A stretch of 64,000 nt of DNA from Trebouxia sp. TZW2008 (taxonomy: Eukaryota > Chlorophyta > Trebouxiophyceae > Trebouxiales > Trebouxiaceae): NCBI GenBank assembly GCA_002118135.1, contig BDIU01000051.1, forward strand, positions 186,001 to 250,000, read 5' to 3'. A model generated the notes under the pieces. It was not told the origin of the DNA, made no database searches, and worked only from the letters and a program-made list of their open reading frames with translations. Position numbers and translations under genes: made by a program. Of the stretch, positions 1 to 64,000 are shown in pieces. How positions within the stretch are numbered: position 1 is the first letter of the stretch; each line of letters starts with the position of its first letter.

Positions 1-1020
1 CCCAAGCAGGTGTCGTGGACGGCCTGCAAAAGAGCAAAACCGTGGCAAGATCAGACAAGTCTGTGCATGGCAAGGCTTTAATGTCAAGTTTGCACACACA
101 GGCATGCAGATCAGCTGGTAAAGCATAAGCAAGCCATGCCAAAGCAGCTGTCATGGGTTACCTGATGAACAGACAACACTACGAGCAAGCTCAGCATGTG
201 GACTGTTTGACAGCAAAAGCAGCTTAAGATTGGTTGTCTTAGCACTTTTCCTATCAGCATCCAAGCTAGTCAACTGCTGGCATCTAGGACGTTAGACTGT
301 TGCAAAAGACAAACGTCGCCTGAGCTTGCTGTCCTGAGCTCTTTTGGTTGCTTCTTTCCCCCTGATGTTGCAGGGTCAAGCAAACAACCTGCAGCAGCAG
401 TAGGAAAAGCAGCAACAACAAGAGCTCACAAAACAAAATCAGGTCACCTTTGCTATGAACCAGTCTCGACGTCACATACGCCATGGCATCCTTTTGCAGC
501 TCAATTGGCCCTTGCTGTATTGATATGCAACACCACACGTGTTGCTTGCAGCAAGAGAGGCAGCATGAGCCATCCTCTCTGCTGCAGGTTGTGCATGTGG
601 CCTGTAATCAGTTTAGCAACAGCTACATGGGTTGCTACGTGGTCAGGTCATATGCTGCAAAACAACTTGAGCCTGCAGTCATCCTGCTGCATGCTGACGT
701 GGCTCAATGACACCAGGCACGTCAACATGCCTGGCTTTTGGCACAGCCTTGTGAATGTGAGCTTCTGTCAAACTCCAAAATCTTGACACGCCCATTATGC
801 ATTGACGCCCGATGCAGCTATGGCTGTTGCGCTGCATCAGATTTGTGCATATAAGGTGTACAAGCCTGCGTGTTGATAAGGCTCTATGACACCAGACACT
901 TAAGGATTGCAGCTTTGACGCGGATGTGTGAAACATGAGTCTGTCTGAGAAGGGGCATAGGTGTGCCTAGTATACATTGACGCCTGAGCTGGGCTCTTGT
1001 GCCGTATCCAGATTTGCCAC
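1..1020. other. No gene recognised
   Basis: No open frame here has family motifs or splice-consistent neighbours. The sequence is CpG-poor and full of TGCA/CATG words, like the introns elsewhere in the window. It may be intergenic or intronic to a gene beginning left of the window. Confidence 0.4.
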
Positions 1021-1029
1021 TAGGTCACG

Positions 1030-1345
1030 CCCCTACCTGCCATCAGGGCGTCCAACCCCTGCCCCCTCTCCCACGGTAGCGCTGCCAGTGGGTCTCACCC
1101 CAACCCGCCATGGATCAGTCATTCCCCCCATTCCTGCCAATGGGTCAACCCCAAGCCCCCATTGGGTCAGCCTCCCACCCCTCCAAGTCCCTAGTGGTCC
1201 CTAGCCCTCTGTAAGCCAAACTCCAGCGCTGTCAGTATGTCAGACGCCAGCCCAGTGGGTTGATCCCCAAACCCCAGTGGGTCAGCTCCCTCCCCCCCAG
1301 CCCCCGGTGGGTCAACCCCCAACCCTTCAGTGGGGTGGCACGCAA
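1030..1345. repeat. TGGGTCA / CCCCA-rich imperfect tandem repeat
   Basis: The words TGGGTCA and AACCCC recur about every 20-30 bases (for example near 1145, 1165, 1280 and 1310), giving a C-rich plus strand. The units differ too much for an exact unit length. No coding role is visible, although proline-rich frames run through it. Confidence 0.6.
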
Positions 1346-1967
1346 GCCGCAATGGGTGAGCACCAAGCCTCCCCTCCCCTTTTCAACCTGCATAAGTCCA
1401 ATGCAGCTTTTGCAGTCAGGCCATCTGATTGCTGCAGATGTCACCAGATGTCTGGCTTAGCTAGCTGACACTGCTTTGTTGGTTTTCACGTCTTGCAGGC
1501 GCAACATACGGTTCTTGATTAGGCAATGGGTGTCTTTGACAGCTGGCTGGCAGAAGCTGTATAACGGTCTATCTTGGAGAGAAAACAAATGGGCAGACTT
1601 GCCAAAGTAATGGCATCTAATATTGCTAGCCAACTTTTTCCTCCAGGCGGACTGTTGTGACATGTTTGTATTGCACTTCTACCTAGTCAGCTGTCATTGA
1701 CAACCTTGCCTGAGCAAGAGTCATGTGTTATGCTGTGAAAGTGTGATCCTGTTATTTGTGACTCTGTTCACCTGCCTGTCCCCTTGTCAATTCTGCCAAA
1801 ACTGCTAGGAGCAAAGCGCTTGACTGAACAGGAATCTTTTTTTGTGCCTCCGCGCTGTGTATGTAACGACCTAGCAGCATGATGATCTTGAGATTGCCCA
1901 AGCAGCTGGGAGTGGCGCCCATGTCTGGTCAACAGATGTGTGTTGCGCTTTCAGAGACAGAAGACAA

Positions 1968-2050
1968 GAAACATTGCAGCATGATGACAGTGTAAGAAAC
2001 ATTGTAGCATGATGACAGTGTAAGCAACATTGTAGCATGATGACAGTGTT
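1968..2050. repeat. 28-bp tandem repeat, 3 copies
   Basis: A unit of about 28 bp, beginning AGAAACATTG and ending GATGACAGTG, occurs three times in a row with one or two changes per copy. It is a short minisatellite in non-coding DNA. Confidence 0.85.
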
Positions 2051-2149
2051 GAACCCGCCTGTTCAGCTGTCAATGATGCCCAATCTTGGAACAGAGGTGT
2101 CTGTTGTGCCTTCAGGCCATGCATGCAGCAAAGCCGCATTACGGCACAG

Positions 2150-2240
2150 CAAGGACCCAGAAGCGCACCTTAGTCCTGCTACAGCAGGGCTCAGTGCTGA
2201 GGACTGTTCCGTTTCCGTACCTGTGCCACTAGTGGGAATG
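2150..2240. repeat. Dispersed repeat, copy A (partner at 6466-6560)
   Basis: About 90 bp containing ACCCAGAAGCGCACC and CTACAGCAGGGCTCAGTGCTG is matched, with scattered changes, by the segment at 6466-6560 in the same orientation. No terminal repeats or coding capacity are visible. It could be a fragment of an old transposon or of a local duplication. Confidence 0.65.
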
Positions 2241-3280
2241 TTGAGTATATGTGTGGAATCTTGGCAAGCATGATGGCAAGTTTCTTGGCTCCTGTTCAGC
2301 TGGGCTGCCATTGCGCTGCTTCTGCCTGATCACTCGTTGAGACCCTTCATTGGATAAGCATTGCATGTTATCCTTGCAAGGTCTGCATGCAAGTATTGGA
2401 TGCTCTGTTGAAATGGAAATGGCCCTAGTCATCTCAGTTGCAATAGGCCATCCAATACGTGCAGCAAGACTTGTACATGGTACCTGCAACTAGATGCATG
2501 CATAACAGCTGTTCAGGCAGGGTTTGCACATATGGACATCATGATGAAAGCCAAGCTTGTGAGCATGGGCATGCATGCTAGACAGGTGTTATGCCAGTCA
2601 CTCAGACTGCCTCATAGCAAGAAGCAAATGACCAAGGCTCAGGCTTGACAAACAGGTGATATGTCAGACCTGAAGACTGGAGCTCATGACATGGTCGAAA
2701 ATGCATGTAGGCAGTTGTAGACTTTCCTTCCTCAGCGTGGTCTGCTTCTGTGATGCCATCGACTTTGTGGTGTGTCGACCTCTTGATCCATGGTGTGGCA
2801 GAGTTTGACCATGTTGAGCAAGAATGGATGAAGTCCATGTTTGTCTTCATGCCTCGTCAAGCTAACATGCAGCTATCAGAGCACATTACTGACACTGTTT
2901 CTAGTTGCCCAATCTTCTCTTGCGCTACTGTTACACAACTAGTGCTCTGTTGGCATGCTTTGTGAAGTGTTATAGCTTCAATGAATTGGCACTGTTGTTG
3001 CATCAGAAATCACACACTTCAGCGGTGTTTGCTCCTCATTCTCCAGCTTCTTGCACAAAATCCAGCAACTTGCCTGTCAACACCAGCTGCTGTTGCCGCT
3101 CCAATCAATGTTTGATGGCCTTGCCAACGGCATGCAAATTGGCTTGGCTTGCTCAAACCTGCAGATTGTCATACCTGTCTTGTCATGTAACACAATTGCA
3201 CATTGACATTTCAATCAGTTGCTTGGCAATAATGCAACCTGTTTGTTTTGTTGCCAAATTGCAAGCAAGGGCAATGTCCT

Positions 3281-3456
3281 TTTTGGTGGCAAGAGTTGTA
3301 TCAATTCAGGGTTTAGGGGTTCAAACCCTAGAAACCTGCTGGCTGCCTTGACACAGCAATGGGTCAAGTTTTGGTGGCAAGAGTTATATCAATTGAGGGT
3401 TCAGGGGTTCAAATCCTAGAAACCTGTTGGCTGCCTTGACACAGCAATGGGTCAAA
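3281..3456 (+). repeat. tRNA-like (SINE-like) 88-bp unit, two tandem copies
   Basis: Two copies start at 3281 and 3369, 88 bp apart, and are nearly identical. Each contains TGGCAAGAGTTG, which resembles a pol III A box, followed about 30 bases later by GGTTCAAACCC or GGTTCAAATCC, a good B box/T-loop match with a short complementary stem. The downstream part (GCTGCCTTGACACAGCAATGG) is echoed around 4560. No acceptor stem or full cloverleaf was found, so this is read as a tRNA-derived SINE or tRNA relic. Confidence 0.5.
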
Positions 3457-3699
3457 TTTGGGCCTAAAGCAACAAGAGGAACAAGTAAGCCTGGTGGGTT
3501 TTGGATACTATCATGTGCACATGAAAGTTTCTGCGACCTTCACGCTTACTGAGCTTTAGTAACTGTTGTTGCTGGGCGCATGATCCACATGGCTGCCGCA
3601 AAGCAGCCAAGACAAAATTACACAAACTTTGGCACACACCTGAGCATTTTGACATTAACAATGCACAAAGCATACGGGCACATTGTATTGTCACATTCA

Positions 3700-5480
3700 G
3701 ATAATGTCAGCAACAGCTGATGCCCTTGCCATCTTTGCAATCCATTGAGTGATGTCACAAAGTCAGCAGCTTATACAAACCACACTCACAAAGATGTCAG
3801 CAACAGCTGGTAACATTGGCATGCTTGCCATCAGTTGGTGATCACACACAGTGAGCGACTTGTCTAGAGGTCACACTCAGGCAAGGATGTCAATAACAGC
3901 TGATTGGCAAGCAGTGTTGTATGGCGTCCCAGCTGGGGAACAAGGCACGTGACCAGATGTCCTGCTCACAGTCTGGTGTTGCCAGCTGGGCAGCAATACA
4001 CAGTCTCTGCAACACTGACTGGGGATGATGCTCTCGCCTAGGCAACAGCTGTCACAGGGTCCTGTTGGATACAGAGTTTGCTGCGCATTGCGTAGTCGCA
4101 CTCAGACCAGGTCACCAGGTCAGTAACAGCTGTTTGACAGGCAGTGATGTACGGCGTCCCAGCTGGTGAACGAGGCACATGACCAGATGTCCGATCTTGC
4201 TAACGGTCTGAAGTTGCCAGCTGGGCAGCTATACACACTCATCTGCTGAGACGTCAATACACTAGCAGCAGCTGCTGGCAATCAGGACGCAGATCACAGA
4301 CGCTAAAATGCCTCAACAAGTGAGTGGCCACTGTGTTTGAACATTGACCAAGTTTGTGTAATTGTACCGTGACTCCTCACACTGTAGCTGAGCCAAAGCT
4401 GCAGTTGTTGGTACAGCTGTCTTGCCCCTGAAAGGCAGCTGCACATTCACATGTTTTTTCCTTGCTTTGCAATGTTGTGACCTTGTGATTGGTTGGTGAA
4501 ATGCAAGCAATGGCATCATCTTTCTTTGATGGTAATGCCTGTATCTCTCAAAAAACTGTCAGCTGCCTTGCTGGAGCAATGGATCAAAGTTGGGCCCAGC
4601 AAGCAAAGGAGCTGAGAAAGTCAGTTGAGGCTGCAATCTTGTTCTGTGTACATAACAGGATTGAGATCTCACCTGGCTTACTAATGTCTGGCTGCTGTTG
4701 TTGCTGGGCAATTTGTGCACCTGCTGCTGCTGCAAGGCAGCCGTCACATCAAGATAGCTCGGAACTTTGGGCGCTGTTATGCACAGAGCTTGTAGACACA
4801 TATGTAGGGCACACACAGGCAAGGATACCAGCAACAGCTGATGTCCCTGCAACCCTCGCAATCAGCTGCCATCACACAGAGATTGCGGCTTTTGTAGGCG
4901 TCAAATCCAGGCAAGGATGTGAGTAACAGCTAGTTGGCAGCCAATGCTGCATGGCGTCGGGTTCATGTTCTTCCCTAGGTAACAGCTGTTTACAGGGTCC
5001 TGTTGGACACAGAGCTTGCTGCACATCATGTAGTAATACTCAGACCAGGTCGTCAGTAAAAGCTGATTGGCCGGCAGTGGGGTATGGCAGCCCAGCTAGG
5101 AACAAGGCAATATATAGTCAGATGTCTAATGTTTGGCAAGCCTCGTGGTTTTCAGATAAGGTTGTCAGTACCAGCTGATTAGCCTTTAGTGACCTGTTGC
5201 AGCCCGGATAAAAAACAAGGCCTGTAATCAGATGTCTGCTGTTTGGCAAGCCTCATGCTGCTCATTCAAGGGTATCAGTACCAGCTGGTTGGCCTGTAGT
5301 CACCTATGGCAGTCCAGCTGAAGATCAATGCATCATATGATCATATGTTGTCAGGTTGGCAAGCCGGGTCTTGCTCAAGCAAGGACTGCAGTGACAGCTG
5401 GTTGGTTGGCAGTGGGGTATGGCAGCACAGCTGGAGATCAGGGAACGTCATCAGATATCAACAATCTGGCAAGCCTGCTC
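3700..5480. repeat. Degenerate 'CAGCTG ladder' tandem array
   Basis: About twelve degenerate units recur with a phrase like GTCAGTAACAGCTG at roughly 3705, 3795, 3887, 4115, 4250, 4826, 4917, 4975, 5050, 5160, 5270 and 5390. In the better units it is followed by TTGGCNNGCAGTG and a GTATGGCGTCCCAGCTGG-like phrase. Spacing is about 90-115 bp, with higher-order doubling (3890-4020 resembles 4115-4240). The reading frames through it are not conserved between units, so it is treated as non-coding. Confidence 0.75.
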
Positions 5481-6465
5481 TTGCTCACGCTCTGTGGTTG
5501 ACAGTGGTCTTGCTATACAGCACTTCTACTCGATCAATTCTTACTACTACCCCTGTCTGAGCACGAGCTGTTTGCTGTGCAAGACTTGCACATCGTGCCT
5601 GTAAGATGTGCATGGACACCTTGCATACGTATACTCCCTCCAAGGGTTAGGCGTGCTCTTGAGCTTTGATCAGCAATTACCTTGTCCACAGGCTGAAATG
5701 GCCTGTGCCTTGCAACTGCAGTGCATTAACTGTGCAGCTTCTATTGTTGGTATTTGTGCTACTGCATTTGCTCCAATCGCTGCCAGGCCCTTTTCAAGTG
5801 TGGCGACGAGGCCATGACAAAAGGACATGACAGGCAGAAGCAAGCGCGGCGGCATGAACAGCATCATACAAGCTGCACATCTCACCTATTGGAACGCACA
5901 AATAAAATGGGAAGCTGCTCATGCGTGTACCAAGTGGCTGACATGTTCACTTTAATCCCCTTGTTCTGGCTCAATCATGTTAGTGGCGTCTTTCTCAGTT
6001 AGGTGCTGCCACAAGCAATGTGCAGACTCCGCTGACAAAATTGGGCCAGAAGCACAGGGATTCATTTGATGTTGTCACACCACATAGTACAAAGTTGGTT
6101 GAATGTGGAGCATTGCACTGGCTGAGTCATGTGCTGATTTACTAAAACCAAGATTCAAAAGAACAAAAGTGGGCCTTGAGGTAATGTCGAGTCCTGTGAC
6201 TACACACTGACTGAAGCAGGACTGACAGCTGCCTGTCACCCAAAAGAGACTTGCCTGATTAGAATGTGGTAGCGCACCTTTTGCCCTGACAGATTCAGCT
6301 GTGCAAGCACGAACAGCTCAGTTTCAACTTTCGCTATGCCCTGCAACGGATCTGGTATGCAAAGGGTCTTGAGCAATGCAAGCCTGCTTTGGAACCAATG
6401 ACCGCACTGGTACCAGGGTTGACTTACATCCTCCTTGCATCACATGCATGGCAGAATTTGCAGTA
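5481..6465. other. No gene recognised
   Basis: Small frames only. A minus-strand frame around 5690-5860 has moderately protein-like composition but no recognisable motif or splice-consistent partner. Nothing else is supportable. Confidence 0.35.
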
Positions 6466-6560
6466 GGACCCAAAAGCGAACCTCAGTCCTGCCACAGCAG
6501 GGCTTAGTGCTGCTTTTTGGCAGGACTATCCCGTATCTGTGCCAGTAGTCATTAGAGTGT
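6466..6560. repeat. Dispersed repeat, copy B (partner at 2150-2240)
   Basis: Second copy of the element at 2150-2240, same orientation, sharing CCTCAGTCCTGCCACAGCAG-like and CCCGTATCTGTGCC-like words. It lies just upstream of a possible coiled-coil gene. Confidence 0.65.
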
Positions 6561-6773
6561 GGGCAGATAAGAGTGGCGAAGCATATCCTTGCCTGCTTGA
6601 GTGGTCTAACAGCACTGTAGCTCTCAGAGCATATCTGTAGATGCTGATCTTGTAAGGCGACTGACATGCTACTGGGACTGCAGCAGCCAACTGCAATGGA
6701 GCATTTGCTGTTGCTGTATCAGCTCAGACATTGACACACTCAATTTGTGGAGAATTGTTTGCTGTGCTTGCAG

Positions 6774-8388
6774 ACGCCCCGGCCAACAGCAGACAAAGCT
6801 AGAGATGGTTGGGCATATATGGAAGCAGAACGATTGAAAAGGAATCAGCCGTGTGAAGCATACATTGAAGCGCATGAATCATGACCTTGGTGAAGAATTT
6901 GACTACGCTGAAATGCTCAGAATGTCTATTGCACAGCAAACGGCGCAGCGTGAGGCGGAGAAGCAAAACCTAAAACATTTCAAAGAGCAATGGTTTCAGC
7001 AGCAGCAACAGCTTCTTTTGCATCAAAGACTGTACGCGCCAATCGCATCTCAGCTTCAAGAGCACATTGAATGCTTGCAACGACAGAAGGAGTCTGATCA
7101 GGATCTGCAGCAGCAGTATATGGAGCGTATTGTGCGGGCAGACAACTAATGGAACTTCTTGATCTCTACACAAGCGAATATGCAGAAATGAGGCAGAAAT
7201 TCTCTTTGATTGGTGACCCCATAACAGATCCAGAATTTGGTAAGCTTGCACCTAATTGATGAGTATCACCCTCTGCTCTGGAATATTGCTTCAGACACTT
7301 GTGTGATATTGTGAATTGCAATGCCTTAGCTTGCCTGTTGCAAAGCATAGATGGCACAATGTACATGCTGTGTTGAGAATGGCAGCTTGCTACCATCTTA
7401 GCATGGCGCTCAGACTTGTGGCTTGTTTGTGCAGTGAGGAGGTATGGCGTCGTGCCATACCAGGATGATGACTAGCCCCAGCATGATAGAGTTCCACCCT
7501 GGCAACAGCAGCGAATCTTGGCATGCTTCCTTGACCTCACTCTACCCGGCCTTTGTCAAGCAACAACTGTGCTCATGGCGCCAACTTGACATCGACATTA
7601 GCAGCTTTGTTGCACTGCAGCTTTTGGCTTGACTCGATAAATGCACTCCAGCCCAAGCCTGTGCAAATCTTACACCACAGCTATGATGTCTGTAGTGCAG
7701 TATAGTTCTCTGTACAGGTGATTTGGCACAACCGCTCATGTGTGGCAAAAGCATGACATGCACACAAATAGCTTACTGTAAAAGAACTCACGGCAGCTGT
7801 GTAAGGCAGCGGCATGGGAGATGCACTGATTTGGATCAAGCAGCTGAGTGTTGCACAGTGGCAAGCTTGTGCATGCATGCGTATATCACGGTGCCAGTCT
7901 GAGGGTGTTGTTTGCATGATTATGCAACCCATCACTGTGCTGAAAGTTACACCAGGCAATCAGGCCACCCCACTGGTCTCGTACACTTAGTGGTCAATTT
8001 TTGTGTGTCGTGGATTGTGTGGTATGTCATCTGAAACTTGAGTAGCATATGCATGCAATAGCAATGAACATAGAGGCACACAAACCAGTAAGTAGAAAGG
8101 CAGACCATCTCAGGCACCAAATACAGGTCAATATGACACACTGTATGAGTAGACCGCCTTGACGACCTCGACGATGAGCCAACAAAACTCGCTGGACTTC
8201 GCTATGCAAGCATGACACTTGTGAAGCATGCACACAGCGTTATAATGCTGGCACTGAAGAAAGCTTTCGGGGATCACATCCTCAATGCAATGACAGCAGA
8301 TGCAGGGCTTTGGTCAATGCCTGGAGCTGTCGAGGCATCTAGATGCACCATGTTCTTGCAAACACAGAGTATTATAACACAAGACTGA
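6774..8388 (+). CDS. Possible coiled-coil protein gene, frame interrupted
   Basis: I do not recognise this product. A CAG acceptor precedes 6774 and a charged frame follows. It shifts by one frame near 6850-6890 into a Gln/Glu-rich stretch at about 6890-7149 that looks like a coiled coil with a QQQQQ run. It shifts again near 7140 into a frame that ends at a GTAAGC donor after 7239. A further exon at 8150-8388 (acceptor TATGAG) matches that donor's phase and contains the motif DDLDDEPTKL. The charged, helical composition is unlike surrounding intron sequence, so coding is likely. The two shifts lack room for normal introns, so they may be sequencing errors, very short introns or pseudogene decay. 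The start was not located. Confidence 0.4.
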
Positions 8389-8684
8389 AGGTACTGCAGT
8401 GAGACCCAGCCCCTGAGTAACATGTGGCTGAGGAATGAAATTCAGTAGCCTGTTCTATCTACCTATGTGCAACATCCCCTCAGCAGCAACATGGCAAACC
8501 CCTTGCAATTGCTATCACGATCATTGATAACATACACCTGCATCCTGTGGGTACAATGGCTACGCGCACAACACTGCAGCAACTCTCTAAATCATGCAAC
8601 AGCAGTGTGCTGAGTCAATTGGCAATCATAAAACGCAGCATCACAGGCACGGGCTATCGATCTAATTCAGGCCGATTTGACCAA

Positions 8685-11600
8685 TCATCGCCCCCTGCGA
8701 GCAAAGCCCCCACGACCACGGCCAAAGCTACCACCACCTCTGCTAGAGCCGCCACCTCTACCACCGCCACCTCTGCCTCCAAATCCTCCTCTGCCACCGC
8801 CACCATAGCCGCCACCGCCATAACCACCGCCACCATACCCTCCACCACTGCCATACCCTCCTTGACTGCCGTAACTGCTTTCACCACCGTCCCTTGCTTT
8901 CAGTTCAGGCAGCTCCTGAGGTACTAAGAGGAAAGCCCCATGGCCGCCCCCCCTTGCTAGACTGGCACTGTCATCATCATCGTCACTCTTGCCTGGGCAG
9001 GCGCCAATGAAGGACTGCAGCAGTACACAGCATTGGTGAGCCCCAAGACTGGATTCTGTGCTTAAACAAATTTGAAACAGCTCTGGCAAAGATCATCAGT
9101 ACACAGACCCGACTGACGCTGCTTGAATTGCTGTAGGCAATGTGCTTGCCATGGCAAGATCGTGATTATGGGTGACCACAATCACAGATTGCAAGCAATT
9201 GCAGGCATCTGCTTTGAGCAAGCAGCCCAGACAAAGCAGGCACTTGGTCCCCTTCAATTCTCATTGGAGCTTCACCCCCTCCCGCCACCTCAACCCACAG
9301 TGTGACGACACAGTAGAGTGCAACAGAGAAATACCTGTGCAAGCTTGGAGGGCACATCAAACACAGCACTCTTGCCGTTTGCTGTCAGACTCAATTGCTT
9401 CACATTTCTTGCAGATCCCAGACTAAAGTTGACACAACACAGGGCAACAACGCAATAAACTGCAATGAGGGTGTACCTGTACAAGCTTTCAAAGACGGCG
9501 CTCTTGCCATCTGCTGTCAGGCTCATCCGCTTCCAATTTGGCATATCCCAAACACAAGGTCAATACAAGAAAGATAAAGTCAAACTGCTCAGAACCTGTG
9601 CAAGATAGTGTGACATAGGTGTACCTGTGCAAGCTTAGAGGGCACGTCAAAAACGGCGCTCTTGCCATCTGCTGTCAGGCTCATCCGCTTTACTTCCTCA
9701 ACAGTCTCCTCAGAGGGCATGTGCTTCTTCAAAAATGAGAACACCAAGCCTGGCCGCTGAATCTCTGTGGGTGAAGTGAACATGAGGGTTGTGAAGTCCT
9801 CATGCGCTGTCAGCAGAGATCTCGCCTGCACACAAAGAGCTGTCATTGCTCAGCAGCACATGAGACAAGAACTGCACATTGCAAGGGTTTCCCTGCAGGC
9901 AAGGTGAGTGCAAGAGTGGTGAGAGGCTCATGCACTGTCAGCAACTTGACCTGCGCTTATAGCAAGCTTTACTATAGCCTGACACTCAACTGAACTCCAG
10001 ATACAAAGTGCCTGGGGCAGCACACATTGCAACAAGGATATATCTCCAGACAGCGTCTGAGGCTACGCTGCCGTCACACACCTTCACAATCTATGAGGGC
10101 CAATTGATATTCATTTGAGCAGATGTTCACTCATTCAACCATGCATCATTTCTGCTGGGTTGGCAGAAGTCTATACCAAACCAAACAATCTAACAAATCA
10201 TAGCGTTTGCATGAGCCTACCTTGAGCTCAGTGTTGCCAGTAATCTTGGCAAGGGCCAAAGCCAGCGCCTTCTCAGCAGGCATATCCTGTAGAAGCTCAG
10301 CAGCTGCAGCCTGGAACCAGGGAATGATCTGCCCGTCCATCTCCCTTAGTGCCTCCACAGCACGCTCGCCTACATCAATTGAAACTGGCTGTAAGCACAC
10401 TGTACTACAACATTGCATGGATGACTTTGTTGGTAAAGACCATGGAAATGTCAAATAGGGCTTTGCAGGCAGCCGCCTGGGACCTGGGGAGGTTCTGCTC
10501 ATTTGTCTCCCTCAGCGCCTCCAGAGCATGCTCACCAACTTTGAGGCCACAGCAGCAAGCGCTTTTGCATTTGAACTCACTCAACTGTTGTACATCTTGC
10601 ATGCAGCTCATCATCGACACTGTTAATCAAGCACGCGCAGTTACATGGAGACATTTGACACAGCATAGCCACTGAACAACGACAGCTGGCCCCTTGAAGC
10701 ACAGAAAAAGATGCATTTGTCAATTTGGCTCAAATTGGCTTAAAACAACAATAAATGAGAAACAGGATTCACACCTGCAACTTTGGCCATGTCTGCAGGC
10801 TGGGGCGCCCCAGTGCGCTCAAACTTGACCCCAGCCTTCTTCTCTATGAAGGGGATGAGGCCCTCCTTGTTACGCCCCACCAGGGTCACACACACCCCAG
10901 TCTTGCCCGCACGCCCAGTACGCCCTGCAAGCACCAAGCAGTACACTCTGTTGGTCTAGTGTTACCAGGTAATTACCAGCATGCCATAGATACTATCCCA
11001 AAAGCTATTATTTGGCCACAGGCTACGACATGCTGCTGAGCCTGGGTCCTGGTGGAACAGACAATATGCAGCATCAACAGTGCATCGTGCACAATGCTCA
11101 ACCTGTATCCAAACTTCAGGTGGCATGAATGTATGCACACCAGGCCATGGATGGGCTGACTGACTGCAGCTACACTACTGTGTAGTTGAGAGCAACTGGA
11201 GTGCTGACGGCATCCTAGCAGAAGCATGCTGCCTAGCAGGTCAAACTCCAGCATAGCCGACGCCAAAAGCAGTAGCTTAGAGGCGGACCATTACAAGCAT
11301 CATATCAGCGTCAGTGGCGCAAAGCATCAGGCTGCAAGCAATCAGCAGTAGAGTCGCAAGCAAAACAAGAAGTAGAAAAACTACGCGATTGATCTGATCA
11401 GTACCTGATCTGTGAATGTAGGTCTCTGGGTCTTTGGGAGGCTCACACTGCACCACGAGCTCCACACCGCTGATATCTAGACCCCTAGCTGCAACGTCTG
11501 TGGCCACAAGCACTGGGAACTTGCCACTGCGAAAGCCTGCCAAGGTGACTTCTCTTTGACTCTGCAGACACAAGTGCAGTGAGAACCACATCTCTGAGCG

Positions 11601-12053
11601 TAAACTACAGCAATGGCACCACTCCTTGATACATTGTTGACGCAGTTAAGCAAAAGCGCATAACAGAACTGCTACAATACTTGTATGAACATGAACGCAA
11701 AACACATGCCACAAATGGTACAATACATGTAAGGACATGTATGTAACCTCCCAAGCTGCTGCTTGAGACGGAGGTTCCCAATGCAACCCTTGATAGCGCA
11801 TGATCTGCTCTTGCATTGCCTCCTTGACGAAGTAGGCACTGAGGTGAGGACATACCTGAGGGATGTCTCCATGCAATGCCATGGCTCCGCAGGTGTCTGA
11901 CAACGAAGCTGTCAGCTCATTGGCATCCTTCTTGGTATCTGTGAACACTATGGAGCGGCCGGCACAGCCATGGGACTTGATCATGTCTGCCACAATGGTG
12001 CTGCGCTGGGACCAGTGGCATGGCAGAACTAGATGCTGCACACTTGTAGATGC
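8685..12053 (-). CDS. DEAD-box RNA helicase, C-terminal half (DDX21 / plant RH3-RH7 type)
   Basis: ATP-dependent RNA helicase, probably for ribosome or organelle RNA work. Exons, in reading order: 12053-11856, 11561-11405, 10924-10775, 10369-10221, 9825-9625, 9080-8685; all phases join. Visible are the start of RecA domain 2 (RSIVFTDTK), the motif IV-V region with [10 protein letters not shown] (motif V), [13 protein letters not shown] (motif VI), the APQPAD linker typical of the DDX21/RH3 group, a GUCT-like domain ([14 protein letters not shown]), an acidic DDDDD run and a Gly/Arg-rich GYGGGG/RGG tail. The first RecA domain (Q motif, Walker A, DEAD, SAT) was not found between 12.06 kb and the divergent ITPK start at 15.07 kb. 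The gene is therefore truncated, mis-assembled, or continues in exons I cannot see. Subfamily is known only from these C-terminal traits. Confidence 0.85.
9331..9542 (-). repeat. Two donor-side pseudo-exon copies of the helicase GUCT exon
   Basis: Downstream of the working exon (9825-9625) lie two partial copies, 9542-9471 and 9412-9331. Both repeat the exon's last 60-80 bases (peptide [11 protein letters not shown], then [11 protein letters not shown]) with the following GTAC/GTAT donor. Neither begins with a credible in-phase acceptor. They look like tandem duplications now inside the intron, though the first keeps an open frame. Confidence 0.85.
10440..10550 (-). repeat. Acceptor-side partial copy of helicase exon at 10369-10221
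   Basis: The segment repeats the start of the next exon (peptide [14 protein letters not shown] versus [14 protein letters not shown]) and lies just upstream of it on the minus strand. It lacks the second half of the exon and its donor. Confidence 0.8.
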
Positions 12054-12312
12054 CTGCAGCACCATGCAACAATGAGCTTCAAAGATGCTGAGAACAACAG
12101 CAGATCAAAAACAACAGCAGGTTGAGAAAAGAGGCGAGTGTACAGTGCATGGCATTCGTAGGGACGCTGAGCACAATTGACCTGACAAGCAAAGACTTAG
12201 CATCACTTGCAACTGCAACCAACAAGACAGCTGTCAGGGTGAGACCATGCACACTGTAAGTACTGAACAACCTGCGTGAGCTTGTCTCTTAGGCAGACAG
12301 ACCATAGGGTAT
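12054..12312. other. Region expected to hold the helicase N-terminal exons; none seen
   Basis: The helicase exon at 12053 starts at a clean acceptor, so a coding exon should precede it here or further right. Minus-strand frames in this stretch show no SAT, DEAD or Walker A motif. Confidence 0.5.
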
Positions 12313-12426
12313 GGCAAAGGCAAAGGCAAAGGCAAAGGCAAAGGCAAAGGCAAAGGCAAAGGCAAAGGCAATGGCAATGGCAATGGCAATGGCAATGGCA
12401 ATGGCAATGGCAATGGCAATGGCAAT
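12313..12426. repeat. Two-block hexanucleotide microsatellite (GGCAAA)9(GGCAAT)10
   Basis: Nine perfect GGCAAA units run directly into ten perfect GGCAAT units with no interruption. The plus strand would read Ala-Lys then Ala-Met dipeptides and the minus strand Leu-Pro, but nothing supports translation. It sits where the helicase N-terminal half is missing, so it is a plausible place for replication slippage or assembly collapse. Confidence 0.97.
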
Positions 12427-14180
12427 GGCAACAAACATTGTCATCATCATGACATATCATTGCACATGTGGAGCATTGGCTGGGGTGCGGGCCAAGTATC
12501 CTCATTTGTTTGAGGGCTGCGGTCATAACTGCTTTTTTGTTGCGCACCATGAATATTTGGGGTTGTTTCACTATGTCATGGACTGCCTGGATTTCATGGA
12601 CATGTCGTCCTTGCCACTGTGTGGCACATGCGATCAGCCTTGTTGGCTGGCTTAAAGCATGTACAAATTACTCTCTCTCTCTCACATATACCGTTGTCTG
12701 CATCAAATAGTAATGGTATGTATAAAATGGTACAATAATGATGCTTACAGTGATAACTGTAAGCAAATACGATATCATTGCAACGGGAATGTCAAAGGTC
12801 ACTTCAACTACCAGTGGTCCAGCTGCCCCTGGTAGCAATTCCAGATAAGACAAACGGCTGGAGACTTAGTGCTTTCCAGTAGCGTTTTGCAGCAGATGGC
12901 TTGCCAGCTGCAAAAGTAACATGGGTCACCAAGCTGAAGCTGAAGTGCAAGGGCTGCAAAAGGCCCTTGGTCTGATGCAAGATTTTCTAAGTTCGGTAAT
13001 TGCTTTGCGGCCCAAATATGTAAAGACAGTCCCATGATGTATAAGTGATCAAGCTGTAGCTGCCAATTTGCATGCATGCCTTGACGGCAGCTTTTATGTA
13101 TCTACAACCTTTTGCAGTGTCACGGTTGATAAACAATAAGAATAGGTTTCCGGACATCTATATAGGACCCTTTTGGCAAGGCTAACCGTTACATGCAGGG
13201 TCATGTCATGGGGCAAGAGGTCATGGCTTGTTACAGCATATTGGAACAGCAGCACTTGCAGAATTGGATCAGACTTGAAGTGCTGACGAAGCTCTTGAAT
13301 TCTGACTGCTTCATCTGTCCCCATCACCTGCTGAGGTTTTGCGCTCTGATTGTCATTTGCTTCTGCAGGGTGGTGTGATGGGCTGTGCAGGAGGGTGCAA
13401 ATTGTTGCTGAAACTTCAGGCACAACAGAAAAAAAGTCTCAAGCTGTAGGCATCATAAAAGGAGCCTTTGTACTCAGAAGCAGCGCTGGATTGTGCCCCA
13501 GAGGCGCTGCATTCATCAGCTTGTCAGACAACGGCAGGTGGCATTATCAACAATGCTCACCTGAATCGTGACTGTTCCAGGGCACCCACCAAAAAAGCCG
13601 ATATGTATCATTGATGCACCTGTTACATCTATTAAATGCTCAATTGTGAGGGAAGCTTGCATCTTGTACTATATTGCGTTTGTCTGGGTGTGTTCGTCAG
13701 CAATGGCAATTTGAGCATGTAGCTGTTGAGCACTAGTGCAGTGTGTCTGTACCACCAAATGTACCACCAAGGTGTCAAGTATCCAGTGGTTTTGAATCAA
13801 TTGAACGTCAAAAGCATTGTACTGTTTGGCTTGCGTCGAACAAGCAAAGTTTTTTAGGGTACTAAAGTTGGGTCTTTGAAATTTCACTATTACTAAAACA
13901 TGTATTCTGCTTTACGACCTGTGGTGTCGGGCGTAGTAGCAACAAGTGTCAAAACATCACAGAAGGCTGCTAAGTATTTTGAGCATTACACAACACCACA
14001 GGAGGGTGCTGAGTGTCACGTGTTGATTTGTACAGATTGAGATCAGTATAGTGCACTTCACCCAGCAGTGAGCATAACTCTTTGAGCGCAATCCACTCAG
14101 CCCCTCGAAAGACTTTTTGACTGCTTGTACCTGTCAACCTCGCCTCCCTCCACCAGTGACGGCTTGAATTACTGCGTGTG
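12427..14180. other. No gene recognised between helicase and its expected 5' end
   Basis: A plus-strand frame at 12450-12655 (with HLFEGCGHNCFF) and a minus-strand frame at 13423-13094 (with DEAVRIQELRQHF) have somewhat protein-like composition. Neither matches a family I know nor joins other exons in phase. No helicase core motif was found on either strand. Confidence 0.35.
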
Positions 14181-14181
14181 G

Positions 14182-14313
14182 TATGTATCACACTTGAGAC
14201 AATGTTGCTATGTTAGCTTTTTGTACTGTAAGATGCTTGTGTAGTCACATGGTATGTATCACAGTTGAGACAATGTTGCCTTATTAGCTTTTTGTACTGT
14301 AAGATGCTTGTGT
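14182..14313. repeat. About 65-bp direct repeat, two copies
   Basis: The phrase GGTATGTATCACA followed by GAGACAATGTTGC and TTAGCTTTTTGTACTGTAAG occurs at about 14182 and again at about 14249 with few differences. It contains a TGTAAG word but no gene ends here. Confidence 0.85.
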
Positions 14314-14699
14314 TGTTGCCCATGAAGATGAAATCAGAGTGCACAGCATCCCTCACTGTCCACATCATGAGGCCTTACATCCTAAAGGCATGCTGCACAC
14401 CTTTTAAGCACTTGCTATCTATGCCTTTGTAAACAGGCTCTTGCAATAGCCGCCATGCGCAACTTGCAAGCAGCTGATTGTGAGCTTGCAATAACACAGC
14501 AACAGCTTCAAACCATGTGGACGCATGTGTGCCAGCTTACACTTGGCAGCAGAAGCGCTGACCACCTGCACATTCAATGATTCGAACACTAAACGCGCTT
14601 CATCACCTAAATCCCCAAAATCACACAGTGTGCATAGCCTACACTTTGTGGTCCTGGGCTACAGGCTCTAGCAATGCCACTGCGACGAACTGAAGTGAC

Positions 14700-15068
14700 A
14701 ACAACTAATAAGTCCTGCATCAGCATCTGCCTTTGCATGCCTGCAAATGCAAGCTCCGAAACCACCCACAAGTCTCAGCGGAGACTTTGCGCCTGACGCA
14801 CGCGTGGTCCGCTGCAAACGTCTCAATAGAAGCAGAAGACAGCGCTCAGCCTTGTGCTGCACGATTTTGCTGTCGCAACTGCGATTCGCCGGCGAGCTGC
14901 TCGTTATTGTTTGATCTGCCATCTTTAAACGACACCTTTTCCGTACAATCAGTGACGTCTTGAGCCGACATGAGCGCAACTATATCAGAACACATGGTGT
15001 CACCCACCTTCCATTGCTCATGGCGTGATCAATGAGGATCGCGGCCTGATGGCGCAGCCTACCAGAAT
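14700..15068. promoter_or_regulatory. CpG-rich divergent promoter region (helicase side / ITPK)
   Basis: CpG dinucleotides become frequent here (CGCACGCGTGG, GATTCGCCGGCGAG) against a CpG-poor background. The region lies just upstream of the ITPK start at 15069 on the plus strand. A minus-strand frame with an ATG near 14.92-14.98 kb could be the missing helicase 5' exon. No TATA box is evident. Confidence 0.55.
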
Positions 15069-18000
15069 ATGCCAGAGGGATTGCGAGGCATAGTCCTGCA
15101 AGCCGATCTCCTTGCATCCGGCATTTCTGCAGGTCATATACTGAGTTGAAGCTGTCACATATTATCGCGCATCTCCAGCGCAGTTCACTGAACGGACTTG
15201 TCCTTTCTTAGGTCAGGTAGCTACCACAGAGCAGTGCCTGCAGCGTTTGGTCTTGGGTGGCGTTCAAATCTGTGTTGTCAGCCAAGCTGGCACAGCGGAA
15301 GAATACCTGCCCAAGCAACAGCTGCTCACCAAGCACCAGCTGCCTGAAGGCATCACATCAGTGACAACTCAGCCGAGGGTTTTGGCAACATGTCTCAGGT
15401 AAGTCGCCAAGACCACCCTGGGGCACTGAGACACCAGCCAGAAGCTGCTGATGGGTCAAGTTTTCTTTGGCTCCACTGCAGGGCTGTAGCCGCACAAATG
15501 TCTCTTGCTGCCTCAGCTGTGGGGTATGCAGCTGTGGCATCACAGGAGGCGTCAGCTGCATGCAAGATTGCAGGACTTCAGCTCATACCTCTCCGCAACA
15601 ATGTGAGCTGGCTGTCAATTTTGTTGCTGTTGCAGCTGCATGCAACGCCTGACAACACCTTGCTTCCATATTGCAAAAGCGCCAACCTGTCGTCATTAGT
15701 ACATTCAACCCTGTCAGAAAACAAACAAAAATAGCTCAAGCATAGACTTTGCCATGTGCTGCAGATGAACAACGTTCACCTATCACAGCTGCTTAACCAC
15801 ATCGCTAACAGCCACAGCCAGCACAGTCAAGCCCTAATCATGTCTGTGCATCACAAATTCCTGCCAGAAAATAAAGAGCAATTTCTTTTGACAAGCACAT
15901 CACCTGCTGCAGGACAATGTTCCACACTTGTCACAGCTGCTAAATTACATTGCTGACAGCCACAGAAGAAACAGCAATGCCCTAGTTGTGGGCTACACCA
16001 TGAAGCCCTCCAGGGAGAGGAATGTAGCCTCCAGAGGGCTGTTGCCTCTAACTGCCCCTCATAGCATGTGCTTTGTCCCCATTGACTTTGCCCGGCCTTT
16101 GGAGCAGCAAGGACCCTTTGATGTCATGCTGCACAAGGTCAGACTTATCTGCTTGTAGTCTCTTGCTTGATTTACACATTGGCAACATGGCGCGTCTTGA
16201 GGCTGGCAGCAGCAGTCGCAGCATCAGCAGCAGCTACTGAAACATTGACTTGGTCCGACCTTTGGGGCAGCAACGACACTTTGATATCATGCTGCGCAAT
16301 GTCAGCGTGGTTTGACGGTGCTCTCTTGCATATATCATGACCATTGCTCATAGCATGTGCTTTGTGCATTGACTGCGCCCGGCCTTTGGAGCAGCCAGGA
16401 AACTTGACATCATGCTGCACGAGGTCAATTGCTGATGCTATAAAGCCCTTGCCAGTTGAGTCCTCTATCTACCAACGCGTCTAAGGAGACTGTCAGACTA
16501 TGGGCTGCCGTGAGTGCATGCATGCTTTGTCCTGTTGAAGTGTTCAGGGCTGTATAATGGTCATTCGTGTGTGTTCTGGCATGCAATGAGATGTCACAGA
16601 TTGCTGTTGTGATGCCAGTTTGTGCTGCATGCCCATCAGGCTGCATTCAAGCGCAGTTGGATCTGCAGAAGAATGCCTGTGCAACTCTACCCACTCAATC
16701 AGGACGTATGGGCAGATCTTCTATCACACAAACAGCTTTCTGACTGCTGACCTGCAGGCAGCTGGCTGAGTTGATCAGCAGGGGGCCGTTGCAGCTGCCC
16801 TACTTCTCAGCATGCCTTGACAAGCTGCGTGCAGGAGGTCACACAGAGCATTACAGCTGCAAGGGCTAAATGAAAGCCTGTTGCCTCTGACTGCATGGTG
16901 TATGCAGGCAACGGATGAGTTGATCAGCAGAGGGCCATTGCAGCTGCCCTACTTTTCAGCACGCATTGCCTCCCTGGCGGCCTACACCAAGGCACACCCA
17001 TACACACTGCTAGTAGACTGCCTGGAAAAAGTGCAACAGGTCAGCCTCATCAGAAGTTGTTTGAGTGGCTGATTGCAGGCCTCCCACCGAGGCATATTCA
17101 GAATTAGCCGACAAACTGGCTGTCATACTTCCAGAAACCCCCACATATGAGATAGCCAACAAATCACAGCATCTGCCACCTCCTCGTTGCGCATTGTGTG
17201 TGCGTCATGCCTTGAGCAATGAAAGTGAGCATGTGCGACATCATGACCACCTGGTGGCCTGCACCAGGGCACACCCCCAAGCCCTGCTAGCGGACTTTGT
17301 ACAGAAAGTGCAACAAGTAAAGCTCCTGGCATCAATATCTATGTGCTTTGTGGAATGTAGCTGCAATGCTATTGATGGTTGTAAGCAGCTTGACATGTGT
17401 CCCACTGTGTTTGAGAACCATCCCCTGTGATATCCAAACAGCATGTGCACTTGCTGCTGTGAGTGTCTGAGAAATCAGTGCAGTGCATGACTGTTGGAGC
17501 AGAGATCTGACTATGTCATCTGACTATGTCCTTTTTCTTTTTGTTGATTTTCTAATTGATAATTCCAACAATGCAGTGAAGATGAAGCTATTCCAGATAT
17601 CAGCATGTCTTCTGGCCAAGGCAAAATTGAGGGTGCCAGGAGGGATGCAGGCGCTCACATGTCTTGACTTTGATGCATAGCTGCTGTCGAAGTGGTATGC
17701 TGACTGGTTGACTTGTGATGATGCAGGTGATAGACAGGCAGACCTTGACCCGGTGCTTGGAGGAAGCCACAGCAGCTGCTCAGGCACAGGGCTTCCCAGT
17801 GCAGACGCCCCCTTCCGTGCAGGCAAGATCTTTTTCATTATTCAGGCACAGTGATCTTCTCTGCCAATACCCCTTTCTGTACAGGCAGACAAAAATCTTG
17901 GCATCAAGTATGTCATGCATACTGTTGCACATGTCCTGGACAGGCACAGGCCTTCCAAATGCAGATGACCCCTCCGCGCAGGCAAGATCAGTCTCAGCAT

Positions 18001-20326
18001 TTGTTTTGTGCACTTCATTGCTTGAGGCAGACACAAGGATTCTCAGTGCACATGCCCCTTATGTGCAGGCAAGTCTTGTTCTGGCTCTTGTTCATTTATG
18101 CATTTGGTTGGTGCAGCTTGGTGGTTGCACATATGTTGCTTGCAATAACTGTGCTCGTCAACAAGCTTTGCTGGTCATGTGAGCAATCCAGCCAGCAATG
18201 TCTGCTGCAGATTTAGGTCTTGTCAAGTCTCATGATCCACTTTGGAGAGCTGGTCAGACCAGGGACAAAATCTCTTCTTGTAAATTGACACAAGATGTAT
18301 TCTTCTGAGTAAGGTAACCTTGCTCTGCTGTAGGTGGACAGGCTAGGCCCAGATGCTGAGACCAGGCATCTTTTGGCACAAAGCGGCGTCCGACTGCCCT
18401 GCATTGTGCAGCCTTCTGTATCTGATACTGTGTAAACAGCTTCTCAGACTGATGATCCTGCAGGTGGATAGGCTAGGCCCAGATGCTGAGACAAGGCATC
18501 TATTGGCACAAAGTGGCATCCGATTGCCCTGCATTGTGAAGCCGCGGGTGGCATGCGGCACTCCTGAAGCTCACGAGATGGCAGTCGTTCTGCATGAGGC
18601 TGGCTTCCAAATTCTGCAGGTACGATCTATTCTCCTCCCTGCTTGCATGGGCCATAGGTTTTGCCATGCTCTTTTTGCAGATGCATGCTTAGGTTTCATC
18701 CCTACTTCAGCGGTTACAGCGCTTCTGAGCACTTAAATTCTGTCGATTGTACTGTGTGCACAGTTCTGCTGCAAGGGAAAATTTAGACAGCTTGCTGTGC
18801 GTGAGGGTGCATCATATCGGTTTTGCTGTCTGCCCGCCAGTGTCTTTGCATTGCAACAGTCTCTCAGGTATCTACTACACCATTTCTGTGCTTTCTCTTG
18901 ACTTCTGGTATCAACAGCCCCAAACGGTGGGCTTGCTGTCAGCATATTGCTTCAAGCCTTGTTTGACTGGTGGCACCTGCTGATGTGACAACAGGGCTCT
19001 TGTTGCTCCAGGTGTCCTTGCCAGGTTGTGTGCAGCAGTTCATCAATCACAGCAGCGTGCTCCACAAGGTGTATGTCATTGGCGATCAGGTGAAGTATTT
19101 GCTCAGCTCCCCTCTCTGGCAGTAGTCCGATGAAGCTGAGTTGTCTTGTGTCCATTTCATGGCAGGGTGCACTGCTTGTGTGAGCAAACCACCTCAGAAT
19201 GCAGTGCCAACTGCATCATTCAGGCAATGCACAGGTGGCGCTCGTGCAAAAGGCCTGTTTTGTGTAATGCTTGCTGCACAATCAAATGTTTTGCAAATGG
19301 GCATTCATCAGAAGAGAGATCAAACTGAGTTTATGCACTGCTTTGGAATACATATGTTCAAACTGAGTAAGTGTGCAGATGCATGTGGCACAACGGCAGT
19401 CCATCCCCAACCTGCCTGCAGCACCAACACAAGCAGCCAGCCTGCCTCCAGTCATTGCCTTTGACAGCCTGAAGTCCTTGCCACAGAGAGACTATTTGCA
19501 GCCCCACTACGAGTCACAACAGACCCCTCCAGGTACAAGTGCGCTGTAAGATTGCTGGTTGTCAGAAATCATCGCTGGGTTTTGTTTTATGCAGAGGTAC
19601 TGCACATAGAGAAACATTGTAGACAAAAGGAACAAGTCCACACCTGCATCATACCAAAGTGCTTCGCAGCCTGCTAGCTGCTGGATTGTCACTATATGGT
19701 GTGTTCTGCATCATACGCTTCAATTTTCTGGCACTGCTACATCTGTGGACTCACTTGAGCGAAAAGCTGCAGCAGGGATTGACAAGTGCTATTGCCGCAT
19801 TCTGAGACGTCAGCGCAGCTGTTGACAGTCATCACAAGTGCAGCTATCTTGCAAGCCAGCAAATTTGCAGAAATGAGCTGGTTTTCAGGAGCAGATGCAA
19901 ATGCGCTCTCAGCGTCGCATTTGACTGTGTGCTGCTGTTGCTATAGGGTCAAGCTTGAGAAGCGAGGTTGTGCAAATCATCACAGAAGAGTTGAGGAGAA
20001 AGCTAGAGTTGACGCTCTTTGGCTATGACATTGTAGTGGAGGATGCAACAGGTATAGTTTACCATGATTTATTGCAGCCACAGTTGCCATGATTATTGCT
20101 ATGGTATTTGGCTGTGACCTGCCAGCAACACCTGCAAAATTCTTGGATAGTCTGTCAGCTGCCAATTGTTTGCTTTGCAGGTGTACACTTCATCATTGAT
20201 GTCAACTACTTTCCCTCATACAAAGAGTTTCCTGAGGCTGCAAAAGCTCTCTCTGAGGTATTGAAAGCAGCTTACCACAAGCACAGACAAGACGTGCCAG
20301 CTCCATACGATGGACAAACCATATGA
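15069..20326 (+). CDS. ITPK: Inositol-tetrakisphosphate 1-kinase (ATP-grasp), complete 489-aa model
   Basis: Phosphorylates inositol tris/tetrakisphosphates on the route to phytate, in the cytosol. Twelve exons join in phase: 15069-15132, 15212-15398, 15482-15602, 15913-16137, 16908-17039, 17727-17822, 18464-18619, 19012-19089, 19235-19261, 19400-19532, 19947-20051, 20181-20326. The ITPK core starts near residue 130 (VVGYTMKP, FVPIDFARPLEQQGPFDVMLHK). It continues with LPCIVKPRVACGTPEAHEMAV (ATP-grasp lysine), QQFINHSSVLHKVYVIGDQ, LFGYDIVVED, and the metal-binding DVNYFPSYKEFPE (Asp448/Asn450). An N-terminal extension of about 125 residues precedes the kinase, as in some plant ITPKs. Exon 9 is only 27 nt. 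The intron after exon 6 begins with GC. Introns hold many decayed exon copies. TGTAA about 140 bases past the stop may be the poly(A) signal. Confidence 0.9.
15760..15866 (+). repeat. Acceptor-side copy of ITPK exon 4
   Basis: Just upstream of exon 4 (15913), a CTGCAG acceptor is followed by a peptide starting NNVHLSQLLNHIANSH, matching DNVPHLSQLLNYIADSH in the working exon. Similarity fades after about 100 bases and no donor follows. Confidence 0.85.
16243..16428 (+). repeat. Two donor-side copies of ITPK exon 4
   Basis: Two segments (16243-16305, 16345-16428) repeat the exon-4 ending: the PIDFARPLEQQGPFDVMLHK coding sequence and its GTCA donor. Frames are disrupted (CATGCTGCGCAATGTCAG, CATGCTGCACGAGGTCAA). 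They sit downstream of the working donor at 16138. Confidence 0.85.
16755..17320 (+). repeat. Partial copies flanking ITPK exon 5
   Basis: Upstream, 16755-16830 repeats the exon start (ELISRGPLQLPYFSA) after a CAG. Downstream, about 17240-17320 repeats the exon end (peptide ending DFVQKVQQ, versus DCLEKVQQ in the exon) followed by a GTAAAG donor. The working exon is 16908-17039. Confidence 0.85.
17930..18070 (+). repeat. Two donor-side copies of ITPK exon 6
   Basis: At about 17938-17990 and 18022-18070, the end of exon 6 recurs: CAGGCACAGG, then a CCCTCCGYGCAG-like end, each followed by GCAAG. The non-canonical GC donor itself is therefore copied. Confidence 0.75.
18330..18421 (+). repeat. 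Acceptor-side copy of ITPK exon 7
   Basis: A near-identical copy of the first 85 or so bases of exon 7 (VDRLGPDAETRHLLAQSG) with its acceptor lies about 130 bp upstream of the working exon at 18464. The second half of the exon and its donor are missing. High similarity suggests a recent duplication. Confidence 0.9.
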
Positions 20327-20567
20327 TGCCATCTGGGTCGACTCTGTGCAGCATTTGTGACCCAAATGGACGAGGCAGCAACAGCCTGAAGAGCCCATGT
20401 GTCTTTGGCAGGAATTGATGCAGGCTGAACACAACATCAGTCAAGATGGCTCTGTTCCATCTGTAAATAATGCTAGTCAGATTGACGTTGCAGTGCTTGT
20501 GAGCAGCGTCCTTTTAATTGGGCAATTGGAACGACCATCAAAGGACATTGATGAGATGACCTTTACA

Positions 20568-20582
20568 TGTCATTACACGACC
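20568..20582 (-). terminator. Possible TGTAA poly(A) signals of the RCC1 gene
   Basis: Two TGTAA words lie on the minus strand about 100 bases past the stop at 20678. TGTAA is the usual chlorophyte poly(A) signal. The spacing fits, but a 5-base word gives weak evidence alone. Confidence 0.45.
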
Positions 20583-20677
20583 TGAAATATTGCTCTGATG
20601 CAGCAGCATGTCAGCTGGAAACAGCTTGATAACGAAATGAGAAGGACGGAGTCATTCATTGCGACTTGAGTACTGGG

Positions 20678-23600
20678 TCACTTCTTGGCTTTGCCCCGTG
20701 CTTTTGGCGCTGCTCCCTCATCATCGGCCTTTCTTTTGCCTGCAGCTGCCTTGCCTACAAGTGATCAAGGAGGCATAATGCACATGGCTTTGTCAACTGT
20801 CACAAGCCAAGCTGACTGTTGTGCATTTTGGGGGTGTTGATCAGCTGTCATGCTGCACCTGGTGCGTGCAAACGACCATATCAGCTGACACATATCACAC
20901 AAGGCCACTGAGCCTAGACAGCATCAGAGCCAATCATGTAAACAGGCAGATGATGCTCACAGACAAAGGCCCATTGCATCATGAGATGTTGACATCACAG
21001 CCAATCATGCAGGCAGGCAATGGTCACAGATACAGGCGCATTGCATCATGTGGTGTTGACATGACAGCAGTACCTGCAGCTGCCTTGCCTTTCCCCTTTG
21101 CTGCCGCCGCTTTCCCCTTGCCTGCAATAGGTGCATGATGTGTTAATCACAGTTAGCAAAAGCTGCATGAGCCTTCTGACTACACACGCTGCTCGTGTGC
21201 TGTAAGCCAGGCATGTAATGTCAATTTGCTTCAGTAGTTGGCACCATAAACACACAAAGTTGTCTCCTGTTCTCCTTTCAGTAATATAGGTGCTATCAGC
21301 CGGATAATGAATTATGGCCTTTGCCCAGAGCAATGGGATGCATGCTTAGTACCTGCCTAGCAATTGACCAGCGGTACGGGCATGACACCAACATTCACAG
21401 TTGCACACAAGATCACCTTTGGCAGGTGCTGGGGCCTCTGGTTCTGGGGTTGCTTCTTCTTCTGCAACTGCTGGCTCAAACACTTCAAGGGCTTCCACCT
21501 GCACTCACAACAAAGCGGATGAGGCACAGTAAAAAGGATGATGCCAAAAGAGACAAACGATGAACGCTACGGCTGACTCGAGGAACTGCGCCAAATGCAG
21601 GGCGAACGCATCAAGCTTGGACATCTGCATGTGCAAGTTGTCATGTTGAGTACAGTGAATTTGCACAATGACCTGCCAAACTTGTCAGCCTGGAGAGTGC
21701 TATCATGGTTCAGGAAGCATCTACCAACCTGAGCATGAGCTTGCTTGCAAGCTGCCAGAGACTGGCATGACAATCTGCGAAAGCATTTTGCAGCTTATCA
21801 TTGCCACTCAATGCACTTGAGTCCAGGCTACAGATGTAGCCTATCCTCATTATGACAACTCTCTGCTGTTGTAGTCCCAACACGCCTGTTTCTTTGCCAG
21901 CTGTCCTGGCTGCTTGTTGATGGCATGCCAGATGATGCATGGGACTGCACCTGCTTGCTGCCAGCTTGAACCAAGAAGAGGGTTGTGCCAGTGCTTCACT
22001 AGTGAGTCAAAATGCACTTGACATTTGTATATTGGCTTTTGGGTCCTCGTCTACTGCAGCCTCACATTGCACTGGGGGCCTGACCTGCTTGCTACCAGGC
22101 TGAACCAGGAAGAGGGTGTGCCCAATGCCGCATGCCACTTGGTGCGTATGCAGCCCCTCCAGCGCCACCACCTTGTCAGGGTTGGCACTGCTCTTCTTCC
22201 CGTTGGGACCAAACCCTAGCTCACCATTCTGCGCTTGGCCCCTGCAAGGGGGTCGTATCATCATTGCCACCAACATGCGGTCTAATAGGATTGTATGACC
22301 CAGCTAGATGCATACAGAGCAATGAACTGCCTCCAAAAAGTTCTGTCCACAGCCAGTCTGTGCCTAGCCAGCACATGTTGTCTCTACATGCTACATTGGT
22401 ATGCATTGACCATCGGCAACAGTGCCTGTTGAGCTGGCCTAGCCCAACATGCGGTGCTGTGTCATAGCTCACCATTTTGCGCTTGACCCCTGCAATAGCC
22501 GCATTTTGCGATGTTGTTGCTGGCTTATCCATTTGGTCTATTAAAGTGCAAATGATTTGTGACGTTGTCTTTACATGTTGCACTATCATGCGTCAACACC
22601 AGCGCTTTTTTGTGAGCCCAAGCCCAGTAGTGGCGCAGTATCATAGCTCAGCGTTTCACTCTTGGCCCCTGCAACAGCAGCATACGCTGTCTTGACCTGC
22701 TACGTTGTCATGCATCCACACTAGGGCTTTTCAAGTTGGTCCAAGCCCAGCAATGGTGCTATGTCATCATCTGTCGTTTTGCACATGGCCCCTGCAAATA
22801 GTAGCATGTGCTGTCTCTACATGCGGAATTGTCATGCACCAACGCCAGGCAACAGCGCACAGCGTTGTGCTGCAAGCCTTAGCTCAAGATTCTGCACAGT
22901 AGCCGCAAATGCTGTCATACGCCTACATGCTGTACTGACATGCATCAGCAACGGACAACAGTGCTGTGTTGCGTAGGTTCCAAGCCCAGACGGGGCGCTT
23001 TTCAGGTGCCCAGTTTGTCCACAGCTGAGCAGCCACTCGTAACTCACAGTGCGGTCTTTTCACAGCAACATGAGCTGGCAGCAGCTGCTGAGCTGTGCAC
23101 AAGTCAAGAGAATGACAAAGCATCACCCTGAGGCTTGGAATACTGAGGCATAGATGCCTCAGAACTGGTGAGTGTCTGTTTCGTCATGTCCAAATACTCA
23201 CATGGTGAGTGCTTGTAGAGGACACTGTGCCGCACACATCGACTGCGGACATCAGACAGTTACAGAACGTCTGAAGCTGTTGCAAGTAATGTGGTCTAGT
23301 CCAGCAATCAGCAACACTTCTGTTGAAGGACAGCATGCCACAGCACAATTGACTGATAGCCAAGCTCCTTGAGGCGCAACCCATATCATGTTGCAATTGA
23401 CGAATCCGCAGCAACTGCGCAATGAGTGGTGTCATCAACCGCATGATGACTAATTTGTCAGCAGCAATTCAGTGGAGGGTGATGGAGCATGTGATATTTC
23501 AGCAGTCAATATGGTGGACTGTGAATCTACCATGTGATGGTTGACTGATCAGCAGCAACTGCGTAGTGGGTGGCTCCAGCAGCCATGTGGCGAATGCCCC

Positions 23601-26600
23601 AGCCGGAAAGGTCCTGGAAGGGCTTGGGGTACATCTGGTTGTCCCCAGACGTCTTCCACTTGCCACAGGCATACATCTGTCCACCTATCTGGCTCATGCA
23701 GAAGCTGGCAGTCTGGCTGCATGCTACCTGTAGCAAAGTGTTGCATCAGAGCTAACCAAAAGGTCAGCCGTGCAAACATGTGCATCTGGTTGTCCTCAGA
23801 CGTCTTCCACTTGCCACAGGCATACATCTGCCCGCATATTTGACTCATGCAGAAACTGCCTGTCTGGCTGCATGCTACCTGCACAATAGGGATACATGAG
23901 AGAGTGTAGAGGTAACCATGAGGCTAGCCGCAGGCCCTGTGCATCTGGTTGTCCCTGGACATCTTCCAGTTGCCATGTACACCTGTTGCAACTGGAAGCC
24001 CGCCTATCTGTGACATGCAGAAGCTGATGGGCTGACTGCATGCCACCTGCATAGCATTGCATCACTTGCATTTCAGCCCCAGCCTGACAGTGCAAGAGTT
24101 TGCAATGAAGCTGCAGAATAATTGGTTATGGGCACTGCAGAAAGCCTTTGTTGCGTCTTTGTCAGATCAGGCAGGAGACCATTTCATGATCAATGCTGGT
24201 CTGCGGTCTGAGCAGCACAGTGAATTGAAGGCAGGAGTGAAGACTGCAAGGCGCACCACATCAGGTGTCACGGGATTCCGCTGGTCTTCAGATGGACTAA
24301 ACACTGGCCTTAAGGTTCTGTCATTGCATGTGTAATGTATAGTTCTCCCACCCAAAAACAAGACCAAATCAGTGAAATGAATGCAGAAGTGAAGACAGCC
24401 AGGCGCACCACATCAGGTGCTACAGGATTCCGCTGGTTGAATGTCTCAATGTTGCGGGGCTTGAACTCATCCTGTTGCTTTACATGACCAAGCCTACCAT
24501 AACCTCCGTTTCCTGCACACATATGGCATAGAATTGCTCACAGCTCTGGTCCTCAACACTTCACGTTTCAGGGCAACATTGAGCGGTGCATGCAACTATT
24601 GTGCTGAGATTTGAACAGTTCCAAAGTGCATTTGCACTGGCACAGAATGCCTTGGACACACGTGGTTGAAGGCAATTGACTGCTTCTGCACGCGTCTGCC
24701 AGGGTCGTACAACTTCACTAGAAAGCATGCAAGTGATGACAATGACAGCGTGGGCTGTCTGCCTCTTGTTGACAGGACTGTTCAGTTTGCATCTGGCTGA
24801 TGCTCACAAATATCGGAATGTATGCACAGACCTCATACCTTGCACTGAACTGACTGCACAAGAGCCAATCAGGTGCTGCGATACCATGCAACCGAAAGCC
24901 CTGATGCAGCCTTCCACTCACACAAATCTCGATCTCCGAGAGATCTACATGAAGTCTCACACAAGGCAGGTATCCTTTTTCCTATTCTGTGGCAAATATG
25001 CTCAGATCACAATTTTGGCATTCTGTGCCAAATATGCTCAGATCACAATTTTGGCATGCAGCCCTCACCCCATGAGAAGGCTTGACCCTCCTTGGTAAGG
25101 GCAAATGTGTGATTCTGTCCACACGCCACCTTGGTGACTGTGAAGGATGACAAGGCTTGTATCTGCCTAGGCTGTGGTTGCGGGGCATACATCAGCTTCA
25201 CAGATGCTGCAATGCAAGTGTCCAAATTCAGTCACAATAATCCTTGCTTGCACGAGCCATGCTTGCCTGAGCCATGCAAAGGTGCTGATGCATGACCCAC
25301 AAGAAAGATGCTGCAGTCACAAACAGGGCAATCTGCTGTAGGCAATGACTTTTGCTGCCTCATGCTACGCGGCTTGATATGAGGCTTGCTGGGCTGAAGT
25401 CAGCGTAAGCAATGTTAATCTCTGTCACTTCCATGGTTTGCTTGACAATAAATGTTGGCGTGTTCAGCATGTGACATGTGTCAGTTGCTCGGTGGTCAAA
25501 GATATGCTTATGTGCCCTGGATTTTTGAGGTTTACTGAAGGTTCAACGCTTACAGTCTTTTGCATTGTACTCATGATCTGTGCCATGGCCCAGCTGTCCG
25601 TACTGTGGCAGCCCTGCTGAGAACACTTTGCCTTGACAGAGCCACACAGTGAACTCCACTCCACACGAGACATCATCGCAATCTGAAACTGAGGCTTGCA
25701 CTGGTGACTGGATCAGCTCTGCAAACATACACAAGGTATTGACATAGGCAGGCTGCAACACTACTAGACACACTGTGACGTAGAGCCATGTTGCTGTGCA
25801 CATAATGGCAGCTATTGTGCACTGCTACATGCATGTGTCAAATGCGCAATGCACAGCACCAAAGTCCAAAAGTGGCAGGACATGTGTACTTAGAATGCGC
25901 AGAATATAGTGTAGGCATTGAGCACAAGCTTAAGCATGTGCATGGCGGCACAAACAGTCACGGACGCCCTGACACATGGGAAGACATGCAGTTGAAACAG
26001 TCAACTTCATCAATCTGGCAAATGCCGGTTTCGTTGGCTCAGACAGGCATGTGCCCGTCTTTGAGATTAGTTGCAAAGATGATTTGCAAAAAGATGCAAG
26101 CTGAGTGCCTAGAGCTTAAGCACAGCAAAACACTTGGTAATTGTGAAGGCATTCTACCTTCTGCTTTCTCTTTGCTCTTGATTGACCCAGTCCCGCACTG
26201 GCCATGCAGGTTTGACCCAAATGTGTATGACTCTCCATTGTCAGTCACAACTGCTGAGTGGTGCTTGCCACCAGCTCCTGCAACATCATAACTCAGGGCA
26301 AAACTCTGGGGCTTCGACTCATAGGTTCCCCTGATGTGGCAATGTCTGCAACATACTGTCGACGCCAGGGTAATGCAAATGTCAACATTCATTACAAGTA
26401 GCACTGGTGTGGTCTGTAGCTGAAGCTGTATTGGCTGCTTCTGAGCTGCTACACTGCTAACTGCTGGCCATGAGCGCTGAAAGCAGGCATGGACTGTCAC
26501 TGCATGACTTTGGGGCTGCAGCTGCATGAAGAAGATGGGGTGCGCATGTGTTGTCTCAGTAACATGTTGTCAGCTTGCCGGGTCACCTGCAATGATCTTC

Positions 26601-27322
26601 TTGCCACTGAGGCCTTTCACAATGGCGGGAACATTTCTTTGCAGCAGATCGCCATGCCCAAGCTGACCCCTCTGCAGCAAATGCCAGCTGTTATGCTGCT
26701 ATGCATGGATATGTCCGGCAATGGCAATGAGCACAGGAGGATTCTGCGGTGCAGCATGCATATGACAGCTGACAGTGTAATAATTTCACCTCATTTCTGC
26801 CCCAAGTGTAACATCTTCCTTCGGCATCAGCTATGATGCTATGGCAAGCACCTGACCCGGCGGCCACGAACATGACCTTGACTCCCTGTGTCAAGTGCGC
26901 TGTTTCAATACAGTACCACAAAGCACACTCAAAGCCCAATTCGATGCAGGTGGCTTACCATCAGGCGTTTGAGCCTGACTGGTGCTAGCTGATCTGGGTA
27001 AAGCTGCTTGCGCTCCGCCTCTGCCTGCAATCACGCGAGAGCGCATTGATCAAGTAGACGGCGTACGGTTTAGTTAGGTATGGCTCCTGAATGCGCACAG
27101 GCGTCCAAGCGCGTACCAGCTTTTCCTGATCACTTTGCTTCTTTGCTCCGCCTCGAGCGATCTGCACAAGGTATGCCTTAATAAGGAACGAGTCACCATG
27201 CACCTTGCGTCTGGAGAGAGGTGACATGACGGGGGGTACATGGTCACCTTGGACCAGTCTGTGCCGCCTGCAAACAGGACTTCGCCTCCCGACCATGCAT
27301 CTTGCTTGGTGTCTGATGTCAT
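20678..27322 (-). CDS. RCC1-repeat (beta-propeller) protein with Lys-rich tail, 461-aa model
   Basis: Predicted seven-bladed RCC1 propeller, a protein-binding or guanine-exchange scaffold; the partner is unknown. Thirteen exons join in phase: 27322-27248, 27024-26959, 26885-26790, 26671-26587, 26277-26158, 25682-25554, 25206-25069, 24512-24397, 23727-23531, 22241-22085, 21498-21417, 21121-21074, 20754-20678. Blade motifs include RGQLGHGD, GKHHSAVVTDNGESYTFG, YGQLGHGTDHE, VACGQNHTFALTKEGQAFSWG, NGGYGRLGH, GQAQNGELGFG and VACGIGHTLFLV. The last three exons encode an acidic/proline linker and a GKGKAAAAKGKGK tail ending AKK, which may be nuclear or nucleic-acid binding. An in-frame ATG at 27598 could lengthen the N-terminus by 92 residues. 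I chose 27322 because propeller sequence begins directly after it. Confidence 0.87.
20928..21067. repeat. About 73-bp tandem duplication in RCC1 intron 12
   Basis: AGCCAATCATG, CACAGACAAAGGCCCATTGC and CATCATG recur at 20928-20999 and 21000-21067 with minor changes. The array runs up to the donor of the exon at 21121-21074. Confidence 0.8.
21950..22003 (-). repeat. Donor-side copy of RCC1 exon 10
   Basis: The last 50 or so bases of exon 10 (FLVQPGSKQ region) recur downstream on the minus strand as TTGGTTCAAGCTGGCAGCAAG, then CAGGTGCA. This keeps a GT after the CAG. Confidence 0.75.
22440..22912 (-). repeat. Ladder of four acceptor-side copies of RCC1 exon 10
   Basis: Upstream of exon 10 (22241), the phrase CAGGGGCCAAGCGCAGAATGG recurs in decayed form near 22497, 22676, 22795 and 22912. 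Each copy is a CTGCAG-type acceptor followed by 30-60 bases of exon-like sequence, then unrelated sequence with a shared TTGGGC word. Spacing is about 110-180 bp. Confidence 0.8.
23776..24050 (-). repeat. Two acceptor-side copies of RCC1 exon 9
   Basis: Segments 24050-23935 and 23881-23776 repeat the acceptor and first 110 or so bases of exon 9. The second reads VACSQTGSFCMSQICGQMYACGKWKTS, almost the working exon; the first has drifted further. Both lack the second half of the exon and the donor. Confidence 0.9.
24228..24300 (-). repeat. Donor-side copy of RCC1 exon 8
   Basis: QRNPVTPDVVRLA followed by GTCTTC duplicates the end of exon 8 (QRNPVAPDVVRLA, then GTCTTC) about 170 bp downstream. 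Confidence 0.85.
24970..25056. repeat. 36-bp tandem duplication next to the RCC1 exon 7 donor
   Basis: TCTGTGGCAAATATGCTCAG followed by ATCACAATTTTGGCA occurs twice in a row, ending just before the donor side of the exon at 25206-25069. Confidence 0.9.
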
Positions 27323-27775
27323 GCCGGCCTGCGATCTTGCACAATGCGCTGCCAAGGGCTGCACTCTTGTCGATACTCGACTTGGCGGATCGCTTCTATC
27401 CGCGGCGCTGGCTTTGAATTGTAGCTGCCTTGAAAACAATTCAAAGCAAGCCTTGTGGCATGAGTACCACTGTCTGCCTATCAAATTTGGAGATTCCCAT
27501 CGAATCACTTTTCTGCCCAACCCCTTGCCGATCGGATTTGCCGATCGACGTGGACACAAAAAGCAGAAACGAACGAGCACGCTACTATGGCGATGCAACG
27601 TTCAGCAACTCACTGATGCGCTGCCAAGTCTGCTGCGATCGGCTCGTCATCATAGTTTGCAGAGCTTGATCTGACGAACGCAAGCTAGTCGCCGCTTTGC
27701 CGAGCGCTCCCGCAGCCGGCGAGCACCCGTGCTGATCAAGCATCTAGAGTTGTCTTGCGCTGTGACAGAACGACG
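27323..27775. promoter_or_regulatory. CpG-rich bidirectional promoter (RCC1 / NDUFAF6)
   Basis: The 450 bp between the two divergent start codons is dense in CpG (GGCGGATCGCTTCTATCCGC, CGATCGGATTTGCCGATCGA), unlike both gene bodies. No clear TATA box. It probably acts as a shared CpG-island promoter, although part could be coding if the RCC1 protein starts at 27598. Confidence 0.65.
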
Positions 27776-30700
27776 ATGCAAGGAATCAAATTGCTGCGGC
27801 AGCATTGCATTCGACGCACCGTGGATCTGCAGACCAGGCAGGCCAGCACAAGTCAGCAAGATGTCAAAAATGCGTTTGCCTATTGTGTCCAGCAGGTCAG
27901 GTGCGCTGCAGACATCATAGTAGACACAACCTGTGTTTCCAGCACTCAGCGGCGATGACATACTTGCAGGACCTACGATTACGACAATTACATTTGGCTA
28001 CTGCAGCTCAAGCAGGTATGTTCTAAGTCTGCAGCGACTTGCCATGGGTCAAACAGTTCTGCGGAGGTGGAAGCAGGTAACATGACACTGCAGGAACTAA
28101 GGGCGGCCATCATTGCGCTTCGCTGCTTCAACATAGAGACAGGACTTGTGGGTGAAGGTGTGAAGGAAACAGGGCTGCTTCCAATACGCATGCAGTGGTG
28201 GAAAGATGCAGTCAACAGCATCTACCGAGAGCAGCCTGTAAAGCATCCTGCTATACAGGCTCTGGCTGAGGTATTGCCTGTGAAACCAGACAACCCCTGC
28301 ATCTACTGATATAAGCCCCAACACCTGAGATTTTGGCAGGGCTCACTTGTTTGGCATGTCAGACAAAAGCGAGACCTGACCGCATGGCCTACACAAATTC
28401 CTGCATGCATTGTAGACACGCCCTTTATACATAAGCCTTTACCACATGCATGCACATATGCATGCACTCTTCCACATCAGAGGCCAAGAGCTACTCCTGC
28501 AAGGACCAGCTTTCTGCTGTTTGATGCTTCTGGAGCAGCAACTCCAGGCTGCCTATACTAAGCTCCCTTTCTGATACCTGATGGCAGCTATTTGCCTAGT
28601 CTGTTTCTGTCATGCATACACTCTTCATGTATGCACTCTTCACGCATGCACTCTCTACGCACAAAATCTTTCACATAAGAGGCTTGAAGTCCAGAGGCAG
28701 CTTGACATCAAAAATGTGGCTGCAGGTCCAGGCTCTACATCCCTTGACAAGGTATAGGTTACAGAGGCTCATCACCACCAGAGAAGAAGACTTGGTTGGG
28801 ATGCATCGCATGGGGTCCATAGCAGCCCTGGAAAAGTATGCAGAGGGTACCTCATCACAACTCCTATACCTGCAGGTGAGCGCAAGCATTGAGCATGCCT
28901 TGCAACAAATTGCTACGGTTCTATCCATACGCTTTGACGTCGGCATTGGTTGATGTCTTCAGACACTCTTTTGTCCAAGTTATGGAAAGCATTGAGTATG
29001 CATGATGGCTGCCTTCCAAGCGGCAGACTCAGGCTGTTTCTACTCACAGGTATTTGCGGTATGACATCCATTGGCAAAGATACCGTGTATGATTGGACAG
29101 GTAGATATCCTGTACCGTATAGGGCGCCGTACCTTTGCTGTCCTTTGTCTTGAGCACGCAGGTGCAGCCATCGCCTGCCACATCACTGTGCAGGGCATGC
29201 ATTCATAAACAGTACACTTAGGCATGCCATCAATACTGCCATTGTGTTGCCATGTTTGACAAAGCCTCAACATGGCACGCAGGTTCAGTGGCTGGTCAGC
29301 ATTGCTGGTCATAAGACAAGTCCGCTGTGCCGTTGACAGCGGATCAAAACTGTATGCCTTGGAGAATGCTTTGCTGACAGCAATGACAGCTGTGCGATTT
29401 CAGCAAGCATGGCAATTTCAGTGCAGGATGATGCATGCGCATAGTGCTTGCATGTACATGCACCTAGCTGGATCATAGGATTTCATGAGAACTCATCTCT
29501 ACTGCGTGCAAATGATGGTGACAGTGTTTGCATTTATGTACACTCGGCTGGGACATACAACCTATTAAGAACACATCAGTATAGGGTATGACTGAGAATG
29601 ATGATGACAGGCCTAATTGATGCAGGCAGAGGCCGCAGGGATTAAAGACTCAGAACTGGATCACGCCACTTCGCACCTTGGCAAGGCAGTAGGCATCGCA
29701 CAGTTGTTGAGAGGCACTGTGTACCATGCCCAAAAGCGGAGAGTGTACCTTCCCGCAGATGTCATGGCAAAGGAGGGTGTCACGGAGAGTCAACTCACCC
29801 AAGGAGAGCCGAGCCCCGAGTTGAACAACGTTGTGTATGAGCTTGCATCAACTGCTAAGGTAGCTCACATCATGTTTACGTTGATGATGATCTCAAAGTG
29901 CGCTGACAAGCAAGCTTTGGGAAATGCCATGTGTCACAGAAAGTCAGCTCATGCAAATAGAGCCAGGTCCCAGCTTGAACAATGTTGTGTACGGTACCGC
30001 CCAAAACTCACCACAAATAACTGATTCCTGGGCCCCCCTTGCAACGAAAAACCCCCATGGCGGCCGCTCGCCATGCATGCCTTGCGTCCTTTGCGAAACG
30101 TCAAAATGTCTGCAGCTGGCTTTTTGCTGCAAAATGCTTGAAAAGTGATTGCTCATGTGTCGCTTGCATGCTGCATTTTGCATCACTGATGGCTGGTTCA
30201 TGAAGCGCAGCAGCTCATACAGTGCATGTGCCTGCAAAAAAGCGCATGTATGGCAGTTTTTGCCAAAATAGCTGCTGGCTTTGCATGTCTTGCGAGCGGT
30301 TCAATAATTGCTTGATGGCTGCTCGTTTACATGACGTACACTCGCAGTGGACCCCTCGCGATGCTGAAAACAAAGGCCTGATGACCTTAGGTTGGTATGG
30401 TCTGAGGTTGCATCAACTGCTCAGGTAGCTTGCAGTACTGGAGTCATGTTGCCACATTGACAACTTCCAGATGTTCATCTGGTGCTGGCTGCCTGACTTG
30501 TCATGATTGCGCAAAATGGCATGCTGTATTGCTGTGGTGCAATGTAGACTTGCAGGACTGCTGTAATTGTGAGCCAGACACATCTTGACAAACATCAATC
30601 TGATCATGGCTGCGATGTAGACTGGCAGGACTGCAGAAGATGCAGTGCAGCACTGCTGGGATTGTGATGCAGGCACATCTTGATGAAGCTAGATCTTAGT

Positions 30701-30955
30701 AGTGCTGCAATATACACTTGCAGAACTGCTGGAATTATGATGCAGGCACATCTTGATGAGGCTAGGTCAATGAGAGAGAAAGTTCCCAAGGAAGCCAGAC
30801 CATTGATGCTGCCATCTGTAGCCTGTGGACTGTATCTGGACGCACTGCAGCAGAATGCGTTTGATGTGTTCTCACAAGCAATGCTGAAAGGCGCCTATTC
30901 CCCGCTGTGGCATCAATTGCAAGTGAAGAGGCATCACATGTTGGGAACTTATTAG
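27776..30955 (+). CDS. NDUFAF6: NDUFAF6-like complex I assembly factor, complete 313-aa model
   Basis: Squalene/phytoene-synthase-fold protein needed to assemble mitochondrial complex I. Six exons join in phase: 27776-27900, 27970-28015, 28094-28270, 28726-28875, 29626-29859, 30746-30955. The N-terminus is Arg-rich (MQGIKLLRQHCIRR), fitting a mitochondrial presequence. Family motifs follow: FAYCVQQVR, YDYDNYIWLL, ELRAAIIALRCFNIETGLV, RMQWWKDAVNSIY, YAEGTSSQLLYL, HATSHLGKAVGIAQLLRGTV, and RRVYLPADVMAKEGV. The set matches NDUFAF6 rather than a carotenoid phytoene synthase, whose two DxxxD motifs I do not see. It shares a CpG-rich promoter with the RCC1 gene and converges on the GT31 gene 200 bp away. 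Confidence 0.92.
29926..29992 (+). repeat. Donor-side copy of NDUFAF6 exon 5
   Basis: GTGTCACAGAAAGTCAGCTC to the AACAATGTTGTGTACG end repeats 29775-29838 of exon 5 with scattered changes, and is followed by GGTACC, keeping a GT. Confidence 0.85.
30565..30705 (+). repeat. Two acceptor-side copies of NDUFAF6 exon 6
   Basis: Upstream of exon 6 (30746) the sequence AATTRTGATGCAGGCACATC, then TTGATGA-GCTAG, appears in decayed form at about 30565-30600 and almost intact at 30660-30695. Spacing is about 80-95 bp. The nearer copy still has a perfect CAG acceptor and reads AHLDEAR before a stop. Confidence 0.9.
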
Positions 30956-31155
30956 AGGCCCTAGCAACTGAAATGGAAACTAAACAAATTGATGAACTGT
31001 TGCAGTTGTCGCCAAGTTGTTGGAGTTTGTCATATCATTTACTACTTGAACTAATTTATACTAGTAATTCCTGCGCTCAGACACAACTATCAGGTTTTGG
31101 CAACCCTAGGTCTGGTCAGCGATGCTTGACCATGACGTCAACGCTGCAACCTGAA

Positions 31156-33508
31156 CTATTGATCAAAACGAAATATGGGTGGCAACAAGGGTACTGAACC
31201 GTCTTTCAGAGCTGCAGAACGGCAGTCAGGTTGTGCATGTAGATGTACCAAGTCCTGGACTGGATTACACAGTCCCGAGCATTGGGGAATGTTGTATACA
31301 GCCAGACTGGAAGGCGTGCACCAAGGATCACACAATCGTCTGTCATCAAAGTGGTGCATGTTGAAGGCCAGCATCCAACTGCCCAGAGTAACATCTGCAA
31401 CAATAACCTGGTAAGTCCTCAAGCGCTAAAGGTACCTGTATGGAGTGATCATGTCGCAGATATGCACAACAAACCAATTGGCAAGCTCTGAACATCTATA
31501 CACACGATGATTGTGATGATTTCCACATGATGCTGGAATTGCAATCAGCTGAGTCGTAGGATCCCACCAGAGCGCATGTCAATGATGATGACAAAGATAT
31601 ACAGAAGATAGTGCAACCTTCTGCATGAATGGGCTTGCATGGCAGATGTAGCACATCGTCTGGTTGCATGGCACTTTTCTTTTACCATGACAGCAGCAGG
31701 TACAAGCCAAAGTTGCGCTATTTGAGCAAAAGCTGGATGCTGGATTGCAGATGACAGAGCTTGATGAAACGCTGGCACGTCGGTCAGTTGCATTCTGTCC
31801 ACTCTCCAAAACGGCTTACGATGAACAAAAACAAACAAAACAAATGTCACAAGCAAATGGCAACATGCAGCAAACTATCTGCAAACTCATGATGTGCAGC
31901 CTTACCCTCATTGGCAAAGTAGCGCATTGAGTTGGCTGGCAGCTGTGCAATGGTTAAAGCTGCTTTGCCAGACAGCACATATATGCTGCCCCAAGCATGC
32001 GTGAAATACTCTTTGCCACCCAGAACAGCATGTTGGGGCTCATACCATCTCCACTCTGGCGATGTCATGATGCGTCCTGTCTTCATGCACCCAACATAGT
32101 CTGCAAGTGCAGGACTGTTGGAAATGTGCTTGTGCACCGGGGAGCATCCGAAAAAGCTTGTCAAACATTTCAATGTCACCAGTCCTCATGTTGGGACTCA
32201 TGAAGATGGGCATGCTTGGCAGCATGCAACACCATCTTGCAACGATCAGGCCACACAAATTGTGTAGAGATCATGTTATGCCTTTGTGAACGGGCCTGCT
32301 TGGCAGTATACAACACCTTATTTGCGTCAGTGCAAACCACATGAGTGTCTATGCAACACTGGGCAGTGCTTTGCCAGCAGTCTCAATCATTGGCTAGTGT
32401 ATTGTCATCACTTATTGTGATGAGACAATTGTTACTTTGTAGCAAGGGAGTTGGATGTGTGTGGCATAAATTCTGTCTTGTTACATTGGCTTGCATTACT
32501 TGTCACACACCTGAGCCAAAAGTCGTCCACTGCTTGACAGCGTATGGAAGGCGGTCTGGACGTAGATACACGTCGTCATCAACTTTGACTATATACTGTG
32601 GGTCATACAAGGATGTGACCAGCTTGAGGAATGCAACAGTCTTGTTGGTGAGGCTGTTGTATTGCTCCTGCATTGAACAAGGATAACGACAACGATGACC
32701 TTTCCATTTTCTGGCACATGTGCTAGGTATCTGTGACACAAGTCTTGCCTCTGCAGGCCAGCTTGTTATGGCATCACAATAAGAACATATGCTGCTTGAC
32801 ATCGAAACTTGGGACAATGCATTGAATGCCAGGTCACTGACACTGCAGAAGCCCTGGGTTATAGCAGCATCATAGCAACATCAGCAGCATTACGCATGTG
32901 AGGTGCTGCTAAGGGTACCTGCAGGTCAAGGCGTAGAAATCCTCCATGCTTGCTGCTTTCTTGCATCAGTTCTGCCTCCTGAGCATCATTCTGGGTCTGG
33001 CCAATGATGAAACGCATCACCATATTTGTTTCTGTCTCTAGCCTGCAAGCAGCAATGCACAAGTGGTTATGCTGCCCTGTTTCATTGCAACCAAGCATTA
33101 TGCATGCTTGTTTGACATTGTTAGGCAGGTTGACCTTTCTAAGCTTTCTTGACTGTCTGGAAACCATGTGTCACGAAGCGCTGCTCTCCTTGCTTGATAG
33201 TTGTATTTGGCTTCTGTGCTTGTGGTGAAACCCGTCTGAAAGGAGCGTGAGGACGTCAAGCTTTCGCGGTAACCCTATCAAGTCCAATCTGCAGCTAGCA
33301 ACCGCACCTGCACGCCAATGAATGCTACCAGGTGCCGCTTGGCGGAAGCTTTTGTATTCTGCCCCGATGAACTGCTGAGGCCGTTTCTGATGTCTGCGGA
33401 GCTGCTGTCGGCGACAACTCGGGTAAGATCGGTGCTCACGAGGCTGATCAACAGCAACAGAATGCCGGTGCCGAATATGAGGGCCGCAACAGTTAGGGCT
33501 CGTGACAT
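31156..33508 (-). CDS. GT31 beta-1,3-galactosyltransferase (plant type), complete 338-aa model
   Basis: Golgi type II membrane enzyme that adds beta-1,3-galactose to a glycan, possibly hydroxyproline-rich glycoproteins as in plant HPGTs. Six exons join in phase: 33508-33308, 33235-33135, 33042-32919, 32667-32511, 32100-31906, 31394-31156. A signal anchor occupies residues 5-25 (VAALIFGTGILLLLISL). Then come RRAALRDTWFP, RFIIGQTQ and the metal-binding DxD element VDDDVYLRPD (Asp172-174). The YVGCMKTGRIM, WYEPQHAVLG, YFTHAWGSIYVLS and FANEDVTLGSW motifs are typical of the plant family, and HHFDDRRLC is near the end. The acceptor sugar cannot be told from sequence. Confidence 0.92.
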
Positions 33509-33700
33509 ATAAGTGATCGAGGTTGACTGCGCAAGATATCGCAGCGGCTCAGCATTGCCACGGTCAGCTTTCCGCGAAGATCACAGGCACAACCGGCTGA
33601 GAGCGAATTTATGGGGGAATTCTAACGAGGCAATCCACATGGCGATGCCCTTTTGACTCGATGCTTTTGAGGGCAAAGTTTGGTTGAGACTCAATGGCCA
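33509..33700 (-). promoter_or_regulatory. Promoter region of the GT31 gene
   Basis: CpG-enriched sequence (GATATCGCAGCGGCTCAGC, GGTCAGCTTTCCGCGAAG) lies directly upstream of the GT31 ATG. CpG density also falls away within 200-300 bp in the other direction. No individual factor sites can be named. Confidence 0.45.
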
Positions 33701-34653
33701 CTTGGGCTTGAGAGCAATTTCTAAAACGTTGGCAAAGATTGGCTCGCGAAGGCTTGCCTTGTTGAAGCGGACAAGATGAGTTACTGGAATTCATTGCGCA
33801 GAACGTCAATCATCCTATATCATAATGTGTATCATGTCGGCTGCAGTGTGATGGCGGCATGACTCAAAAAAGCAACCGAAACTATTGGTTACATGTCTGC
33901 ATAGCATGCTGCAGCCTGACCCCTTGAAGTCAGCTTGTGCGGTGAAAATGCAAGTGCCAATGTGAAGTTTGAAAGACAGCAGGCGTTGAGTTAGGCTGCA
34001 AGCCTGACTGTAATACAATATTTCTAGAAAGCGCACGGTCTGGTGATTTTCTGAGTATCAAAGCATCACAAACATGTCAAAGAGAGCGAAGTGGTAGAAT
34101 TCGAATATACGCTCTACAGCTATGGAGCAGCTAAAGCAGCAGTGCAACTGCCTTTTCTATGGATTTGTACTTTGGGAATTTTTGTGATGTGAGGCTCATA
34201 AAATCTTAGGGCGTATATGCTGACACACATTGCTCTCGCTCTCAATTTGCAAGGGCGCCTGCGCGTACGCGGCTAGGCGCTTGCATCATTAACAACTCAG
34301 TGCTGTTCTTCCCTGACTGCAGTGCCCAGTACTCCAGAACGTTCAGCAGACAGAGCTTGTATGCAGATTGCACAGCTGCTTTCAAACTTCTGGTGTTCAA
34401 ACACTGAAACTGAACCTTGCATGGAGATGTATCTAGGCTCACCATGCCATTGCAGCATTGCATGTGCTGCATACATGAGCAGATTGCACGACTTTGCTAT
34501 ATATAGCTGTCAATTGCTCTGTTGACGGATGGCTGCAGCTCTACAACAATCTCCTATGCTGTCGCCTTGATGATTAACAATGCAAGCGTTGGGACAGCTC
34601 GAGGGCTTTTTGACTTGGCACCTTCATTAAGCTCAGGGACTCAATTGCTCAAG
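33701..34653. other. Intergenic, no gene recognised
   Basis: Lies between the GT31 promoter and the 3' end of the U-box gene. A short CpG-dense patch at about 34250-34280 (GGGCGCCTGCGCGTACGCGG) stands out and could be a small promoter, but no transcript-like frame follows on either strand. Confidence 0.35.
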
Positions 34654-35830
34654 CTACATCTCGAGGGCTGATCTTATGGTGATGTTGGGGATGAGTCTGC
34701 CATGAGTCAGCTGGTGGCGGCGGGCCCTGGTGATGGGTGAGATCTGTGAATGCTGCAGCCAGTTTTGCATTGCTTGCCTCTCATAGGTGTGCCCATCAGC
34801 TGCTACCACTGGGTCCTGGCATCGAGCCTGCAGGGCCGAAGAATGTGGTATCAAAAAAGTCTGTGTCTCCAAAGGTTCTACCTGTGTTGAACATGATGAT
34901 TTTGCCTGCTTGAACCAAAGGTGAGAATGATACTGCATCACAAAACCAGGATGCTCAACAAGCATCAGGCGCCAGCAGAGCCTTTGAAACAGCTTTACTG
35001 ATGCATTCATAAGATTGCTGGCAGCAGCAGCTCAGCTCAGAACCATCTCATTGCAGACAGCTTCAAATTAACTCAGCTCAATTGGCTGAAACATGAAATT
35101 CTTTGTGCATTTTGTCACGGGATCAATGAACTACTGGTGAAATGCACCAAAATAACTGGATAACAAGAAACACTTGCGTGCAGCCATCTTTCATGCGCCC
35201 AGAATTCACAGGCAACCCACTCCTTTTTTGTAAGTTGCGCTTGAAAAGTTGAATGGCATAGTCACCTTGGTCAAGGGACACAAGAACAGATCGCTGGTGT
35301 CAGCAACAACTGGGTTGCTGGGCGTGTTCAGGTCTGTTGGCATGGCATTCTGATGCGCTGAGAGTCCTGCTTGATCAGGCTGTATCACTAGCATGTCTGA
35401 CAGCTGTTGAGTGACACCGTGCAGCAAGCTGATCATGAGTGGTCTATCTGTTTCTGCTCTGCATGCTGCATCTCCTGGGATCTCCTTGCAGCATGAGCAT
35501 CATGCAGGTGTAATGACTGCTGCTCAAGATGTGCCATCTGGGCAACTGCTGCACTGGTCTACTGTGGCAAGTTGCATGCCTGCAGTCACCATCTGCAATG
35601 GTCAAAAATAGGCGGTGCATGATGTTTTTCGAAAAGGTCTTGGCTGCCCTTGCCCTGGCCTCCTGCTGAGCCAGGTCTTGCAGTGCAGCCAGCAGCTGCT
35701 CGTACGCTTGGTCTACCGTTACAGACTGTATCCCTGCAGTCAGGACTTGCATTCCACTTTTCCTATGTGAGCAACTTCTCACAGGTCTACGCCTGTTGGG
35801 GCCTTCGTTTATTTGCACTTCAGACTGCAA
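34654..35830 (-). CDS. U-box domain protein (probable E3 ubiquitin ligase), 5' part uncertain
   Basis: Transfers ubiquitin from an E2 enzyme via a C-terminal U-box. The last two exons are firm: one ends at 35266 with DLFLCPLTK and the final one is 34827-34654. Together they give the U-box (LFLCPLTK, then CQDPVVAADGHTYERQAMQNWL and ISPITRARRHQLTHGRLIPN). Upstream, minus-strand segments at about 35830-35600 (VDQAYEQLLAALQDLAQQEARARAA) and 35570-35440 (MAHLEQQSLHLHDAHAARR) look like coiled coil. This suits the coiled-coil plus U-box plan of plant PUB proteins, but I could not join them in phase. The ATG at 35830 is a guess. Confidence 0.7.
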
Positions 35831-36141
35831 CTTATGTGTATGTGCACTGAATCAGGAATTGACAAGGCTGAGCGTACCAGCCCCTCCAATGCGGGCTGAA
35901 ACTTGTGTAGTGAGGCAGGCACAACACAAATTGAAGGCTGTTACTAACAACATAGACAGAGACAGCTGGCGAAACAGCTGGACAGTGAGGACATGCCAGG
36001 TGGTGTATGACTTGCAGCATGTTGTGACTAGAAGCCAGCTTCACATTCGGTTCACTGTGCTTGCATATGGACAGCACTGCCACTTGACAGGCTGTCACTG
36101 GCAAAACACTGCAGCATTTTGCTGGTTTCAATATGCTCTGA

Positions 36142-39100
36142 CTACAATCTACTGAACGTGAAGTCGGGGGCTGCCTCACCAGGAGTGCGCTTAGCAGCAT
36201 CTCGTGCCTGATCAGCAGGGGGTACAAAGGCACCGTACACCCAACTCAGCACCAGGCACATGGGATGTGGGTCCTTGCATTCATGAGCCTTCTTTGATTG
36301 CCCAGCCTCATCAAGCACATGCCCCTGTGCACAAGCAGTTTCAGTATAGCCAACCTCTCAAAGTAATGATTTTCATACAACCTTGAAGATGCATCCCACA
36401 TATACATAAGCGATCATGTTTCTTCACATTCTTTTTGTGTCAAAGATTGATAGCCAATCACAGCGTTCTGACAGCAATGGTACCTCTGAGTTCAGCCAAT
36501 TTGAGACAAGGACACGTTTATGAATAAGCATGCTTTGCTGCAGCATGTGCTTGGTGGAGCACATGTTGTCTCGCATAAATCACATGTTGTCTCGCATAAG
36601 TCACATCAGAACCAGCAGAATGAACTGAGCCAGCAAGCTTTGCGCCCTATCAATCTCGCAGGTGTGCTAGAATGTATATGGACTATTAGCATGTACAGCA
36701 GCAGCAGCAGCAGCCGCCAAGCAGACAATGTCACAGCAAGGCCAGCCAACATCACCAAGACGCTGCCTATAGCTTTGAGTGTAGTACTATTTGTCTGCAA
36801 TGCATGTTGAGACTTTCATGCCACTCATATCTGATCTCAGAGGACTGATGTCCTAACAAGCTCAAGCGGCATCGCAACACTGTATACAACTGGGTAGCCT
36901 GTGCTGCTGAAGACATGCTCAAGCTGTAGCAACTCATGGAGCGTGATTGACTGGCAATGCAGGCTTGTGATGCGTCATCACCTGTAGGTGCTGCCGCCAT
37001 TTGTCACTCACAACTAGCCATGCACGGTCCTCTGATATCATGTAGGGATCCACATCACCAAGATTGGGCTCTTCTGCCTGCAAAGTCAAGAGCACAGGTG
37101 CTGCAGACGCTGTTACTGACGCTGCATACTTGACTACTGCACTAGGCTGCGCATTGGGTCACTTTTGCAGACTGATTGCAAGAACAACTACTGCTATGAT
37201 GGGGCAAGCACTGGACTCTTTGCTAATATCAACAGTGACAGCTGCAGAAGTGCAAGCATTTTCACAGTACAAGTTTGCCTGCGACGTGCAATCACTCAAT
37301 TAATCGATCGATCAATTGAATCAATCGAATGTAATGTCTGGGGCGGGAGCCAGATGTGACTCATTGGACTTCCTGGCTCGAGAGCACAGGTGAGTGTGTC
37401 AAACAATGCATTGGCAGACATTCAGCTAGCATATACGATGTTGAAAGCAAAAGACCGTGCTGAAGAAGCGTGATGGCTCAGGATGGCATGGCTACAGACA
37501 GCCTTAACCTCCTGTCTGATTTGGGGCACAAGCAAAATCAAATAACACTTGCATAGCAAAGGACAGCAAAGGCTGACATGTGCACACCTGTTGCTCAGCA
37601 TCTTGGGGGGTATTGTGATCATTGGCATTGAGCAGAGGCCATGCATTTTCTCAATGAGCCAATCGCAGATCATTGCAACCTCCAAGGTGGGCAGTTTTTC
37701 TAGGCCATTGATATCCAGCTCTCTCTCACAAAACTGCCCTGGAAGCCTCTCAAGCAGAAAGCGCGCAACAGGATCCCACACAGCATTCCACCTGCAGACA
37801 AGCTCATCTGTTTAACGCGCTGTCAAACGAGACTCCAAACATGAGGTGTTGTTTGGACACTGCACAACGTGACTTGACACCATGCAACACGTGCCGCTGT
37901 TAGAGGTGATCACTTTAGCAACTCTTTGAACACACGAGGCAGTGATAGCCAATTCATCAATGATGCCATGGATGCAACCTGTGGCAGTTTCTGTGAGAGT
38001 CAGGCTCAAATGGTGTTCACAATCTTTTGGGCGCATTTGAAAATTTTGCATCCTACAATTCGTGCCGTCTCAGCAGATTGCAGCTCGTTAGGATTTCCAA
38101 GTACAATTCCCACTCACAGGCAACACTGACCCTGAGTTGCACATGCACATGTCATGACTGCTGTGCCAAAGCAGGGTCCAATGACTCACAGGTAGCCATG
38201 CTCGTCCACAGCTTCAACAATGTCGTCAATCAGCCTCAGATAGAAATTTTGCTCCACTTCGAACATCTGGTTTGTGGAGTTGCGACTGTACTGCCTCCCA
38301 TCGTACTTTGTCTGCATGTTATCCTGCAGCTGCCTCTTGTGAGCAGAGACTTTCTCCCAAAGCTTGGACCTACAGACAGTCATGTGCAACAATGCTTGCT
38401 CCTGTGCTGTACAAGCTTGTTTGCAGCTGCACAGCCTGACAGGTAGCAATCTTCCCAGTGTCAGACTCAGGACCCATGCCAAACAATATCCTGATGCAGC
38501 TAGTCAAGAAACATATTGCACAAAGATGCTAAGGCAGTGTCTTGTGCAGGTGTTCCGTGCACAGCAGACTTCAGTCTGTGCTGAAGTGCCACTGCTATGT
38601 CGTACACAGCAGAGTTCAGTCTGTGCTGAAGTGCCGCTGCTATGTCAGGACATGATGAGCCTTGAGATGCCGGCATGCAAAGCCCCATTGCATGATGGCT
38701 TGTTGCAAAGGCAAAATTGCACAAGCCAGCGGCGTTCAATGAAACTCCAAACAGCAGACAGCAGCAGTGGCTACAGACCAAAGCTGGCAGATTACTCTCT
38801 TGGAGTTTGCCAGAATGCGCCAGACGGATAAATGCAAAAGCCTTACATGCGCTGGCGCAGAGCTTGCTGAGCAGGCGTCTCAACATTTTCCCTGGGCAAC
38901 ATCCTACGCAAATTTTCCTCGATGTGCTGCTGCCTTGCATATTGCCTGCAAGTCAAAACTGAGCCAAGCTGATACATGATAAGTGATAAATTACATTGAA
39001 CAACAATAACGCCACGTATGGTAAAGACGTACGATAGCACTGCCCCTTGCTTGGGTCTTCAAGAAAGTGCTTTGACGTCTGTATAAGCCTCAGTCTTTGC

Positions 39101-41108
39101 GGCAGGCAGATCTGCAAAAGCCACAGTGTTTGAAGCAGTATCGTCTCTCACATGATCCGCGTACAAACACATTCAACCGCGCCCAAGCGATGACCAACAG
39201 TATGCAGCAGGAGACAACAATCAAAGCAAAGGGTGTATTACAAAGCCAAATCTGCACACCCAAACAAGTTACAACACTGAACAGGTGCAAATTGAAACGG
39301 TAAGCGGGATCTCTTGTTGACGTTGGCTGAATGCTGAATTCTGTTCTGAGCTGGGAGCTGATGCTGCCGAACACTGTGTGAGTGTTTGAAGCAGGCAGAT
39401 GGGTATTGGAATACATGTTTATGCTGTCAGCACTGTGCAGGAAGCATCAGCATGCTTAACCAGCAAGTCTTGTCATATCGCTAAGTCAAGTAAGTCAACT
39501 AAGTCAATGCAGCACGTACTGGAGATTACCTGAAAGAGTTAGCATCTGAGAACTGCCTGCCCTCTGGCGACCACTGCCAAAGCTTCCAAGTTGACTTCTC
39601 AAGCAGCCAACGAAGACCCTTCTCCAAGGTGTCACTCAGGTTCAGCTCAGCAGCTGCATGAGCATCAAGCCCTGCAAAACCAGCAACATATATCACATTC
39701 AAAGCATGCTTGAGAAGTTGGAGTGGGTATGACACGCAGTCTATGACACATATTTGGTGGTGACTGCTACCAAGCATGTATCACATTTTCTTCGTCAAGG
39801 TCAGGCATGATCAGGTGCTAACATGAATAACATGGGCTCATGCTGGACGGTGCCATAGTGGGATCTATTGTCAGTACAAGCATCAGCATAAAAGACAGTT
39901 GCGTTTGCAGCTGCCTGACCAGGCTGGCTTGTTCTGGATGTCAAATAGGGGCTGCTATCTACAGCCGTGGGCATTGCATGACTGAGCTCCTGTCATGCCA
40001 GCTCAATGTTGTGCAGTTCTGAGCTGATGTGGCAGAAGCTTGCCTGTGCAACAGCCATCGCTGCATGCACATAGTCTACACCTGCGCCTGATTCTTTGCT
40101 AGACTTTGGCTGTTGACTTTAGCAAACAAGCTCTGGCACATGCACCTAATTTGAGGCCAAAGTGTGTGATCACATCGCTCATGAAGTTAAAGGAAAATCC
40201 CAATCAATCAGCAGCCTAAGATTGTGGCTGTTGGCTGCCCTACCAGATCACATTTCACGATTCTGAATGCTTGTTCACTTGTGATGCTGTTGGAGTCTGC
40301 AAGTCTAGGTGAGAATGCACTGTAAGCTAGGCAACAGAGGAGCGCAGCCCCAGCTTATGTCGAAGGGTTCAGCTGCTGCGTTCTGCGCTCAGCTGTCCTG
40401 AATGCTGAGATCAACTATCATTGGGCCCTTGCAGGGCATTAAAATGGCACTCAGGGTTCCAGTAGCAAAGATGGCCAAGCATGCAACACAGGCCATTGCT
40501 GCTCAACACCTCCAGGGCGATTTCCAAGCGCAAGATACATATGGTATATACGTTGCTGTATTTGGCAGATTGATGTTGGTAGGAGTTTGACCTGCACGCT
40601 TCTTGGCCTTGTCAGCAAGCTTGGCTGCTCTGAGCCTGAGGTCACTCAAATCTATGCTGAGTAGCTCCGACCTCTGTTCATCACTCAGGCTTTCCCACCA
40701 GGACTCGACAATTGACTTCCTCTCATGCGGCAGCAGCTGCATGCATTCATTCATTCGTTTGTTCAGTATAACGCTTGCTAGGCAGGCTCTGAAACTCGGC
40801 GATGACGGTATGAACAAGCACAATCATTGGCCGCAGCTGAGCCATGATGTTAGGTTCTACACATACTGTGGTTTACATCAAAGTGTGCGTCGCTCGAGCC
40901 GACATGGCTCTGATTGCTCATATACACCTGTGCAACTGCTTGCAAAGAGCAACGCTGGCAGAACGCAACTTGATTTGCATGGCACAGAAGACAGTAACAT
41001 GTCCCTGCTCACCTGTGGTTGGGAGTTCCTGCACTCCCTAGGCTTCCCTTCTGATTTCTTGTTGCTTTTGTTTTTGTGGCCCGTTTTTCCTTTCTTTGGA
41101 GGGGCCAT
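36142..41108 (-). CDS. Unidentified 333-aa alga/plant-type protein, complete model
   Basis: Function unknown. Eight exons join in phase: 41108-41013, 40736-40592, 39671-39530, 38945-38847, 38369-38190, 37791-37680, 37077-36982, 36273-36142. The N-terminus is Lys-rich (MAPPKKGKTGHKNKSNKK), possibly nuclear or nucleolar. A helical segment follows (LLPHERKSIVESWWESLSDE, then LLSIDLSDLRLRAAKL), vaguely like the 'WxxLxxExRxxLLxID' segment of some uncharacterised plant proteins. Then come STWKLWQWSPEG, a charged helical middle, a DDIVEAVDEHG segment, EEPNLGDVDPYMISEDRAW and a hydrophobic VLSWVYGAFVPP near the end. A divergent copy begins at 61771. It is head-to-head with the P5B ATPase gene. Confidence 0.8.
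36545..36605. repeat. 24-bp tandem duplication
   Basis: CACATGTTGTCTCGCATAA occurs twice, 24 bp apart, inside the last intron of the 333-aa protein gene. Confidence 0.85.
37300..37395. repeat. AATC-tailed short dispersed element, copy 1
   Basis: A run of AATC-like tetramers (AATTAATCGATCGATCAATT) is followed by about 50 bp (GGAGCCAGATGTGACTCATT, then GGACTTCCTGGCTCGAGAGCAC). This matches 45370-45480 in the same orientation at about three bases in four. Both copies lie in introns. The simple-repeat tail and short body suggest a SINE- or MITE-like element. Confidence 0.6.
38545..38645. repeat. 46-bp tandem duplication
   Basis: CAGACTTCAGTCTGTGCTGA, then AGTGCCACTGCTATGTC, is repeated immediately with about two changes, inside an intron of the 333-aa protein gene. 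Confidence 0.9.
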
Positions 41109-42096
41109 ACAGCTGTCAGCATATGCTGAAAGTGCGACAAAAGCAGCAGCAGCTGCAGATGCTGCTGCGATGAGTCCGAATGGCCTGTTTCAAGCAAGCT
41201 TTACTGCTCTGCCCTGATCATAAATCACTTGACAGCAACTGCTATTGCAGACCGTGCATTGCAAGTAGTCAATGGTCCATTGCTTCCTGAGGCAAGCTGA
41301 CAATGCTGTATGCTGACTTTTCCTGCAGCAAGGACAGTACCCTGATTCGGCGCTAAGAGTCGAAGCATGCCATAGCAACGGATGTTTTTACAAGTGTGAA
41401 CGAACGCATGCGCACCACTTCTTGGCGCACAAATTAACCTTTTTCTCAAGCTATCATGAGTGAGTATGAGGAATCAGGCACGTCGCTCTGTACTTTCAGG
41501 CCTGAAGTGTACAGCAAATTGCAAATAACAGAGTAGCCAGTCGAGGCTGCAAGGTTGGAAGAATGCACTAGACCAGGAGTCCAGCCTTTGGCTTGAATCG
41601 AAGCCAAAGAGCTTGCGGTCTGCACGCGGTCTCTGTTTGAAGTGCAAGGTAGCAGGGTGGAATCTTGGATGGTCCCATTCTGGCTTTTCACCGTCCGTCA
41701 ATCAATCAAACAATTGCTTTGATCATTCAATGATCATGACCCTTTTCAGCTTTTTGTTTGGCGAACCGCTGCCGCCGTGAGGGAAACGGCCATTGCTAGG
41801 ATATCATCATATGCACCAGCTATGTGTTGGCTGAAGGTCTTTTCGAATTACGCTTGGTGATGCTCGTCTGACCGCGTCTCGTGGCGTTTACACTGACATT
41901 GGCGACTTCGCCGGCCTGAACTCAGCCCTCCTGATTCAGCGACTGCTGAAGGACTGAACCTGTTCACTGACTGAGATACAGCCGTGTGTTTAACAGCCCG
42001 TTCATGAAAGTTCCCCCAAAGATCAACAGGATCAGTCATTTCAGGCAACGTATCAACAAGGCGAGAAGACCCGACCGATAAAATGGGTCACAAGGC
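41109..42096. promoter_or_regulatory. CpG-rich divergent promoter region (333-aa protein / P5B ATPase)
   Basis: The 990 bp between two divergent start codons has raised CpG (GAACCGCTGCCGCCGTGAGG, GGCGACTTCGCCGGC). The half nearest the 333-aa gene contains a segment (41640-41730: GGACCATCCAAGATTC and TTGATTGATTGACGG on the minus strand). It recurs at the same relative place and orientation upstream of the paralogue at 61.77 kb. Confidence 0.6.
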
Positions 42097-45000
42097 ATGC
42101 AGAAAACTGAATCAACCTCGCAGCCGCCTCGCACATCCGTCAGCGTCCTGCAATCCTCTGCAGTGAGTTGTAAAAACTGTCTCTCAAGTATGCTACTTCT
42201 GTCAGTGACAAGAATGCTACTGACCCTTGACAGATTGACCTTCACAGACTGTGAGTGAGTTCACTGGCTATCAAACCCGGCAATGGAGCCATGCGGCCTT
42301 CGCAGCACTCACGGTCCTCACGGGAGGCCTTGTGCTTATCCTTGTATGGGTGTTGCAAGTCAGCCTGCCTCAAGCTGCAGTTTGCATGCTGAAGCAGTGC
42401 TCGCTAGACAAGGCAGAATATGTCCTTACCAAGGTGAAATTCCAAGTTCCTTACCCCCCTCACCTAATTTGAGATCAGTAGCTACGAAGTTTTGAGCAAA
42501 ACTTGAAACAGTGAACATGGATTTGCCTGAAGCTTGGGTCCCTTGTGCTGCAGCTTTTAAGTGGGCGTCAAGACCTGAACAAAGTTCGAAGCATCCACAT
42601 GCCCAGAAGGTTCCTTGTGCATCAGGTGTGGCAGAACTTGATAGTTGTGCCTTTCTGCCAACTCTGACTTTCCCAGCTGCTGCCCTGCTGTTGCCTGCTG
42701 ACAGCTCTTTTGACCGCATTGCGCTGCCATTGCCAAAGAAGGCTTAGGATCTGCGTCTTCACGTTGTCTCTGTCTTGAAAGGACACATTTACAGCTGACA
42801 CATGCACCTTGCCAATGACACATGCATATGCGTTGCCGCACATGCTGGCGTCAAGCCTTGCTGCAGCTTGAGGGGTGCTTGCCAAGTGTTTAGTCTGTAG
42901 CTTGCTGCTCTGGTCCTGTGCCAAGCCAACGTTGTGAGTTTTGCTGCCCCGCCCTGTAGGATTCTGATGGTCTGGCCTTTGACCCAGACGGCAACACAGC
43001 AAGGGTTTTCCGCCTCAGGCTGACGTTGTACATATACGATACAGCCCATGATACATTTTGCCCTGTCCCATCAATGCCTGCTGGGCTGCCCACACAGATG
43101 CTGCAAGCCAGGAAGGCATTGCAAGCCATCAATGCAGGCAAGTCCTCAAAAAGCCACCATTGTGTAATAATAATAGTAAATGTTTACACTTCCAGCACAT
43201 GTGCTAGCTGTGTGTGGCCCGAGTCCAGTTATGTAATGCGCCCATGTCAATACATCTTCAGCAGCCAGCTAAATATGTGCAGAAGCATTCAGCTCTGAAA
43301 AGGAGACTGTTGGAACAATGGCAAATGCACCTGCATTGTCTGCCTGCAGGTGCAGATTGGTCTATTTTGAACAGCGTTGCCAGCTGGCCTCGGCAGCAGA
43401 GGGCAGCACTGTATGGACATAATGACATGACAGCTGGCAGGCCGAACTTGTTTGTCATGGCCAGCCAGACCCTCACCTACCCACTCTTCTTGATCCAGGT
43501 CTGGTGCCTTTCCAGTATGAAAGCTGATGCAGTAATTTTGCCTTATGACAACTGCTTTGTGTCCCAAGAAACATGGCCTGATGTAGAACTCACCCTGTTC
43601 AAGAGCACCACTGCAATCAGAATTCAGGGCTGGTTCCCAAATGCAGTTTTCAACAACAAAGTTATCCTTATACCGATTGTGCATGTAAGGAGAGATTGCT
43701 GTACTGGTTTCAGGTACCCTGTGTATACAGTAAGATCGAGCCAAATCTGGCAAGTGAGCGCGCCACTTTCTGTTGCTGTGGCGTGTCCTGCATATATGCA
43801 GTGCAAATGAGCTTGACATGACACACACACACCTAGCGCTTGTGCTGTTATCTTATGGTTTCCATTACAATGACGATACATGCAGCATTGCCCTGACATG
43901 CACCCGTGTGCATGCAGTACGTGGAGCTGGCATGGACAGTGTATATACGCTACTACCCCTATGCTGGCGCCTTGTTTGGTATCACAATTGTTTCAGGCTT
44001 CCTTTCAACAGTGGAGCTGTACCGCAAGAGACTGCAGCTGTTCAGGGCAGCAGCTCATCACCAGCTGGTTCCAGTCGTCCAAGCAGGCCATGTCAGGTGC
44101 ACCTGCATTGCCTGACCACAATGCCGTGAACGTCAGGGTCGCTGTAAAACAGCGGCTCTGCAACACAAGAGGCAACTGAAAATTGTAGTGAGTAATTTGC
44201 CAGTCATCACATGACTTTGCAGCTCATTCATGCATGCTGTGTAGGGCTCAAGACCTGGCTGAAAGCGCAATCTCAAATGGCGTCTCAATGCAATCCAGAC
44301 TGTGCCCATGATTGCTGTTTCATCATTTGCGCAATGCCTTTGCATGGGTGTCAAGCAGCATCACAGGCAGAAGCTGCAGTCATACCAGGCATGGTGTCCT
44401 TGCATGTGTTGGCTTGAGATCCATGTTTGGGTACTGAGTGGTGCGTTGCTTGTAGGGCATGACAGAACCTAAAGGCTTGCTTGTCATGTAGGCCGTCGTC
44501 ATCTCACAAGCTGGTGCCAGGCGACATCGTAGTGGTGCTGCGAGGCAAAGCCACCTGTGACATGGTGCTGCTGCAAGGCACTTGCCTCGTTGAGGAATCC
44601 ATGCTCTCAGGGGAGGTAAGGCATGTCATGCTTGGCTAAATAGGGCTTGTGCTAGAATGTACTACTACTGTCATGCACAAGCAGGCATTCACTGAATGCG
44701 TGTATCGTCACTCAAAAATGCTAGATAGCTGAACCAAGCTAAATATGTCCCTGGGAGCTCAGCTACCTGAACTTTGTTTTTGCAAGGATGCCAAGCAATG
44801 TGTTTCTGAAGGCAACTTCAGCCAGGACTTTCCAACACTGGCTTTGCAGGCAGCTCAAGTGCGCAAAACCAGCTACATGCACCGCGAAGAAGAGCACGGT
44901 CAATCAGCGGCCATGTATAGCCTAGAGACACACCACTCCTGCACTGTGCATGCTGGCACATATGTGCAACAGGTACTGTGACTCCTCTTTGTAGCGACTG

Positions 45001-48000
45001 CTTTGTTTCCCATGAAACTTGTGCTTATATCAAATTGTCCTTACTCAGAGGTGCCACTGCAGTCGAAATGCAGTAATTGATTATCAATTGCATTGTCCTC
45101 ACAACATTGTTGTCCTTGTACCAAGTGTCCTAACATTGAGATATCACTGTGCATGGCCAAGTGCTGCTGAGCATGTGACAGGATCTGCACATGTCAGTGG
45201 TGCAAGACATCTGTACTGCACATGAAGCTGCACATCATGATGCAATCCACACCATGTTGCAATCCACACCGTGTGATGCTCAAAGCAAGCTGGCCTGCCG
45301 AGACTCGACTTGGGCCACACACATCTAGCACCTGTGCTAGAGTGTGCAAGCCATTGTTGCTGTGAAGGCTTCAATCAATCAATCAATCAGTCAATCATTC
45401 AATCAACCAATCAATAGACTTTGCAGTCCGGAGTGGGTAGCCAGCTGTGACTGATTGGAGTTTCTGGCCTGAAAGCACTAGTTGATGTTTCCGGCAATCA
45501 AAGGCAGCTGAGCAGAGTTTGCATCAAAGAAAAGGCACATGCCCCGCTGATGCACTCATTTTGCCACTGTCAATTCAGGTCTGGAATGAGGACGGCTTAC
45601 AAGACGAGGTCTTGGCCATGGTGGTACGCACTGGTCTGTACACCACCATGGGGAGTATGCTGCGTCAGGTTATGGCCCTGTCAAATGCTCTGGACTCCAT
45701 GCGTGACCCTTTTGTCGGGGTGAGTTGCTCCACGACGCATTTCTGAAGAGCTTGCACTGAATCACGAAGGCAGGCATGCGCGCTAAATGCGACCTTGACT
45801 CTTGCCAGAAACGCTTGCATTGGATTGAGCGTCAGGTCACAGTTGTCTCTGTTCTCAATGATAAACTTTGAATGCACAATTCAGCATGATGTATAAGGCT
45901 CGTTTGTGCCTTTCATCACATGGGATTTACAGGATCTCTGCTCAAGTTGATATGGCCTTGTACTGATTGTCATGCTCAGCCTGTTGCTACTGACTCAGCC
46001 GTTGGGACCCACATACTTGTTCATGCTGTCAAAAGTTCACTATTTATTCACTGGTGCTATGTGTTGCTGCGCCACAAACTTTGACCCCAAAACACTCAAT
46101 AAGCAAACGAATGAGACTAGTCATTCATCAAAGAGTATTCAGCAAGCAAATGTTGGGTGCCCTGCGCTGCAGGATGTTCTGCGCTACTGTGCTGCAGCCG
46201 CCATTCTGCAATTAGGCATCTTCATGCTGTACGTGGCAACAGCTTCATGTCACGCTCACAGCCCAGCAAGCATTGTCAACCATGTTGGGAACTTTCTGGT
46301 TGCGACAGTGCCCACAGGCATACCCACCATGCTCAATTTCTCCCTTTTCCGATGTGTGGTCAAGTTGAGGCGCCATCGGATTGAAGTGCTGCAGCCCAGT
46401 AGGATCAAAACTGCAGCTGCAGTGGAAGTGGCTGTGTTTGACAAGACTGGGACTCTGACTGGAGGCCTGGTGAGAGCCACGCTACTGAACGTGTGGCGTG
46501 AACATGCATGACCTGTTCTGCATACCAAAGTGTTGCATACTCTGTTGTCACAAATGCTTCTCGACCGTGTCCCTAACTCATAGGTGCTCATTGGCCGCCT
46601 TCTTCTCTCTAAAGCTATTTCTTGCGTGTATGTATGCACAGCACTGGGGCAACAGATGGCTTGATGCATCTTGAAAACTGATGTGCAGGCACAGAAGTCG
46701 AGCATTCAAGCCTTTGTTTGTGTTGACTGCAGCCTGAGCTGCATGGATTTGTGCCTGTGTTACGTGGCACTGTTTTTGGGGAATTGCAGCGCTCTGCCAC
46801 AAGCTGGCCAAATGGCCTGAGGCAATGTATTGCAGTCTGCAACAGCCTCAACCTTGTCAACAAGCATCGTTTGGCTGGGGAGAATGCTGACTATGAAGCT
46901 TTCCGGTCCTGTGAAGCCCGCTTTATGGTGAACGACATGACACTCATTCATCTGCTGTTGTTGTGACATGATGTTGCCTTGATGTCTGCTTTCTAGCTGA
47001 GCATATATGTATGTATCCTTGAAGATGCAACCATGTGTTTCAGAGAAGTTGCCACCGGATGAATGCATGACAATGGCCAAGAGCGTCTTTCTCTGTCAAC
47101 ACTCACAGCCCACCAGCTTGCCATGGATGGAGATGTAAGGCACGTGAGACCACTGCTAGCAAGTACTTTGAATGAATGCAATCACAGAGCAAAAGTGCGC
47201 CAGGATGCAGCATTTTTTGCTGATTGCCTGGCTGCCTCAGCAAAATGATCACAAACTACCCCACATGAACGCTGCCATTGGGAGCTCTTACTTTATTACC
47301 AACTTGATGTATCAAGGATGTCATGATGCAGGAGCGCAACTTGGTCTCACTGCCACTGAAGCGCAATCACCACAAGTCTTCCCACATGACCACGCTAAAC
47401 ATCCTGAAGCGCTTTGAGTTCACGCCTAACCTGCTCAGATCTGGAGTCCTTGTTGCTGACTCCTCTGACAAGGTGAAGGAGGCAGTTTACTTTGCAAGGG
47501 GCGCCCCCACCTCCATAGAGGAGCTTGTTGGGCAAAGTAGGATCCCTGCAAATTTTCAGCAGGTACCCTTACATGTCCCTATGGTAGGCCTGATATTCAG
47601 ATGAAATTGTCAAACGCTGTGTCTGAGACACATTCTCAAGCAGTTGTACCGGCTGACTGCTGCATGTTGTAACAAGTCTCAAACTTGCTCTTCTTCTTGC
47701 CAAGAGGCATGATTGCATCCTGCATTGCCAGATAGATGAACATTGGCGCCATGTGCAAAATAAGTTGCTGGCAAATACATTGTGTGCACAGGCAAACTTT
47801 GATGCGTGGTGCCTGGTCAGTCAAAGAATCTATAGCTTATGTGCTGTGTATGCAAGTTTTGGAGAACGGAGCGCAATGCTGTTTCATTCCAGGAATGCCA
47901 CACTCACCTTGCTTGGCTGTTGCGCAGCTTGCTGCGACGCCTTAGCCATGTGAGCTTTTTGCCATCTGCTGCAGATGACTAGCTTTTCCTGATGGGCATG

Positions 48001-51000
48001 CCCACAGGCAAAATGTTGCCTTCAGGGTGTGCGCAACGGTCCATACTTTCACTAGTTCAGTGCTCAAGTCACAAATCAGGGCTCATCAAGGGGGTTCACC
48101 GGGGGCTGCTTATGCTCATGACTCAGGAGCCGTGAGAGGCTCAATTCCAAGTCTTTGAGCTGTTGGGCTTGTCGAGGCTGTCCAGACCAAGCACTTGGGA
48201 ATCAAACTGGCTGTTGTTTGTATTTCAGGTGATTGATGACTACTCTGGCAAGAGCTTCAGGGTGTTAGCTCTGGCCAGGGGGTCCCTCAAGGGAGTTGAC
48301 AGGAGTGCACTTATGCAGATGACTCAGGAACAGCTAGAAGCTCAAGTTCAGGCCTTTGAGCTGTTGGGCTTGTTGGTGCTGTCCAACCATTTGCGCAGTG
48401 ATTCCATCGAGACTGTTGGCGCTTTGCAGCAACAGTGAGACCCCTCATCCCAGCACTTGAAGCTCTTTCTTATTGTTTGTGCATGTGAGACTTGTCACTG
48501 GCTGTTGTTTGTCTGATGCTTTGATTGTGCTTGTTTTCCATCAGAGCAAAGAGCAACAGACCACTGATGGCTGTTTCCTCACGACAGCAACAGCAGGAGA
48601 CTTCTCACTGCCTTGTTCTTTCAGATGTTGTTCTGTTGCACCTGCTGTCTCATGCTCTTAAGCAGTGCTTTATGGTTATGGCTTCCTGCAGGGCAGGGTT
48701 GCGGACCCTGATGGCGACTGGGGACTACCACCACACAGCCCTGGCAGTGGCCAGGGGGTCGGGTATGATACCCCCAAAGGGTCAAGTTGTCATCATTCAG
48801 AAGGAGGCTAAACCCACAGTAGTCGGCCCGGCAACCAAAGGGCTTGCAGCAAAGATAGCAGCATCCACAACAGCAGTAGGCACTGAATCGAAGCAGCAAA
48901 CAGCAGCAAGGGAAGCCTTGAAGACACAAACACAAGCTGTGCTGAAGCGTATCGCAACCACACTTACTGCAAACGAAGCGCTGAAGCCTCAAATGCAGCC
49001 TGGGGTGAAGGGAAATACAGCGGCAGTGGCTGCACATCAAGGGCTGACATTCCACTTAGAGAACAGCACTGTGGACCAGGATGATGCGTTGCAGCTTTTG
49101 ACGGCCATTGCGCAAGTAGGTTTTCAGTGCAAAAGCCAGTGAATTCCACCGTTGAAGCATGCCAGCATGAAGCGAGAATGTCAATTGGTAGGTACAACGT
49201 GTCTGCACAAATACTGCAAGCAGGTCCAGCGCTGCGTGAGTAAACTGTGATGAAGAGTTACAAAATGCTCTTGTTGTGGGTGCGCATTCATGGGCACACG
49301 TTAAGTGTCAGGCCCTGCGAGCCATGTCCCCATGGGTTAACATGACTGCTGCTCTTTTGGGTACAATAGCAGGCCCATGGTGTGTGACGGGCCTTTGTTC
49401 TCCTCTGGGCGCAGCAAACTTGGGAGTGATCACACATGCCTCATGATGGTGCAGGGGTAGACACAGTACTGTGTGATAGTCTCTGATCTGGAACACTTGC
49501 TGCAGCTAGCTCAGGCTTCACTGCTGGAGACGCACAATGCTGTCCAACTGACTTCCTGCACGGAACATGTATGACTTGACAAGCAATCTTTGTCTTGTCA
49601 GTGCTTGGGCAGGCGCAATGATCCAAAGACACGTGATCCAAAGACGCATGACATGTCAAACGCCTTGCTTCTATCTGGGCGCAGGGGCAGGCCCAGTGCT
49701 GTGTGACCAACCCTGCTCTTGAGCAAATGCTGCAGTCTGGGAGATCCTTCACTGCTGGAGATAATCATGTGTAATGCTGCTTGAGTCACTCTGCATTCAG
49801 TCCTCTCACTTTGAGTGCAAGTTAAACGTCATGTGCCTACTCTTTGTCTTCTGGGTGCAGGGCCAGGCGCAATGCTGTGTCACAGGTCCTGTTCTTGAGC
49901 ACATGCTGCAGTTGGGGGACCACGCACTGCTGGAAATGATTATGCGGAATGCTATGGCTTGCTGGCCAATGCATGACTTGGCAACTACTCTGTCGGTGCA
50001 GGGACAAGCACAGTGCTGTGTGACAGGCCCTGCCCTGGAGCACATGCTGCAGCTGGGAGATGCTTCACTGCTGGAAACAGTGTTGCGCAATGCTGTGGTG
50101 TTCTCACGTATGAAGCCTCACCAGAAGGGGCAGATCATGGAGCTGCTTAGCTCTAGGGGCCTGTACCAGGTCATTCATGGACAGCAGCAGCACCTTCCGG
50201 TAACACGGCGCCCTCTCTCTTGACACCATTTGCATCACTTTCTTAGTATAGATTGCCCTGTCTCTCAACAACAGTTGTACCAGGTCATTCATGGCCAGCA
50301 GCAGCACCTTCCGGTAACACGGCGCCCTCTATTTTGACTTCATTGCGTCACTTTCTTAGTATAGATTGCCCTGTCTCTCAACAACAGATGTACCAGGTCA
50401 TTCATGGCCAGCAGCAGCACCTTCCGGTAACACAGCGCCCTTTATCTTGACTTCATTGCATCACTTTCTTAGTATAGATTGCCCTGTCTCTCAACAATGA
50501 TTGCACCAGGTCATCCACGGCCAGCAGCAGCACCTTCCGATAACACGGCGCCCTCTGTCTTGACACCATTTGCATCACTGTCTTAGTATGGATTGCCCTG
50601 TCTCTCAAAAATAGCTGCATCAAGTCGTTGGCAGTCAGCAGCAGCATTGACTGGTCACATATCACCCTTTGCCTTGACAGCAATTGCATTTGGTCATTCA
50701 TGGCCAACAGCAGCACCTTCCAGTAACACAGCGCCCTCTCTCTTGGCACCATTTGCATCACTTCCTTAGTAAACATTGCCCTGTCTCTCAAAAATAGTTG
50801 CATCAAGTCTATGACAGCCAGTAGCAGCATTGACTGGTTGTATAGCATCCTCTGCCTTGACTGCAACTGCATCTGGGCATTGATGTTCAGCAGCAGCACC
50901 TTTTGGTAACACAGGCTCTCTCCGGGTCTGATGGGTTGCCCATTGCATGCGTGGGGCCTGTCCCTGGACTACTCAAGGCTAGCAATGACCATTTGTGAAA

Positions 51001-54000
51001 AGCTCACTGCTATTGCCCAAACACAACCAAGCCCACATTACCAATACACAGGATACAGTATCTTGTGAGACAAGTGTTGCCAAGCCTTCAAGCAGAGCCC
51101 GTAGGTGCATGTCAATGCACGGCTGTACAATTTGCTGCAAACCCTCCCAACCCTCCCAATCTCAATCTGTTGAGTCAATTCAATTCCTGCTTGATGAAGG
51201 GTGCAGCTGCGACGTTGCTGCAGCAGAGACAAAGCATGCAACTCTGTCAAGCATGTAACTTTGCCTTGCAGGGCTTGAGCAAAAGCTGCATCTACTGTGG
51301 TGACGAGGAGAATGACTTGGTAGCCCTGGCTGCTCCTGATATTTGTGGAGCCATTCGCGCTGGCAATTTGCTCATATATTACAAAGCTCATGCAGAGGCA
51401 GTGCAAATACATAGAACAAGATTGTCTCTGCAGCTGCCTGCATAGGCTAAGAAAGAGCTCAAACTCCACAATTTGTGCTGTAGGGCTTGGGCAAAAGTTG
51501 CATGTACTGTGGTGATGGAATCAATGACCTCATTGCCCTAACTGCTGCTGATGTTGGTGTGGCCTTTGGTGCTGGTGATTCACTCACAGCAGTCCCAGCG
51601 CTTGATCACTCGAGTGGCAAAGAAAGCTTACGCAGAGCCAGTCCCATTATATGCAACAAGACTGTGTCAGCAACTGTTTGCATATCCACAAATCACACCT
51701 CCAACTATACATCTCTGTCTTGCAGGGGCTGGGCAAGAGCTGCATGTACTGCGGTGATGGCATCAATGACCTCATAGCCTTGGCTGCAGCTGATGTGGGT
51801 GTAGCCATTGGTGCTGGTGACGTATCTGCGGCTGCCTGCATATCAACAAAGAAAAGCTCAGTAGCAGGTATGTCCTCTCAGCCTGCCCAGCATGACTCAG
51901 CTAACCTTGATCTTTCATCATTGGTCGTTGTGCAGCATGATATGCCTGCTTGCTAGTCAGCGTTTTTGAAACCCAACTGTGTGCATACAGGAGCACCATG
52001 TTATTGATACTAATTCAGAGCTTGAATACACAATATTACAGGCTTGCATGGTGTCTTGTGGCGTTCAGGCCTGTGTGACGTCCTGCACTCTGTCAATGGC
52101 CTTGCATGCTCGCTGATCCTCTGCTTTGTGTGGCCTGCAGAATTGGTCATGGTCCTCAGGGAAACCAGAGCTGCTCAGACTATCAAGCTAGCTGCCATCA
52201 GGGTGAGTTGACCTGGTCCCCAACTGTCTCTTGGGCAAGTCATCATGTGTGTACGCCATATGTTCAATGTCTGTCAAAATTCAGTTGGATGTTGTCAAAC
52301 CATGGGCATACACTGATTAGTGAGATAGCAATGTGGCTTCCCTGCCTTTTTACAGTCCTCTGCCCATTCAATCTGCCACTTGAAAACCTGCATGTGCAAC
52401 GAAACATGTGCGATTGTCAAATCAGCAGCATTGGGCTGCTGCACTGACAGTCAGGTTGCTTGTGTTGCAGTTCATGGTGCTGTACCAGCTGCTGCTATCC
52501 TTCATGTTCAACATCTCCTTCTTCCTGGACGGCTCACAGCCCAACCTGCGTCAGGTAAGAGCTCAAACCTCATGCAAAGTTTGTCGACCATGCTTTTCGT
52601 GGGCTTATGCACTGCAAACTTGATCCACAGTGCTGGTTTTGTGAGTCAGTGACTTGCACACAATGCTTGCCAGACCTGCATATGCAGCATGTGGGTTTGT
52701 GCTATTCTTGCACATGTGTGATGTGTGATGCATACTTTTTGCCATAAACACGTTGCAGACAACATTGGCTCATGGCGATGCAGGATTATATCCACACTGT
52801 TTTGTCTCATTTCATCTGGGTGCCCATTGCACAAGGAGCATTGCTACACTGCAGAGGGGTGGTCTTGCCTTGGCCGCAATAGCCTTCAGCACCTGAGTCA
52901 GCACTTACTGAACTTTACAAATCTGTGACATTGTGCCATACTATATTTTAGGGTTTACCTAAACCCTAAAACCTCTGCAGAGGGGTCTGCTGCATTGGCA
53001 TTGGACAAAGTGTGCAATTAGAACCATCTGAATCAGCGCTGACTCAACTTCTCATCCACCCCAATCTGCCCAATGGTTGCATGTTAAAAGGGGCTGCGGC
53101 AAGTGTACTTCCCAGAATTTGGCAACAAGGGCAGCTGACATTTGCATTGGCAGTCTCTCACAAAACCAGCATGTGCTTCAATGCAGAGAGGTGTTCTGGA
53201 CTGGACTGCAGTGGCCTTGGGCATAGTGTGCAGCCTGTGTCCTGCCAGCACTGACTCAATTTCACAAAACCAATACTAGCATTGATTGACGTTCACAAAG
53301 CCATTACAATCTTCCTCAACTGATGCAGAGGGGTGTTCTGGACTTTACTGCATTGGCCTTGGGCATAGTGTGCAGCCTGTGTCCCGCCAGCACTGACTCA
53401 ATTTCACAAAACCGATACTAGCATTGATTGAGTTTCACAAAGCCATTACAATCTTCCTCAATTTATGCAGAGGGGTGTTCTGGACTTGACTGCATTGGCC
53501 TTGGGCATAGTGTGCAGCCTGCGTCTGACCAGCACTGACTCAATTTCACAAAACCAATACTAGCATTGATCGAGTTTCACAAAGCCATTTCAATCTTCCT
53601 CAACTCATGCAGAGGGGTGTTCTGGACTTGACTGCATTGGCCTTGGGCATAGTGTGCAGCCTGCGTCCTGCCAGCACTCAGCTGATCAGGGAAAAGCCTC
53701 CCCAGTGGCTCTGCACTGCAAAGGATTTCATCATGCTCAGCGCCACCATAGCATGCTCAGCATGCATCTGTGCTGCCTGCAATGGGCACATGACTAGGCA
53801 GTCATGGTTCCATGGCACAGGCACCAGTCACAAGGTATTACATGCTGGACCTTGTGCAGTGATCTTAATAGAGACGCAGGGCCGCAGGTCACATGCGTTG
53901 CGTTACATTGTAAATCAGCAATGCACTGTGAGGTAGCTGTGCCAATTGTAGCGCATTGCCTTACAGAGCAGCAGTGCCGTGTTGGGTTGTTTGAGTCCTC

Positions 54001-55656
54001 AGATGTGTGTGTTTGATGCTTTGAGCAGTTTGCAAAATGTTCACTGTGCTACGTCGTGTGCGCGTTGAATCAAATGGCTCAAGATCAGGAACGCATGTGA
54101 TGAACGTTGCATCTTTGCTGCAATGACACGGGGTAACAGCCACGCATGTCTGCATGACACACCTCAGCCTTGACTGCATGCCCTTGCAGGCTAGATCACA
54201 TACACTCCATGTTCCCCTGCCTTCAATTCTTTTCTCTGAGCTTTGCAAGTTTGTTACTGCCATAAATGTGCTGTGCAGAATCCGGTGGTGACCATGTCCT
54301 GGAGTCTGGCGCTGTTTCAGGTACACCAAACTGTTTGCACAAATCTTGCATTTGCATGTGTCCTCAGCGTCACTGTCATGCTGCATCAAGTGCTGCATCA
54401 AAGATGTCTGTGCCCAGCCGAGATATCTTCAGAGCACAGTTGTTGTTACAGCATTCTGCACGTTCTTGCCTTGAAATCTTGCGATGCCTGGGGTTGTGTC
54501 CACGGAGAAGCTGTGGAAAGCTGCCTGCCTCTTCAAAGGCTGAATGTTCTCAACAAAAACAACGTACAAATCTAGAAATCTCTACAAATGCAGGTGCTCA
54601 TCACGCCTGCTTTGACATTTCAAGTGGACGTACACAAGTTCTGCAAGCGCATCAGCACAGCTGAGATCAGCCTGACCATGGCTTACCTGACGGTCTTCAC
54701 CATCATATGCTTCCTTGGTGTACCACCTCTTGATCCACTGGACTACTTCCAGTTTTACCGGGTGAGCTGCTTGTCTCAACCAGGCTGAAACAGCCAACAT
54801 ATGCATCAAACTGCTGCAGCGCTGAGCTGTTGATATGCTGCTGAGCAAACAGCAGAACACAGGACTTGCATGATGCATACGCATGGAGATACCTGACTGG
54901 TTTCGCCATCATATGCTTCCTTGTGTAACACCTCTTGATCCACTGAACTACTGCCAGATTTATTGGGTGAGCTGCTGACCTGTCAGGAGTCACCTGTGTT
55001 GCTCTGCAGCATGTTGCGCTGTAGTGATACATGATACAGTACAGCATACAAGTGAGCCATCTGACTGGCAACAGTAGTCATGTTGATGTTCAGGACAACA
55101 GCTGTGGACACAACAAACTGTGCAGAACAGACTACACAGAGTTGTTTGACACAAAGCACTGCTATGCAGCTTCTGTCAGCTTTCTGTGCATTGCCACTTA
55201 TGACATTCCATGCCTGACACCATGCATCATCTCTGAGTCATACATTCCCGCAACAGGCATGAACGATGTAATAGCAGTGTAGGCGCAGTTTGCATTCATC
55301 AGACTGAGTACACAACCAAGTGCTGGTCAGAGGTCAAGTATGTAGCAAAGTCCAGTTTGGTCCTGTGTCATAGCCCGCTTGACAATCGCTTGCAGGGCAA
55401 TTTTCTTGACAATTTACGGTGTTTGCAATCTATGCAGGCAGTGCAGTTGGCTGCAGTAAGCACAAAAATGTTCCTTTGGGACTTTACGTGGCATTGATTG
55501 ACTGTGTCTGTGCAGTATCCTTGGTCTTTCAGATGGAGGGATTCCTTTCTGGGTGGTTCGGTCGTTGCAGTGTCCCTCACCTTACTGACTGCCTTGAGAC
55601 TCTTCCTGGAACGGCATGAGTTGCTCATGAAGCGTCGGCGTATTGTCCCAAGCTAG
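42097..55656 (+). CDS. ATP13A: P5B-type P-type ATPase (ATP13A family), near-complete model of about 1175 aa
   Basis: Endolysosomal/vacuolar cation or polyamine pump of the ATP13A2 group. In-phase exons: 42097-42162, 42248-42433, [a small exon at about 42533-42610, uncertain], 42960-43137, 43350-43498, 43918-44096, 44492-44615, 44850-44972, 45579-45719, 46173-46469, 46733-46927, 47332-47562, 48229-48434, 48692-49115, 50002-50169, 51726-51867, 52141-52202, 52471-52554, 53613-53834, 54279-54320, 54594-54761, 55516-55656. The N-terminal FTGYQTRQW plus a hydrophobic hairpin is P5B-like. Domains follow in order: LYGHNDM; actuator LVPGDIVVV ending EESMLSGE; TM4 VPTGIPT; phosphorylation DKTGTLT (Asp472); LKRFEF and ARGAPTSIEE (N domain); LMATGDY; FSRMKPHQKGQ; hinge CGDGIND (898-904); six C-terminal membrane segments. 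Departures are SGE for TGE, PTGIP for PPALP and GDY for GDN. The intron after 43137 starts with GC. Confidence 0.9.
45370..45480. repeat. AATC-tailed short dispersed element, copy 2
   Basis: TCAATCAATCAATCAATCAG, then AATCATTCAATCAACC, is followed by GTAGCCAGCTGTGACTGATT and GGAGTTTCTGGCCTGAAAGCAC, matching 37338-37391. It lies in an ATPase intron. Confidence 0.6.
48070..48185 (+). repeat. Decayed upstream copy of ATPase exon 48229-48434
   Basis: CATGACTCAGGAGCCGTGAG, AGGCTCAATTCCAAGTCTTTG, and AGCTGTTGGGCTTGTC repeat the middle of the exon (MTQEQLEAQVQAFELLGL). Stops and deletions break the frame. It ends before the working acceptor at 48228. Confidence 0.85.
49440..49965 (+). repeat. Three acceptor-side copies of ATPase exon 50002-50169
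   Basis: At about 49450-49545, 49675-49775 and 49855-49965, a GCAG acceptor is followed by the exon start GQAQCCVTGPVLEHMLQLGD in progressively better condition. The nearest copy has an open frame for 36 residues, while the farthest is full of changes. A weaker trace lies at 49365-49420. Spacing is about 150-220 bp. Confidence 0.9.
50161..50905 (+). repeat. About 110-bp minisatellite grown from an ATPase exon end and donor
   Basis: The working exon ends CTGTACCAG, then GTCATTCATGG. This junction and the following 100 bp (CAGCAGCAGCACCTTCCGG, ACACGGCGCCCTCT, TAGTATAGATTGCCCTGTC) repeat with starts near 50161, 50275, 50388, 50502, 50615, 50686, 50797 and 50865. The first units are nearly identical and later ones diverge or are shortened. 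Each unit carries a potential donor (CCAGGTCATTC) and ends CAACAACAG, a potential acceptor. Confidence 0.93.
51272..51600 (+). repeat. Two extra copies of the ATPase CGDGxND exon
   Basis: Copy 1 (from 51272) reads GLSKSCIYCGDEENDLVALA. Copy 2 (from 51484) reads GLGKSCMYCGDGINDLIALT. The working exon is 51726-51867 (GLGKSCMYCGDGINDLIALA). Both extra copies follow good acceptors (TTGCAG, CTGTAG). Copy 1 has lost two of the hinge residues (GDEEND). Neither has an evident GT donor at the place corresponding to the working one. Spacing is 212 and 242 bp. Confidence 0.93.
52850..53612 (+). repeat. About 141-bp acceptor-side ladder of ATPase exon 53613-53834
   Basis: Units beginning TGCAGAGGGGTGTTCTGGAC occur at about 53185, 53326, 53467 and finally 53610 (the working exon), with older traces at about 52850 and 52974. 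Each unit carries the acceptor, about 75 bases of exon (LDLTALALGIVCSLRPAS) and about 65 bases of intron (ACCAATACTAGCATTGATTG). Confidence 0.94.
52946..52971. repeat. Perfect 12-bp inverted repeat built from telomere-like TTTAGGG
   Basis: TTTTAGGGTTTA, CC, TAAACCCTAAAA: two head-to-head plant/alga-type telomere words form a perfect hairpin with a 2-base loop. It lies in an ATPase intron within the 141-bp ladder region. Confidence 0.9.
54885..54975 (+). repeat. Donor-side copy of ATPase exon 54594-54761
   Basis: ACCTGACTGGTTTCGCCATC, ATATGCTTCCTTGTG, and ACACCTCTTGATCCACTG end in ATTGGGTGAGC, repeating the last 80 bases of the exon and its GTGAGC donor with frame-breaking changes. Confidence 0.9.
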
Positions 55657-56930
55657 TCAGATGCAGTCAGAACACAGAGATATTTGCGTACTGGCTGTTT
55701 GACGTCAGCCAAACAGTCAGATTCATCAAATGATCCAATGTCCACTATTCCCGGAGTAGATACTGAAAGTATGGTCAGAAGGCCTTCTAAGGTTCTGGCA
55801 CGCACAGGAGTTGACAGTCACTACAGCAAGGCAGTTTTCTTACAGACGTGAATGCAAGTTCACCAGCAGATCAGCAGCGATTGGAGCAATCTCTGAACTG
55901 ACAGAATAAAGTGATGCCTTTCAGTGGGGAAAGCATTACCTGCGTGGGCCCATGATCGGTGGGCAGATAGGGTTTGCAGCAATTGTTGCAATCTGGTGGC
56001 GACTATACTTGTGTTGATCATGGTCAAGCCAGTAGAAATTGGTGTGGTCTTTGGTAAGACGGCTTGCAATGCTTCTGATTTTCAGCCTGATGGACGGACT
56101 TGTTTTTCCTTTTTTTGCTTTTTGGGAGCCTTAATTGCTAAAGCTCAGGTGTACCTGAGAGGCTGTGCATGCTTAAGGCTGCATTGTCAGATTGTACAGG
56201 ATTCTTTTTTTCCCTTTTTTCTTCCCCTTGTTCAGAACTTGCTCAGGCTGTTTTCTACTGACACCACTAGTAGTAGATGTAGACGTCTACAGTACTACAG
56301 CTTGCTGCCGTGCCTTGCAAGCTGAATAAAGGTCTTTGGACGGGTCAAACAGTCCCAACAAAAGTTGCGTCAAGCATGCACTATGTTTCCAACCAATCTG
56401 GTAGCTATCAAGCTGCAGCCGGAGTCTCACGCAATTGTTCAAAAGTTTATATGAATAATGTAATGGGTCACAATTGCTCAGGCACAGGTGCATGCAGTGT
56501 CGACCTGAGCTGTTCTTGTGTTTGTGTCCATGGACATTGCCTGTTACTTCTTCTTCAGATGCGATTGCAATTTTTTAACATTGTATCACTATCCTGCCAG
56601 TGGTCTTGTGCACGTGGTCATCGCTCTGTGCGTCTCTGACATCTCAGCTGCTACTGCACATGTGCATTTGATTCAGTGCATGGCAGGACCTTGCTGCCCA
56701 CGTGTACACACTGACTTAGATGCACTTGCAGACCCATCACACGAGATCAACACATCAATTGATTTTGCTGCTGTGTCTCATCAAGGGTTCAGCAGCAGAG
56801 CCATGCAGCTGTGACATGTGTACACTTGGCTCAATGTCCAGTCAGCCGTCAAACGGTTAAGTATGCCTGATGTGAATGCCATTCTGGCTCAAGAGCTGAA
56901 ATGGGTTGTGTCCTATATATTCATTCAAAG
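55657..56930. other. Intergenic between converging ATPase and PQ-loop genes
   Basis: Plus-strand frames around 55924-56325 and 56518-56814 are open but have no motif or splice partner. T-rich runs (about 56100-56230) could belong to the ATPase 3' UTR. Nothing else is supportable. Confidence 0.4.
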
Positions 56931-56935
56931 ATCAA

Positions 56936-57340
56936 GCAGTGGCAGTCCAGCAGCAGGGATCAGAGCTGCAGCTCTGAAGTCAGATAAGTAGTGAAGTTGG
57001 TCATTGAAATGTGACTTTGCAACAAGAGCTGAGGTGGCTCTTGACTTGTGCAATACATAGGTTGGAACGCTTGTCACGGACCCGCCTTCTTGGGAGAGAT
57101 TTGCTGACTTGTCCTTTCCTGTTGCCCCTTGCCCTTTTCATCCTCTCTGCTTCCTGCCCATCACACAGTGGCAGGCCAGCAGCAGAAATCAGGGCTGCAG
57201 CTTCTGAACTCAGGTGAGCAGTCATTGCAATTTCACTTTGACGCAGAAGCTGATGTGAAGTTGAACTTTTGCTTTGCTGTATCACACAGTGGCAGGGCCA
57301 TCAGCAGGCATAAGAGCTGCATCCTCCAAATTCAGGTGAG
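56936..57340 (-). repeat. Three copies of the PQ-loop gene's C-terminal coding tail
   Basis: GTGGCAGGGCCAGCAGCAGG, then GATCAGGGCTGCA, from the last exon recurs at 57287-57340, 57168-57215 and 56936-56985, downstream of the stop. Spacing is about 120-230 bp. On the sense strand this is the LIPAAGPAT coding sequence. Confidence 0.88.
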
Positions 57341-57403
57341 CACTGATCTGAACACCCCTTTTGCACAAGAGCTGCAGTGATTTTTCACGTATGAATCGAT
57401 CTA

Positions 57404-60400
57404 TCAAACAGTGGCAGGGCCAGCAGCAGGGATCAGGGCTGCAACTTCTGGCCGATCTCTGTTCTTGCGCTTATAGTAGATGACTTGGCACACAATGGAG
57501 AAGTCCAGTATGGCTGAGCCCATGGCTTCCAGCAACCATGGCAGCTTAGGAACCACAAACTCCCGAGCTGTGCTCCTACACACATTGATAACAACAAACA
57601 GTAAGCTCATGACATGAGCACGCTTATCAAATGAGCTATTCAGTAGCAAACCAATGCAATTGTCTTGCAAGTGCTTGATGTTTAAATTCCAAATAAGGAT
57701 GCTGTGGATATGGCGACAGTGTCCTTGAGCAAATGCAACAAAACGTTGAAATGACAAGTACTAGCACTGTGTTGCCACTCAAGTGCTCACTCATGTGTCC
57801 TCAGGTACGCAGAGTCTTGGTTTGTGATGCACCATGTGATTCTGCAAGTCCATAATGCCATAACCGCCCCTGCACGGGGAGCTGGCCACTGACCCTGCTG
57901 CCAGGCATAAATGCACAAAATCAAGACCAAGAACCAGCACATGGCCTGCATGAAAGGACTGCAAAGGATTGCAGTCTCATCCAACCCACCTGACAAACAT
58001 GCTGGCCATGTTTGTGTTGCATCCTGACCCAACAGTACAAACACAAACAAGCACGCTGCTTTCCCATAAAAGGGCATAAATTGCACATTGGGACTAACCT
58101 GACAAAGATGCTGGCCACATATGTGGTGCTGCCAAGCACCAGCAGCACAAACATAGGCAAGGACAGCCCAGTTGTCATGCCGCGCCGGTAGTTCTTGGCC
58201 AGCTGTGGAATGCGTGAACCCACATAGGAGAAAGTCATGATCCAGCCAAGCAGGGAGCCTAATATGACTGATACCTTGCCTGCAGAACAGCACCAAGTCT
58301 TGGTCTTTGTGTGTGGTTCTTGACCAACTGTGGAATGCGTGAACCCGCATAGTAGAATGTCATGACCCAACCGAGCAGCGATCCCAGCACAACTGATAGC
58401 TCACCTGCAAACAAGCAATCTACTATCATGCGCCTACAAGTTACAGTTTGCAATTCAAAAATTCAGTTGCCAGTTTGTACATGGATTTACCCAGCCCCAC
58501 AGTGAGTTGTGTGGTACCAACTGGTAGTCCTTATCAGCGGTGGAATGTGAGAATCAACATAGGAGAATGTCATGCCCAAGCCAAGCAGTGAGCCTAATCT
58601 GACTGCTAGCTTACCTGCAGTCAAACCAAAAACTGCCTGACAGCTTGTGTTGGTCAACACAGAAAGAAAAAAAGAAAAGAAAAGTCTATGCCATCATAGG
58701 CGTCTTAGCAGGAGTCTCTGTCTGTAGAGGCATTACCATCGACAGTTTACACTTTGCAACTGATGGGTTGAAATTTGTTTTTGATTTATTGATAGACTCA
58801 GCCCATGAAGTTGATGTGACCAATAGCTTGCCTGCAGAGAAGCAGTGAGACAAGTGATATGTGCATGACCAACCTGCATGCATCCTTGTATCGCATGAGC
58901 TGTGTACACCTGACAACAGCACCAAAATGGAGAGTCATCACCACATCAACAACATCACCATGCACAGTGCATTAGCATGTAACAAGCACACCATGACAGC
59001 GTATCACCATGTGTACATCTTCATCACGCATGGTGCACAAGTATGTCTCACTTGCTGATGAAGCATCTGCATCTGACAGCAGCACTCGACCAGAACTAAT
59101 ACCGTGGTAAGCTGCAGGGTTTGTTCCTGTTTGAAGCCCTAGCCTGACAGACTGAAAATCTGTCATTTGGGTTGTCGAAGCCAGAGGCAGCCCAAGGGTC
59201 ACCACCCCACAGCCCAACAGCATTAAACCTGTGAAAGTCAACTTTAGTGAAGCATTTTGGGTCACAGTCAAGCTTGTCAGAAGAAGGTGCATATGCACAA
59301 CGTTACAGCATCGATATTGTCTTGCAGAGCATTGATGTGTAATTGCAATTTTTGCTGGCATGCAACTTAGACAAGACATACAGCGCAGATCATTACATGT
59401 AGTCCCAGCTCTTAGCAATCTCAAGCAAGCTGTATAAATTTGGCCTAACAGATCAGCAATGCATGTGCATGACTGCAATTGAGCTTGCAAGCCCGCTGCC
59501 ATTGTGACTTTGAGTCATCAAATGCAATGGCAGCAATGCTTCAAGGGCATGTAGAACTGTATTGCTGAGCACTCGAGCTCAGACTTCCTTCTACGGCCGT
59601 ATCAGAGCACTGTTGGTAATCAGGTTCCACACACTGGAGTGATGCTGCTTTTGAAAACTTCCACTGACCTGTTGATAGGCTGTTTAGGTAGCGGCTTGAA
59701 GGCACAGTGTTGATGTATTGATCATCAGACTGATTACTCTGTGGCATGTGTTCACCCGCATGAAGGGGCAGGTTGTTAGGGCTTGCTTGGCCGTCTTCCT
59801 GTATTGTTTGTGCTGTGTGTCCCAGAAGTTGATCTGCTTGCTGTTGTTGCAGTGGCTCAATATCCAGGGTCTTGAGTGTGCGGCGGGCCCGCCAGTAGTT
59901 GTAGTAAATATTTTGGAAGTTCAGGATGCCGTCACATGTGCAGAACAGGATTGCCATCATGTACTGTGTTGGCATCTGCATCCAACAAGTCAAAAAACAC
60001 ACTTGTATTGGGCTGTCATTTCAAAAGTGTGAGTTGCTTGCATCAGACATGAAAGCGTGTAACTTACAGCGCCTGTCAAGCAAAGTCCAACCAGGTTACA
60101 AGCATCTCCCAGGCTCCAGACCACAATCATGCCAGCTGATAGTCCCTCTGAGCTGCCGCTCATACAATTCAGTGCTATTTGTGGCAGGAAGCAGTTTGCA
60201 AAGAAAAGGACGGACGAGATGCCAAACAAGAAAGAGACAAGATCCTGCAGATTGTCAGCAGACACGTTGCTTCCGGCTGCTTGCGACGAATTGCCAGACG
60301 CATGCTTCCGCTTTTGATACCTTGTCTGAGCAAACGCAGTCGTCAAACGCTTTGGCCCATTCGGCACATCCCGGGCCGCAAATGACCATCTAAACGCGCT

Positions 60401-60442
60401 ACAAACGTACCAACTATGCAGGTGTTCTCGGTCTTGCAGCAC
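57404..60442 (-). CDS. PQ-loop repeat membrane transporter (PQLC2/Ypq type), 403-aa model
   Basis: Seven-helix vacuolar/lysosomal transporter family, often for cationic amino acids; the substrate here is unproven. Five exons join in phase: 60442-60068, 59975-59669, 59228-59052, 58279-58099, 57575-57404. The first PQ loop lies in SVLFFANCFLPQIALN, followed by SSEGLSAGMIVVWSLGDACN, typical of the family. A long polar loop with Gln runs separates the two halves. The second PQ loop is in MTFSYVGSRIPQLAKNYRR with MTTGLSLPMFVLLVLG. The last helix pair is LPWLLEAMGSAILDFSIVCQ. The first ATG is uncertain because about 60 residues precede the first helix without motifs. The gene is divergent from the paralogue at 61771 and converges with the ATPase. 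Confidence 0.83.
57987..58055 (-). repeat. Donor-side copy of PQ-loop exon 4
   Basis: On the minus strand, ATGGCCAGCATGTTTGTCAG followed by GTGGGT repeats the exon-4 end GTGGCCAGCATCTTTGTCAG followed by GTTAGT. The preceding 40 bases also match. Confidence 0.85.
58300..58835 (-). repeat. Three acceptor-side copies of PQ-loop exon 4
   Basis: Upstream of exon 4 (58279), copies at 58406-58300 (SVVLGSLLGWVMTFYYAGSR and IPQL intact), 58620-58520 (RLGSLLGLGMTFSYVDSH) and a remnant at 58835-58785 each follow a CTGCAG or CCTGCAG acceptor. Similarity falls with distance from the working exon. Confidence 0.92.
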
Positions 60443-61770
60443 AACTGGCGACGCGTTGCAAGGGTCGATCTGCTGCAGGGGCGGTCGTGTACATGCGAAG
60501 CAGTGGTGTAAACGTGAAGCTGCTACAGCAAATTTTGTAGCAAGCTACATGTTGCCAAGTCCGTGCATGTCTCGTGAAGCGCAACGCGCAGCGCTAATCA
60601 GATTCGTTTGACCGTTTGCACTGTGGTCTCGGAGCGTGTCGCAGAGAATGACACATCTGTAGTCATCAGTGGTAGTCTGTAATCATGCAAATTGCTAATC
60701 TGCGACACCATTCACATCTAAGTTGATGTACATGCCGCACAACGCCGCACAGAGTATAGTCATTACGTTTGTCGCTGCTGAGGCTACTGCAACTGTATCA
60801 AGCTGAAATCTGACTGAAGCTGTCCCCAAGTGTTTGATGACAGGTGTTTGCTAGACAATGCAGCACGTTTTAAGCTTCGAAATGAGGTTTGTAGCACTTG
60901 CTCAATTTTGTAGGCTCAGTCCAGTTTTTGAAACATTTGAGCGTGCCATAAAGATGAAATACGCAAGCGGGTTGCATGCATGATTGCATGTCACTCAGTC
61001 AATCACAAACAATAGATGCATCATGTCTACAACCCTAGATAGTAGACTAGATAGCAGCGGTTTGCAGATAAAAAAGCTGGAAATGCTCGCGAACATTTAC
61101 TGAGTGATGAAAAGAATTGTTTGATTGATTGATTAACCTTGTTTGACTGAAAGCCACTTAGAAAGGGACCATCCAAGAATTCACTTGGCTGGCTTTGGCG
61201 TTCAAGCCAGAGAATGTAGCTTACAAGACAAAAGTCGAGTGCCTGCAGCCTAAAATTCTGATCTGACTGAGCAGCCACTGACGACTGTAGCGTCGACTTG
61301 CTGATCTGTTGTTTGAACATATTGTCAGACCTCAGGCTTGGAACTACAGCGCAGCGTCATTTGCATGCACGACCGTTGCACCTGAGCGCACACTTGTCTA
61401 CATGAACACGGTGCGTTCGAGATGTCCCGGATCGGAGAGACCTGCGGGTGCTGTGACTTCAAGCATCCTTGTCAGACAACTTGAAGCTGTCCTTTTTGCA
61501 GAAAAACTTGACATACCACTGCTTGAGCTTATACAAGGACGCGGAGGATTATTGACTGCCTACAACAAAAGGTTCAGACGGTCAGCACACGTCAACTGTG
61601 GTCAAGTGGTCTGTGAGCAGAGCAAAGCAGTACAGCTTGGTTTGCAAAGGCCTTCAGGACCAGACACACCAGGAGCCAAAGCATCAGCGGCAGCAGTCAA
61701 GTGTCAAGCATCAGAAGCAGCATTTGCAGCTGCTATTTGTTTCACACTCTCAGCACAGTCCATCAGCTGA
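60443..61770. promoter_or_regulatory. CpG-rich divergent promoter region (PQ-loop / paralogue)
   Basis: CpG-dense at about 60440-60700 (GGCGACGCGTTGC, GCGCAACGCGCAGCGC) and again at about 61375-61445. Between them (61105-61175) lies TTGTTTGATTGATTGATT, then GGGACCATCCAAGAATTC. This matches the sequence upstream of the 333-aa gene. A 153-codon frame at 61309-61770 probably reflects CpG-rich 5' UTR rather than protein. Confidence 0.55.
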
Positions 61771-64000
61771 ATGGGCCCTTCAAAGAAAGGGAAGGCCGGT
61801 CACAAAACCAAAGGCACCGGGAAGGTACAGGGAGAGATCAAGGCATTCAGACACTCCCAGCCTCAGGTGAGCAAGTCAGATCTTGTCACAATGTCGTATT
61901 GCGCTCAAGATCTATGATGAACTAAGTGCAAAGTGCCGTACAAGCAAATGCACAGGTGCAAATCAGCAGTTGCATTTATGCTAGCCCCAGCAATGCACCA
62001 TTTGGTTTCTATACCAATAGGTGCTAACATCATGGCTCAGCTGCAGCTGCTGATTGCACCTGTGCATACCCAGTCGCTGGGTGTCAAAGCCTGCCTAGCT
62101 CGCATTTGTAATGTATGAATGAATGCAGCTGCTGCCACATGAGAGGATGTCAGTTGTTGAGTCCTATTGGGAGAGCTTGAGGGATGAGCAGAGGGTGGAG
62201 CTACTCAGCGTAGACTTGAAGGATGTCAGGCTCAGAGCAGCCAAGCTTACTGACAAGGCCAAGAAGCATGCAGGTAGGATTGCTGTGAAGATGAACTTTG
62301 TTTGGGCAGTTACCAGGTACAAAGGCCAGAGGTAAACCCAGGGACACTTGGCAGACAGCATGTGTACAGGGACCGCCGTTCCCTCCGTGTTCAATACAAG
62401 TGGTGTAGGTTATCATAGGACTAAACTGGTTGAAGACAGTTGATTTCTCCAGTACGTATCAGTTGGGCCTGCTGAGGCTGTCTAGCATGCGCTATGGAGT
62501 GAATGAAATCTTCCTGCTGCAGCGTTTCTCTGCTGAAAGCCATCATTCATACGCATGCATCTGCGACAGAGGCTGCTGCTGAGCCATGCAGCAATCTGGC
62601 AAACAAAACTTCTGTTCAGTTGATGCATGCTCAAATGCCTGTTGCTGAGCTACAGATGACGACAGCAGTCAGGATTTGCTTGACACCAAGTTTTGCAGCT
62701 GAACCTTGGGAAGCACAAAGTTGCACAAAGTATGTAGCTTCTTTGTCACTCAGCTTGCATTAAAACATTTCTCAGACTGGCAGACTTGATTTGAATCACA
62801 TCTGTACGGATTTGCAGTATCCAGGCAAGTAGTGTGGCAAAGCTGCATGTGAACTCCTGACTGGCACCTGCTAACGTACCCACCACATACCTGCTAATCG
62901 AAGAGCATTTTGCCGTATACTTGTGGCCCTACGACAAGGTGCTGACAATGAAGCGTCCGGCTCAGGGCGACAAAGAGCAGCTTGTGAATGAGGAAGTGCA
63001 GCTCAACACCCTGTGCCTGCAGAGATGGTTGTCGCACTGCTGAGCTTCCATTACATTGGTTCATGTCTGCGGAGCCATGTGCTGAGTCCGCAGTCATGGT
63101 CTGATGTTACAGAAACCCAGCTGTGCAAGAAAAAAAGCAGAAAAAAGCTACGCCATGAGGCGTGTGTGAGAGGCTTCAAACAGACCGAGGCATACCTTTA
63201 TAGCTATGCAATAACCTCTGCATAAAACAGGAACACCCCCATGCAAATTCGTAATTAGCCAGCCTGGCAAGCCAGCTGCCAAATCCACCTGCCATTTATG
63301 CAAACAGTGCAATGATGACAGCATGAGCGCCTATCATCAGTCACAACTATCCCATCACAATTCCACTCAGAATTGGAAAAAGCAATATAAACTGCAGGCG
63401 TTTGCAAATGCAATGTGTGCCAAACGGGCTGACTTCGCACAGGTCAGCTTTCTACTGATTCCTGCTCTCAAAGCAGCCTCATGAAAAAGAGGCTCCTGCT
63501 GAGACGCCTCACGGCATAGCCTTTTCTTTTCATTGTTTTTCTTTCCTTGTTCTTTTGTTTGAAATGGAACAAATGCAAGTGTGTTGGCAGTGCGTCAAGC
63601 GTGGTGAGCTGCTGAGCTACATGATGGAGGCGCTATTGCCGACTGTTCAGAGCTGGGCCTGGATGGCATCTTAGAGAAGGGCGTTAAGCGGCTGCTGGAG
63701 GAGTCAACTTGGAAGCTGTGGCAATGGCCGCCGGAGGACAAGGTCTTCTTCAATGCTGACTCTTTCAGGTGATTCCTAGCCTGTGCTATACCAGCTTCAA
63801 CGGTTCTGCAAGGCTTGCTGAAACATTCAGGTGATTTGCCTGCCTGTGATGGTTTTGTGTGCTCTGCCAGTCCACATGCTGGTCAAGGTCCTGCTGGTAT
63901 CATGAGACAATGCTATGGCAAGGCTTGCTGGTTGACTGTTGACCCATCAGCATGACGATGATGCACGGTCTGCAAAGCGATGCACTGCAGACAAATAGTC
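61771..64000 (+). CDS. Paralogue of the 333-aa unidentified protein, 5' part only
   Basis: Function unknown. Three exons are visible: 61771-61866, 62129-62273 and 63630-63768; the gene runs off the window. Exon 1 (96 nt) and exon 2 (145 nt) have exactly the lengths of the copy at 41108. Exon 3 is 139 versus 142 nt, with the same phases. The products align: MGPSKKGKAGHKTKG with MAPPKKGKTGHKNKS; LLPHERMSVVESYWESLRDE with LLPHERKSIVESWWESLSDE (about 38 of 48 residues of exon 2 identical by eye); ESTWKLWQWPPED with KSTWKLWQWSPEG. Exon 3's donor (TTTCAGGTGATT) is copied once at about 63829. A frame at 62880-63040 (EEHFAVYLWPYDKV) looks protein-like but does not fit the model. Confidence 0.75.

Follow-up and report, generated by a model that had tools for sequence, protein, structure and literature searches.

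Copied exon edges in the window

The DNA under study, hereafter the window, is a stretch of 64,000 nucleotides from the genome of Trebouxia, a lichen alga, and holds genes whose assignment to the helicase, ITPK, RCC1, NDUFAF6-like, P-type ATPase and PQ-loop families is supported by Pfam; no Rfam match reached the gathering thresholds. Dead copies stand at exon edges of all six genes (Table 1).

Table 1. Working exons and their copies in the window, with positions counted from its first letter
Feature	Position	Strand	Evidence
Helicase working exon, donor end copied downstream	9625..9825	-	gene model; Pfam Helicase_C/GUCT; repeat pairs
Nearest dead copy of its exon end and donor, 148 bp off, with a 38-bp block that matches the exon exactly (by eye)	9470..9532	-	repeat pair
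Second dead copy of its exon end and donor, 290 bp off	9332..9393	-	repeat pair
Decayed acceptor-side copy, helicase exon 10221-10369, AG lost	10469..10539	-	repeat pair, splice-dinucleotide check
ITPK working exon, copies on both sides	15913..16137	+	gene model, repeat pairs, Pfam, protein alignment
Acceptor and exon-start copy upstream of it	15757..15817	+	repeat pair
Exon-end and donor copy downstream of it	16243..16305	+	repeat pair
Second exon-end and donor copy downstream of it	16347..16427	+	repeat pair
Acceptor and exon-start copy upstream of ITPK exon 16908-17039	16753..16819	+	repeat pair
Exon-end and donor copy downstream of ITPK exon 16908-17039	17250..17318	+	repeat pair
Exon-end and GC-donor copy downstream of ITPK exon 17727-17822	17941..17989	+	repeat pair, splice-dinucleotide check
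Second exon-end and donor copy downstream of ITPK exon 17727-17822	18028..18081	+	repeat pair
Acceptor and exon-start copy, 90.7% identical, upstream of ITPK exon 18464-18619; flank homology undetectable in its 44-bp spacer	18328..18413	+	repeat pair
Exon-end and donor copy of exon 22085-22261, RCC1 region	21941..21989	-	repeat pair
Acceptor-side repeat block, RCC1 exon 23527-23727; part called exon by the gene finder	23780..24051	-	gene model, repeat pair
Exon-end and donor copy of RCC1 exon 24409-24512	24218..24285	-	repeat pair
Decayed (77%) end copy, NDUFAF6-like exon 29626-29859; classed internal, as its alignment ends 22 bp before the donor	29931..29991	+	repeat pair
31-bp exon-end and donor copy, NDUFAF6-like exon 29626-29859, 565 bp off	30400..30430	+	repeat pair
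Ladder of three acceptor and exon-start copies (49455, 49685, 49861) before ATPase exon from 50002	49455..50001	+	self-matches; exons by eye
Seven decayed exon-end and donor units past ATPase exon apparently ending 50199; 113-bp period in the first units (TRF); largest ladder of the window	50276..50922	+	TRF, self-matches, eye count
Two decayed acceptor-side copies (51272, 51484), ATPase GDG-IND exon apparently from 51726	51272..51725	+	self-matches, by eye
Young three-unit tandem array, 142 bp, 93-94%, with acceptor and start of exon 53613-53834	53181..53606	+	TRF, repeat pairs
Exon-end and donor copy of exon 54594-54761	54890..54976	+	repeat pair, splice-dinucleotide check
End copy of last PQ-loop exon 57404-57575 with stop codon region; no splice edge	57160..57206	-	gene model, repeat pair
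First acceptor and exon-start copy (exon-like start 58404), PQ-loop exon 58099-58279	58313..58413	-	repeat pair; Pfam PQ-loop
Second acceptor and exon-start copy (exon-like start 58614), PQ-loop exon 58099-58279	58523..58620	-	self-matches; called exon by the gene finder

Our sample comprised 314 kb of Trebouxia-like genome: 264 kb made up of the window and ten 20-kb stretches at round coordinates on chosen contigs, and a held-out 50 kb, which was excluded from the training of the gene finder and sits elsewhere on three of the contigs that supplied the ten stretches. Exon models were taken from this purpose-made gene finder, which works without RNA and placed exons wrongly among the ATPase repeats; the numbers of units in ladders, the borders of the ATPase exons and the 38-bp block of identity were read by eye. 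Repeat pairs of at least 36 bits at an offset of 20 bp to 2 kb were kept, as were genes with at least 300 nt of coding sequence. Because the ends of terminal exons are not splice edges, they were removed from the recounts of polarity and of ladders; pairs at such ends are still included in the gap counts, intron lengths, intron coverage and the test for mosaic tracts. The nearest-copy tests were confined to splice edges of exons of at least 80 nt, with short alignments discarded and spacer lengths kept within set limits; they cover n=46 for the deficit of spacer homology, n=47 for intron-part homology and n=58 for the splice dinucleotide.

As expected of short local tandem duplication, the repeats are direct and local: there are 259 direct against 3 inverted local repeats in the 314 kb (225 against 3 in the 264 kb and 34 against 0 in the held-out 50 kb), and the window alone contains 84 direct pairs of at least 36 bits against 1 inverted. 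No pair at E<=1e-3 appeared in a first-order resampled control (one version of each of 14 pieces). Most copies are too decayed for their breakpoints to be placed exactly.

The statement in the earlier note on this DNA that nearly every gene carries such copies is too strong, given that edge copies occur in 21 of 42 multi-exon genes and at 59 of 850 distinct splice edges. Within the window, no exon-edge copy reaches the threshold in the galactosyltransferase and U-box genes, and a 333-aa paralogue that had also been listed has only one repeat of 34 bp, 82% identity and 29 bits at 63754/63816, below the 36-bit threshold. Nor do the data support the proposal that dead exon edges make up most of the introns: the bases detectably derived from copies are 9,032 of 168,769 intron bases, or 5.4% (terminal-edge pairs included). 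Introns that bear copies are longer, with a median of 476.5 versus 326 (p=0.003, terminal-edge pairs included).

Polarity and decay of the copies

The polarity described in the earlier note, with copies of acceptor edges upstream and copies of donor edges downstream of the exon, is evident throughout: among 137 exon-intron pairs, 92 have the right and 8 the wrong polarity (100 pairs with a single splice edge), 17 are internal, 10 comprise the whole exon and 10 lie at terminal edges. Right and wrong pairs number 22 and 2 in the window, 53 and 5 in the ten 20-kb stretches and 17 and 1 in the held-out 50 kb; the window has in addition 3 pairs at the non-splice end of the last PQ-loop exon and 12 that are internal or whole-exon. 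When the annotation was shifted at random 60 times, 34.5 pairs were right (maximum 48) and 20.2 wrong (minimum 7), and relative to this control internal (17 vs ~31) and whole-exon pairs (10 vs ~22) are depleted. Exon-touching pairs as a whole show a small excess, 137 versus ~114, and these numbers give us no sign that exon edges are strongly targeted. At 12 of the 59 edges the copy is farther off than the modelled intron is long, which puts a modelled exon between the edge and its copy; part of these exons may be spurious.

The copies, decoy splice site included, lie nearly always where splicing can discard them, as expected of duplications that straddle an exon-intron border. Tandem geometry and purifying selection together yield the polarity, and machinery directed by splicing is not needed. 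The earlier note is partly confirmed: what it chiefly observed is real and also found outside the window, several claims were overstated, and its reading that duplications are tolerated because they are spliced out accounts for the polarity and agrees with the neutral behaviour of the copies; its corollaries on the make-up of introns and on the nearest copies (see below) are not supported.

The pattern of polarised changes shows that the exon is live and the copy dead. At codon positions 1, 2 and 3 (539, 546 and 536 sites) we count 13, 17 and 38 changes in the exon and 35, 40 and 33 in the copy, i.e. 2.4, 3.1 and 7.1% against 6.5, 7.3 and 6.2%: changes in the copy are flat over codon positions and near the third-position rate of the exon. 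Gaps between exon and copy shift the frame in 84 of 91 cases and leave it intact in 7 (terminal-edge pairs included). The decoy splice dinucleotide is retained in 47 of 58 copies (26/34 acceptors, 21/24 donors), which is about what neutral decay predicts, so the loss of splice sites fits neutrality; the 20 edges treated as anomalous in this analysis were picked by eye from the 46-edge spacer-homology set.

Spacing and the two halves of the repeats

The spacing between edge and copy is 120-175 bp in 43 of 59 edge copies, compared with 10 of 53 non-exonic repeats, and the weakness of this peak in the latter would not be anticipated if a single random process gave rise to the two classes. KS tests of edge against intergenic spacing gave p=0.11 with terminal edges and 0.047 without them, and those of edge against intron-only spacing gave p=0.0004 and 0.00008. 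Preservation within ladders follows no clear trend, contrary to the claim that the nearest copy is best kept: this is so in 13 of 23 splice-edge ladders (13/26 with terminal edges).

Within one and the same repeat, the part derived from the exon has survived much better than the part derived from the intron. This holds between two dead copies as well, which score 0.67/bp in the exon-derived and 0.25/bp in the intron-derived part (16/18 splice-edge ladders, p=5e-5), where simulation leads us to expect a gap of 0.01-0.02. At 33 of 46 edges spacer homology lies under the 5% quantile expected from the divergence of the exon part, and simple tandem duplication with neutral decay consequently misfits the intron halves. 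When flanks were anchored and compared with decoy flanks, the 24 pairs together gave no significant result (p=0.25), but a later test of 47 edges against 300-bp targets gave significant intron-part homology at 22, which speaks for tandem duplication. Shuffle-based z-scores in the young-array and 46-edge spacer tests are too high, because sequences close to splice sites share their composition. Neither the decay of intron halves nor the preference for 120-175 bp figured in the earlier note.

Origin of the dead exon edges

The simplest cause of the polarised dead exon edges is, with good probability, random short tandem duplication combined with selection on the spliced message. Short tandem duplications, at exon edges mostly of ~110-190 bp, would arise genome-wide; one within an exon or of a whole exon would usually damage the message and be lost, and one of a single junction could survive if splicing stays with the site adjoining the intact exon. 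Duplication of an acceptor would then leave its copy upstream and that of a donor downstream, the stranded copy would decay neutrally, splice site included, and persist as a decoy, and recurring events would produce ladders and longer introns. Our data directly support the abundance, the direct orientation, the polarity, the neutrality of the copies and the retention of decoys; the mutation itself may be tandem duplication during break repair or replication, and the spliceosome presumably ignores the decoys.

Internal gene duplication and tandem exon duplication, including mutually exclusive exons, likewise duplicate gene parts in place. There, a whole exon is copied with both splice sites and the frame kept, whereas here one edge is copied and the copy is dead, as the scarcity of whole-exon pairs and the frame-shifting gaps indicate. 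Small tandem duplications from break repair were reportedly also treated by Vaughn and Bennetzen in 2014. According to PMC8355091, such duplications result from repair of breaks with overhangs, and among short insertions (<100 bp) of the human genome tandem duplications are the most frequent kind; they resemble our repeats in being direct, local, tandem and short, and differ in that the edge copies, whose repair origin is putative, centre on ~150 bp, are old and filtered by splicing.

Among other explanations, a mechanism tied to the splice junction might copy the exon edge with a few intron bases to a place ~150 bp away without the remaining intron, for example by template switching at TGCAG or from a transcript-derived template. 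We consider this unlikely. Many alignments do end 3-10 bp beyond the junction, spacers beside copies at 85-92% exon identity are often without homology, and exon parts outlast intron parts between dead copies; against this, significant intron-part homology (p<0.05, 300-bp targets) occurs near the expected tandem position at 22 of 47 edges and between dead copies in 13 of 18 ladders, several young arrays (W 53613, S13 19860, S21 14123) consist of full tandem units, and the total of exon-touching pairs is barely above random placement. It is still less probable that the copies are functional, be it as alternative exons, regulated decoys or noncoding elements under selection: such a role would agree with the better preservation of exon-derived parts over the adjoining intron and with the persistence of decoy sites, but not with changes spread evenly over codon positions, frame-shifting gaps and splice-site loss at the neutral rate.

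Intron gain through tandem genomic duplication is a described mechanism (PMC3443670; see also PMC4974935), in which a tandem-duplicated exonic AGGT segment would make the intron itself a duplicated piece of exon. The same polarity would be expected, and short in-gene tandem duplications made harmless or useful through splicing are common to both. A footprint of intron gain is nevertheless very improbable here and mostly refuted, because the copy should stand at the far end of the intron, whereas the median spacing is 0.32 of intron length and only 5 of 59 edges have a spacing of 0.85-1.15 of the intron; the introns that grow and the junctions that are copied here were already present. An assembly artefact or an introner-like mobile element is the least likely explanation of all. 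Three window probes matched contig C432 at 100%, so the assembly holds some redundant sequence, but pair identity is mostly 70-93%, not expected from collapsed or duplicated reads. Introners (PMC9860276) also shape introns in bulk across a genome; their dispersal of related sequence over many genes is not seen here, since the two tested spacers were found only at their own locus and in the C432 double, distant repeats within 20-kb pieces are few, and each copy belongs to its own exon. A mobile spacer was rejected on the same two spacers.

Simple tandem duplication does not account for the younger look of the exon part compared with the intron part, which later rewriting of the exon-derived part from the live exon (by gene conversion or template switching) would explain. 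The scarcity of mosaic tracts, with clustered differences (p<0.05) in just 3 of 67 copies (terminal-edge pairs included), counts against such a gene-conversion addition. We offer only tentatively the idea that dead exon edges might be kept young by repeated rewriting that halts at the splice junction, giving a standing reserve of near-perfect decoys at a preferred ~150 bp (one nucleosome) among which the spliceosome must discriminate. Should the age gap between exon half and intron half be upheld with proper annotation, it would point, unexpectedly, to sequence being rewritten locally between an exon and the debris it has left.

The copies amount to a fossil record, within a single genome, of duplications made harmless by splicing, and they supply many natural tests of splice-site choice, with pairs of similar sites ~150 bp apart, one dead and the other apparently in use; the decoys may also mislead gene prediction in Trebouxia. 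In the protein alignment, the ITPK relatives P0025 and P0028 (Trebouxia) and P0026 lack any insertion at the junction that precedes exon 18464-18619, in line with the tandem-duplication reading.

Polarity and abundance of exon-edge copies

Decayed tandem copies of an exon end and its splice site within the neighbouring intron (exon-edge copies) lie predominantly on the side from which splicing can remove them. The 314 kb analysed contain 137 exon-intron pairs: 51 acceptor-edge copies are upstream and 41 donor-edge copies downstream (the right side), as against 3 acceptor-edge and 5 donor-edge copies on the wrong side; the remaining pairs are internal (17), extend over both edges (10) or lie at terminal exon ends (10). 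The 50 kb held out from gene-finder training gave 17 right and 1 wrong. Randomly shifting the annotation 60 times yielded 34.5 right (maximum 48) and 20.2 wrong (minimum 7), and the upstream-acceptor/downstream-donor polarity claimed in the earlier note thus holds, with 92 right to 8 wrong.

The shifted annotation leads one to expect about 31 internal, about 22 whole-exon and about 114 exon-touching pairs in all. Exon-touching duplications are just slightly above random placement, and the message-damaging classes are thinned out; random tandem duplication together with selection on the spliced message therefore suffices, and a splicing-directed mechanism is unnecessary. The 2.7-fold excess of the right class over random expectation can partly arise because a repeat with a conserved partner stays detectable for longer. 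For the most part, ordinary tandem duplication filtered by splicing accounts for the pattern. Copies of the PQ-loop stop region (see table) follow the same tolerated-side rule, without splicing.

Self-comparison (at least 36 bits, within 2 kb) of 264 kb returned 225 direct and 3 inverted local repeats, and 34 and 0, respectively, in the held-out 50 kb. First-order resampled sequence, one version for each of 14 pieces, contained no repeats at E<=1e-3. Ten 20-kb stretches lying elsewhere than the window, set at round coordinates on known contigs, all hold local repeats (2 to 25 pairs per stretch). The pattern is real, with local repeats in every sampled stretch, sparse in two (S9 and S17); given these two of the ten, the duplication process is uneven along the genome. 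A comparison with another contig of the assembly (C432) covered three probes, all of which match it at 100% and are displaced by the same offset; the assembly may thus contain about 38 kb in two copies, as a redundant contig, a haplotype or a very recent duplication.

Internal gene duplication has reportedly been worked on by Gao and Lynch. The accessible parts of the literature searched, to which subscription journals mostly do not belong, yielded no description of polarised exon-edge copies as a general feature of a genome. The nearest described phenomena, according to the sections available, are intron gain by tandem duplication (PMC3443670) and small tandem duplications left by the repair of breaks (PMC8355091); nothing on intronic tandem duplication turned up in the available sections of two Trebouxia genome papers (PMC12712428, PMC11523091).

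Condition and extent of the copies

The copies are dead. With the second copy as outgroup in splice-edge ladders (several copies at one edge), changes at codon positions 1, 2 and 3 (539, 546 and 536 sites) number 13, 17 and 38 in the working exon and 35, 40 and 33 in the nearest copy, and the picture is the same with terminal edges included; 84 of the 91 gaps in exon-copy alignments shift the frame. The decoy AG or GT/GC is intact in 47 of 58 copies, close to the expectation at two bases from a neutral divergence of about 11% (codon position 2), and decoys are therefore neither strongly kept nor strongly purged.

In a protein alignment of ITPK relatives, the Trebouxia proteins P0025 and P0028, as well as P0026, lack any insertion at the junction that precedes exon 18464-18619; these three proteins therefore fit the acceptor adjoining this intact exon, and not the copy 130 bp upstream. 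At precisely this junction P0024 has 30 inserted residues, possibly through decoy use or a gene-model error, and P0027 is without the exon; both proteins come from annotation and may reflect faulty gene models.

Detectable copies occur at 59 distinct of 850 splice edges, in 64 of 425 introns and in 21 of 42 multi-exon genes. They cover 5.4% of intron bases, which does not show introns to be largely built of dead exon edges, as suggested earlier; this coverage and the edge, intron and gene counts are lower bounds because older copies escape detection. Copy-bearing introns exceed the others in length (476.5 vs 326 bp). For 12 of the 59 edges the copy is located past the end of the modelled intron.

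Spacing and unequal decay

At 43 of 59 splice edges the nearest copy is 120-175 bp away, a spacing found in 4 of the 30 intron-only repeats and in 6 of the 23 intergenic ones (Fisher 8e-9 vs edges). A KS test of edge spacing gave 0.00008 when set against intron-only repeats; for intergenic repeats the value was 0.047 (0.11 with terminal edges included). Exon and intron portion lengths are anticorrelated (-0.57), with a mean sum of 153 bp (sd 27, n=46). The peak could be set by nucleosome-sized events, or decoys within about 100 bp could be selected against, which would remove short spacings.

Joint duplication, with drift of both intron-part partners, predicts about twice as much divergence in the intron part as in the exon part. 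The divergence seen is far greater: intron-part homology is below the 5% quantile of this expectation at 33 of 46 edges, and is still significant at 22 of 47. In the cleanest test two dead copies are compared, which takes selection on the exon out of play: in 18 splice-edge ladders the exon-derived part scores 0.67 per bp and the intron-derived part 0.25 (null -0.09; 0.67 and 0.23 in a 20-ladder version), the latter being above the 95th percentile of the null in 13 of these ladders. Simulations with score cut-offs representing the detection threshold gave 0.64-0.67 for the exon part, matching the observation, and 0.62-0.66 for the intron part. Either the exon-derived part is rewritten from the live exon, for which a 38-bp block in one copy is a suggestive case, or the intron part is often uncopied or faster-evolving; mosaic tracts, which would speak for partial rewriting, were looked for in the copies and not found. 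This signal is worth proper gene models and population data.

Locus and gene models

The window spans positions 186001-250000 of contig C50 in an assembly of 68.5 Mb and 527 contigs, and window G+C is 49.1% (own script); published Trebouxia genomes, in the sections available, are in keeping with this size and G+C (PMC12712428, PMC11523091). Exon models are predictions of a purpose-built simple gene finder, trained on long open frames, which settles on donor CAG|GTRAGY and acceptor TGCAG|G, with median introns of 341 bp and internal exons of 154 bp. It recovers the window's Pfam-supported families: helicase, ITPK, RCC1, squalene/phytoene-synthase-like (called NDUFAF6 in the earlier note), galactosyltransferase, U-box, P-type ATPase and PQ-loop. 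The best named relatives of the predicted ITPK protein are four Trebouxia proteins (58-79% identity). One PQ-loop copy was wrongly modelled as an exon. The minus-strand open frame in the ATPase ladder is probably a chance product of the repeat.

Features by window position, or by contig where named
Position	Feature	Observation
9470-9532	Exon-edge copy	38-bp block identical to exon, flanks diverged (read by eye)
12311-12431	(ATGGCA)n repeat, ~20 units	Pulled into helicase model as low-complexity first exon
16820-16902; 18328-18619; 54772-54889	Probes matching C432	
39525-41772; 61054-63773	Two paralogous genes, opposite orientation	70-80% identical in matching stretches; almost no exon-edge copies
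49.4-51.8 kb	ATPase repeat region	Gene finder fails; exons placed by eye
50453-50968, minus	171-aa open frame within decayed ATPase ladder	Modelled as gene
57404-57575	Last PQ-loop exon	Coding end and stop region copied downstream of gene, 57160-57206 and 56931-56973
C62:100001-120000	Stretch S9	3 pairs, despite plentiful modelled exons
C155:200001-220000	Stretch S17	2 pairs, despite plentiful modelled exons
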